Source: Paramacrobiotus metropolitanus
Taxonomy: Eukaryota > Tardigrada > Eutardigrada > Parachela > Macrobiotidae
Length of the DNA: 64,000 nt
Reading direction: 5' to 3'
NCBI RefSeq assembly: GCF_019649055.1
Contig: NW_026570231.1
Span: 1,054,001 to 1,118,000 of the forward strand
The notes under the pieces are model-generated. The model did not search any database. It worked only from the letters and a program-made list of their open reading frames with translations, and was not told the origin of the DNA. Positions 1 to 64,000 of this stretch are shown here, piece by piece; position 1 is the first letter of the stretch, and every line of letters starts with the position of its first letter. A program made the position numbers and the translations under genes.

Positions 1-564
1 TTCTTGCGTGGCGGTTTGCCATGTTGAATAAGCCAATAAGGACTGCCTGCTAACGAGACGATCTCTCACATGAGGGGTGAACCGGCAGATGGCGTTAGTG
101 GTTACGAAGGGCAATTTTGCGCGCCTTGCCGGCACTGCATAAGTTCCGGTACGCCACCACCGTACCGCCACTTTAACCAGATCCGTGTGCAAAATTTCTC
201 GTATAAATAACAAATCGCTGATTTTTTAGGTTGTTGTAATGTTGTAGCGAAGATTTTTGGCATAGAAGTTAATTTTTTCGACATCTAAAAACTTCAAACG
301 CAAGGCCCTGCTTGCTTTAGAGTTTGCGGAAAAACTATATTTATTTGGTATATTTATTTAGTAATTTGAAGAAGTTTTCGTGATTTATCGGTCGCGGATT
401 TTTAAATTGTTTCGACCATCTGATACGGAGAGGGATGGTACGTGAGTTCCTGTATAGAACTGGAAAAGTGATTCTGTTGTTTTGGTTCTCCAAGTCCTGC
501 GGTTTTTTTTGCGTTTTACCAACCGGAGAGAAGCGTAGTGACAATTTTTATACTGGTTTGCAGG
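1..564. other. Upstream region of the first 53BP1-like gene; no gene seen
   Basis: No reading frame here resembles a known protein. The stretch just before the ATG at 565 is probably 5' untranslated and promoter DNA of the gene that follows. The sequence TTTGCAG at 557-563, immediately before the start codon, could be the acceptor of a 5'UTR intron. Confidence 0.4.
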
Positions 565-3500
565 ATGGATGTAAGCCCCACTGAGAGTGCAGTGGAGGAC
601 CGTAACGCTTCTCCTTCAAAACATCCAGCTCTGCACGGTACGGACTATTGACATTATAGCGCTAACATTGATGGTTTTTTCATTTTGTATTATGGTTTCC
701 AGCTCTGAGGAACCTGAGTAATTGTTTGCCGTATATGCTGACGCTGAACTTGCTTTTGATTTTCAGATACGATTGCAGCGAAGCTCGAGAACCACAAACT
801 CAACGGTGTTGAAAGTGGCACCACAGGTAAGATTATAGCCAGTTTAAACCTTGAACAGTTGAACTGTAGATTACGCTTTGGTTTGTGGGCTATGAACTAG
901 AAATGTTAAGCAAAACATTATTTTGAAGAATTAAATTTTAGATTCTGAGCACGAAAATACGAAGCCAGCCAGCCAGTCCGTTGTCGAGGAGAAAAAGCTG
1001 CCGATACAGATCGTGAAACCCGAGCCAAGTCTAACCATGTCAACAGCGAGAACTTCGGATGACTCCAAAATGCAGAATGGAACGGGATCGTATGGAAAGA
1101 GCGAGCAGGTCCCCTCAAAGGGAAAGTATGTCAAGCGCTTGGAAAATACGAAATACATCAAGGAGACCACCGTCACGGAGCAGTATTACGATGATGGAGT
1201 GCTGCGTTTTTCGCATCCGCCCGTAAGTTTGTGTGCGAAATATTCTAGCATTCTGTGAAATTTTTTTAAGTGTAGTTATGGATTGTAGGACATTCAGCGC
1301 GTGGAGACGTCCCCACCCAATTTTTTCGTTAACATCACCGAATGCACGGATGAAGCGTTCCGGGCGGGTGAGATGCGCGCCAAGAAACGTTCTGCTGGGC
1401 GAAGCACCGCAACTCCTTCTGTGGATAAGGAAGCGGAGCCAGAAAAATTTCACGATTCTGGTATGACTGCGGCTTAATTATCCTTTGCAAGATGGAATTG
1501 CCATGTATTCTGGTTTCATTTTCTACCTCGTAGATACCAACGATGGTGAGATCGTGAAGCGCAAGCGTCCCAGCAGGGCGACGACTCTGCTGAGTGAAGA
1601 CGAGGAGGATGAAAAGGTTGAAAAGCTTACCGAGAAAAGACGGAAATCCAGCGAGCCAGTAGAGGAGAAATATACGAAAGGTCCGTAGTTTCATGCAACT
1701 CCTGAGTTGTGCTTCGAAATTTATAGTTCAAGTTTCTTCCAATAATTCAGTTTGTTGCATTGTTATTTATAGGCACTTACGTATTGGCTAAATATAATGA
1801 CAACAATTATTATCCGGCCCAGATTATCGTGAAGGACGCTCAGCCAAGGTGTGAAACCCACTGCAGTTCCATACTATCTGTTGCCAGAAATTTTTTCTAA
1901 TACCGATTTATAATTTCATTCGCAGTCGATGGCGCGTTAAATTTACGGATTCGAAAGAAGAAGATCAAATTCACGAGACCGATTTGTTGAAACCGGGTGT
2001 TTGGCTGACTGTAAACCGTGCTATTCTCATCAAAGCTGGAAACGGTCTTGAAGGGGGAGAATATCAGGGCGCGACGATCACACAACTGATTAAAGAAGAG
2101 GGTAAAGCTCCCCGATACATTGTGAAAATCCAGGACAGCAAGGAAACCAAAACGTAAGAAATTCTTTAAACATTTACTGCGTATCGTTTTGGTAGCAGCT
2201 TGGCATTAATAATATAATGTAAATGGTATCGAAGTGTGTACGCTACTCTGTTCTCATTAGCTGTGTAGTGGTGTGCGTTATTGAGTTCTCATATTTGCAA
2301 TATGCGGTTTTTTCAGAGTTAATTTGGCTGAAGTGGCAATTGAAGCGGATGAAGTGCTTCGAGAAAAATTTGGTAATGGAACTGGCACTGGTAAGCATTT
2401 GAAGAGGATCGTTTCTTCCGATTGCGTTACCGTAATATGCTGACAAATTTTGACGCTGTGACTGTTTTTTCTTATGTTCATAATGCTTTTGTAGATAAAA
2501 ATGCAGTATCTGCGGCGGAATTCGATGAAGGTAACTGATAAAAAAGTCCCGAAGCATTTTGTATAGAGAAAGCCAGAAAGAACGTCACAGGATAATTCGT
2601 TACTTTATCGGATCTACCCTAATGATGTGATTATTAAATTTGCCATCCGCTTCTTGGTTTTAGGGACGGTTGTCTTTGGGCAATGGAGTGATGGATGTTA
2701 TTACCCTGGAAAGATCACGTCTTTTAATAGCAAGAACAAACAATATGACGTCGAATTTTTGGATAACGAAACAGCAACCTTGTCTGCTGATCAACTTGTC
2801 CTGGCTCAAGATATGGTTAAAGCGGATCATTCCGTTCAAGTCAAAATTAAGACTGCGTACGAGAAGGGACAAATTGTTTCCGTAACTGGTACCGGAGATA
2901 CTACACAGGCTATGGTGCGATTCAGTGCTACCAAACAAGAAGAGTAAGTACTGCATCAGCAAAATACCCCATGATTAGCTTTGAATTACGGTATCGTTTT
3001 GACTTTGTGGGACAGTACCTCATGTCTTTCGTAAATGCTTCATGCCTTTTTCTGATTTTCGCTCTTGGAAATTTGAGTAATTCTTAATTTTTGCAGTGTT
3101 CACATTTCCGAGCTTGTTTTTGATAAAAGCGAGGTCAAAAAGGTGCAGAAAGCTAAGGTCTCCAAGAAGGATACTGACACCAGCTCCAACGATACGTCTA
3201 CCCCCCAACGGTCTAGACAGTCTACGCGCATCAGTAGTACCACTTCCCCGCCCAAACCGAAGCCAGAAAAACTTGCTGCGTCCAAACCGGAAAAAGCTAC
3301 CGCCACACCGAAGGCAAAACCGGAACCCAAATCGGCTTCAAAAGCGAAACCAGCCTCTGCTAAAAAGTCAAAAGCGGTAGAAGAAATAAAAATCGAGGAC
3401 GACGACGAAGAAGATGAAGATGATCAGTCTAGGAAGTCCATTGAGAGCGATAAAGGCCAAACGTATACGGTTGGGAAAACCACATTCAAGCATAGTAAGT

Positions 3501-5723
3501 ACAATACAAATGAGTACGCTTGGTTTCTCGCACCCATTTCATTGCTAAATACAGATTTATAAGGTTACAAATCATGGTAAACGGCATTAAACTGACATTT
3601 CACATTGCAGAAGAGCAAGTGTTCGGAAAATGGGAAGACGGACGCTGGTATGCTGCATGGGTAACGGGAGTTCGTCAGTCGTAAGTACTTGTTTTCAGAA
3701 AGATGATAAGTAAGACACTCACTTTGAACTTTGAAGTAGTTGTGATAAAAAACTGTTTTGAGCAGAAAACTGGAAGTTTCTTGGTGTGAAAACCAACAGC
3801 GGAACCATTTGGTAATGGAGGATATTATTCGCGCTGCCGATATCCTTGAGGAAGGACTTCGTGTAAATGTGATCGTGGAGGGGAAGAATTATTACGATGA
3901 GGTTGTGTTTGAGAAGTGGGTGGATGATGGACCACATCTTGTGAAAAGCAAAAAGAAACAAGTGATCGAGTACGTGTAACTTACACTGTTTTTTAAATGG
4001 TGATGGTGATGTTTATTGCCCTGCGACTGACAGGAAGAAGTTTGAGGAAATGATGATCCAGAATGATGAAGTTGGACGCTGGAGGAAGAAGCGAGCCCAG
4101 AAAACTCCTACTACTTCTAAAGAAGAGTCGTCGACGGAGAAAACTGCAACGCCCAAATCCTCATCAAAGGCGACTCCATCGGCCAAACAGACGAGTCCGA
4201 GGGTTTCTCAGGATAAATCAACAAAAAGTGAGTTATCTGTTGTGAGACCATTTATTTTTAGCACCAACTTGATTGATTAACTTTCTTACTTTTGATTAGA
4301 ACGTGCGCGATCGACCTCTTCCGAAGACGAGATAAAATCGGCAAAAAGTTCAAAGAAGCCTGGTAAATACCCCTCCAACAGTAGTTTGCATTTTGACAAG
4401 TCCGTAAGGTCCATAAGCGTTGAAAAAAGTCCCATGATAAAGAATGTTGAAGGCAATACTGATTACTTTTGCATGAATAGCCGCAAAGGCCTCTTCACCA
4501 CTGGAGGAATCTCCACCACGCGATACGCAAGGACCGCCGTTGTCTCAGTGTTCGTTCATTATAACAAGTGGCGGAGAAAAGGATCCGTCGTTCGATCGTG
4601 ACTATATTGTTTCGAAAGTTACGGAGTTGGGAGGGAATGTTCTTAACGCGTTTGACGATCTAGTGAACGTATGTGACTGTTAAGTTGACTTTAACCACGT
4701 GGACTATATAATTCAGTGAAAGTCTCACATTTTTAGGTTGCTGGCAAACGTTATTTGATTTCTCCCAGCCCCTGTCGTACCGCCAAATTTCTGCAGTGTT
4801 TGGCCGCTAATTTCCCATGCGTATCCCATAAATGGATTCTGGATATAGCCGATAAGAATAAGTTCGTTGATTGTGGCAAGTATCGACTAAAAACTGGAAA
4901 GTCAAGCACGGATCAAAAACTGATCGATTGGTATGAAGCCTAAGGCAAATGTATACAATACCGAATTACGATTTTTGTTTTCGATTTTAAATCAGTAATG
5001 AATTATGGCTAGAGTAGGTAGTTTTTGCATACTTAATTTTATATTGGCTTAAATGTGTTGTTACACTAGTGGGTAACCACATAAGTATTTTGACTTCTAA
5101 TGCATGTTCCTTGCCGATTACTTTACACGTTTAACATTGTTATAGCATTACATTAGTACTTACAGTACGAGTACGATTAGTAGTATGTGTAGTGTATTCA
5201 GACGTTATTGCATATGTTTGTAACTTTGTACGTACATGGAAAAAACCTTATTTAATAATAATTCGTAGTTAAATCCTACATGTTGCTAAACTTTTAATAG
5301 GACGCCGAGAAAAACATTGTTGGACAATATGCGGATTGCTTTATATGGAGGCGTGTCGTTCCGATCGACGTGGGTTCCTGCGCTTAAACAGGCGAAAGCT
5401 ACACCGACAGTGTTGGAGGATCAGGATACTGATTCAAGTAAGCCCGGGTCATTCATTTTTTCCGAGCTGTTCATTAATATTATGAGCGAAACTATTATTG
5501 GTTTGATAAGACTGATATGGCTGTAATAATGACGCTCTCTGCAGACATGAAGCGGTTCGACGTGGTGATTGTCGAAGATCGCGCTCCCGCAGAATTGATC
5601 AGTGGTTGCAAGGAAGACAGTGTTCCTGTCACAACAGTGGAATGGCTGATTCAGACTCTGATTCACGGAAAGAAAATGGAATTCGCTAGCTGGCCATACC
5701 AGGAGGCCGCCCCTGACGGCTAA
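565..5723 (+). CDS. 53BP1-like DNA damage protein with three tandem-Tudor modules and C-terminal twin BRCT
   Basis: Nineteen exons keep phase: 565-637, 767-826, 942-1222, 1289-1460, 1534-1680, 1773-1848, 1926-2153, 2317-2390, 2495-2530, 2664-2943, 3097-3494, 3611-3680, 3766-3969, 4034-4227, 4300-4362, 4481-4668, 4737-4930, 5301-5437, 5545-5723, giving about 1017 aa. Seen: acidic/basic N-terminus; Tudor-like modules at about residues 245-365 ('TYVLAKYNDNNYYPAQI'), 383-495 ('VVFGQWSDGCYYPGKI') and 609-715 ('QVFGKWEDGRWYAAWV'); Lys/Ser/Pro linkers; BRCT 1 from about 803 ('FIITSGGEKD') and BRCT 2 from about 915, ending 'TVEWLIQTLIHGKK'. Known: 53BP1 reads methylated histone H4 through one tandem Tudor and binds p53 and repair partners through the BRCT pair at double-strand breaks. 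The order Tudor then BRCT supports the call. The threefold Tudor array is unlike vertebrate 53BP1. The start is the first ATG that joins in phase. It lies tail to tail with the gene at 6047-6828. Confidence 0.85.
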
Positions 5724-6046
5724 ATTATCAGAGAAAAGTATCATTGCGTGGGCGATCCGCAGTCCTTCACTTCGCTGAATGTATTTGTTTGATTGTTTGC
5801 GAGTTGGGTGTAATAATATGTACTAGATAAGTAATCGGTCTTGTATAGGTTTAGGCGATTTCATGATTCCTTTCCAGCTTTTTCAATCTCATTCAGGATT
5901 TGAATATCACACGAATTGTTTTTATTCACGCGGGTTATTTTTGCAGTACAACACACAATTTTTTTGTTACAGATTTTTTGATGTTTTGTTTACAGTTGAA
6001 GCCGTGCTGAGAAATTAGATATTCAAACAACAATGCGAACAAGAAC
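5724..6046. other. Short 3' intergenic region between converging genes
   Basis: This holds the 3' ends of two converging genes. TTTATT at 5921-5926 reads AATAAA on the minus strand, about 120 bases past the stop of the minus gene, and is a plausible poly(A) signal. I found no canonical AATAAA for the plus gene. Confidence 0.45.
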
Positions 6047-6828
6047 TTAGAGCTGTTTTTGTGCTTTGGCAGCCTTCACTGCTGCTGATCGCTCGTCGAG
6101 CTCGCGTTGATATTCTTCCTTGATCTCCGCTCGACGCGTTATGAACTTTCTTGCATCACTGAATGATTTTACACTCATTTGCTCTCGTCGGATTTCTGCC
6201 TTTTGTTCTGGCGTGAAATATCCAAATATATCGATTAGTTCTAAAATGTTCAACAGAAATTGTCAATTACTGTAATACTGTTTATGATACCGATAATACT
6301 GCGAAACAAAGCACGACTACAGCTATTAGGCTGAGTATTAGCGGTTAGCCTATTTACTAATTAATTCTACTACTTACGGTTATTAGTCTACATGTACCTG
6401 TACTTCATTAACCTAAATACATACAAGTAACCAGACAAATGAAGACAGTAATTCCTAAACAATTATTTGTTAGCACTGTTCGTGGTAAGGAAAGAAACAT
6501 TACACGATGAAACCGCGCCAACTTTACAAGTCTAATACAATTCAAGCATAGCGCTGCAGCAGTTATCCAAGTACTCCTCACCTGGATGCTTCCAACAATT
6601 TACCGCATCATCCACCACCATTTTAAAAAGAGGGTAAAAGAAAGTACCCACGGAAACAACGACCAGGATCCCAGCAATTGTCCGTTCATCCCGAAGGCGA
6701 AAACGTCGGAACAGCTTCCTTGTCCACGAAACTTTGGGCCTGTTGGAGAGCTTCTCCACCCAGTTCTCCGGGGGATCGAGAGTGGGATCTTTCCGTCTGA
6801 TGTACGGCGAGCGGTATGATGGGTCCAT
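6047..6828 (-). CDS. Small single-pass membrane protein, unidentified
   Basis: Two exons join in phase: 6828-6582 (donor GTGAGG) and 6240-6047 (acceptor TTTTAG), giving about 146 aa. Seen: a basic, Pro-rich N-terminus ('MDPSYRSPYIRRKDPTLDPP'), a basic patch 'RKLFRRFRLRDER', then one hydrophobic span ('TIAGILVVVSVGTFFYPLFK') at about residues 50-72. After that comes a charged, Lys/Glu/Ala-rich helix likely to be a coiled coil and ending 'AAKAQKQL'. The start is the only ATG before the span; upstream in-frame codons are not ATG. The arrangement would suit a small organelle-membrane protein, for example mitochondrial, with a soluble helical tail, but I do not recognise the family. Codon use and splice sites look real. 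Confidence 0.6.
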
Positions 6829-8046
6829 AGTGCGCACGGAACCTTGTAGGCTTGTACCGATAACGGCTTTCAATCGGAATCCGCGAAATTAAGATTCCGA
6901 ACAGCTGCTCAATAACGTATCAAAAATAAAAGGATCATAAAAATGATAAAATTAAGGATAAAATCCGAATCGCAGTCCACTTCACACTCCACTTAGTTCA
7001 CACTTCACCGTTCTCGCTGCGATGAATCCGTCAATCTGCCTGCTTGGAATTTGTGAGGCGTTATTGTTAATTGTCTTTAAGAGTCAAACATTTGACTGGC
7101 AAATAAAAATTATATAAATTCACTACACAAAAATTCAAACTGAAACTAGTCGAGACTCTACGTAGAAGTCTAGATCCCTGGCAGTCTTTCGCCTTTGCCC
7201 AATACCAGGCTACCATTATTTAAGTAGCTGTCGCTCGTAGGTGTGGAATTATGCACAATGGCTTACAAATTGCGATTTGAATCCATTCAAATGATTTTAA
7301 TTTAATACGTACTCACTCGATCATTGATAAAATTAAAAAGTATTAAGAATTTTCATGTACAGTACAGACTCAAAAAAAATAGATGAGCTTATACTTTTTA
7401 GCTACAATGGTATTGGAGATTTCGTTGAAACTTTTTGTGTGCTGCTAGCGTTGGGAATCTACTTTTTGGGAGTTTGGTTGAAATGGAGAGTATTATACTT
7501 AGTACTTGCTGTATCGGTGACCGAATAATGCCGGAGCATTTTTTTCTCTAATAGCCAACAGTGGTAATGGTCTTACTGCACTCGTAGCACCGTGGTGGTG
7601 CTAAAACGTTTTTGATAATAAGGGAAACACCGTTCAAACACGTAACTGTCTTCAATGTCTCATCATTAACAATACACACCCGCACAAAAAAGGTCCACGA
7701 ATCTGTAGAATTCAACACAATAAATAACGAAAAAAACAACAAGTTTAGAAGATTGTCGTAAAACAAGTGCAATTTCACACAGCAAAAGGCAACAGCAGCT
7801 GTTCAAAATTTCTCGTACAAATAGTATTCCAACGCGTAATAACAAATTAACAAGCACTTAACAAGCACTTTCAACACTTACGTTAGGTTGCGGAAATGCC
7901 TACGTTACAGTACTTACTGCGCGCACAGAACATATTAAGTTCAGATAGATTGAAAGCATACTGAAAAGGTAAAATGTTGCGATAATGACAACTGCCCAAA
8001 CAAATAATCATGACCGATCTCCAAACTGGAGATCCTTTTGGCTGCG
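6829..8046. other. Intergenic, AT-rich; no gene seen
   Basis: The region lies between the 5' end of the small membrane-protein gene and the 3' end of ribonucleotide reductase R2. Short open frames on the minus strand at 7548-7857 are low-complexity and have no recognisable motif. The first few hundred bases likely carry the promoter of the minus-strand membrane-protein gene. Confidence 0.4.
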
Positions 8047-9913
8047 TTAAAAGTCGGCGGAAGTTGTGAAATCGAACAAATCGGCACGATTATTCATGAC
8101 ACCGGCCTTCTGGTATTCTCCAACTCGTTTTTCGAAGAAATTTGTTTTTCCCTCCAAGGAGATGTTTTCCATGAAATCAAAAGGATTATCAACGCCGTAA
8201 ACCTGAAATAAATCACCCATTCACGGTCAGCAAGCTCACTTGTGAAGTACAATACAATCAAAAAGCCTGGTGCTGCAACAGGTTCGATAGAACAATCAAA
8301 CAACAACAAATTTTCAGCACCAAATCACTTCATGCTTACTGTATTCGTTGATTCCTGACACTTTTATTATTATCTTTACAAGGCCCTGTCTGTACAAATG
8401 TTCACCTTATCGACGCCCAACTCGATCAGAAGGCGATCCGCTACAAATTCGATATAGCGCTTCATGAGCGTGCAGTTCATTCCAATCAAGTTGCACGGAA
8501 GGGCTTCCGTGAGAAATTCTTGCTCTATCGTTACAGCATCGCATACAATATCTTTGATTCTCTCTTGTGGGGGCTTGTGGATGAGGTGAGAAAACATCAG
8601 GCAGGCGAAGTCACAGTGCAGTCCCTGAAAATAATACCACATTTGCACGGCTACAAGTTTGTGTACGACCGAGTCAGCTTCATGAGTATTACAAATGATC
8701 AACAGTTTTCAGAAGCATTTAATGTCAAACCTGCCGTCATGCCGGTTTCAGTGAATAACGTACTGTAACAACTAATCGTCAAATACTTTATAGTTGCAAT
8801 AATGCAAATACACAGACCTCGTCGCGACTGATTAGTTCGTTGCTAAATGTCAGTCCCGGCATCAAACCACGCTTTTTCAGCCAGAAGATGGATGCAAACG
8901 ATCCAGAGAAGAAAATTCCCTCAACGGCTGCAAAGGCAATTATCCGCTCCCCATATGTCGCGTTCGTATTGCTGATCCAGTTCAGCGCCCAATCGGCTTT
9001 CTTTTTCACACATGGCATTGTTTCGATCGCATTAAACAAGTATTCGCTACAAAAGTAACACATTAAAGAATCCTAGATTACGTAATCTTGCTGTATATTA
9101 TTATTAATCTACAAAAGATTTACAATCTCAACACACAAATACCAAAGCAGTTATTCAAACAATCTAACGAACTGTAATTGTACTAACCGTTCAGCAGGAT
9201 CCTTGATATATGTATCGATCAGTAGGCTGTACATTTCCGAATGGATATTTTCAATAGCTATTTGAAATCCATAAAAGCAGCGAGCTTCTGTAACTTGCAC
9301 TTCTTGGCTGAAACGCTCTACCTGTAAAATAAGAGTGAGATTCGTTATTACTATTTTTTGACAGAATTGGAGACAGAAAATCAAAGGCAAAACTTGCCAG
9401 ATTTTCGTTGACGATGCCGTCGCTAGCGGCGAAGAAGGCAAGCACGTGAGAGATGAAATATCTCTCATCGTCTTTCAGCGACTCCCAGTGTTTGACATCT
9501 TTCGACAAGTCCACTTCTTCGGTTGTCCAGAAGGATGCCACGGCTTTTTTGTACATCTACCGAAATTCAGTAATCAGTATGCATACCAGACAATATTAAA
9601 AATTACGAATCAAATATTTTTCTCCAGCTTAAAGGAAATCAGATTGAAAATACCGAATACTCTAGCATGTTTTCACCTTCCAGATATCATGATATCGAAT
9701 GGGGAAAATAACGAAACGTCCGGGATTTTCCTCCAGAAGCGGTTCACGATCTGTGTTCTCTGTATTTTCGGCTTTTGAGGGCGTGATAGCCTTAAAGGGG
9801 CTGCGAATGGGGTTTTTCTTGGGGCTGCTTAAGTTCATTTCGGCCAGAGGTTTATACAGGGTTTTAGTTGGGGAGTTCTTCGGGGAAGGCCTTGAATAAG
9901 GTTTCGAAGCCAT
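8047..9913 (-). CDS. RRM2: Ribonucleoside-diphosphate reductase small subunit R2
   Basis: Six exons: 9913-9677, 9556-9398, 9321-9188, 9046-8818, 8624-8406, 8202-8047, giving 377 aa, near the usual animal length. R2 houses the di-iron/tyrosyl-radical cofactor that lets R1 reduce ribonucleotides to deoxyribonucleotides in the cytosol for DNA synthesis and repair. Seen: the N-terminal tail is rich in Ser/Pro/Lys; '[13 protein letters not shown]' opens the core; '[18 protein letters not shown]' contains iron ligands Glu and His and the radical Tyr in CFYGFQ; '[20 protein letters not shown]' and 'CDFACLMF' follow. The tail 'FTTSADF' matches the R1-docking heptapeptide. The intron between exons 2 and 3 (9322-9397) begins with GC, not GT. 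Genes for PSF3 and a 53BP1-like protein lie nearby. Confidence 0.97.
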
Positions 9914-11922
9914 GCTGGAACCGGAAACTGAAATACAAAATATGAAACTTCGTGATTGCTATCCGGTATCCCCTATCGCACGCTTTTTGTTAGTAAACTA
10001 CGCCATACATAGTACTTATTAATTTTGTAGGCGTTCGGTTTTCAGCCGTTCTTTACCTAAAGTTTTCAACTACAAGTGCTGTATGCCGCTACAGTTTTGT
10101 ACAATCAATAACACTTCAAAGTATACTGCAAAACTGCAAATATATACTGCAAAACCCATTGCGGTGAATTCGTGTAGCACAGTTTATCTTCTTAAAAACG
10201 CCTCATGCCAACATAAAAACTAAATAATTTACAGCATTCGCAAATTTGCCGAAGCTTTGGTTCATAGCAAAAAAAAATACAAAAGCTATTATTATTAACT
10301 TTCATGTACAGTACTACACTCAAAACTCGTGTTATCAATGTTCATTTCGGCGATTTCGCAATGAATTGTTCGACCATCTACGGTAGACTCTACTTAGAGT
10401 AAGTGCCAAGTTGCCAACCATCAACATGCATATCAGCTTGCCGCCAAAATAGTAGGCGGAATCACCACCGGGATGATGCTAGACCATTCCCGCCTTGTAG
10501 CGGAACAGTCTGGTACGTGCATGCAGATGGCAGACCATAGAATCAAGAATGCTTTATCATTTTGCCGCTCAAAACATTTTAGCGATGATCCTAGCCTTTA
10601 ATTAGTTTAATACCGATATATCGTATCCTTACCGCACGCAGACTGATAGGTTCGAAATCTGGAACTTTTGTTGTTTCACTTACCGTTGACATAGTAGTAG
10701 ACTATTTACTAGTAGTGAGTACTAGTGACTCCGTTTTACAGTAACAGAATCAAAAACGACGCTATTTAGCTTTTAATTTAAAACATTTAATTTAGGGCGG
10801 CAAGACAGTTTTATCTCAATTATCTGTATTTTATAATTGGTATTTGTATTTCATAATATGATAATTGTACTATGATATTAACAGTGTGTGTTTTATAACT
10901 GTATTATTACTATTAACTAAAGAGTACTTCTGTATTTGTAATTATACCATCGGTGCAAATCATCATGAGAGCCACTGACGTAAACAATAACAATCGAGTT
11001 TTGCAGCTTGAATTTTAGTCGTTAAGTTTCAGTCGGTCTACATACCTTGAAAATCCTGGCAAATAAATTGAAAGGGCGACAAAATGCGAAAACAGCAGTT
11101 TATAAGTTCAAGGCGTCAAGCAGTCCCGATGTCCCTACAGTCCTGACGAAAGAAAAATTGACTGTTTCTAGTGGGTATCGTAACCACCATAGAGTCAAAC
11201 CTTTCAAGAAAAATTAATGCAAGTTTCGGGTTTCGGGAAAACCTAACCGTTAGATTCGGTTTGAAAATAAATTGTACACCGAGGTGTGCGCGCGGAGCTC
11301 AAAAATTAATGGCAACTCAAACTGCGGCGTTTCACGGTTTCAGTTTGACAAGCGATAAAAGTGCTCGTACGTACCGCGGTACAGAACTTTTGGCGCACAA
11401 TAAAAGAGATGGAAAGCCATTCAGTCCAAATGAATGGTTAGGATTACAATGTAGGCTGCTCGATAAACCATTCGGCCCTGCATCGTGTACATGACGTCAA
11501 AGGTAGTTGAGTGCCTCCTTTTGCTGCCTTGGCTGTTGTTCCTTGTTCCAAACTTCCAGCCTAGCTTTCTGTAGGATCGTTGAAGAACTGCATTTGTTAC
11601 ACTTTCCACTTTCTACCATATTATGGTAGAAATCTGTTGTAGACGGATTAAAAGAAAGCGCTTATAAATTCTATTTTTTAAATAGAAATGACTGTTCTTG
11701 TTGTCAATGGTTAGATATTAAGGGATTTTATATAGTTAAGAACGATCGAGTTTGCGTCCAGAATCACGCGATGAGACCCTTTCCACAACATTCTGCAAAA
11801 GTTTCCGCTGCAGACTGTATAGAATATACCGATTTCTCCAGCTGCCCAGCTTAACAGCCTGGCAAAGTTATTTCCCGCAAGTTTTATTGCTGTTTGACTC
11901 CACGTTTAGTGTCTCGTGAACC
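9914..11922. other. Divergent intergenic region between RRM2 and GINS3; no gene seen
   Basis: This is head-to-head spacing between two S-phase genes, so both promoters should lie here. The DNA is AT-rich with many short TAC/GTA-type words (for example around 10690-10735). An open frame at 11171-11494 on the plus strand has no family resemblance and is probably chance. Confidence 0.4.
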
Positions 11923-13626
11923 ATGAGAGATGTTTATCTGGGCACCACTCACGAATCCTATTTAAGTTTGAATGACATCATGGTAACCGAGGAGAAAATC
12001 AGCTGTTCACTTCGGGTCGATTTCGCGGGTCTCGGTAAGAAATCCGCATCTTCTATTTTCGTACTTTTTGATTTAAGTTAGAAGTACTTAATCTGTAATG
12101 CCATCGTTCCCTACTCTATTGTTTAGTAAATTAGCAATAGCGCTCTGACATTCAGAAATCGGAATAGCTATTTGTTGGTCGTGTGATTTGTGTAGATTGG
12201 CAGGGAGTTCATAACTTGTTAACAATTTATCATCTGGTCATTTGCAGATTTGCTATTTTATTTTAGGATACATCCATCCTAATAGTGCTTCTGGAGATTT
12301 GCTTGCCACTCCGCATCCAAATGTATTCACAGTCTTAGATTTGCCGTTGTGGATGGCGCAAGCGTTATATGACCGGAGACATGTCGAAGTTCGTGTGCCT
12401 AAAGCCTACCAGGAAGATGCTCGACGTATTTTGAAGGCCGATCCCGGTGTGGTTGATCTACGTAAAGAATGCACAGCTGGGGCGAAATGGAGATTCTCGG
12501 AAAATTACTATGCTTTGGGACTTTATGTGATACCGATGTCAGTCAGGGACCGTACTGAGATCCAGAAATCATTGACGGATGTAAGTATGTTGTGCAATTG
12601 TGGAATGTTCGCTTTGCGAGAAACTTTGGTGCATTTGAAGCGGTGCGAACGGTTACGAGCTTACTTATTACTCGAGTAGTTACTGCTACGTAATTATCAC
12701 GAGATTAATTAATTATTACTAACTCAGTAGTCAGTACTAATGTAGTTAATAGTTATCGGAGATTGGTTTTACAAGTGCAGCGTATAAAACTAGCTTGAAG
12801 CTGCAGCAAAAAGCACAATGGTGGTTCTAAAGGTGTAAACAATTTTTTTTGAAAATATTAGTTACGGTTAATTGCCACTGTCTCACTGGCATTATTTATT
12901 AAATGTGACGAGACACGAGGTGAGCATAGAATCATAGACGGTACTGTACTTTTAAGTAAGTACTGTACTTACTCATAGTGGCTGTTACAATACCTCATTA
13001 TAATTATTTTAGTAAATTAATTATGAGTAGAAGTATAGGTGATATTTACATTTTAAATTGTGACCATAGAGGCAGTGCTTTATACTGTAATTGATTTTAT
13101 GTGCGGTTCTGCGTTTTGTTTGCTACTCTAACTTGTAAGTTCTGGCTTTCCTGTTTGATCTGCCAAAAGTTGCCGATACTTAACCAATGAAAAACTATAA
13201 TTTAAAAAAATATTTCCGCACTCGTATACGTACTAACGTAGACTAGTTTCAGTAAGTACTTCAAAAGTACAGAAAGTCAGGAACAGAACTGAAAAATGCA
13301 AATCTGCAATTTGGATTGCGAAGATACCGAACCTGGGTATTTACCGTTTCGGATTAATTTTGCAGACTTTTATTCATCGATTTCGAAAGATTTTTGACTG
13401 GTCAAACAGCACGCATCGCGACATTCTTTCGCAATACACAAATCGACTGGACAGGTCGGAGGTGCAACTTCTTAAAACCGGAAAAGCCGAACAGACGATG
13501 GTTGTTCAGTGGCTAGAGCGGAAATCCAAGGTGTTAAAGGCTTCCACTCTGGTAAAAGAAAGTAAAACTACAAGACCACCGCCTATGTTTTCTGAACGAC
13601 AGGTTGTTAAAAGGGCGCGTGTCTAG
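11923..13626 (+). CDS. GINS3: GINS complex subunit 3 (PSF3)
   Basis: Three exons: 11923-12034, 12267-12580 and 13366-13626, giving 228 aa (family about 190-220). PSF3 is one of four GINS subunits in the CMG helicase (Cdc45-MCM-GINS) that unwinds DNA at replication forks in the nucleus. Seen: 'YLSLNDIMVTEEKISC' corresponds to the conserved 'FLSLDDILMSHEKL' N-terminal segment. 'LDLPLWMAQALYDRRHVEV' and 'DPGVVDLRKEC' match the conserved central block. The C-terminal exon is helical and ends in a basic tail. The start ATG opens the only frame that joins exon 2. The second intron is long for this window (785 bases). It converges on the RBM7-like gene. Confidence 0.92.
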
Positions 13627-14134
13627 GTAACCTTATGTGATAGTGCTGTCTCTTTGCTGGGTGCCCGTGATTTGTATTTTTTGTTGTTTTTATTGCATTT
13701 CTTGTATTCTTAACGTCCTTTTTTGTGCCGGCAAAATTGATAATCTGACACTGTACTTACTGAAATCAGTGATGATTACCGAAAGTGTGTACATTTATTG
13801 TGTTGTGGTTAATCTTGTGGAAATTTACTATGCTGGGAGTCTGGGACCCTGGGTTTTCATACGTAATTAGCTGTGAAGGCAACGTACGTATCCAAATTAT
13901 GTACTGTACCTCTTAATTTTAAATTGAAACTATTCCATGATTATTAAAAACAAAGGGAACTGTACAATTCACTGAAGCGCTGTTTTGAACGTCTGATTTT
14001 GACGCACACAAAAATCAGCATTACCCAACAACGCATAAATTCGACGCTATCTAACACCAGCAAAGCCACATAATTCCACTCGCTGGAATTTAAATACTCC
14101 ATTAATAAAACTTGACGATGAGGATTGATGTGAA
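13627..14134. other. 3' intergenic region between converging GINS3 and RBM7-like genes
   Basis: Only 3' untranslated DNA is expected here. A TTTATT near 13794 could serve the minus-strand gene and an AATAAA near 14103 lies on the plus strand; neither is certain. Confidence 0.35.
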
Positions 14135-14986
14135 TCATCGCCGTGGTCTTTTATGAGGATTGCTCGGGTAAGCGTCATGTCGATCCCTGTTTCGCTGATT
14201 ATCGTACCCATACGAGTCAGAGCGACTGTATCCAGCAGAAAATGATCGCTGGTAATCGCGGTTACTGTAATTCTCATAGCCTCCATAATATTCATCGTGA
14301 CGAGTGCTAGAAGAATATCGTGAATCTTCGTACGCAGAATCCTGTGATCGAGAACCATAACTGTGAGAGTGATGCGATCGTGCATCACGAGAATCCCCCC
14401 GATAAGAAGCGGATGCAGTGTAAGATCCATGATTGTCTAAATCTCCATAACCGTAATTTTGACCCGGTATTTCCTGTGGCGACGCGCTAGGCTGCGGCGT
14501 CAGAAAATATCCAGACAGGTAGCTGAGAGGCGGAATGGCATTGACGGAAACCAGCAGCTCTTTGTTGGTGTCATTCACTTGGTCCAGGCCAGGCGGAATT
14601 TCAAAAAACGTCGGAGCAAAAGGCGGATACCGAGGACGTGGTTTGGCTTTATGTACTCCGGAATAATTCAGCGACAGCGAACTGCGAAACAAGGTGACTT
14701 GATCGAGCACGAGCATAGCATAGCGAACACTAACCGCGTGCTCGAAACGCACGAAAGCCATAGTTTTCGTTGCGTGTTCTTTAGGAGGAACCAAGTTGAT
14801 CGACTCTACTGGACCTGCCTGCACCATCAACTCGTACAACATTTTCCGTGTAACTCGGGCATCCACATTTCCAGCAAACAAGGTCCGAGCTGTTGGACTC
14901 TCATCATGGGTGAGAAATTCTGTAAGGCCTTCCAGAGACTCGTTCCCTCCTGATCCATAATTTGAAGACCGATAGTGTGAAGACAT
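14135..14986 (-). CDS. RBM7-like RNA-binding protein (single RRM, Ser/Tyr/Arg-rich tail)
   Basis: An uninterrupted frame of 283 aa; unlike its neighbours it has no intron. Seen: one RRM at about residues 30-110, with RNP2-like 'RTLFAGNVD' and RNP1-like 'TKMAFVRFEHAVS' (written here with its variable loop), 'YELMVQAGPVESINLV' between them and 'VRYAMLVLDQV' after. The C-terminal half is rich in Ser, Tyr, Gly, Asp and Arg and ends in the basic 'NPHKRPRR'. Known: RBM7 recruits RNA to the nuclear exosome in the NEXT complex, and its RRM shares the pattern 'LFVGNLETKVT...QAGPV'. RBM11 and SF3B4 are related alternatives. The order RRM plus low-complexity tail favours RBM7/11. The lack of introns could mean an old retrocopy that replaced its parent. 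Confidence 0.75.
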   Translation of the reverse strand: MSSHYRSSNYGSGGNESLEGLTEFLTHDESPTARTLFAGNVDARVTRKMLYELMVQAGPVESINLVPPKEHATKTMAFVRFEHAVSVRYAMLVLDQVTLFRSSLSLNYSGVHKAKPRPRYPPFAPTFFEIPPGLDQVNDTNKELLVSVNAIPPLSYLSGYFLTPQPSASPQEIPGQNYGYGDLDNHGSYTASASYRGDSRDARSHHSHSYGSRSQDSAYEDSRYSSSTRHDEYYGGYENYSNRDYQRSFSAGYSRSDSYGYDNQRNRDRHDAYPSNPHKRPRR

Positions 14987-15586
14987 TATGGATATATGTA
15001 GCTCGGCTTATCCTGGCACTGCGGCACTACTCGAAAATACTTTTCAAAAGACGCCCTCCAGGCTCCAGGATTTCTGAAATGAAATGCCCACAAACTCGAC
15101 CGAATCAGCCAATACAGTAAAGTTCAGAAAGAAAATCAGCGATGAAAATACTTACATAAAATTTTCATTATTGGCATTTGTCTCATAATCTCATTTGAGA
15201 TTTGTCCATTTGCCGTTGCGTCGTTACTTATTTTTGTGTGAGAGACTGACTCTTTCTGCGCCACTGGGCGGGACAGTATTCTACACTTCTTTCGATTGGG
15301 TCACCGCCACCGGTCGCTTCCGGTGCCGGCAGGACCTCACAAACGCTTGCCCGCTGTGCATATCCTGGCGAGTGACGGCTGGCAAGATAGTGCCTAACGA
15401 AACGTTTCACTTTCATAGCATTTTGATATTCTTAAAATTAAAAATCGTAGAGCCACCCGTGTTCCGCACCGTTTTGTTTAAGAATCTGTCAGGAGAAACT
15501 GTTGATAAGAGCTTCCTGTTAGGGAACTTTTTTGTTTTCCTTTTACCGTATGAACACACTGGTGGCCCTGGCACATTGTTGGTGAC
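14987..15586. other. Divergent promoter region between the RBM7-like gene and DHX35
   Basis: The two genes start about 600 bases apart on opposite strands, so a shared two-way promoter is likely. A plus-strand open frame at 15195-15614 overlaps the DHX35 start in another frame and has no recognisable domain. Confidence 0.4.
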
Positions 15587-18438
15587 ATGCCTCCACAAGA
15601 ACGCGGATTTATAAAGCCAGGTACAACCGTAGACGGTCAAATATCTATTCGTCGAACTATTATCAAAATGTTCCCTGTCAGGCTCTAGAGACTAACAACT
15701 GGTCAATTAAAGTATGTAAATTGTTCGAGGCTAAGAACAGGGTAAGATAGTATGGCTGCGTCGTTGATTTGAATGGGTGAATTTGTGGTAAATGCAGCTG
15801 TAATACGTGTTGTCAATGTTGTCCCAGATGATGCTCCTCAGGCCCCGGGATGGCGCGAGGAGCGCTTCGACAATTTCAGTGAATTTTCGGGGGCTGCATT
15901 TGTTTATAATCCATGGCGTCATTACTCGATCGATCAGCAACGACAGCGCTTGCCGATCTTCAAGTTTCGGAATCACATCCTGTATTCTTTGGAGAACTTC
16001 CAGACTACCATTATTGTGGGTGAAACGGGATGTGGAAAAACAACTCAGATTCCACAGTATCTTGTGGAGGCGGGATGGTGTTCCAAAGCAGGAACCAGAG
16101 TGGGCGTAACGCAGCCGCGAAGAGTTGCAGCCATTACGGTATGCATCGTCGGGATGACTAGTTTGAATCAAAAGCTTATGAATTTACTTTTTTTTATTTA
16201 CAAGACTGACTCCATGATGGTGTGTTCGCAGATCTCTCAACGCGTAGCAGAAGAACGCGGTGTTAAGCTTGGTCGCGAAGTAGGATATGTTGTGCGTTTT
16301 GATGATTGCTCCAGCGCGCAGACCAAAATAAAATTCGTTACTGACGGAATTCTTGTCCGCGAAATGATGGCAGATCCCTTGCTGCAACAGTACAGTGTTC
16401 TCATGCTGGATGAAGGTATTGCACAGTACTCCTTTCTTTGCTTAAAGTTTAACTTTGTGATACCTATTTTTTACCGTAGCACGCATTAAACGTTATTATT
16501 AATAGATTAAATCATTAACAGTCGCTTATGTAGTTTTTTTTTGAAAATTGTCAACGGGACTTTTAATAAATCGTTAGTCCACTTCTTTTAGTTCACGAAA
16601 GAAGCATTCAGACCGACATCGCCCTTGGACTGCTAAAGAAAATTCTTAAAAAAAGAGAGAATTTGAGACTGATCATTAGTTCTGCCACATTGGATGCGGA
16701 ATATCTTCGAGACTTTTTTAACATGAAAGACAGTATTAATCCAACATCCACGATTCTGACTATCGAAGGCCGCACATTTCCGGTAGATGTGTTTTATCTT
16801 CAAGATCCAACTCCGAACTACCTGAATGCGTCCGTTGAAACTGTGGTAAAAATCCATCGCAGTGAGCCAATGGGTGATGTTCTGGTATTCCTGACCGGCA
16901 TGGAAGAAGTCGACCAGTGTTGTCGCTTGTTAGACGAGCATGCCGATGCGTTGGAACGGGAGACAGCCACTAAATTAAGCATTCGACCACTGTACGGCGC
17001 TCTTCCTCCTGGCGACCAGCTGAAAGCCTTCGAGTTACCGTTAGCAAAAACACGGAAAGTGGTGGTGGCTACAAATATAGCGGAGACTAGCGTCACCATC
17101 AGCGGCATTGTCTACATCGTTGATTGTGGTTTCGTGAAAATTCGCGCGTTTAATCCTCGAAGTGGAATAGACAGTCTTACCATAGTTCCCACCAGTAAGG
17201 CATCCGCGGAACAGCGCGCCGGGCGTGCAGGGCGTGTGCGCTCGGGTAAAGCATACCGATTGTATAGTGAGGATGCGTACCGAACTCTAGAAAACGCTAG
17301 CGTACCGGAACTGCAGCGGACCAGTATGGCACCGGTTATTTTACAGCTGAAAGCCCTGGGTGTGGATAACATCCTGAGATTTAATTATCCGTCCCAGCCG
17401 CCATCGGAAAATATGATACAGGGTCTGGAGTTGTTACATGGTTTGGGAGCGCTGGATGAGAATGGTACCCTGACAGAGCCACTGGGGATGCGTATGGCTG
17501 AGTTACCGTTGCAGCCCATGTTAGCCAAGATGCTGCTAACTGCGCACCAACATGACTGTGTGGAGGAGGCCTTATCCATCGCCGCCATCCTCCAGGTCGA
17601 ACAAGTATTCATTAAGCCGGGCCGGGGTGAGCTGAAGGTCCACGCTGAACGGTGTCGAAGGAAGTTCTCCGTTTTGGAGGGCGACCATATCACATTGCTG
17701 AATGTATATACTGCTTTTCTCCATTATGGGAAAAGTAGCCAGTGGTGTCGACAGCATTTTCTGCATTATAAGGGATTGTGTCGGGCCGTGGAAATCCGTG
17801 CACAATTGGTTAAATTGCTGTCCCGGTTAAAAGTTCCGGCCAAAAATTCTGCAGGTTGGTTTTGCGATGGGTGTTTTGTATTAGCCCGTGGCAGAGCAAG
17901 AGTAACTATGGTATTTTTGTTTAGAGCAAGTTGCGGGTGCTTTATATGACATTGACAACGTTCGCCGTTGCATTGTATCGGGATTTTTTGCTAACGCCGC
18001 ATATCGACATTACTCCGGATCGTATCGTACGGTACGAGATGATCACGAGCTGCATATTCATCCTGGATCGGTCCTTTATACGGAAAAACCTCCAGACTGG
18101 TAGGCGTTTTCTTCCGAATTTGATTACGTAACAATAAGCTCTTGGTTTTAGCAGTCGCAGTAGAGTTTTTTTTCCTTTTGTGTTCGTTTTGTTCTTTACA
18201 ATTTTTATGTGTGCTTTCAGTGCATTGATTATCCCTATAAAGCTCTGCTAATTAGTGATTGTCATTTGGTTATTTCAGGGTTGTTTACAATGAAGTTCTG
18301 CAGACCAATCAGGAATACATGAGAGATGTGACCGCCATTGAACCGCAGTGGTTATATGAACTTGCACCACATTATTATCAATACGCTACCGAAAGAGAAC
18401 TGCTATCTAAAAAGTTCAAAGAATCGGAGAACGACTGA
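15587..18438 (+). CDS. DHX35: DHX35-like spliceosomal DEAH-box RNA helicase (DEVH variant)
   Basis: Six exons: 15587-15620, 15828-16138, 16232-16415, 16592-17854, 17925-18099, 18279-18438, giving 708 aa (human DHX35 about 703). DEAH helicases hydrolyse NTP to remodel RNA-protein complexes; DHX35 is associated with the catalytic spliceosome in the nucleus. Seen: 'VGETGCGKTTQIPQYL' (Walker A, about residue 76), 'TQPRRVAA', motif II at about 175-178, 'SSATLDAEYLRDFF', 'VFLTGMEEV', 'ATNIAETSVTISGIVY', 'SAEQRAGRAGRVRSGK'. The C-terminal helicase-associated and OB-fold regions end with 'MRDVTAIEPQWLYELAPHYY', closely DHX35-like. Motif II reads DEVH across the exon 3/4 junction where the family has DEAH. 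The first exon codes only 11 residues, and the first ATG that joins in phase was taken as start. Confidence 0.93.
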
Positions 18439-20995
18439 GAGTCTGGATAGTAAAATTCAGTACTATTCATCATTAATTTTGCATCCTGTATATGGTTGTG
18501 TACTGCAGCAGCTCTTTTAGGTAAGTCTGGTGTTGTTTTTTATTATATTTCCTTAGCCGCCAGCGGTCTAAGAAATGCTGTAGTGAAAATCAGGCACGAA
18601 ATTTATTTTGTAATATCGAAAGCTGAGATTACTGGAAAATGTGATAAGTTAATTTTTGCATGGTACTACCCAAATTGAAGGCATTAGTTTGTCTAATGCT
18701 TCCAGTTTGAGAACATTACATTAGAATCTTGAAGTACCAAAAGCAGGCAATTTTAATTCTAAACCGGAATAAGGATTAAACATACGGACGAGGTTCAGTT
18801 CTAATAGGTTACAGAGCGCTGACGGAATTGTTTAAGTACTGTAACTGCTTTATACAGTATCGTTGTCGTTGCTTAGCTTGTGCAGTATACAGTAATTTAA
18901 TATTTTGGACCACGATTAAATTATGACTTCCGCTAGTGACCCTTACTAGCATCTTCCAGTTCCAGTTAGTTTTTAACATGCTTTCGGTTTTGGCGATATT
19001 ACTGATTAATGAATGATACCCGGCTCCGCAGAGGAAATGTTAACCGGACCCGAGTCCATGTACATTATTTGTGCTATGGACTATGGTCATTTATCAGCCG
19101 CATGGCGATATGCATGCGAACTTTATCGTCCCTTTACGTACTGTACATTAATTTGCCAAACCACCACACTGCTGAATATGTTCTCGTACTTGACCTAGAT
19201 TCCTTGATCTGCCCACTGAGTGACCACTCTTCACCACCACTGCTCTGGAAAGTTTGCCTTTGCTCGCGCCAGCCGGCGTGGGTAAACTTTGTTAGACCGA
19301 GAGAAGTTTGACCACGTTTGAACGTGTAGCCCACCGTTTCAAGAAGACCGTATGTGATGTGCACTATGTTCGTTCCGGCTGCATCGCCATCGATTTGTTC
19401 TGAGGATTTCTGACAAATGTTATGCCGTGCAACTACTCAGCAGCGTTAGCAATAAACTGGCCGTTTCCGTGTTTCGGAGAATCCACGATGACGTACGCAC
19501 AAATTAATGGACAAGCTATGCGAAAATCCCAATTTTTACATTTTGTCGGGTAATCGGCGAATCGCCAGCTTTACAGCATGCGGTTCGTTAATTGTTAAGT
19601 AGGTGTAAATAATGACACCGCACACGTGATGTGATGAATTAAGTACCAACATACTGTAATTGGAAGAAAAGTTTCGTAGGAACTAACAAGTAAATAATTG
19701 TTTATGGAAAAATTCCATGTTCCTTGGGTATCATTGTGAAATTATTTATGTATTTTTTTATTGGACGGAAGTTTTTCGGAAAGTTACGAATTAAAAGTGT
19801 TGAACGCAGAAACTGGCAGATCGGTGGATCTGGTAAATAACCTTTGGAACATCGTTTCTCGGGCGATGTTAAATGTGTGTGGCGTGGGCTTGCTTTTTCG
19901 TTAATAGTGGAAGGATATTCATAGCATACACGTGCATGCGTCGATAGTCCCGTTGACCAGTGGCCACATTATCCAGGGCACCAACTGTATTTGACCAGTT
20001 GAAAGCATGGGCTTTACTATCCAACGGTTGTACTTCTTTGTTCAATTTACTACTGTAAACGTTTACGTTCTCCTGCTACACTTCTCTCTTTCCCCTTCAA
20101 ACTGCCTCCAGCAGATTGTTACTGCACGCACTGGTCAGCAGCAGTTCGCTCTCTTGTCCAGGGAGATAACTCGCTATGGTCAGTCGTGCATGCGTATGTA
20201 GGCGCTTGTATACAGCTACAACATGACCGCACTCACCAAACAACCCGGCCACAACGTTAACCGGGGCTGCAGGCCGCACAGTTATCTCGCCATGGCCAAA
20301 TTACAATCAATAACGGACCCTGTAAAGCAGGTGCTGGGTATGCTGCTGCTGCTTGCAGCCGGCCATCACACTTGTAAGCTGCGAAACAGGGGCAGGACTG
20401 AACAACGCTGTGAGTAGCCAGCAGGCATCCAGTCATACGCTGAACCACACAGCAGAAGGGTTTGAATAACAGGTCCAACATCAGCTCACTCAAAAGGCTG
20501 GCTGTCCGTAGAAAGAAGCCGGACATTGGCTGCACGGCTTTTATCGTCAGTACAGTAACTGTTAGTCTCCACAAAATTAGTTCGCCCAAACTGCAGTATT
20601 CAGTCGTCGCTTCGTAGTCTGCGAACTCTTCTTGTACCTGCTCCATATGTTTTGGCATTTCTGGCTGGGTCCACGAGTGCATGTTTTACCGACAATGCTA
20701 ATTTTGTAATAAGTACAGGATGATCTTGTACAAAGTTTAGGCGTATTAATATAAGTAGCTTGTATGTTTAGACAGTAGACACCGTGTCATCTGCTGAACA
20801 CGTACGTTTCTCAACTTCTCGCAAATCCTAGCGTAGTTACATCACCGGTGATTGTTGCACATTCTTGGACACCTGCCAACAGCAGTTCGGTTCTTGTTAA
20901 CGTTGGCTGTTGCAGCCTGCTCCAGTTTTTCCAGTTAGTGTCAGTGGCAACGCAGCTTTGCCGGGTGGTAAATTCGTTTCCGAGCCGGCACGATA
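18439..20995. other. Intergenic; no supported gene
   Basis: Open frames at 19009-19364 and 20007-20682 on both strands lack conserved motifs and clear splice partners. Around 20.0-20.6 kb the DNA is locally rich in CAG/CTG-type words. The last part is likely promoter and 5'UTR of the 53BP1-like gene starting at 20996. Confidence 0.4.
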
Positions 20996-23900
20996 ATGTC
21001 TCGTTCTAAGTCGTCCAGTTCTGCTGCTCCAACGATGGATCCAGGTAATTAACAATAAGTAACGGACTTGTTTGTTTACATCTACAAAAAATGAGACTGC
21101 GCAAAATTATGCGCTGGCGGCATGCCGATTATGTTTTACAATTAGCCATACGTAGTTTAAGGAATATTAATATTGGTTTGATTTTAATAATGTGAGATAG
21201 AGCGGACATTGTACATACTCATATTGTACAAGCCAGTATCCTTACTTACAACAATTCTACCGCCTTCCTAGTTATTGTTTGGGATCGATTATGGGCGGTT
21301 GTGTGTTAAGGTACAGTGTTGTAAATGCACGGAACTTATTCCTGAGTGGGATTTATGATAGATTTTAAATATTTTGGTATGGAAGGGGTTTCTGTTAACA
21401 CCATCTTAAGTCCATATTTATAACAGTTGCACTCTGCAACAGCATGATCAGCATCGTGCTGGATTTCTGCAAAACTTTACTGCGTCCTGTTTGGTAGAAA
21501 TAAAGGATGGGGCCGACAGTTATAGCGCTCACCAACGGACATTATTTACGATAGACGTATAGTGATCCCTGTGCATCTGACAATTGTGAAAGCCTGAAAG
21601 CTTGCTCGCCAGTGGCCATCTGCCGTGGTTCGGCGCAAGTTTGCCTTGTGGTTGCCGGCCACTGGCTGCTGCAGCAGTGATGTTATGAGTGCAAGTCGCT
21701 TTGTTCTGTTGTGGTGAGACGTTTGACTTCGGGTTGATGCCGTACGTTTCAGCGGCACAAGTTGTTACTCTTTCTTTGAAAAGCTATTGCTTTTCTCCAA
21801 AAAAACTTTTGCGTTTACTCCGACGCAAAAACATGTGCTCTTATAATTATAATTCTGGATCTATAATTGTAATTTTAGATATTTCATCGAGTTTACCGGC
21901 TTTTTATTAGTAACAGTAAATAGAATGATACTACAAAAGATAAAACTATAATTTTATATACGAGTAACGATGCAGGTACTTAATACTGATCACACCGGCA
22001 CATGCAGTTCGTACACTCGTTGCGAACTTGCTTTTATATGCTAAAATGGTTTTGATAAATGACGGTTAAAAAATTTTTACTTCAAATGCGGCGTCCATGC
22101 TCGCATTAAACCCAGAGTAGGAAAACCCAGAGAATCTTAATGAAATTTTGTTGTCGTCATTACTGCTTTGTTGAATTATTTATTGCAAAGGTTGAAGAAA
22201 GTAAAAATTTGTGAACCGAAAAAACTATTACAGTGCTAATAGACTTGCATTTAAAATAAAAACTTGCGTGCAATATTATCTTTAAATTACCATGGTACTC
22301 AGGTACCGCTGCTCCAACCGGCCGCGCTCAGTTCTCGATTCCGGATTTACTTCAGTTGTACCGGCAAACACTGTATATGGCTTGCAAAGAGGCGGATTTG
22401 TCAGCAGCCGGCAATCCTTTCGGTGAAGACGGTTTGGCTGCCATTCGATCGGATTTGGACAATTGGAACAATGTGGAATTCGATCCACCTGGCTGTCTGC
22501 GACTATCCAAAAAGTCCGGAGCATGCCAAAAAATTGTGTCTTACTGGAAAAAACTTCTTGGAAGTATTCTTACGGATCGGGTATGTGGCTATACCGTGCG
22601 ACTGAGCCTTGCACAAATACCAGTAGGAGTTTCAAACAACACACGCTAGCGTTTTTTTGTGACTAATTTTTGTTATTAATTTTGATGCGGTTAAAGTACG
22701 TTTTCCCCGTGGTATCTTTTGCTTCTCATAGTCAAAGATCACAACCAGTCTGCAAGGGAAATTATAGTGGTGCTCGTAATTTTACAGGATCCCTCCAGTT
22801 TCGGCAATCACGACCGCGGTGTTATGACAATCTGCAAGCTTTTGCATAAGGATTTTCAAGTGGCCGTTCTGGCTATTACAAAGTGGAATGAAAGGGATTT
22901 TCCGAATATCCCCACCGATCAAGTGAAAGAAAAACTTAGTATGAACCAGCTGACCTTTCTGTGCCGCCGCTACCACAACGATCTGACACTGATCGCTCAT
23001 GCGTTCAAGTCTAGCATCGCTAACAATGATTTCAAATACCTCAATCCACGGTGCGATATGGTCATCACTCATTAGTGCGACAATGAATTATCTGACTTTT
23101 TTAGTAAAAAAAGGTAACTTGTAATGTTTTTTTCAGATCAACGGAAACATATCCAATAGACAATGCGGAATACGAATCCAAAGAAGAGGATAACGCTCAC
23201 GATACTCCACCGAAACAGGAAAAGCGTAAACGTCCTTTCAATGGAGATGATGAGGGAATGGGAGTGGGCGCGAATGATACCTACGATATGTCGCCGAAGC
23301 TGGCGCAGTTGCCTTCGCGTCTTCCCGAAAAAAATTTTCCTACTTTTGCTAACCCTCTCACTGGGAATTCTCTTGCATTTCCCCCCAGTCAGAATCGGAT
23401 ACCGTACGAGCACGTAAGAACATACATTTCAGTCTAAAATACAAATGCAAATTCAAGTCTAAAATGTAAAAAACAAGAACTCAATAAAGGCTGTGTTTTT
23501 TCTGAGCCACCGGCAGTGCGTTTTAGTGAATGCAGCGACCAGCGGGTTGTTTTTTTCTACTCAGGATGCCAGCATTCTCAAATCATTGTTGCCAAAAGCG
23601 GATGGCAATCGAGGTCATGAGGCGCAGTTTTCGGCACCGCTGGATTTGGATCGTCATCCTCAGAAATCTCCCAAATTAAATGGCACTCAGACGGCACAGT
23701 ATGCGAACCAGCAGGCTAGCCAACCTTCTCGTGTGCGCACTGAAGGACGAGAAGATCCCAATGCGGAAATACAGCGTCTACGCAATAAAAATAAGAAATA
23801 TGTCGGCATAATTATGAATTTGGTCGAACAGTTGGTGCAAGTGGGACAAATTCCCTTCGTGGATCTGCGTTCCATTGAGCAGGAAGACCGGGTACGTAGG

Positions 23901-26898
23901 AGATACCAAGAAGTAATACGAAATCAATTTTTTTGAAAAAACTTCAGTCTCATGCCTTATTAAAGCGCTGTTGGTTTTGCCAAGTTCCCAGTAACCTTTC
24001 TGCACCTTTGTTTTCCATGATACAGACCTCACCCTTCAATACTGTTCTAATCTCTAAATAAAATTTGTGCACAAAGGTTTTTTTTGAATTTTTGTAAGTA
24101 ATATCCTTGACATTCGTTTTTTATCCATTTAGGATCAGCAGCAGTCAAACACTATCATCGCTCCGGAACCACCGATCGCCGCGTCCCGCAATCCTGAACA
24201 GTCCGTGCCCCGGCGTAATTCAAGCTCATCGACCACGAGTGTCTATATTAATGGCCACACACAAAAGCGTGATGTGCAGCCATCTCCTGTTAATTACTCG
24301 GATCCACGCCGCAAAGTACCGAAACCGATGCCGCAGGTGACCTTTGACCGCACGACCATGCGCTGGAGCGATTCGGCTTCTGGGCAGGATTCCAACCACG
24401 GAGCCGTGGCTCAGCGGAATGCATATCCCGCTACCGTGATTCGTGTCCCTCCGGTGGTCAACGGTGCGGTTCGCTCTACCCTGTCATCGCTGCTCGAATC
24501 GCCATCCGGTAGCCCGGTCATCGACGCGAAAACCGAGCATCACTCGCAGATGAACGGTCACGGTGTAAAGAGCAAACGAAAGAACAATCCCGTTAAACGC
24601 GAGCTGCCGGGCTATGCGCCGCGATCGGTGGCGTCGCCGGATGCCAGTGGGACATCGGATGATACAGCCTCCGTAGCGTCGACCGATCTGAATAAGAACG
24701 TCCGAGCCAACCTCTTTGTTCCGCCCGTGGAAACAACATACGTGGATAATCGTGGAGGTGCAACACAGGAAGGAACCAAGATGGATCACCGCAACGAGAA
24801 TGGGGCCAGCAAGAAGAAGTGTAATCTGCAGAGCCTCACGGATAGTTTAATGTTTGCGAACAGTGGACTGACGTCGATGGCGGCGGCTGCTACCGTGGAT
24901 GGTAACGATGGCCAGACGACTGCACGTATTGTTCCGGGTTCGGTGGTTTTTGGTCGAGCGCGGGATGGCTGTTTGTATCCCGCAGAAGTGGTGGAAAAAT
25001 TGGAGAACAGGTAAAAATTTGAACAAATTACCCAAGCTAATTTAGGCTTTTCATTTATTCTGAATTATGCGTTTTTCAGCTTTGTGGTTGCTTGGATGCA
25101 TGCAAATTCTTCAGCCAGTTTACGAGCAGAAGACGTCTTCTCTCTGGAAGAGGTTCTTAAACCATACCAAGAAATTCGATACAGAAATGAGGACGAAGTG
25201 CATCGAGCAGTTTTTGTGGACCGTAATCGCAACCATTCTTGCTCTATTCTCAATTTGTTTGGCCATCAAAAGCGGTACGTCATGGTTATAAAGTTTTCAG
25301 CTTGCATCTAAATATTTGCGATTAAACTTACTTGGTACTTACCGCTAGTGGCATGGCAGGTTATAAGTGGCTGTTAAGGAAAGGTTAATATTTGTGACCA
25401 ACAGGTGTCATCTCGCGGATATATTTGTTCCCGATGAGAAATACGAAGATTATGATGATCATGGACAACGAGAATATCTAAACGAAGCTCTGGAGTCACA
25501 TGAAGCTGCTGCTCTGCAGAACTTATCGGCAAATTTGTTTCCGCGCACGGTCACACGAGGTTCTCGCACAGCGTATTTTCGAGGATGCTGTTTCATTCTG
25601 ACGTCGCAGAAGAACAGTTTGTTCAAGGGATACGACGATGATCAGATCATTGGGCTGATCCAGGCGTTGGGTGGCAGTGTAGTGAAAAAGTTCGAAGATC
25701 TTGTTGCGGTAAGTTTAATGAATAAATTGTTGCTCAGGCTGGTGTGTTGTTTTAATTGAATTACAGAATATACCGGAAGTAGAGAAATGAGCAAAGGATT
25801 ATTAAATATATAAAGTCTGGCAACTGCAAGAGCAGAAGCAGAAGCGCTGGCGAAAGTTGCTTATTGCTAACTTGTGTTGTAGCAGGGAGAGGAAAAGTAC
25901 CTGGTCGCACCGTGTACCTGTGGAACTCCCAAGTTTTTCCAATGCCTCGCGGCCAACATTCCCTGCGTATCGTACCAGTGGATCATCGACTGCCACAATG
26001 ACCGGTCCAAGTTGGATATCAGTCCATACATTTTACCGGCAGGAATGGACGGGGAGCAAGTAGTTCTTTGGTTAGTATCTGTAAATTTACAAAAATGCCC
26101 AATTTTCTTGTATGGTTTCTTGTTTGTAATTTTTATAACGCTTTAAGCCGGTGAATTTTGAGCTGTATACTCGTAACTGTTATTACAACTACTTTTCTGG
26201 TTGGTAGTGTATGAGATTTGGAAGCATTTGGTAGAAGACAAACCTGCAGTTTCATCAAGCAGGCTCGCTTGGTTATAGACAGTACTTTTCCAAAAAAGGA
26301 TGAAAAATGCATTAAAACGGGTGGATTTTAGGAATCCACGTACCTTTATGTTTGGCGATCAGCGGATTGGCCTGTATGAGGCCGCATCCAAATTGTGCGA
26401 AACGTGGTTTTTGGCGCTCAAGTCCGGAAATGTGGATGTTCATGTGGTTGACCCGGATAGCGCTGTGAAAGGTTAGTTTTTAGATAGGTTATTTCTATGC
26501 GATATTGTCGCTCCTGTATTGGAACTTCAGACTTAAGTAGAAGAGATGTCGGTAGACTTCTGGACTTTCCAAAGACGTAATCGCGGAGAACGCATTTGTG
26601 CCTTGCGGCCTTGCTGTATGTACTGTAGTACAGTATATGGCACTTCTGTCAGTCTTTGTCTGGTATCGAATATTGCGCGGCGTTTAGATTGCGTTTTTGG
26701 ATTATTTTTAATTTAAAATTTTCAGATCTGCAAAGCGTTGAAGTGCTGGTGGTTGAACGCTCATGTAGCCAAGCACTGCGGGATGCGGCGGCAGGCAGTG
26801 GAGTGCATGTTGTTAATGAAAACTGGTTAAAGAAAAGCCTGGTCCATGGAAAAATGCAGCTATGGAATAATCCTGAATTTGCGCCTGAAATCGAGTAG
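20996..26898 (+). CDS. Second 53BP1-like protein: unknown helical N-domain, coiled coil, one tandem Tudor, twin BRCT
   Basis: Eleven exons keep phase: 20996-21044, 22303-22580, 22788-23050, 23137-23413, 23565-23891, 24133-25010, 25080-25274, 25405-25708, 25886-26070, 26332-26471, 26726-26898, giving about 1022 aa. Seen: a helical, Trp/Cys-bearing N-terminal region (about residues 20-195; 'IPDLLQLYRQTLYMACKEAD', 'MNQLTFLCRRYHNDLTLIAH') that I do not recognise. A likely coiled coil follows at about 360-395 ('EIQRLRNKNKKYVGIIMNLV'), then a long Ser/Pro/Asn-rich linker. A tandem Tudor starts near 676 ('VVFGRARDGCLYPAEVVEKL'). BRCT 1 opens near 830 ('YFRGCCFILTSQKN'), the inter-BRCT segment contains 'YILPAGMDGEQ', and BRCT 2 ends 'NENWLKKSLVHGKMQLWN'. 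The layout and the 'LPAG' linker match 53BP1. Its sequence is very different from the copy at 565-5723, so any duplication is old. Confidence 0.8.
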
Positions 26899-28309
26899 CA
26901 CATTAACATCTTTGCGGATGGTTATAGTTCCAGTACTTTTGCTCAGCGGTTAAATTATTCCCGTAACTGTTGTCATTTGCTCACTTGAACTCATTGGTTC
27001 GAGCGGTCGTTCCAGTGCGTTTTCCTCATAACTTTGTATTTTGATTTTGTTTATTTTGCAACCTCAACGTTTTAGTAACTTCGTTCCTAATGGGATGGTA
27101 TCGCGCTATAGTTTGCGGTGTTATCTTGAGAAAGTTGAGTTAAGAAATCAGGCGAATCGGTGAACTGCTTCTTTTTTGTTTTAATAACATTCTTGTTTAT
27201 GTGTGAATTGTGTTTAAATTAACTTATTTACAGCACTTGTGTAATTGAGTAGCAGACCGTTGTAAGAACTATCGCTAAACGAAATAAAAATGCGATATAA
27301 CTCACGATCACTATCGCTAAACGAACGTGGTGCAAACCAGATACAAAGCAGTTTAAAATGTTTGAAAGCTTACTTAATGCGTACCAAGTTCAGGCCGCAT
27401 TCAGGCATGCTTTGGTCCAGGAATAAAAGTATAGGAGGGATAAGATTTCTCCCATGTACTAGTACCTTGCTTTTCACTACGTAATAATTTTGTGCAGTGC
27501 AAACTTCCTTTAAAATTTAAATACGATAAATCAAATACAAGTTATACTACACTAACTACAGTATGCAGTCACGGCAGGTCTTATATATATGTACAGACCT
27601 CTGTAACTCAGTAGCCAGTGCTCGTGTACAAACTCGAAACCGTCAACAAGAATTAAAACTTTTGTCAGACTTTATAATCAGTGTACGTAATTCAAGATCG
27701 TATTCGCAAATCGTATTGTAAAGAACATGGCATCATATTAGCATTAAGAGAATGCGGTTTTGTAGCCGAAGTGTGCAATGTTATGCAATAGCACCGGCAG
27801 CATGTACGGCCTCATGATCAATGGCACTATAAACGCGTAATTTTGTTACTACGCATTAGTTGAATGGAAATGATGTTTGTGGTTGATTGCGCATGTGTTG
27901 TATGGCTGTTTTTGGTTAAGTGCTATTTGACAGAGAAAGCCGCACACAAGTTCTGGGCTACTCGTGTATATAGCGTAGAATGTAGATGCTGAGGATGAGC
28001 TTCTTTTTCAATGGCACACTACTGACCCAGAGACATAAAAAGGTTTTTTCTAGGTTACTTTCAGTTTCTGTGCAAGTGGCACGAAGAACGTGTAGCACAG
28101 CCGATAAATTGGCTGTTGCACATCATACACTGCAAAACTGGGCTCCCATTCAAGACAGATGTTCTGTTTTTTATGCGCTCTTACTTTCTCTCTCTTCTGT
28201 ATTTGACTCGCTGCGTTAGAATGAACATCTTATGTATCATGTATATAACGAAAACGGAAGCCGAAATGGAATGTCAAACGCGTAATGTTCAAGTTTAGGT
28301 CAACCTCCG
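26899..28309. other. 3' region of the second 53BP1-like gene and intergenic DNA
   Basis: No gene was seen. An AATAAA near 27282 is a possible poly(A) signal, about 380 bases after the stop. Short open frames at 27290-28298 have no recognisable content. Confidence 0.35.
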
Positions 28310-28660
28310 TCATTGAATTTGTAGCGCATTCTGTTTATGCGTAGCAAATTTACGTTGACCATCCGAGCCTATTGATTGTACATTGCTGGATATATCACCA
28401 CGAATCCACATGCTCGATAGGGCAGGATATTCCCACAGTGCGGTTATTTGACAGTATTTTTCATCGCGGCGGCTGGCGTTGGCGGAGATAACGTTGTCAG
28501 CGACATACACTAGTACTCCATTTTCTCCGGTTTGAACGTACGCGTGGACCGCGTTGTAGCTGACACATTCCCGCAGCAAGGCGGTTAGGGATGAGAGCGG
28601 AAGTGGGTCACAGTTCGCCGAGGAGGACTTGATTGTGTCATAGCATAAAGCGATTTTGGT
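28310..28660 (-). pseudogene. Orphan protein-coding-like frame, possible last exon or gene remnant
   Basis: On the minus strand 117 codons are open from just after a TGA (28663-28661) to a TGA at 28312-28310. Synonymous positions look selected (many C/G-ending codons). The translation is varied and protein-like, for example 'KIALCYDTIKSSSANCDPLP', 'LRECVSYNAVHAYVQTGENG' and 'YCQITALWEYPALSSMWIRG'. A good acceptor (TTTTTGCAG) lies directly upstream, but in this frame it is followed at once by the TGA. The sequence therefore reads either as a decayed gene piece or as an exon whose true acceptor I missed. I do not recognise the family, and no upstream exon could be joined. Confidence 0.3.
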
Positions 28661-31600
28661 TCAGCTGCAAAAACTGTGTCAACCCTCAAACGCCGACATC
28701 GTAAAGGCGTCGACACACTGCAGCAGCTCAGCTCGGCATTATCAACTGGCGCTCTAATTCCGAAAAACAGTGGATTGGAGGTGTTAGAGCATTGCCAACC
28801 GCAGACATCGATGACGCTCAAGCAACCGGTAAGAGCCGAATTGTGCGGCAGGAACTGTCGGTCGCTAAATTGCGATAACTTTCTGAACATTTTTGTCTTT
28901 CGTTACAGTTTTAATAACGCAAGGATGATTAGCTTTTTGAGCTCAAAAGGCAATAACCAAGGAAAAGATTTGGATTACGCGGGATGCAACGGCTGAATTT
29001 GATCATGTGACGCGTATAAAAGGTAAATACTGAAAAGTAAACCCTGAAAGGTCTCAAAAAATTACGAGGGTTGACGAGCATTCAGGATCAGCTTGGGTTT
29101 ACAAATAAATTTACAGGAAACTCATTAGTACTATTATTACTAATGAATTTTAGATAAATACATAAAAATAATCAGACCGAAATGCTGTGCACTGCAATGT
29201 ACAATCACTGCAATGTCTAATTGGACCGAGTTTGTGGAATGCGGATGAGTAATTTAGCAAGTTTTAAGAGTGAGTCCAGCGATCAGTGAGCGCCGCAAGG
29301 TGTCCAATGCTGTCCATGCTATGATAATAGTATGATTATGATTAATGTTTATTAACAATAAAATGCTTATAATTTGCAAATATTTTAGCATGTGTGGGAC
29401 TGTGGGTTTCGTTAGTACCAGAATACTGCACTACTGTTTATTACGAGCATGCTGCGACCTACAACTACAAGCATTTTCTGATTAACGCTTACGCCAAGTT
29501 GATTAGAATTTTTTAATAAACTCATTATTGCTCAAGTCAATTCGGCCTCGTTTTTAACGCAGATTTATACATCAGTTATCTCTGTCTAATTATATATCTG
29601 AATTACGCAAGTTATTCGTGTAATGGGTAACCACATAAATCTGCATTATACAGCAAACCACTTCACCGTGTTCTGGTTTCATTACGGCATTACCACTGAA
29701 AATGGGGTGATTGACTGGCCTAGTTTTGATAACGGTTCACTGTACTCGTCGGCAATTTCACGTTGTGGGCGTAGCTAACACACATCTTTGAATCAAAGTC
29801 ACGACCTTAAACAGGCTGTGCCAACCCGAAAATAATACGAGCGATGCCGGGTTGTGCAGGAAATGTTCCTTAGCTTGATTCGCCGGCCAGACGTAATTAT
29901 AGGAGTGGCTAAGAGGCCGTGTGACGCCACCATAACAAGGTCTGATCCCGGTAATGTTGTTAATCTCCGGTCAATCTCCTGTGCGCGGTCTGCACACACA
30001 GGATATAGAATCTCTGTCTGTTCAAGGTAAATACGGTAGATCCATTTTGACCAGCCGTTACTCTGCTTGATTTAACCATGTTTGTTTACACTGTTGTTGA
30101 ACTTCTTATCTGAACGGCATGACAATGACAGTCTACCGCAATCGTAATAATATGGCCTAGGCTGATTATTTTTCTGTTTTAATATTTTACGTTTCACTAA
30201 TTCATGGCTTGATCGGAATCGGCATTTTGAACTTGAACGTGATTAGTAATCTAGTAATGCTCTGTGAATTATCGAGTGCAGTCCGATAATGATGGAAATC
30301 ATTTCACTTATTTCGGTTTTTCTTCAAACGTGCAGAGCTGATGAATCAGGTCAACAGCAGTTACTTACTGCATGACGTTTGACAGGAGTGTTACACGCAT
30401 TTGTTGTTCTCGATGATATTAATAAAAATAATAATACGTTGACTGGATTGACCAAGACTGACAGCTGATCTTGACAACAGCTTGTGCTTAACCATTGGAA
30501 TTTGCTGCGTGACTGTTGCGATTATTAATATTCGTGTATTATTCCTTATTACGACAAGTTACAGCAACAACTGAACCATATTTTGATTTTTGTATTGCCA
30601 TAAAGTGGAAAATTCGGACGATGGTCATCAATTTTGTTGGACTATCAAACTGTTCTTGAGATTCTAGGATTACGTAAGCGGTAATTATTACGAGAAGTTG
30701 GCTTCCCAATGGCTAATGTTGACGTAGCGTTCGTATCGCAATTCATTGAGCCGTTTCGAGTGCAGCATTGCTCTATTATTGGGTCATTACGCTCGCTTAT
30801 CATACCCGGGTATGCGGCTTATGGCGTTCAGATTGAAAACTTTTGTTTAAAACATTTAAATTTAATACATTAAATCCAAGTTTCTAGTGTCACATTTTTA
30901 ACCAGTGTTAACTCAATTCAGCTGCTAGTATAAAATTAATTTAATTTGCACGTAATTTAGACGGATCGCATTACCTGGAGAACGATTGCAGGCATGAGCA
31001 GGTATATGGTAATTATTAGGTATAATAATATTATGATGTTAGCGCTCTGTACAATCTTGCGATTCGTACGTTATTGTGAATTAAGCAAGAGTACATATGT
31101 TCAAAATATCAACGTTTCGTTGATTTATTGATCAAAGCAAGGTGGATAGGGTAACCCCATCCACTTTGACCAAAGCATGCTCAGCGAAACTTGCTAACTT
31201 CAATAAAAAAAACAGATTTGGTCAACATTTTAGTCATTTGGTCAGATTTGGTCATTTGGTCAGATTTGGTCATCATCTGTTGTACTTCAGATAATTTTTA
31301 TGAAAATTTGCGTACTTTATGGAGTATCCGTATTGACGACTTCTTCAAATTCACGTCGAGACGGTAGAATGTGTCGATTCATTAGAGAGGACCAAAGCCC
31401 AATTATTATTATCTTTCCTGAAGTCATTGTTCATGCAAACGCTTAATGGCCGAAAATTTTATACATACGTTTCCGCTGCATTTTTTCTTTGTTGTTTGCA
31501 AGGCACATTACCGCTTTATTGTGAACTTGGTGGTTACGCTGATCGATAAAATTGTTGGATTTGGACTACCTTTGAACTTTTATCTAGATGATTGTGATGG

Positions 31601-34600
31601 GGATATTGTTAATTGACTCCCTAGCAGACGTTGAACGCTTAATTGGTGCAGTTAAGGTCAAGTGCATGGGTATGCTAACGTGATAAGGTCGATGCCCGGC
31701 CAGCTGAATCTATCATAACTACTACACATTCCCCAAGGTTAGCCGAGTCATTTACCCGACTCAAAACCGTGGAAAATAAGCAAGGAAGAGAGGCCTAGAG
31801 CAAAGGAACTTATCAGTCTGCCCACACTGTGTCCGTGTGTCGTATATGTATGCACCTAATCGCTGATCGAGATTGAGCGGCGCGGCAGGGCAATGGCCTT
31901 CCATCGCGTGTTGTGCCGTAGCTGGCAGTAAGGAAATACCGTGTAGTGGACGGTGGGTCTGTTGGAAATCGATGTCGCCCAATGAGGCCCTCAAGTACGA
32001 AAACATATGTTTGCTGACCTGACTGTGCATATTATTATTGCCCGAAATTGACAATTTTTCGGTGAAAATCTCGTGCGATTTTCAGTGTGCCCTTCATAAA
32101 TGCGGATAGTGGATTCTGCGATCTGAATGTTTTTCTGCGTACCGTACATATTGTATTGTACATTGAGAACGTCGACCGGAGTGAATGATATTTTGAAATT
32201 TTGAATGTGAAAACACAAACTTTTATCTTTCCCCGATTAAGCGATTTAGTTGAACTCATAAACAGATGTAGTATATGTATAACTTACATAACGGCATAAC
32301 AAAAATCATCTTTTTACAATTTCCAACTTCCCGCACAGCTTTTCTGTGCTCCTTGTTCATTCTCATGTCTAAATACAAGGAAATACAAATTTACTTTTGG
32401 AGGAAGTCTGATTTTTAAGCAGTAGCAAGAACTTACTATAGGTACTAGGTAGAGTACTCACACTATAGTAAGTACTTGGCCAGTAGCGAATTTTTCTAAT
32501 GTGGACGTGCTTTGTTTATAAATTGCTTGCGAGTTGTGTTATAATATTGCAGCGGTCCTTGTCACCTTATTAGTTTTATTGATACTTGTGGTGGTCAAAC
32601 TTCCGTAGTTGGTTTTAAAATTTTGCATGATCTGACTTTTTTCAACAAGTTTCATTTCGACCCCTTTACTGAAGACTACCTAAATCAAGTTCATCTTGAA
32701 AAATATTGTATGCACCCACCCAGCTATGTATCGCATTTAAAATATCGCTACTTAAAGTTTACTTTGAGTACCAAATCGCAGTACGAACAGCTGTAAGAAT
32801 ATCAATAACCATATTTCTGAGCTGATGAAGTACCGCTGTGTTGGATCTTATCGATCACGAACTCACAATACGCGCTTGGTAGTTTCACTAGTTTGCCTGC
32901 TTGGTGCGTTCGTAATCGGCATAGCCACAAAGAAATGGCGGGCATGTGATTCTGGCGCGTGATCCTCGTGGCGGCATATCTCCGGCGCCGGGCGCGTTAA
33001 CAAGGCGGTTTTGTGTCCTTATGATTCGACACAAAGAAACTTGTGCGTCGCTGTTAAAATTATTGTTACCGCAGTATTTTGCCTGTCACAATTATTAGGA
33101 CAACATTTTTAGATCACGTTTGCGGGATTTTTTTCTAACCGTACAACGGAAACTTGTATGCAATGTAATGTTCTAGGGGAGCATTATCGGTAGGTTTGAA
33201 ATCCATCTTCTCTTCAAATGAAATGGAATTTGGAAAATCCGCTTAATACCTCATACTTCGTTCCTAGTACTTCCTACATACTTATACATAGATTTCGATT
33301 AGAAATGAGCGCATCTTATCTTATTTATATAATTCATGTTATTGTGGACTGTACGTGCTTAGATATTCATAAACATAAACAGGCAGTTTAATTATCAGAT
33401 TCTTAAAAGTGTATGCAGACTTGCAGTACTTCGAAGTACTGGTACAGTCTGTATTAATACTCGTCTCATTGTCTAGTCTGTTTAATACTAAACGTAAGTT
33501 CAGGAATCGTTGCGATACGGAAAGTGTCCTTCTGAAGTTATAATTACCGAAGTAATCGAACGTACAGTTTTGGTTACGATTTTTGAACATGAAATATTAA
33601 TTGCAAACGCTACAGGAGTCGTAACAGGACTCAATACTGAGTACGGTGTAGTGCCGTTGAACGCTTCCTTACTTCTGGCTAGGAAGCTGTTTAAACGATA
33701 AGGGCAAGTAGATTCGATAAAGAAAGCACTTTTCCATCTTGAAAATGCAAAGATCTCTGCGGATGCCTGCCTTGTCGATCGAGCATGTACGCACGAGTAA
33801 ACACTAAACAGTTAATGTTCTCCATTGCATAAGTTGCACCTTTGTGTTGAACTTGTGCTAGTTTACGGACATTCAATTAGGCTTCTCATGGCATTCAAGT
33901 TTAGATGATCTCGGATTCTGTCGCTGTAATAACTTTCATTTTCTTGCGTCCGAATGGGTCGGCTGGCCGCACGAGGCCGGCACATAGCAGAGCGCTCTCG
34001 AGTAACTCACACCGGCTTATTACGAAACATATTGTAACTAAATTACACGGAAACGTACCAGCAATGCACTTCACTATTGGTCCGTACTCATAAGAACTTG
34101 AAAATCGGGCATGAAAAATCAACAGCACATGTCCGGTAAGGTCGTTCGATGACGCCGTTGATCTGTGCCATCACTTTCTCGCTCTAACCACAGCAGTGTG
34201 GCATGTAGCGTACGCACGCCGGGTTTTCGAAGCACAACATGACAGACCCTACGTGTTGTACGTATACCACAGACACACACTCCCGCTCGGTGAAATAAGC
34301 TCGATAGCCTCGACCTAGCTAGAGTTTAATTTCTGATTTCTGATTGCGTCGTTCCCCGTTCAACGCACTTGCGAAGGTTGGACTTGCAAAAAAAGTAGGC
34401 CGGCTGTGTGTATGGATTGTGTTCGACCGGCAAGTGCTGCATGCCTTTCAAGTGCGCTCTCCTTATCGGTCTTAAAATCACCCAATAATACCGTTTTTCT
34501 TGACCATTCCGTTAGAGTCATCTTCAGGTCAGCTGCATGAGCTTCCCGGTCCGCTTTTGTTTTCGTTTTATTGCCGTTCCAATAAGCCTTTTACTTGAAA

Positions 34601-37176
34601 GAGAAAAGTTTTCAATGGCCGATATTCACGCAAGGAATTTAACTTCCGGTGGCCTTTCTTGGTTGAGAAATTTGGAATAGCATCGTAAGTGAACGTTGTA
34701 CCCATTACTGGCTTAACGTGCAGATCTTCCCAGAATTTTTGAAAGCACATCCGTCCGAACTTTTGGTGCGGCATGGTTCTTCTAACTTGTAGACCGCGTA
34801 CATAATCTTACGATCAAACAGCTGATAGTGTGTGCAACGGCAACCGGTACAGGAGTGGCGGCAGTTTCCAAGTGTTATGTAGTGAGTTGCTCATATTTCT
34901 TGGATCCTTGCATGCATTCTACGTTTGAAAAGTTATCAGTTAACCAACGAAATAAGAAATGCTTTTTATTTTTATTGTACAGCAATATTGCTGAGGCATT
35001 GTCACTTTACGTACATTGACATACATAGTTTTTACTGTTTCTTTGTAACGTAAATCCTAGAATACTATGTTTTGACTGTTTTCGTTCTTCCCATTATATA
35101 AAACACCGGTAATTGTCAAACAGTTTTATAGTACAGTATTATTGTTAAATTATTATTATTCAAGTAAGTAGAATATTCCGTTTAAGAAGAGCGAGAAATG
35201 CAGTAGAATTCAGTTACAATAATTAGAAACATGAATATCGAGGTTGGGTAAGATTGTGAAAAACAGTGTTAAAACGCAGTTGGATTTGATAATAGTGTGA
35301 AAAACGCACTTACGAGGAATACTGTTTTGAATCTGGTAACCTGATTGTTAAGAAATGACTGTTTTGTTACAGTAATTTTGTTATTAATGTTATTAACATG
35401 ACATTTTCCAAACTGACCACTGACCAGGCACATTAAGATTAAGAAAAGTCAAAACTCATTGGAGGCACTAGAAATAAAGCTTTAGTTATTTGTTGTTATA
35501 GAATAGTTTTGTTAGAGTTTAATACGCAGCAATAATCTTTGGGCGGCTTTCCTGGCCGGTTCCGAATTCTGACGGACGACCGCGCTCGGATGCTGTAGTT
35601 TTAACAAATTCTTGAGGGTAGAGTGTCTGTCGAATTTGTGTTATGTGAAAGTGTCTATTCAGGAAGTGCGGGATTCGCACGACGGAGATTAAGGGTCAAG
35701 AATACCGCGTGGAAAAATATTGTGCGCGAACTTGTTAATCCACCGTGCTTTTCCGTATCGTGTGTTGGGGTGTTTATTTACCCGTTTTTTTACTGCTACC
35801 AGCTCTGCTATTGGCTAGTACGGCTGGGTCATCAAGCTTTGCTGGTCAAGCAATATTTGTTAACTACGCAATCTCTGTCAAGTTGAAAATGACGAAGCTG
35901 CTGCAAGCGCATATACAAACGGAGAGAAAAGTCAAGTTTCACGTTTGAAATCGTAATATTATGTGTTTAGGTGAATGTCATCGTGAAACTGTTCAAGCTC
36001 AGTGATGCCGCCGCCGCGCATCGTACAGTGCTAATGTATGGTCGCGTTTAGTAATAGAAACTGCATAGTCCAATGATCGGCCAAGGAGAAGGTAAAGGCT
36101 ATTATGCAATGGATTATGTTATGCGATGCGGAAGCCATCGAGCGAACAAGAACGACAAGACCAGAATAACGTGATTAAACAACATGTTTGCTATTACGGG
36201 TGCATCAATGACGAATATTACGATTATCGATGATAACGTTGCAGTTGATTTCCAGATTCCTGCAGTGTGTATCAGCGTTCTTAAGTGGAGCAGAAATTTG
36301 TATTTTCTTCTCACAGGTTTCGTAGATTGTACGCAGTTGTTGTTCGTCAGGAACACGACAACAGTTACAGTAGTCTCCGTGCTGGTTGCAGAAAATTGTA
36401 ACCCATTAAACGACATGAGAAAAATACGCCCATATTTTCTAGTAGGTTAATGAAGTATGTAGCCGTAGATCCCTCACATATACTCGTATGCTTTTTGTTT
36501 TCTCTGCTGTAACTTTACCAATTCTCTGGTACATGTACAGTACTCGAAGTGGCGTGAAATGTGCATCTTCAGGAAGAAACACCTATTGAAATTGAAAAAA
36601 ATCTTTTACGAGATTTCTCTTTCGTTTTATGACGACAGTAGAGTTGGATTCCGGCATAAAGATCGTACCCAGTTTACGGTCCATCGACTGACCTAGATCT
36701 TTTGGTCCGAAATAGGTTGATTACTGCATGGCATTGGTTTCTGTCGTTTTCTCTTTCCAGCCACGTTCACTTTATCGACAAGTTCCTCAGTCCATGCCTG
36801 GGAGAGCGCTAGATTCGTTCTCTCCATACGGCATACCGTACTGACCTCAATTTGATCGATTCAAACTTTAGCGGCGCGCACTGCCTTTCCTATCACCCAG
36901 CGCGCGCCGGTTCCTCTCGAAAACTGCCATTTATATGGCGGTCGTTAGATAGTGCAAAACCCGCTAGGAGCTGAAGTGGATAAAATAAAACGAACGATAT
37001 GATTAATTATATAGGAGTCTAGAGTTTATAGGTCAAATTGTACAAGACTGCTGCGTTTTGCAGGATCATTATACACTGCCGCTATATGGTGCGACTGATG
37101 GGAAAGTGGACGCCCCGCTTGAATCTCAGTACAAGAGAGCCCAGTATACATTAATGGGATTTGGATTTCATGTGGA
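28661..37176. other. Long gene-poor region upstream of the nuclear receptor
   Basis: About 8.5 kb without a frame I can support on either strand. A plus-strand open frame at 28676-28996 ends in a GTAAGA donor-like site but has no partner. The region holds a small 18-bp tandem repeat (31234-31269) and scattered TAC/GTA words. A more GC-rich stretch near 36840-36960 precedes the receptor gene and may contain its promoter. Developmental nuclear receptors often sit beside large regulatory regions, so control elements are a reasonable inference. Confidence 0.4.
31234..31269. repeat. Short tandem repeat, 18-bp unit x2
   Basis: The unit TCATTTGGTCAGATTTGG occurs twice in a row and begins a third time; related TTTGGTC words flank it at about 31215-31275. 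Confidence 0.7.
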
Positions 37177-40123
37177 ATGAGTCTTTTTTATGATTTGAAA
37201 CTCAAACGGCAGAAAACTGGCGCCACTTCCGGCCCATCACCGGATATCAGCTATGGTCCCCATTCATCCTCCTCCTCGGTGAGCGATCACGATGCCGACT
37301 CCTCCAGTCCGCCATCATCACCCTCACACACCGATCTAGATCAGACCCATCTGCATCCGCGCCGCTTCAGCAGCGGCAGCAGTACGTGTCAGCGCGAAAC
37401 CGGGTCACCCAGTGACATCAGCCCGACTAGGTCATCGGATGGAGATTCACTTTTATCTAGTCCAATTGCCACATCGCACCAGCTGCGCAATGGCCAGCCA
37501 CCTCCGATGGCCACATCGCCCGCGGTCAATTTTGCGGCAGCACTACGACCGCATAAGAATCCTCTGCCCACCCATCCCGGCTGTTTTCCCACCGTCTTCC
37601 CGCAGCCGGCCTTCCAGCTGGTCAATCAGAAAGGCTCCATCGTGGTCCCGCCCAACGCCATGATAGCCAACGTCAACGCGGCTACCCAGTTCGTCGGTAA
37701 CATCCTGTACCGGTGTCTGGTGCAGCCACGTGGGATGCCCATGGCGGAGTCGTATGCCAACTTGGCGCGTTCACCCAATCAGTACGTTCACACATCGACG
37801 CCCACACCAACAAAGGTCAGCGAAGAGCCGGTGAACTTGTCATTGGGCCGACAGAGTCCCGAGAGCAGTTCGTCCAGCGGGGCACGACGAGTACTACCAT
37901 CGACCAGTTCCATTACATCCAAAAGCGAAATGGAATCGGAGGATGAGGAGGAAGCTGATGGGACGGCGCGGGAATCGCCGATGATATGTATGATCTGCGG
38001 GGATAAAGCCACCGGTCTGCATTACGGAATCATTACGTGCGAAGGGTACGTGTGCTAATAGATAGGTTGCGATGTGTGTGTTGTGTGGAAAATGGCGCCC
38101 TTGAAGTCCGTTCATACCACTCCGGCGTAGTGAACTTCCGGTTACGTATTTATCAGTTACACAAAATGCATCCCTACGGCGCTGCCTTTTCGTAATAATG
38201 CTGGGGTCAGCGTCTGTGCGGCTGTTATCATTTACTTACTTTGTTGTCGTAACGATTATATCTACAAGCACAGTTGCTGGTTTCAATGTCGACCGATTAT
38301 TACGCACACCATGCGCATTAGCATTGACATTCGGACTGTTTTCTGTAGATGTAAAGGATTCTTCAAGCGGACCGTGCAGAACAAGCGGGTGTATACTTGC
38401 GTGGGGAGTGGCCTGTGTGAAATAACCAAGACACAGCGTAATCGCTGCCAGTATTGCCGCTTCCAGAAGTGCTTGAAGCAGGGCATGGTGTTGGCGGCTG
38501 TCCGCGAAGACCGCATGCCGGGAGGCCGGAATAGTGGCGCGGTGTATAATCTGTACAAAGTCAAGTATCGGACGCGGAAACGGAAGAATTCCTTGACGGG
38601 GAAGAATGGCGGTCATCACAGTCCGCGTGATTCCGATGTGGACAAGTCCACACCGCCCAGTCCGCACATAAAAGCGCAACAGACACCGGAATCCACTGTT
38701 CCTTCAGAACCCGGTAAATTGACAATTTGAAAAAAGAAAGCAGTAGAGGTTGTTTAATCTGCGCAACGCTCTATTTGTTTTCCCGTGGAAGTTACATTAA
38801 GTTTAATGGTTTCTTTGCATTTAATGCTTTCTATTTGTCAAATTTTATGCTAGTAATTTAATTTTGTTGTTTTTGTTTACAGAAGATGCTCATGTTCTGG
38901 GTAAGCTCATTGATTTGGACCAATTAGAGGATATAGCTACGTTAAAGAGTATGGAGTCGTTCTTCTCTGATACGAGTGTGGAACTGCCGGTGAGATTACG
39001 TTCCATGGGGGACCAAATGGTATTTAAACTGGTGGAGTGGACCAAAAGACTGCCGTACCTTAGCTCATTACCCCTCAATTTGTTGACGTCCCTCTTGACG
39101 TACCGATGGCATCTGATTTTACTCCTATCTACAAGGTAAGATAAAATAATTCAGGTATTTCTTTAACAAATTCTTTGCAGCTTGGTGTTTGGTGTTTCAG
39201 TTTTTATAATGCACAAAACCGATGGCGCAAGGTTAGAAAGATTTCCGACGCCAAATTCCCGATGGAGAACTCCATCATTAATGGTGAAAAAGCCATTCAT
39301 GGGAAGGAGAAGTTAATGACCAAAGGAAAATGCGATATCGATGGTTTGTACTTGCAGTTTATAACGTTATTTGTTAATGCAAACTGCAAAGCATATTTGG
39401 CTCGGTCTTACAAAGGATTTTCCGTTAGCATGAGTATATTCTGCACAGGAGGGTACGCTGCATGATGTGGCAAATATGTTTATATGGTAGTTTACTGGTC
39501 ATTCTTTATAAATTTTGCCACTTTTGTTGATCTGATTTGCAGTTTGTAATTCTCATCATTTTTGTCAGTTTTTTTCTTCGTTTGTGCAGTTGACTTATAT
39601 TGTGCATTTCATTGCAGATGACCTGAAATATTCTCAACTACCAGAATCATCCACAAATCCCAGTGATAGTGAAGTTAGCGAATCCAAACCGATTCTTGCT
39701 GCCGGTGAAGAGAGTTTTAAAGAGGAACTGTGCCATAGTCTACTGCATTTGCAGTACTATCTGCGCCGCTTATTGGGTCGTGATGTGGAGTACGATGAGC
39801 TGGAAGCGGAAATCGGGAGCATGCTGCGCCAGTTGATCTCGTTTATCCGGCATTTACGTGACATTAAACTGACCACGGAGGAGTATGTGGCACTGAAGGT
39901 GCTGATTATGCTGCAGGATTCATCAGCCAGTGGCTCGCCGCAATTACGTCTGTACCAACAGAAATACATGAATGCGCTGATGTGCTACCTGGTACGCATT
40001 CATGGCCGCAATGCACAACAGCGACTCCATCTGCTGCTTAATCTCAATCCGCAGATCCACGCGGCGGCTGCAGCATTGCTGGAGAATAAAATGTTCTATG
40101 TTCCTTTTCTCCTCAACAGTTGA
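37177..40123 (+). CDS. Nuclear receptor of the HR4 / NR6A (GCNF) group
   Basis: Five exons: 37177-38045, 38349-38713, 38883-39135, 39201-39343, 39618-40123, giving 711 aa. Known: HR4/NR6A receptors bind extended AGGTCA-type sites and act in moulting and germ-cell or developmental programmes. Seen: the opening '[13 protein letters not shown]' resembles the N-terminus of insect HR4. A Ser/Pro-rich A/B region runs to about 260. The DNA-binding domain starts near 270 with '[20 protein letters not shown]' and continues across the intron as '[18 protein letters not shown]', with P-box CEGCKG. It ends with '[20 protein letters not shown]' and '[16 protein letters not shown]', diagnostic for this group. 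The ligand-binding domain follows, with '[15 protein letters not shown]' in its core. An in-frame stop precedes the ATG. The join at 39201 rests on phase plus sequence sense and is the least certain. Confidence 0.9.
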
Positions 40124-40393
40124 GTGCAGTATTTTTTCTCTCTGTCTCTCTCTCACTCTGGGTTTTTTCTGCAACTGTTTCCCTATACGTACAATTTTCG
40201 TCTTTTCTACTGTTGTCCATTGTCCAATCCAATCAAGGAAACTGCAATATGCAGCTTTTTTTCTTTTGGGAGTTTTTCTTCTGTACAGTTTTTTTGGATT
40301 ACACTTTCCTCTGTGTTCGTCATCTGTTGACCAAATTTTTGATTCGATTTTGTACGTCAGTTTTTGTTCCTGTTGAGAACCAAAATTCTCTAC

Positions 40394-40409
40394 AATAAAT
40401 GATTTTATT
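40394..40409. terminator. Compact two-way poly(A) signal
   Basis: The 16 bases AATAAATGATTTTATT carry AATAAA for the plus strand (HR4-type gene, stop at 40123) and, four bases later, its reverse complement TTTATT for the minus strand (glycerol kinase, stop at 40671). Each signal lies about 260-270 bases past its stop codon, a normal 3'UTR length. Cleavage sites were not observed directly. Confidence 0.6.
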
Positions 40410-40670
40410 AAACCTTGGTTTGCGCTATCTCGTAGTACCACACGGAAAATGAGCAAAGTTAGTACCAAGCACGCACGACGTCAGTAAAACATTAATAAAA
40501 GTCATTAAAAACTTAGAAACACATCAAACCAGAACCGAAATAACGTTAAAATCTGAATAAAAACTCTGCAATAAAACCAAAAGTGCGCTTTACAAACATG
40601 CTTCAACAGCCTTTGCTAATTGCTGTAACCGACAGAAACCGGGGAATGACAGAGCGGGGAAACGCATACT

Positions 40671-44144
<3,474 letters not shown>

Positions 44145-46035
44145 GTCTGCCGATTTTTTGCTACTAATTCATAAATAAAAAAATACAAAAGAACTTCAAG
44201 GCAAATTAATCAGCTAACACAGAAAATTGAAGAAGAACAATAAGTGCTGAAATAATGGAGTCTGATTGTCCGGGCGAAGTAGTGTCCTAATAAAAGGCTA
44301 TGAAAAGTACGTATTGTAACAAGGGCCCACGTTCAACGCGTATATAGGATAGACTGTATTGAAAGTGTCTGAAAAACTTACCCTGATGGAGAATTAAACT
44401 TTAAGTGGTCGTGAAATTCCCTTCAGGCGCAATCTGCAGATGCCGCTGTTTCAAGAAAGTATGATTATGTTATGGGCTTATGGCAGCAAACTCAGCAAAT
44501 CAGATAAACATCATAAACCGAAGATAGACTGATGGTCCAACAAGATAGCTCTTCGTCGCTTATCATTTTACTCAGCCAACACCGTTGAAAATATACTATG
44601 CAAAAGCCCACAGCGGCAACACTGTCGTAAAACTGTAAACCATGACATCTTTTCTAAAAAGCGAAGAACTAAAATTACTATCTACACAAATAATAAACAG
44701 TAGTATTACTAAACAGTACGGTACGTATTGTAGGTACTGCACAATACACGTACTCTTCCTATAATACACGACACTGCCACCACTGACGGTGGTAATGGGG
44801 TGTCTTCACGGAGTTGCCGCCACTGTCCTAGAGCACTGGAGGCAGATTCGTGGCTGCGATTTCGCAATTTTTGCTCTCTTGTACGGTACTTGCTTGGTAG
44901 TTGGTACAGTAGTACTTACCTTCGAAACAACTACTTACTCGTAGCCGAAATAAAGCAATCGCAAAGGGCTGTTTTTTTTTATTAGCATATCGTTTTTGCT
45001 CTGATTTCCTGTACGAGTGTTTTAAAATTAATGATATTCTCTACTTCGTTCGAGTACAGCCTAATCACTGCAAGTCTGAAATTTTATGTATTGTAATGCT
45101 TTTTAAGAAAGTACCGTATTGCGACGCTCTCAAAAAATTGGCCGATTTTGCATCCGTAATAAAGGGAAAACCATAGCGAGAAAGCACTACAGATACAGAT
45201 ACGAGTACGGAACGAAAACCACTTCACCGTAAATTATATAGATATTAGTACACATCCCACACCTATACCTTCCGAATTCCCATTAACCTTAACATCAAAT
45301 GCAGCACAAGATCCCTGTTCGGATTCAAAATCCAGTTTTCTCTCAAATGCTATCAACATTAATACGATATTAATAAATCTGACCTCTTTAAAGGGGTTTA
45401 CAATAACGGTGGTCGGTGAGTAATAGCCTGAACCGCTGATGTACGTCCGAAATTATCCCAGAACGCCAGAAACATATAGATTATGCAAGTAAGTAAACAC
45501 TAAACAGTAAATACAACTAGGCAGTAGTCCACTACGCTTTAATACTCGTACCAGAATGTATTTAGGTACGTACTAGTGAATTTTCCCATAGAAGCCCATG
45601 CTGCAAATCTTAAGTATTGCACTCGTACGAGTTTAGACCCGGATCGTTCACAAGCCGAATATCGTATCACGTGATGCAAAAACCGGCGAAACAGATTCCA
45701 AGGTGCTAAAAACCCTAATTCCCTATTGAACCGGGTCTACTTTTCCACACCTGCCATGCAATGCTCCTGTGAATCATGGGGCCGCTCAATCATAAAAGCA
45801 CGAAATTTTGCTGTTTAGTCTAGCACACTATAGCCATACTGTAATCTCACTGCTCGTAGTGTACTAATCGTTGACGAACAAAACCAGAATGTTGAACTTC
45901 AAGATTTTTATAACATCTTCCTGCTCGGGTGGACATAGATGACAGAGGAACACACATTATTAATTTTAATCGATGACAATCAGCGCGCATGTTATGCAGT
46001 TTAACTAGCATACTCCCGCATCATAAAAAACCCTC
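44145..46035. other. Intergenic; promoter of glycerol kinase, no other gene seen
   Basis: AT-rich DNA with many short TAC/GTA words. The only open frame of note (44800-44985, plus) has no domain or splice context. The first few hundred bases likely hold the minus-strand glycerol kinase promoter. Confidence 0.4.
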
Positions 46036-47203
46036 TTAAGCGTTGACGCGACCACCACGTCCAGCACCACCACCTTGGCCGTCCTAAGAAAACAGAAGAT
46101 GATTTTATCGGCACAGCATCATTTGGGCAGTTGCAGTCATATCTAGAGGGCACCCAGGGCAAAAATTTCTCGGTTTTAATAATCTTACCCGTTGTGCAGG
46201 TCGATCAGTTGGCCGGAATCGTTGGGGAGGAGTCCTAATCTTCCTGTCCTCCTTCGATCGGTTGCGAACGACTTTAGAGTGAATCGCGCAGCTCACGCAA
46301 TAGTTCAACTTTGCATAGAGTTTGGGTAAAGCATATTCTGCAACAAGACATCAACTGTTAATATTTTTACAGTGTATCTCTTAAATCTTAATTCTTAAAT
46401 TAAGCACTTAAGTGCATGCATGTAAAGCAGGCAATTTTAACAGCGCGAGCCTCTGCATCGTACGTTATAAATCTCACGGTCAGTTCGGAAGTTTAAGAGT
46501 CAAGTCTTAAGAACTTAAGCAACTAGAGCACTATAACCATACGTAAGTACTGTGCAACAGGCAGTCGTTCACTCAAAGTTCACACGAGACACGAAACTAT
46601 TAAGAATAAAAGTTCAAAACAGGTTTCAACATAAATTCCAGAGATACAGTAGACGTTTTGTAGTTATGATTCCGCTATGGGCGCCAACATATAATTCTCC
46701 ATGTCACGATCCGAAAGTAAACAGAAAGCCACTTCCAAATATTCAATGTGGAAAAACAGTATACGTAATAAGCACAACGAAAAGCACAGAGTGTTATCTA
46801 GAAACAAATGTGCTAGAAAAGAGAATCATGAATCTGATAAATTGAGAAACGTAAGTACGATACCAAAATTCGTAGAACTGAGAATATTATACAGTGTACG
46901 AAGAACCTACTATTAGCACTGAGCAGTACGACGCGAACGCGGAGGTCCTGAACTTACGTTCATAAACGGAAGCCTCTGTGATATCCCGCACTGCCGCAGC
47001 CTCCACGATATTCCTGATAACAAATTTCTTAATTGCTTTATCTTTGGGAACACATCGCGCGCAGTTTGTGCAGCGGACGAAGTTGACATGTCCTCGTCCG
47101 TGCTTAGAGCGACCTCCATTGCGGCGTTTAACAGCCTGAAAAGATACAGCAGGCAATCAAGGGTGGCATCCCCCAATGTTCCTGAAAATCAAGTAATTAC
47201 CAT
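46036..47203 (-). CDS. RPS26: 40S ribosomal protein S26 (eS26)
   Basis: Four coding exons: 47203-47201 (only the ATG), 47135-46958, 46337-46189, 46083-46036, giving 125 aa. eS26 sits at the mRNA exit channel of the 40S subunit. Seen: the second exon opens '[20 protein letters not shown]', then '[20 protein letters not shown]' with the zinc-binding Cys pair. '[19 protein letters not shown]', '[20 protein letters not shown]' (second Cys pair) and 'RTPPQRFRP' follow, with a Gly/Arg-rich tail 'GRGGRVNA'. The start is an ATG followed directly by the donor GTAATT, which restores the exact M-x-x-K-R-R-N spacing of the family. A 107-codon open frame runs upstream in the same phase into this ATG (see findings). 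Confidence 0.95.
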
Positions 47204-47512
47204 TTTCCAGTGATTCGCTAGATCGGGAGATGAATAATAAACCGAAGTTTCACTTTTATCCGAAAGTCGTTTCGAGCACTTCTCTCCAGATCGCGACAGC
47301 CGAAAATGAAGAACCAGATCCACCGTGGCTGCAGAGAGCAGTGGTGCAGGCTTGAGTTTCGCAAGGAAGCCCTTAGCCATCATGGCCTGTTCCCACATGG
47401 TACGCGGTGCCATGATGCCATCCGCTCCGGGATCTGGCTTGAAGTGCCAATGCTGACTGCTGAGTACTAAATGTTCCGTGCAAGACTCGGCCTTAGTCCA
47501 AGTCAGTCGCAT
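47189..47512 (-). CDS. Unidentified 107-codon frame overlapping the RPS26 start
   Basis: This frame runs from ATG at 47512 to TGA at 47191-47189 and includes the RPS26 ATG (47203-47201) in the same phase. Codon choice looks coding-like. The translation, for example 'HWHFKPDPGADGIMAPRTMW' and 'GFLAKLKPAPLLSAATVDLV', has no domain I recognise and no ubiquitin-like fold signature. It could be a long upstream frame in the RPS26 leader, an N-terminally extended S26 after splicing at the same donor, a small independent gene, or chance. It occupies much of the space between the divergent RPS26 and CSN7 genes. Confidence 0.3.
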   Translation of the reverse strand: MRLTWTKAESCTEHLVLSSQHWHFKPDPGADGIMAPRTMWEQAMMAKGFLAKLKPAPLLSAATVDLVLHFRLSRSGEKCSKRLSDKSETSVYYSSPDLANHWKMVIT

Positions 47513-47816
47513 GAAAAGTTGATTTTGTTAATTTTTGAAAAAATTAAAAAGTTCTTAATTTCTTTTGGCTTCATCATAAGTATTGTTATCCATCGAGTGC
47601 AGAATTATTTTTCTCGTGATCACAGCATTCAGTTTTAGTACTTACTCTTTACGGTGTATTAGTGCTGAGCCGATGGGTACCGGACTTATGTTCACTGAAT
47701 ACTGATAGTAGTGAATACTGCATAGTGCATACCGTACACAGGACAGTATAGTGTGCAGTGTACTCGGAAGAACTGTTCGGACCTGAAATTCGCACATATT
47801 GCAGTCGAACGCGATA
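47513..47816. other. Divergent promoter region between RPS26 and CSN7
   Basis: About 300 bases separate the upstream S26 frame from the CSN7 start. It is AT-rich near 47520-47600 and carries repeated short words such as AGTGAATACTG and AGTGTACTC near 47700-47765. No further gene is seen. Confidence 0.4.
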
Positions 47817-49108
47817 ATGGAGGGAGAATCGCGAGGACGTCTTCCTGAAGTGGAAGTTTTGCTGAAGAAGGCTAAAGGACGTATGGCAGCAGATTTGATC
47901 AGACAGCTTACGGAAATCTCCGACGTCTATCGCTTTCAGAACTACTTAGTGCTCCCTAACATACAGGACGTAAGTGCACGCACGACATGTGGACCTGTGG
48001 TCACTGTCAGTAGTTCCAGCTAGCTCCCAGAAGTTCGGAATTACGGCTCCAGCTAGCTGAATTACGGTTACACCAAAGGCAAAATTCAGTTCAATAAGCA
48101 TAATTGTTTGCCATTTTAGCTCCGGAAGACAGATTACTTGCCCGCAGTGCAGCTGCTGACGCTCTTCTCATCTGGAACCTACAAGGTGTTTGCTGGTGAG
48201 CTCTAAGAAAAAATTTGCAGGAATATTGAGGAAGCGTGGATAACAGTATGTATGCAATGCAGGAAATACCGGAGCTTATCCAAGTCTGTCAAACAAGCAG
48301 GTGTTCAACTTACGCTGCTTATCACTTGCGTCATTGGCGAAGCGTTCCTCTAGCCAGGTATTATTATTCTTTTTTTAATTCTACGGATAGCAAATCGCGT
48401 TAACGTTTTTCTAGTGCTATTAGCAATGTCTTTGTGGTAAATTTTGTAGAAGATCTCGTTCCGCATCATCGAGGAGGAACTTGGACTGGGCGATCAATGG
48501 CAAGTGTTCGACTTCCTCATTGAGGCGCTGAATTACGGTTACATCAAAGGAAAAATTGACGAAGCGGCTCAGATGTTGTACGTGGAGGATTTCGTCACTC
48601 GCGACATTGAGCCGGACGATGAAAAGATGGTTAAGGCTAAACTCACCACATTGTAAGCGGTGCCTTTGATTTTTTAGTTGGGTGTAAGGGGTTTGGTATT
48701 TTTTCTGCATATCATGTGTTGCAGCATGATGGCCTGTCAGAACACCATGGAAAAACTAAAGTCGGAAACTGCCAGGGTTGAAGAATTTAAGAAACAAGCC
48801 GAAGCCCAGAAGAAGCAGATTGACAATAAAGTATGCGCATGTACGGTCCTTGTGCCAGTTTGCACGTTATTACGTCGAAATATTTATTTGTTTCTAGATT
48901 GAAAACGTCAAGGGCTCCATGGGCGATGACCATCACATGGTGGCAGATGAACTTTACCGTCCGAGAATGGAGAATGTGTCCAAATTTTTTCGGAGCAGCA
49001 AACCAAAAAGGTATCACATTGACTGTTTCTAATTGGGCACACGTGCGTAGCTGGATCTGTGATTGCAGCGCATCCAGAGGTGGTTCATCCAAAATGGGAC
49101 GCTATTAG
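47817..49108 (+). CDS. COPS7: COP9 signalosome subunit 7
   Basis: Seven exons: 47817-47969, 48120-48195, 48263-48357, 48450-48652, 48725-48830, 48898-49010, 49069-49108, giving 261 aa (family about 265-275). CSN removes NEDD8 from cullin-RING ubiquitin ligases; CSN7 is a PCI-domain scaffold subunit. Seen: 'VEVLLKKAKGRMAADLIRQL' and 'YRFQNYLVLPNIQDL' match the N-terminal helices. 'YLPAVQLLTLFSSGTYKVF', 'LRCLSLASLAKRS' and 'LIEALNYGYIKGKIDEA' match the PCI winged-helix part, with 'VEDFVTRDIEPDD' next. A Lys/Glu-rich helical segment and a basic tail 'RGGSSKMGRY' follow. Intron 1 contains a near-copy of part of exon 4 (48056-48086). A possible AATAAA lies near 49538, inside the neighbouring converging region. 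Confidence 0.92.
48056..48086 (+). repeat. Copy of a piece of CSN7 exon 4 inside intron 1
   Basis: Thirty-one bases here match exon 4 at 48527-48557 with two differences (for example CACCAAAGGC against CATCAAAGGA). The frame that exon 4 uses would read 'LNYGYTKGKI' in the copy. There is no acceptor or donor that would make it an exon. Confidence 0.75.
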
Positions 49109-49606
49109 AAGAGGAAGTTTCCTGTCGTCAGTGAGTTTGAACGGATTTTCTCATGCCTGACCGCTGAAATTTCTGATTTTGTTTCATTTATTGTTTGAAT
49201 TATTCTCTTTGTTTGGAGTCTTTCGGAATAGTTCATTAGCATTCGGATTGGCGCAGTTTTGCTCAGTCATTGTAGATACAGTAACTTTCGTTATTTGGAA
49301 TACTTCTGCATTTAATTCCCGAACCCTTTGATAAAACAGTTTCCAGATTCGCAAACACCAGAAAAAGTTACAAAGAACAGATGAAAGTGCTGAACTGTGG
49401 GTCCGTACTGCGTAAAAGCACAGGAAAACAATTTTTACTTTACAAACTGGCCAACAAATTATGAGCACATCATATAATAAATCTCAACGAAAATAAGGCA
49501 ACCGTCCCCTTCGAAACGGAAGTTAGGAAAAAACCCAAATAAAGGCAGAAACGGATGAGCATTTTTAATTAATCACTTTCGATCACCGGTTCACAGAACT
49601 CCGGTC
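49109..49606. other. 3' intergenic region between converging CSN7 and DDHD genes
   Basis: It holds the 3' ends of both genes. TTTATT near 49187 (minus) and AATAAA near 49538 (plus) cross each other, which suggests overlapping 3'UTRs, though this is uncertain. The minus-strand open frame at 49184-49468 has no recognisable content. Confidence 0.4.
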
Positions 49607-52600
49607 CTAGATATACTGATGCTCTTCTTCTTCACTGGATTCTGGCGAAAGCGTCAGATTATCTTTCTCAATATCAATCATTGTACGCAGCATCAAGAGC
49701 AGAGTGTCCTCAGAATCCCTAAACCGAACAAAATTCGATGTAAATCACGAAATGCAGCTGAATGGCACCTATGCTAATACTGACCAGTAAACCGCATGGC
49801 TGTTAAGGGCAAACAGGTACTGGTTCAAACTTTCCAGAGGTGCTTCCTGTAGCACATAGTCCACGCGGTTTCCACCATTTAGGGATCCAAATTTAGTGAT
49901 CTTTGGTGCTTCTCCATTGACTGATCGCCTCGATGGTACGGGTGCAGCTGGCCCCAGAGTATTTTTCGGTCGCTCTAATCGTTCCTCTGATGGAGATGTG
50001 ACATTCACACCTTCCTGTTCCCGGTCACGAGATTCGGCGCGCCTTTTTCCAATGAAATTAGAGGCACTTGTGGCTAAGTTGGACAGCAGTTTGAAGGGGT
50101 CCAGTAGACTGGATTTAATTGTGGAAGCCGCCGTAGCAATATTTTTCTGCACCTCTGTCAATAATCATATCCATTAAAAAGCAACTAATTTTGTTATATT
50201 TTTTCTTTGAAGTTGAGGAAATTCTAATCAACTTAAAAGGAAATATTGAATCAAGATCTGCGTACCGAGATGCATTCGCTTGCGACCTTTATGGTGTTCG
50301 ATCACAGAAGGCGTGACTTGGCAAGCTTCAGGAATAATCAGCGGCTCAATACGATAAGCCACAGGATCATTCTGCAAAATAAAATAAATTCACATCCATT
50401 ATCACACAAATCTTCCACAGCGTACACACCGGATGGAAAATATTTAAAAAACGCGGACAGGTTGGTAGACAGTAATCCTCTCCAATCTTGGTCACGCCCC
50501 GCACAGCCAAAAACATCCCCACGGGAGATCCGATAGCAAAGAAGCATGAAGGGTGAAACTGCAGTCGTGGGTATTGAACGGACGGATAGCCAGCGCCGGA
50601 GAAAGCAGGAACTGTGTATGGTGCCGAAACTCGGGATTCTTATTAATGAAAACAAAAATGTCATATTAATGCACGCCAGAGCTACTAGATGTAACATGAA
50701 GGCTCAATTCATGGTCAGCAATAAGGAATATGGAAGCAAAAACACAATTATTGTCACAAGCAGCAGCAGAAAACATTGTTTTTGTCTCTTTTAACACCAA
50801 AGATTCCCGAAAAATTTTGTATAAGATTTATTTGAACTAATTTTAGTGTTCGATAACACTATAAGAAAGAAGTCAGCGCTGCAACTATTTTTTTATACAA
50901 TTCACAACTTGTGCGAAAGACTGCAAATCGGAAATCCTACCATGACGTTCAACCAGTGGCCGACTTGTCCGTGGCTCCATATCACCGACTAATGATTCCG
51001 TCAGCGTTATTTCCCTTTGTACAGTGGAGAAGTCGGTATCCATCGGGTTTTCCTTTTGCCTGGATGGTGGATTTGGATCAGGCTGGTGCGATAGCATATC
51101 GAACAGCACGATCGAGCCTTTGAACACAAAGTTTGCACTATTAATGTTACCATATAAACGATACATTAATGAGTAATATGATAAAAATAAAATCTTCACC
51201 TAAGCTATGGCCGACGATGGAAACGCTCCCTTTGTATCCAGGATTTCTATCGAGAAACAGGTTATACAGGCGATTCATGTCATCGCCCACATGATCTGCA
51301 ATGAGCTACAAAGAAAAAACGATCCAATCAAAAGCAAAAAAGTAAGTCAAGTGAAAACGAACACACACACGCACACACCACGGAGCGCAAATGGTAACTG
51401 GCGTAGCAACACCCATTCTGATGAGAGCAAGAAGTGCAAAATTATTTGAAATTAAAGGGTCGATTATCTTACCCTGCAATACATCGGACTAGCATAAAAC
51501 AGGATGTCCAGCACATAATCATTGGCGAAATATCGCACGATCGGTATACTTGGCAAAGTAATTCGTTTTATTCGGCTAAAAATAACATATAAACATGTTC
51601 TCGATCAGAAGTTCACAATTTATACAATACAAATTCCTTACATACTTTTCGAGTTCTGCATTATCGCTGTGCAGAATACCGTGCCAATTAATAGGGATAA
51701 ATTCCACACGGAAACTCTTTCCTTTCTTGCCAGCGAAATTAAAATGCTCAGCGATTAAATTTCTGGCCATGAGTCTGTACGCATCGACTATAATGAAAAA
51801 AACTTGTTAAGAAATACAGCACAAAACACAGTACAAAATATTATGTAGAATGAAATATAACGCATACCACACTGATTCAGTGTGCGCCATTTTAAGTCGC
51901 AATATGAACCAATTCCATGGGAAACGAAGACAAGATGGTCAATTGGCTCCCATTCTCCTTCATCCGGAACACAGATTCCTTCCCAACCACGTTTGACAAT
52001 CTTTTGATTTTTGTATAATGTTTCCTATGATCAACCATAAAACTCGCATACATAGAAAGCGTCAGCCATTTCCAAAACACGTCTACGTACAGCCATATCC
52101 GCCCAAGTCTTGGTGGAGTCATAATGTATCATTGTTGTCTCGGAATGTAAGACAATTGTTTCTCCACCAGGTAAATCAATCCGCTTTTGCCATTCTCCTG
52201 TTCGGCAAATCAGCTTGTATTCACCCTAAAATATTGCACTTGATGAGATGGCCAAATAACCTAACCGTAAGTATCTCCATAATTATCCTCCATAATTATC
52301 AAGTTCGAAATGCTCCTTATATTCTTCCCAATACAGACGGCAAGGTTTATGCAAACTTCGCGCCATGATATTGCCACAAATTTTTTCGACATTCGAAATA
52401 CATTATAAACATCATAAATTGTATGTAAAATAGTTCAGAGTTCACAACAGTTTTTATTTACTGATAAATTAAACATACGGAACGTAAAAATCAAAAATGA
52501 ATAACAACAGCCAAACGTCAAACCCAATCAATGATCTACAGTGACAACATTTCGCAGATAATTTGGAAACTATCCTGAATAAATAATTAACTTCAATTTT

Positions 52601-53164
52601 TGCAAAACGTTGAACCCTGTAAATTATTTTCATTTTCGAAGAAAAAAAATAATTTCATTCAGTATGGATTACGGAATATTCCATCTACTTCAATTACGAA
52701 ATTCGAATCTACTCACCTCCAATTTTTCAGCAACAGGTTCTTCGTAAGGCACCCATGCTTCTCCAGCTGCTTTCCAAAACCATGTGCCTCGACGGACAGG
52801 ATAAGCTTCTTCATCCCAGTAAACGGCAAAGAGACGCTTCTCCTTCAAGCTAACATCATAGCGTCCCCCCTGTGTAGGCACCATTTCCACATCACCTTCG
52901 CCGCGCTTATCTGTTGAAACCAATACTCACATTTGAACAGCGAACTCATAATCAGAATCCGTCAACTCAGGGTTTTCATGGAAGGCCATTCTTACGTTTG
53001 TGGTGCGCTTCTTCCAGACGGCCACTGTCATACATTGTGAACGGCACCCAACCATCTTTGTGATTCTCCTTGCGACAGAAAAACCAATGACTCTTGACGG
53101 GTGTATAGGGCAAAACAGCTGGACGGGATAAGAGTCCGTCCACATGGTCCTGACTGTGCTCCAT
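49607..53164 (-). CDS. DDHD-family intracellular phospholipase A1, without SAM domain
   Basis: Twelve exons: 53164-52996, 52910-52717, 52225-52091, 52000-51868, 51787-51646, 51575-51473, 51305-51200, 51117-50941, 50611-50430, 50371-50266, 50154-49785, 49718-49607, giving 642 aa. Known: DDHD1/DDHD2 hydrolyse acyl lipids on Golgi, ER and other membranes. Seen: an N-terminal WWE-like region ('[20 protein letters not shown]', '[20 protein letters not shown]', 'RRGTWFWK'), '[20 protein letters not shown]', and the lipase motif GHSLG split over exons 7/8 ('GHSL' + 'GSIVLFDML'). The DDHD part has '[17 protein letters not shown]', '[12 protein letters not shown]', '[10 protein letters not shown]' and '[18 protein letters not shown]', ending with '[14 protein letters not shown]'. 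The WWE region resembles DDHD2, but the stretch between lipase and DDHD parts is short and has no SAM domain. An in-frame stop precedes the ATG. Confidence 0.93.
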
Positions 53165-54334
53165 GAAGTCGCTGTTGCTCCAGGTGCTTACGCGCGACCG
53201 AAACTAGATATCGATAAAAACCGCTGCAGTTATCCGGTCATGCGCATCAGGATTTATTGTCCGAATAAATTTTGGCGAGAATCAGCTCTAGCGAGCACAT
53301 AAATTTGTAAAAATGTCTGATCACACCAACATTATTGTGTCACAATTTTTGAAACCAAAACATGTGCAGTATGATCGTATGCCATTGCCAATGTGTATGT
53401 AGCTATGCTGTCAATGCATACAACTGCATTACTGCGTACTCGTCCGCAATCAGTGAATCAGCTGTCATAATATACCCCGCCAGATGCACCGTGCATTGAT
53501 GCGCTAGATCGTCCATGCGATGCACATAAAATTTTCTTTAAATCTATATTTTTATCTCTTCGCTGTCCACTATACAGTATTAACGTACTGTGTTTAAGTT
53601 AATTTTGAAATCGCTTGATTGTTACCAAGTTCACTGCCGAAGAAAATCTGGATTGCAAAATTACTACGTGATAAAACTTATTTAATCCAAGCAATGATTG
53701 AATACAGATACAGTACCGACATACCGTATCTTATTTTGTACACGGTCATTTAATGCAAATATAATAAAACCGAACCAAATCGGGTGTAATAAGTATTGCA
53801 GAAATTTGATTATAGTTAGGTAATAGTTTTCTGACCTGTTCTGCTGGTTCGCTTTCAGTTCTTCTTTTTCGCGAATTTGATGAACATGTGCATTGTCCTG
53901 ACGGGGCCGATGATAGACTGGAGTCATCTAGTAATATTAAGAAGGTCACAAACTCGTACCGGCAAATAGTGAAGGAGTAACATCCATGGAAAAGTGCGTT
54001 AGGTAAAATTAAATAAGCTAAAAAATTGTGAATATCGAACAAATGTTAAATTGTACATTAGTTCATACAAATTTGCAGTCTAACAGGAAGGTGCATGACC
54101 AGGTTATAATTGGTAAAATACGCATGGCGCAATAATCAGGCAAGCGGCATGTAGATAAGTATCGCATTTATGTAGAAAAGCCGTAGTTGAACTCATATTA
54201 TATATATGTCGTTAGATTGGTACAAATACATGTAGAAGCGTTTAGCCTAATCGTTGATGTTCGTAAAATTTGCAAAGCGCTTGCATTAATTGTAAGAGTA
54301 ACCGAGGAATCGAACAAGAACATCATACGGCTAG
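53165..54334. other. Upstream of the DDHD gene; no gene seen
   Basis: AT-rich intergenic DNA. The first part should include the DDHD promoter. Minus-strand open frames at 53682-54042 lack motifs or convincing splice sites. Confidence 0.4.
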
Positions 54335-55006
54335 GTGCACCGTGCATGTGGCATACCGAGATTGCGAAAAACGGGATACGGTGCTTCGGTGGACAAGGCC
54401 ATACTGTATTTCATGAGATCCATCATGGATGAACTTCGACGTGTCAAGCGGGGACGAGGTGAGTTTCGTTGTTCACTGTGCTTCCAGTAAGCCTCAACTG
54501 ATTCCGGGATAGGTGGTGGTGATTCGGGGACGGAATCCATTGCCGATTTTGCTGAAGTGAGTCTGTGCATTAGATCATTTGTCAAAGTTCAGTAATGTAT
54601 CAGCCGACATCCAGTGTTACGCAATGCAAATGTAGATGTTGTTAGAAAACGTATTAAAGTGCTGCATCTGTGTATTTAACATAGCATAATAATATTGTAC
54701 TCGTATTAAAGTTCAATTTTATATACGCACTGCTTTATATTGCTCGCTTACCGGAAAGTTCCACCCAGCTACTTACTGTATGTTAATTGGTCGTGTTCGA
54801 TGGAGGAAATTTATTTGGTTCGACTATCGAGTCATTCACTTACAGATGATGATGAGTTATCGTGGACTTTAGAAAAATCTTTGTTCTAACGAATTGTTAA
54901 TACTGTTGTACGTATTTCGACAATGCCGTCCATAAAGCCAGATGTTGTTGTTTTTCAGCCATATTTCATTCGGGAGATAAGCGTAAAGCATACCACACGT
55001 TACTAA
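54335..55006 (+). CDS. Weak candidate: 3' exons of an unidentified small gene
   Basis: Three pieces join in phase with proper splice sites: 54335-54458 (acceptor CTAG, donor GTGAGT), 54513-54556 (acceptor GATAG, donor GTGAGT) and 54959-55006 (acceptor TTTTTCAG, then stop TAA). The product ends with 'KAILYFMRSIMDELRRVKRG', then a Gly-rich turn, 'DSGTESIADFAE' and 'PYFIREISVKHTTRY'. An in-frame TAG sits directly before the first acceptor. No upstream exon or start was found and I do not recognise the family. Two introns in such short DNA make chance possible. Confidence 0.25.
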
Positions 55007-55564
55007 CAGTTACAACAGCATTGTTTACTTTTACCAAAAATCCTAATTAACGGGTTAAAATTATCGACTACACACAAGCAGTAACGCGACTGAAAAAAAC
55101 TCGACCTTGAGTTTACGAAAACTTCAGTGCACACAGGTGCGATCGCTGCACATGGGAATTCAATTACAAACTGCAGCTTGAGTTGTGCTTTGATAGGATC
55201 AAAAGGGTACTACAGTTGTAGTAAAGTATTGCGTTTACACTGTAGGTACATGTGACTTAAAGACCCGAACCCGATGCCGATATCATTGCAGACGACTCTA
55301 AGATCGAACTTTGTTGTAAAGTCGAAAGTTCCGGTTTTAAACTACGAACTCCATCGCAATGCCGCCAATGCGTACACGTACTAACGATAAGAAGTATGAA
55401 CACCTAACGGGCGGTCACCTCGGAGGAGGCGGCCAAGTGGCAGGCGGTTTAAGAGTTAGAAGCGCCACCTGGTGTTTGTATAAATGATTGAATGTGGGTT
55501 AATGAAAAAGAATGGTTAATGAAGTTGGAAGTATGGTTGTGCGTAGGACTCTGATAGAGACGTA
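55007..55564. other. Intergenic; no gene seen
   Basis: A short GC-rich patch near 55400-55450 precedes the hairpin and tandem repeat. No coding frame is supported. Confidence 0.4.
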
Positions 55565-55601
55565 GCTCAGTTAGTTTATAACATACATAAACTAACTGAG
55601 C
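55565..55601. repeat. Perfect inverted repeat (hairpin), 15-bp arms
   Basis: GCTCAGTTAGTTTAT at 55565-55579 is followed, after a 7-base loop, by its exact reverse complement ATAAACTAACTGAGC ending at 55601. The right arm touches the first unit of the 79-bp tandem repeat. Confidence 0.85.
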
Positions 55602-55837
55602 ATATTTATGACATACACCTGACTCTAAATCCCACCTCCTACGAGCTGGCAGTAAGTGTGGGTTGGGAGCAGTTGGGCGCATACTTATAACACACACCTG
55701 ACTCTAACTGCTACCTCCTACGAGCTGGCAGTAACTGTTGGTTGGGCGCAGTTGGGCGCATATTTATAACACACACCTGACTCTAAATACTACCTCCTAC
55801 GAGCTGGCAGTAAATGCTGGTTGGGCGCAGTTGGACG
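55601..55837. repeat. Tandem repeat, exactly 79 bp x3
   Basis: The units span 55601-55679, 55680-55758 and 55759-55837. All share CACCTGACTCTAA, ACCTCCTACGAGCTGGCAG and GCAGTTGG with a few substitutions and no length change. A fourth copy begins (CATATTTT) and breaks off. There is no long open frame with coding character. Confidence 0.9.
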
Positions 55838-56452
55838 CATATTTTAAAATTTACACGTCTTAATTTTTAATTTTATTTTCACTTATTGTTACCACACACC
55901 AGCTGACTTTCGGTTTGTGTAATCGGTATGAGTACCGATCAGGATAGCATAATACAACTGTTCTTTTCCTTAAGGCCGTTTTGTTCTAATGCATATTTTG
56001 TACTCGTACCATGATAATTATTAAAGGTTCTCAGCTACCAGTAAGTTGTTACTTGAACTCAGTAGGTCGCATATTTATAAAATATTATGATCTACTCAAA
56101 CTTGAAAACAAGAAACTGCCTTATTTATTTCGTTCTTTATTTATTGGTAACTTTAAAAGTTAATTACTACAAAACCAATACAAAAAAACAAAATAATAGT
56201 GTATTTCAGTAAAAGAAAAATACTAAGATACAAACTTTACAAGTATTAATCGAGTAATTCAACATAATTACATCACATAGATACTAATACCGCACCACCA
56301 CTGTCAGATAATAATACCACAGATAACTATAATGCACTTAGAAAAAATGGTATAATGGCGGTAATAAATTGATGAATCACTCAAATAACAACAATAAAAA
56401 TGAAAAGGGTTGGTCCATCTCAAAGTAAAAGCAACGGTTCATGCTATTCCAT
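55838..56452. other. AT-rich intergenic DNA; no gene seen
   Basis: Strongly AT-rich with short A/T runs. It probably includes the 3' untranslated end of the minus-strand gene that stops at 56453. Confidence 0.4.
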
Positions 56453-57127
56453 TCATTTATTTCGTTTCTTCGGAGTTCCTGTATAAACAAATAAATGATA
56501 AAGAAATAAATTTAGAAAAAATAAATTTTAAATTAATAATTATATTTAAATTCTTACCAACAGATCGTTTGCTGGATTCAGGCTGCAATGCGCTTGTATT
56601 GTCGTCATTGACAACAATATCCATAGCACTTCCTGGAATTTCGTCTATCAAAATAAAAATTCATTATTAATTTTGAATATTAATAATTGATTTATTCTCG
56701 TAAAAAGGTTATACCTGGCTTTTTTTCTTCCATATACGTTATGCTGATTGTTTCTTTGCTCCGACCCTATATATTTTATAAAAATTAAAAATTATAACTT
56801 GTGTTATTATCTTGTTATATTTATGAAACGTTTTTATTACTAACTTCAATATTAGTATAAGCCTGTTTCAGTATGACGCGATATTGCTTATTCATAGCTG
56901 AGAAATCGGGAATCCCAATCAATCCGCTTTGATGCGCAGCAGCTGAATGTCCAAATAATTGCTGTTGAATTTGATTATGTCCCACAACATCCACAACACC
57001 ACTGTCGTCAACGATTTGCAACTATAATAACAAAAGAATTTATAATATAAATTATGACCTTATGCTTCATGACTATCGTAATTACAGTTACTGGCTTGTA
57101 GACAAATGTAACTTCCGATGGTTTCGG
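56453..57127 (-). CDS. 3' exons of an unidentified gene with a basic C-terminus (5' part not found)
   Basis: Five exons join in phase: 57127-57092 (36 bases), 57021-56845, 56766-56715, 56644-56558, 56478-56453 (stop TGA). This gives about 125 codons of C-terminal sequence. Seen: 'PKPSEVTFVYKPLQIVDDSG', 'QIQQQLFGHSAAAHQSGLIG', 'SAMNKQYRVILKQAYTNIE', a Glu/Lys segment, 'AMDIVVNDDNTSALQP' and the tail 'KRSVGTPKKRNK', which looks like a nuclear localisation signal. A nuclear or chromatin protein is a guess; I do not recognise the family. Codons are more AT-rich than in neighbouring genes. Upstream exons should lie on the minus strand beyond 57127, but the skewed DNA there gave no convincing one. 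Confidence 0.5.
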
Positions 57128-59020
57128 CTCAGTCAAGGATAATAATTAACCATGATTTTATTAAGATATGAACTGCCAAATATTTGTTTTTTAATCTGTT
57201 TCTTAGGTTTCTAACTCTTTTCACACTTGAGCTTAACACTTCTTTTTTCCATCTTTGTATAACCTACCCAAATTCTTGTCCCCCACTTTCCTTTGAATAC
57301 CTTAAAAAACCAGTAAATAAAACTTTTTGCACAATCAAATTAAATTAAAACACTTACCAATAATAACCATACACCTGAAATGGCATGTATACAAAAACAA
57401 CTCCAACATACAACCAAACAACCGGAACAAAAAGCGGAATGAAAATCATGTTCTCCAAATTTTTCCGATTTTCATCCACAATAAAAACATTTGTAAACCT
57501 CTAAACGGAACATTGCACCCACCTGTCTCTCATAACTCCAACTTCACTTGCCAATCTCCAAACGAATCAAAATACCCTAAAATACTGAATGATAGGGAAC
57601 ATTACACCCACCTGTTTCTTCAAAATATTTATTAGCTGTAGTAAAATAAAAATCCCTAAATACAACAGACTTCACATCATACGGATCGTTACACCCACCT
57701 GTTTCTTCAAAATATCTTATTCCCACACAAATAATCATTCATCCATAACTATATTTACTCCATAATATACCCAGATTCAAACCATAAAACCAGTCAACTT
57801 TACAGTACATTATACGCACCATGTACTATACAATAAACCATACGGAACACTACATCCACCTGTTTCTTTAATTTGATTTTATCAACTACAATATCTACAC
57901 AACATAACTCCATAATGCCAAATAAATTTCCTATAATGCCACTTATTCTTTCTATATTTTACCACAATATCCTTTTCCATATTTTCCGTAATATATTTTC
58001 TATTTTCCTTCATATATTCCATATTTTCCTTTTCTTACATAATATCTTTCATCATTTATTAACATAAATATTATTTCTACCACCCTATTAATCAACTCAC
58101 TATACCTTAAGATAATTTTCATTTTAACTTCTGCCTATCCAAATCACTCATTTCCAACTTTTTTTGACAGTCTGAAACTAAATGATGATATAACATCTAA
58201 ATAAATCTTTCGTAGAATCAAATCAATTTCCTTACTTAAATCGTACCGAAAGTCCTCTAAGTTCAGCGCCAATGCAAAAATGTATCTGTGTTCGTTACGA
58301 AAGGTTGTTACCAAAGGTCATTACGAAAATGTTCCTAGCTCGTTATAATTGTAGGTTAAATTATTGATAATGTTAAGCACTAAAAGTGCTACTGGTAGCA
58401 CGTTAAAAATTATTTATCTTTCACACAAGCGAAAAGCTGCTGCGCTCCGGTCTGCCAATGCACACCTAGTTTTTCTACTTTATAAACGTACTCTCAATAG
58501 CATCTACACACCAAACATCCGAATATACAGATATACTGTATAAAATTGCAAGAAAAAATTAACTAACCTCCTTAAAACTCTCGTTTTAAACCACACTGCC
58601 ATAAAGTCAAAAGCCAACCAATACTCTATTTATTCCTTAATATCTCTTAATCTATTTAACTTAAGAAACCAAATACATTAAAAAATTAACAATAAATAAA
58701 AAAATTTCACTATAAACAAATATTCCTTACTTGTCACAAATCTGCCAAAATCCCTTCAAACACCTCTTCCCGGGCACTCCAAATCACTCTCCACCTTACT
58801 ACAACAACCTTTACTATCAAACTATCAAATAAAATCTTACAACACAATCCAGACAACAAACTTCTCACAACTTCCCTTAACCAACTAAATTTCCACCGCA
58901 CTCCGATTTCCTTTTATATACCCACAGCACACTATACTTCACAAAACCACCAATCACCAGCAAATACCTACCTCCCCCATCCGATAACTTCCAATCCAAA
59001 ATCATTTCGTCAGAGAACTT
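57128..59020. other. AT-rich, strand-skewed tract (plus strand C-rich, G-poor)
   Basis: Over long stretches the plus strand almost lacks G. In 57721-57780 I count 17 C and 1 G, and in 58801-58860 16 C and 1 G. The skew is interrupted at about 58260-58490 by ordinary sequence. No coding exon was identified. The tract could be a long intron of the minus-strand gene at 56453-57127, whose RNA would then be G/U/A-rich and C-poor. Confidence 0.6.
57511..57876. repeat. Degenerate repeat with CACCCACCTGTTTCTT core
   Basis: The core ACACCCACCTGTTTCTTC recurs near 57511 (TGCACCCACCTGTCTCT), 57601, 57689 and, altered, 57850. The first three are spaced about 87-90 bases apart, and the last gap is about twice that minus some bases. 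A worn copy may lie near 57808. On the minus strand each core reads AAGAAACAGGTGGGTGTAA, which resembles an exon end with a GTGGGT donor. Confidence 0.65.
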
Positions 59021-60751
59021 TAAAAGCGGCCTCATTTATATCGAAACACCCAACCCGAAAATCGTCCTTGACAGGACACATATGGCTAAACTACTGCTTC
59101 TACAAAAAAGACTACCCTTACAAATTCTACACAACAGAGCCATATGGTCTCGGGTGCTAAACACCCTCTGTCGCAGTGGCAACCCCACCGCCTGCCGGAA
59201 AACCTGCCTTTGCGCTGCTGTATTTTCCCGTGCAGCGTAGTTTGCAGTTGCACATTGCACCTACCGCTACGTACTGTAATAATGCATCGTACCAAACCGG
59301 AAGTGCAATGACAAACGGTGGAAGTGTCTTTGTTATGGAATCGGTATATCTATAATATTCGGGATGTGACTTACAGCCGGTACACCTGTACAAACCTATA
59401 AAAAGTCTTCCCTTTAATAGTGTCTTTTATGGGTATTATTCCCAAGTTACAGATGTAAAAAAAATTTTACAAAGTGTAATATTTCAACTGTAGGAAAGTT
59501 CATGTTCATACAGTAACACAGTAGGTACACAGATTCGGTCGAAGACAGTTCAAGACACATAACGTGTTAAAAAACGTAAAGCTGCCGTTTTGCTAATTTT
59601 CCGCTCTTTCTGTCCTTTCGGGATCTATATAGTTCTAGGAATTTGGATTACCATAAAATACAAAGCAATCCAGTTCCATATTGCATCAAAAACATAAAAT
59701 ACCGTTACAGAAGAGCTGGTTGAGGGTAAGAAACCCTAAGACGAAACAATTATTCTATGCGTGCTACAACCCGGCATTTTTCAAAATTCAAAAAACCACA
59801 GGAATGTGGAATTTTGGGCAAGTTGAGTCACACAACATCGACAAATGTAGACGGTCGAATAACTGAAAAATTTCGTGGAAATTCGCCGCCGGTGTCTGTT
59901 CACAGTATAGGCACGAGTACGCTATAGTAGATGCTGCGTTTCCTCGCTGGATCAGATCTGTTGTTGATCCCGGAAGGGCCACTGGAAGTGAATCACTGCG
60001 CGTTGTTCCGCATTAATTTTAAGAGGTTTAATTTGTCGACGTGCCGCTATCGCGTTACAGCAAAAGCATTAAAGCGAGCAAACTAATTGTTGCTGCTAAC
60101 ATACAAATTATACAAATTATTAATGTTTGTGATTAGAATGCCGGTCCCGCCTTTGCCCATCATGACAGCGATAACAATCGGCAATTCGCCAGACCGAAGA
60201 CAACACAATTTAAATGCGTGCCGCGCTACACCACGCACTGATGTTCACAGCATATTCGGGACTCATTTTGATTTGTGTACAATAAACCTGACGCCGGATT
60301 CATCGCGTACGACTTGGATCTCCGCTTTTACCCTATGGCAGTTGTTTGTCTGTTGGAACCGTCCGGCTGATGTGGTTGTCGTACGAAGCAGGGAATAATA
60401 TTGAACCGAACAGTATTCAACGATCGTCGATATATCACGCGGAGCAGGGAATCAGTAGAGAGGGAAATGGATGAGTGCGCTGAGAGTCCTGAGCTGTCAG
60501 CCAGCGCTGCTCAACAGTAGGCGCACATGTGATGCATAATAGTCCACCGCGCCTTGTCATTCCGCGCAGTTCCCTTTTCCCGCTGCATGCGCTGTTTCCT
60601 TCTGTGATCCCTGGCAGTGTGGCGCTCCCTTTCCAGGGTCCATTGTGCGGATCTGTAGCTGCTGCTATCGCCGAGCGCAACTAGTCACCAATCGGTTGAC
60701 CGTGTTGCCATTGTTTTAATTTTGAGCCTTTCCATCGCATTCCTCGTAACA
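59021..60751. other. Upstream region of dynamin; no other gene seen
   Basis: Composition returns to normal. Open frames at 59036-59393 and 60087-60680 have no recognisable motif. The GC-richer part near 60430-60750 is probably promoter and 5'UTR of dynamin. Confidence 0.4.
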
Positions 60752-63700
60752 ATGGCGGCACCGGGCAACAGCGGGATGGAACAGCTGATCCCCATTGTCA
60801 ACAAACTGCAGGATGCTTTTGCCCAGTTGGGTGTGCCCTTATCGCTGGATCTGCCACAGATTGCTGTGGTCGGCAGTCAAAGCGCCGGAAAAAGTAGTGT
60901 CTTGGAGAATTTTGTCGGCAGGTAAGAAACGCAATTGCTTTCAGCTTTCTTTAGTTCAGGGAACGGGCACATGTTGGGCTTACTGGAGATTTAAAGCACT
61001 TTGCGATAAGCCTACATTTTTGGCTTGGTCGTTACAGCGTATCCCAGTCAGTTTGTTAGGAGTGTGTGGTCTTCTGTGTTGTTTGAAAATCGATTGTCGC
61101 AGGCCGGAGCGGAAATGCGCTTTCCCATGTGCAGGGTGTTTCGTTGAAGCTTTGGGCTAGCCGCGTAGTGTAATTATGGATGAAATCCTTCAGATCGAGT
61201 TGTTGTACGATGACTTAGCAATCACAGTAATCGCCAACCAGACTTGTTTGTTTTTTGTTTACGCACACTACGAATACATCATGCTATTAAATCACGATTG
61301 CTGTTTCTAGTTGAAATTCAGTTAATTTTGATTTTGAAATAAAGTCTTTCTCGCTGGCAACGACTACCGGGTGATGGGAACTGCGTAATACTAGTAACAT
61401 GGCTATGTAGTACTTTGCGCGTGATGTAGTGAAAATGAACTGAATAATTTTGTTTTGCAAAAGGAATTAGCTTACTGAGCATTATGAATACAAGTTTGGC
61501 TAACTATATCGTCACTCAGATCGCAAAAAAATGTCATAAAAGATGTAATTAGGATAATGTGACGCATCGTCCGGTAATCGTCATATACAGTAGAGCAATA
61601 AATTATCGCATAATCAAAAGTGGCCTCAATTTGAGTACAGCTTGTACAGTGTACAGGTTACATAACTGAGCCGATATTTCGAGGCGCCGAGGAAGTTACA
61701 GTCTTTGTGGTTCTTTGTAGTATTTTAAGATGTCAAAATTTTATGAAGAAACACTTATTTGTACTTCCAGTGTTATTAGGTTAATTATTTAAGTAAGGAA
61801 GCCATAACGTAAACGTGTTTACTTAACGTGTCGTCTACTTAATCCCCGATTGATTTGCAGAGATTTCCTTCCTCGAGGCTCTGGAATCGTTACACGTCGA
61901 CCTTTAGTGCTGCAGCTAATTAACAGTCCAACCGGTATGCTGGTGTTTTCTTACAATAAACTGCGCAAATTTCAGTATTATAATTTTTGTGCATTGTGAT
62001 TTGCTTTAGAATATGGAGAATTTCTACATCAGCGCGGCAAGATATATCAAGACTTTGATGCGATACGTAAGGAAATCGAGGATGAAACAGAACGTGTTAC
62101 GGGTAGCGATAAAAACATTTCACCGGCTCCCATCAACCTCCGAGTGTATTCGCCACACGGTAACTGGAGAAAAATTCTACATTTCTATGCTTTCCTAGTT
62201 TTTAACGTTTTTACAGTGTTGAACCTAACGCTGATTGATCTTCCTGGCATGACCAAAGTGCCCGTTGGTGATCAACCGATTGATATTGAAGTTCAAATTC
62301 GCAACATGATTCTGACGTTTATTTCTAACGAAAACTGCCTAATTTTGGCTGTATCTCCGGCCAACTCGGATCTCGCTAATTCGGATGCGTTAAAAATTGC
62401 AAAGGAAGTTGACCCAGAAGGTTAGCACTTGAAGCAGTAATTTTTAACTGCTGCTTAAATACTTATTTATAAATTGCTTGTTGGTGTAATTTTTAACTAC
62501 TTACCTGATAGAAAAAATGTTAGGTGAGTATCCGTTTTAAAGAAATTCCCGTGGCAGTTGCGCTTTGTTCATTTCGAGTGATGCACAAAGAAGTACTCGT
62601 ACGGTATATCACATTTACACAGTATTCACGCTCTTCGTGCTTCCGTACGTTTTATCGATGGTTTTCGTTTAGGACTGCGCACAATTGGCGTTATTACCAA
62701 ACTGGATCTTATGGACGAAGGCACGGACGCACGGGACATATTGGAGAATAAACTGCTGCCTTTGCGCCGTGGATACATTGGCATTGTTAATCGCAGCCAG
62801 CGGGATATCGACGGGAAGAAGGACATCAAAGCCGCACAAGATGCGGAGAGAAAATTTTTCATTACGCACCCATCTTATCGGTAATTGGTAATTTTAGCGT
62901 CTGGACTGATGGTCCAGACATTTAAAAAAACCACTCACTCTGCATATGCAGTACAATTATAACCGGCTTTTGTATTCAAAGAGGAAATTGCTGAACGAAT
63001 AGCTGGCCTAAATGAGTAGACAAAAGTAGTATATGAAAAAGCAGTTTGTCGAAAAAATGAAAGCGATTAAGTATAAGTAACTGTCACTTCACACATACAA
63101 ATTTTAGACATATTGCCGAACGAATGGGAACATCTTATCTCCAACGCGTCCTGAATCAGCAGCTCACCAACCACATTCGTGAAACTCTTCCTGGTCTACG
63201 GGATAAACTGCAGAAACAACTATTAGCCATGGAAAAAGATGTGGCCGAGTATAAGAATTACCGCCCAGATGATCCTGGTCGTAAAACCAAAGCGATGATG
63301 CAGTACGTTTGCGATTAGTAATTTGGATTGATTCCACAATGCGTTGTATTGCTTTCCTAAATCTGTTTTGTGTGACGCAGAATGATTCAGACTTTCGCTG
63401 TGGACTTCGAAAAGAACATTGAAGGGAATGCTATGGGAACAGGTGAAATCAACACACTGGAGCTGTCAGGTGGTGCAAAAATCAATCGCATCTTCCACGA
63501 ACGATTTCCATTTGAAATTGTCAAGGTGCGAAAAGTTTTTTTATTGCTTAATTCGACTAATTTAGCTTGTTCGATTTAGCTTGCTCCTACGACTTGTTGA
63601 ATTTCAACAATTGTTCGTATCTTTCTAAATGAAAGTCGACGAGTTATATTGTTAACAGAATGCGTGAACGAAATTCTGAAATTGGCGTATTTAGCTAACT

Positions 63701-64000
63701 GGATCCTTATTACCGAACTGAAATATTTACCTTCTTTCCCGTTTATTTAGTAGTGATGGCATGAATAATAACACTCTTTTGTACAGATGGAATTCGATGA
63801 GAAGGAGCTGCGCCGCGAAATTGCTTATGCCATCCGCAATATCCACGGCATTCGCGTGGGATTGTTCACGCCTGATAAAGCATTCGAAGCCATGACTAAA
63901 CGACAAATTGCCCGCTTAAAGGAGCCATCACTGAAATGTGTGGATTTGGTGGTAGCTGAATTATCCAGTGTGATTCGCCGATGTAGTGAACGGGTACAGC
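60752..64000 (+). CDS. Dynamin GTPase, N-terminal part (continues past the window)
   Basis: Eight exons are seen: 60752-60921, 61861-61934, 62010-62159, 62217-62420, 62673-62880, 63109-63302, 63381-63525 and 63787 to the window end. Dynamin is the large GTPase that assembles around and severs the necks of budding vesicles in endocytosis. Seen: '[19 protein letters not shown]', P-loop '[19 protein letters not shown]', '[15 protein letters not shown]' (switch I), '[18 protein letters not shown]' (G3/switch II), '[15 protein letters not shown]' (G4) and '[20 protein letters not shown]'. The stalk follows with '[20 protein letters not shown]' and '[19 protein letters not shown]'. The match is to classical dynamin (shibire/DNM1-3) rather than DRP1. 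The first intron is long, about 940 bases. The remaining stalk, PH, GED and proline-rich parts lie beyond the window. Confidence 0.96.

Follow-up and report, generated by a model that had tools for sequence, protein, structure and literature searches.

At least five 53BP1-type genes in the eutardigrade Paramacrobiotus metropolitanus, among them a copy with three Tudor modules and another with a degenerate Tudor

The window analyzed here, 64,000 nucleotides of Paramacrobiotus metropolitanus contig NW_026570231.1, carries two 53BP1-type genes on the same strand, designated A and B (Table 1). The sequence content agrees with a tardigrade: CAHS was found, and the spliced leader SL1 of nematodes, with up to one mismatch allowed, had no match. 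Both are predicted, hand-built models. Gene A runs from an ATG at 565 to a stop codon ending at 5723, with GT-AG boundaries at 18 of 18 introns, and gene B from an ATG at 20996 to a stop codon ending at 26898, with GT-AG boundaries at 10 of 10. An earlier note had described two 53BP1-like genes about 15 kb apart on one strand; the models bear this out, with a spacing of 15.3 kb, products of 1017 and 1022 residues, and matches to BRCT_3 and to 53BP1 structures. The two genes also differ in Tudor number and N terminus, as that note had held, with three modules in A against one in B and an orphan domain in B. Its statement that the exon layouts differ applies to the exon numbers, 19 versus 11, but not to the BRCT pair, where the layout is nearly identical and the introns lie at alignment columns 71/72, 139, and 200.

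Table 1. Features of genes A and B, in positions of the window
Feature	Position	Strand	Description
Gene A, 53BP1 type	565..5723	+	19 exons, 1017 aa, three tandem-Tudor modules and BRCT pair
Gene A Tudor module T1	1773..2390	+	exons 1773-1848, 1926-2153, 2317-2390; matches 53-BP1_Tudor profile
Gene A Tudor module T2	2664..3150	+	exon 2664-2943 and start of next exon; lacks internal phase-2 intron
Gene A Tudor module T3	3611..4095	+	exons 3611-3680, 3766-3969, start of 4034-4227
Gene A BRCT pair, 53BP1 type	4481..5723	+	4 exons, intron phases 0, 2, 1
Gene B, 53BP1 type	20996..26898	+	11 exons, 1022 aa
Gene B orphan N-terminal domain	22303..23050	+	2 exons, no Pfam match
Gene B single degenerate tandem Tudor	24937..25440	+	internal intron of phase 2; cage residues mostly gone
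Gene B BRCT pair, 53BP1 type	25405..26898	+	4 exons, intron phases 0, 2, 1

Above the Pfam cut-off, gene A matched, among other models, BRCT_3 (4.5e-13), Tudor_3 (5e-13), SH3_Hsr9 (5.8e-10), and 53-BP1_Tudor (2.1e-5). Gene B, submitted minus its first 17 residues, matched BRCT_3 (5.2e-10), BRCT_2 (2.4e-8), and BRCT (3.7e-8), while its Tudor reached Tudor_2 only below the cut-off (E = 0.1) and was recognized mainly from the alignment and from an internal phase-2 intron like those of T1 and T3 in gene A. In searches of the PDB, 53BP1 was the best match to gene A (6e-25), the next for its BRCT pair being Crb2 (tabulated as Rhp9) at 0.018, and also to gene B (2.9e-15), followed by Crb2 (9.4e-5) and XRCC1 (0.0045). 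The two BRCT pairs thus do not fall into different families, a point that the earlier note had wanted checked: both are of 53BP1 type, and neither belongs with MDC1 or BRCA1. For T2 and the first exon of the gene B N-terminal domain, AlphaFold run without an alignment yielded poor models (pLDDT 52 and 58, respectively), which were set aside.

The earlier note had reckoned with two copies; the genome holds at least five 53BP1-type genes. Four genome searches agreed on the same five, namely A, B, and three copies on other contigs (C2, C8, and C15), for which hand-built models predict compact Tudor-BRCT proteins of 407 to 452 residues. Every one of the five passed the BRCT_3 cut-off when either the (nearly) whole protein or the BRCT pair served as the query. 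A profile built from the five BRCT pairs found 53BP1 in the PDB at 1.8e-38, followed by Crb2 at ∼1e-13, Brc1 at 1.2e-6, and PTIP at 4.1e-6, with MDC1 and BRCA1 above 0.2; the far better E-value of 53BP1 rules out MDC1, BRCA1, PTIP, and Brc1 as the nearest family. A genome search with the general BRCT profile PF00533 (E ≤ 0.001) gave nine matches, none in the five genes; introns split the BRCT domains of these genes. BRCT_3 also hit C6 (E = 0.016), but a reading of L005, bases 5000 to 8600, in three frames showed no BRCT gene, and the hit was dropped. Further weak BRCT_3 rows lay on C240 (E = 0.56) and at C11:1799933 (E = 0.95), and other weak rows outside the five genes lay at C2:3271314 (E = 1.1), at C1:2738414 (E = 4), and on C188 (E = 1.3).

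All five BRCT pairs are interrupted by three introns of phases 0, 2, and 1 at the same or close places; the second intron of C8 is displaced by one column and the third of C2 by nine, within a gapped stretch, and one C15 intron requires a GC-AG site. From T3 onward, gene A shares eight of eight intron phases with C15 and the last seven with C2. At the column aligned with K1814 of human 53BP1, the lysine of the phosphoserine pocket, each of the five copies has a lysine. The methyl-lysine cage of the human Tudor consists of W1495, Y1502, F1519, D1521, and Y1523. In the alignment, T1 and T2 of gene A each keep four of these five positions, T1 with Y in place of W, and the position of Y1523 is altered in all seven tardigrade Tudor modules. 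The gene B Tudor keeps two, the positions of W1495, D1521, and Y1523 being occupied by A, H, and N. Given these lost residues and the weak Tudor_2 score, we filed gene B as a diverged paralogue and not as a working 53BP1. Identity to human 53BP1 was 31% for gene A, whose branch is the shortest, and 24 to 26% for the other copies; gene A is the most 53BP1-like copy and probably the orthologue.

ATM uses S/T-Q sites of human 53BP1. Residues 1 to 244 of gene A contain one such site, against a mean of 1.2 in shuffled sequences (P = 0.73), so that no enrichment is seen there, and gene B shows no S/T-Q enrichment either. Recruitment of partners in the human style by the gene A N terminus is therefore doubtful. 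We regard the N-terminal S/T-Q cluster as a functional feature of the vertebrate protein and not as a mark of the whole family.

The earlier note had explained A and B by an old local duplication, and we weighed this explanation in the form that both descend from one such 53BP1 duplication and that the other three copies arose later from one of them. The two genes are indeed old paralogues, with BRCT pairs 33% identical, and their shared strand, proximity, and similar BRCT introns speak for such an event. Their sisterhood, however, was not borne out by the BRCT tree, in which B paired weakly with C8 (88/89); forcing an A+B clade cost 3.97 log units and survived the test (p-AU 0.094). An eight-row Tudor tree joined T2 with the gene B Tudor (81/81), but 16-row trees did not; no branch was starred in the BRCT or Tudor trees, and Tudor supports stayed below 95. 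In addition, the T3-type Tudor and linker intron phases of gene A recur more fully in C2 and C15 than in B. On balance we regard the local duplication as rather unlikely, if still a serious contender.

Slightly less probable again, in our judgment, is that gene B has left the break response and is a fusion that puts a 53BP1 C terminus at the service of an unrelated N-terminal domain from a tardigrade family of many copies. That domain has diverged copies at other places in the genome and no match in Pfam, and the Tudor has kept only two of the five cage positions, all of which fits a fusion. Against it stands the good preservation of the BRCT pair, including the phospho-pocket lysine. Furthermore, exon 24133-25010 is a single open frame that joins the middle part of the protein, which resembles a copy on C1, to the start of the Tudor, making a mistaken joining of two separate genes unlikely. 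Nothing spoke for reading the five copies as duplicates made in assembly or as allelic haplotigs, and BRCT identities of 20 to 37% between them, far under the allelic level, refute such a reading.

Taken together, the gene content, homology, intron phases, and residue states of the five genes make it likely that A and B belong to a 53BP1 (Crb2/Rad9/HSR-9) family that expanded to at least five genes in this eutardigrade, in which A is conserved, C2, C8, and C15 are compact, and B is diverged. As the conserved scaffold, gene A would bind chromatin at DNA breaks, with T1 and T2 as predicted readers of methylated histone and the BRCT pair as a predicted binder of phosphorylated H2AX. Its three modules may have arisen by in-frame copying of a Tudor module preceded by phase-1 introns, in a duplication order that we infer, and C2, C8, and C15 would be derived, compact forms, each combining a single T3-type Tudor with the BRCT pair. 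In gene B, where the BRCT pair is kept and the Tudor decayed, binding to phosphorylated H2AX has probably persisted and the methyl mark would no longer be read, while the unrelated N-terminal domain would bring other partners. To this extent the residue loss suggests the division of labor between A and B that the earlier note had proposed.

T3 of gene A also led to a family of BTB-BACK-Tudor genes, for which 150 places were scored out of 321 candidates. The last domain of these proteins is called Tudor on account of its match to T3; Pfam gave no Tudor match in the members tried, and a profile of the BTB-family Tudors with T3 matched Tudor structures weakly (best 0.0078). In the trees, T3 grouped with the Tudors of C2, C8, and C15 and of the BTB-BACK-Tudor family; a grouping of T3 with the BTB-BACK-Tudor rows alone, paralogues left out, was also a compatible branching of the T3 group (p 0.343). 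When T1, T2, and T3 were forced together, the p-AU was 0.335 with six rows (human and B left out), 0.040 with eight rows, and 0.00072 with 16 rows, the last two values speaking against multiplication of the Tudor within the gene.

The BTB-BACK-Tudor proteins are probable ubiquitin-ligase adaptors, likely for Cullin-3. We tentatively propose, at somewhat less than even chances, that the 53BP1 Tudor multiplied within one gene and that T3 then spread to the three compact Tudor-BRCT proteins and, intronless, to BTB-BACK proteins at well over 100 places, likely Cullin-3 adaptors with a recognition domain derived from a reader of DNA breaks. If this is true, the reading of chromatin at breaks and ubiquitin targeting have been combined here in a way for which our searches turned up no precedent. 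Should the members of the family be expressed, they would form a very large group of probable ubiquitin-ligase adaptors with a Tudor-type domain.

Tardigrades are famed for radiation tolerance, and 53BP1, opposed by BRCA1, guides whether breaks go to end joining or to homologous recombination. Five 53BP1-type genes, one with a triple Tudor and one with a decayed Tudor, constitute a natural test of which elements of the scaffold are important. Gene A resembles human 53BP1 in its order of tandem Tudor, linker, and C-terminal BRCT pair. Vertebrates, however, have one 53BP1, and the single human gene has one tandem Tudor, whereas in this genome at least five genes are present, A having three Tudor modules and B a new N-terminal domain. 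Crb2 (Rhp9) of fission yeast likewise combines a Tudor with a BRCT pair; in the searches with the BRCT pairs of A and B and with the five-copy profile it ranked next after 53BP1, with far weaker matches. Among ecdysozoans, HSR-9 is the 53BP1 homologue of Caenorhabditis elegans, according to PMC3648578, and the Pfam model SH3_Hsr9 matches gene A. For another eutardigrade, Richtersius, PMC6652013 mentions seven 53BP1 transcripts as "data not shown," a number that may include isoforms; the same study looked at three eutardigrades and did not recover BRCA1 from them. The BTB-BACK-Tudor family has the BTB and BACK domains in common with the BTB-BACK-PHR proteins (BTBD1/2/3/6), but those end in PHR and the tardigrade proteins in a T3-like domain. 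The two also differ in number: PMC1257465 gives four to seven BTB-BACK-PHR proteins for a metazoan genome, against the 150 scored places (of 321 candidates) here.

We built exon models for two genes of the window (C11:1054001-1118000 of the genome), A and B, and searched them against Pfam; the models and domain matches bore out the coordinates, size and domain order that the earlier note had given for two 53BP1-like genes, the weakest element being the Tudor region of B. In gene A, the domains over the cut-off included BRCT_3, BRCT, BRCT_2, Tudor_3, Tudor_2, SH3_Hsr9 and 53-BP1_Tudor. In gene B, which was searched without its first 17 residues, BRCT_3, BRCT_2 and BRCT exceeded the cut-off and the Tudor reached E = 0.1 at best. 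Exon 1 of B was placed so as to fit the phase of exon 2, and with the help of a similar start, found by eye, in a diverged copy on contig C1 (L006). Between A and B, on the + strand, lies an exon that encodes the helicase domains Helicase_C, HA2_N and HA2_C (window 16570-17949).

The number of copies, given as two by the earlier note, had to be revised. In the genome (169,799,020 bases in 533 contigs), the BRCT_3 model and the protein sequences of the BRCT pairs from A, B and the C15 copy, each used as a query, all led to the same five 53BP1-type genes, the additional three lying on contigs C2, C8 and C15. The count of five is a minimum, because a search that takes the genome one exon at a time may overlook weak matches. 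In the models of the C2, C8 and C15 copies, a short N-terminus precedes a single tandem Tudor and the BRCT pair. The five are not alleles, since their BRCT pairs are 20-37% identical to one another.

Positions and models of the genes and domains, with residues (by eye, from the Tudor alignment) at the positions of the human 53BP1 cage
Feature	Position	Model	Cage residues
Gene A	window 565-5723 (ATG at 565, stop ends 5723)	19 exons, 18 GT-AG introns, 1017 aa	T1 Y,Y,F,D,K; T2 W,Y,F,D,E; T3 W,Y,W,E,Q
Gene B	window 20996-26898 (ATG at 20996, stop ends 26898)	11 exons, 10 GT-AG introns, 1022 aa	A,Y,W,H,N
Gene B N-terminal domain	window 22303-23050		
C2 copy	C2:3.542-3.544 Mb	438 aa	F,Y,W,E,K
C8 copy	C8:2.119-2.122 Mb	452 aa	W,Y,W,E,G
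C15 copy	C15:538-541 kb	407 aa	C,Y,W,E,K
Example BTB-BACK-Tudor locus	L032:1490-4194 (G000:C11:1505400-1510600)		

Searches against PDB placed the BRCT pairs with 53BP1. Gene A matched 53BP1 at 6e-25, the next match for its BRCT pair being Crb2 (table name Rhp9) at 0.018, and gene B matched 53BP1 at 2.9e-15, Crb2 at 9.4e-5 and XRCC1 at 0.0045. A profile of all five pairs scored best against 53BP1 (1.8e-38), followed by Crb2 (about 1e-13), Brc1 (1.2e-6) and PTIP (4.1e-6), with MDC1 and BRCA1 above 0.2. For comparison, the BRCT segment of human 53BP1 retrieved itself first, then Crb2 (3.3e-6), BRCA1 (0.0076) and MDC1 (0.19). A lysine aligned with human K1814, which we take to be the phosphoserine-binding lysine of 53BP1, is present in all five copies.

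In a BRCT tree rooted on human 53BP1, gene A had the shortest branch, and its identity to the human protein was 31%, compared with 24-26% for the other copies; A is therefore best read as the orthologue of 53BP1. The earlier note had proposed that A and B arose by local duplication. The tree joined B with C8 at 88/89 and did not reject a clade of A and B (p-AU 0.094). No branch of the tree was starred. The three BRCT introns have phases 0, 2 and 1 in all five genes and fall at alignment columns 71 (but 72 in B), 139 (but 140 in C8) and 200 (but 191 in C2, where the alignment is gapped). From the exon that begins T3, the last of A's three tandem-Tudor modules (T1 to T3), the phases of A run 1,2,2,1,1,0,2,1, identically in C15 (8/8), and those of C2 equal the last seven of this run; C8 has 2,2,1,0,2,1 and B, from its Tudor onward, 2,2,0,2,1. 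The first BRCT intron of C15 (L004:1526-1461, minus strand of C15) is GC-AG, and all remaining introns of the five models are GT-AG.

Among the modules of A, it is T1 that matches 53-BP1_Tudor, whereas T3 is the one with which the C2, C8 and C15 Tudors grouped in trees of 8 rows (89/97) and 16 rows (80/93). A constraint keeping T1, T2 and T3 together was rejected in the sets of 8 (p 0.040) and 16 rows (p 0.00072) but not in the set of 6, human and B left out (p 0.335). T1 and T3 share the phase run 1,2,2,1,1, so a Tudor module flanked by phase-1 introns could have been copied without a frame shift, a mechanism suggested by the layout. We take the human cage positions to be W1495, Y1502, F1519, D1521 and Y1523, on a reference segment identical to PDB 4x34; by these residues, most of the predicted cage is kept in T1 and T2 and most is lost in B. 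S/T-Q sites were not enriched in A or B.

The N-terminal domain of B is without a Pfam match and has diverged copies elsewhere in the genome (L006 to L011). One, at C1:229 kb, is a degenerate B-like copy without Tudor or BRCT matches, and another lies at C8:1.73 Mb. Two copies on C362 and one on C9 share 90-95% DNA identity over 0.8-2.7 kb, and two of these three adjoin a chromodomain-like stretch recognized by eye.

With T3 as the query, the genome yielded 102 matches at E<=10. Of the 43 that reached E<=0.001, 5 lie in A, C2 and C15 and 38 elsewhere. We fetched 20 of the latter loci (L012-L031), mostly strong ones, and 19 are preceded on the same strand by a BACK-type exon (E<=1e-3). BTB was sought by eye in four loci (L032-L035) and by Pfam in two family loci: one yielded a full model of six exons and 419 aa, in which BTB (1.3e-23) and BACK (5e-12) precede the T3-like domain, and the second gave BTB at 1.2e-17. 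When the last exon of one member was used as query, 150 of 321 candidates were scored, all at E<=2.6e-6 and 136 with a stop-free match; for most of the 150 places, the presence of BTB and BACK is presumed. Many places of the family are on contigs such as C73, C76, C94, C103 and C133. In the 16-row Tudor tree, T3, the three paralogue Tudors and eight family rows formed one side (85/89), with a very short T3 branch (0.13), and we regard the last-exon domain, on sequence grounds, as a homologue of T3. The W1495 and Y1502 positions vary among the family rows (alignment A4); we therefore doubt that this domain binds methyl-lysine and think a varied binding face more probable. The family matches are intronless across a region that has two introns in A, which fits a retrocopied Tudor module that may have been copied in either direction.

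Further observations concern the window and the genome. A 79-base tandem repeat of 3.1 copies (window 55600-55844) adjoins a stretch, 56001-60000, of low G+C (0.30 and 0.37) and strong GC skew (-0.31, -0.26). CAHS had 20 genome matches (e.g., at locus L001), some sharing a contig, as expected for a eutardigrade; the best had 65% identity (E=3e-69) to the tardigrade CAHS protein used as query. The nematode spliced leader SL1 had no match with up to one mismatch allowed.

Beyond homology and residue states, binding and roles can be proposed for the five genes by analogy with the family. Gene A would bind chromatin beside a break with two hands, a Tudor holding methylated histone and the BRCT pair holding phosphorylated H2AX, perhaps with higher avidity from its three Tudor modules. 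The short C2, C8 and C15 forms could sit on the same marks without the long N-terminus of A. With its BRCT pair kept, its Tudor decayed and a new N-terminal domain, B may be a re-targeted partner.

Among the papers examined in our literature search, which reached few subscription papers and no bioRxiv preprints, we found no BTB-BACK-Tudor family and a single statement on tardigrade 53BP1 copy number, that on Richtersius. The family was not described in the checked passages of tardigrade papers holding the term BTB, and 53BP1 was absent from the main text of the tardigrade TRID1 papers examined. A paper on BTB-BACK-PHR proteins counts four to seven per metazoan genome, with the word Tudor absent from its main text (PMC1257465). 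PHR, the usual last domain of those proteins, had seven exon matches in this genome. According to a tardigrade study, BRCA1 was not retrieved from three eutardigrades, nor BRCA2, NBS1 and CtIP from the tardigrades examined (PMC6652013), and the human balance of 53BP1 and BRCA1 therefore cannot be assumed here. The same study credits the eutardigrade Richtersius with seven 53BP1 transcripts (data not shown there) and a heterotardigrade with none (PMC6652013), a difference that fits an expansion of 53BP1 in eutardigrades.
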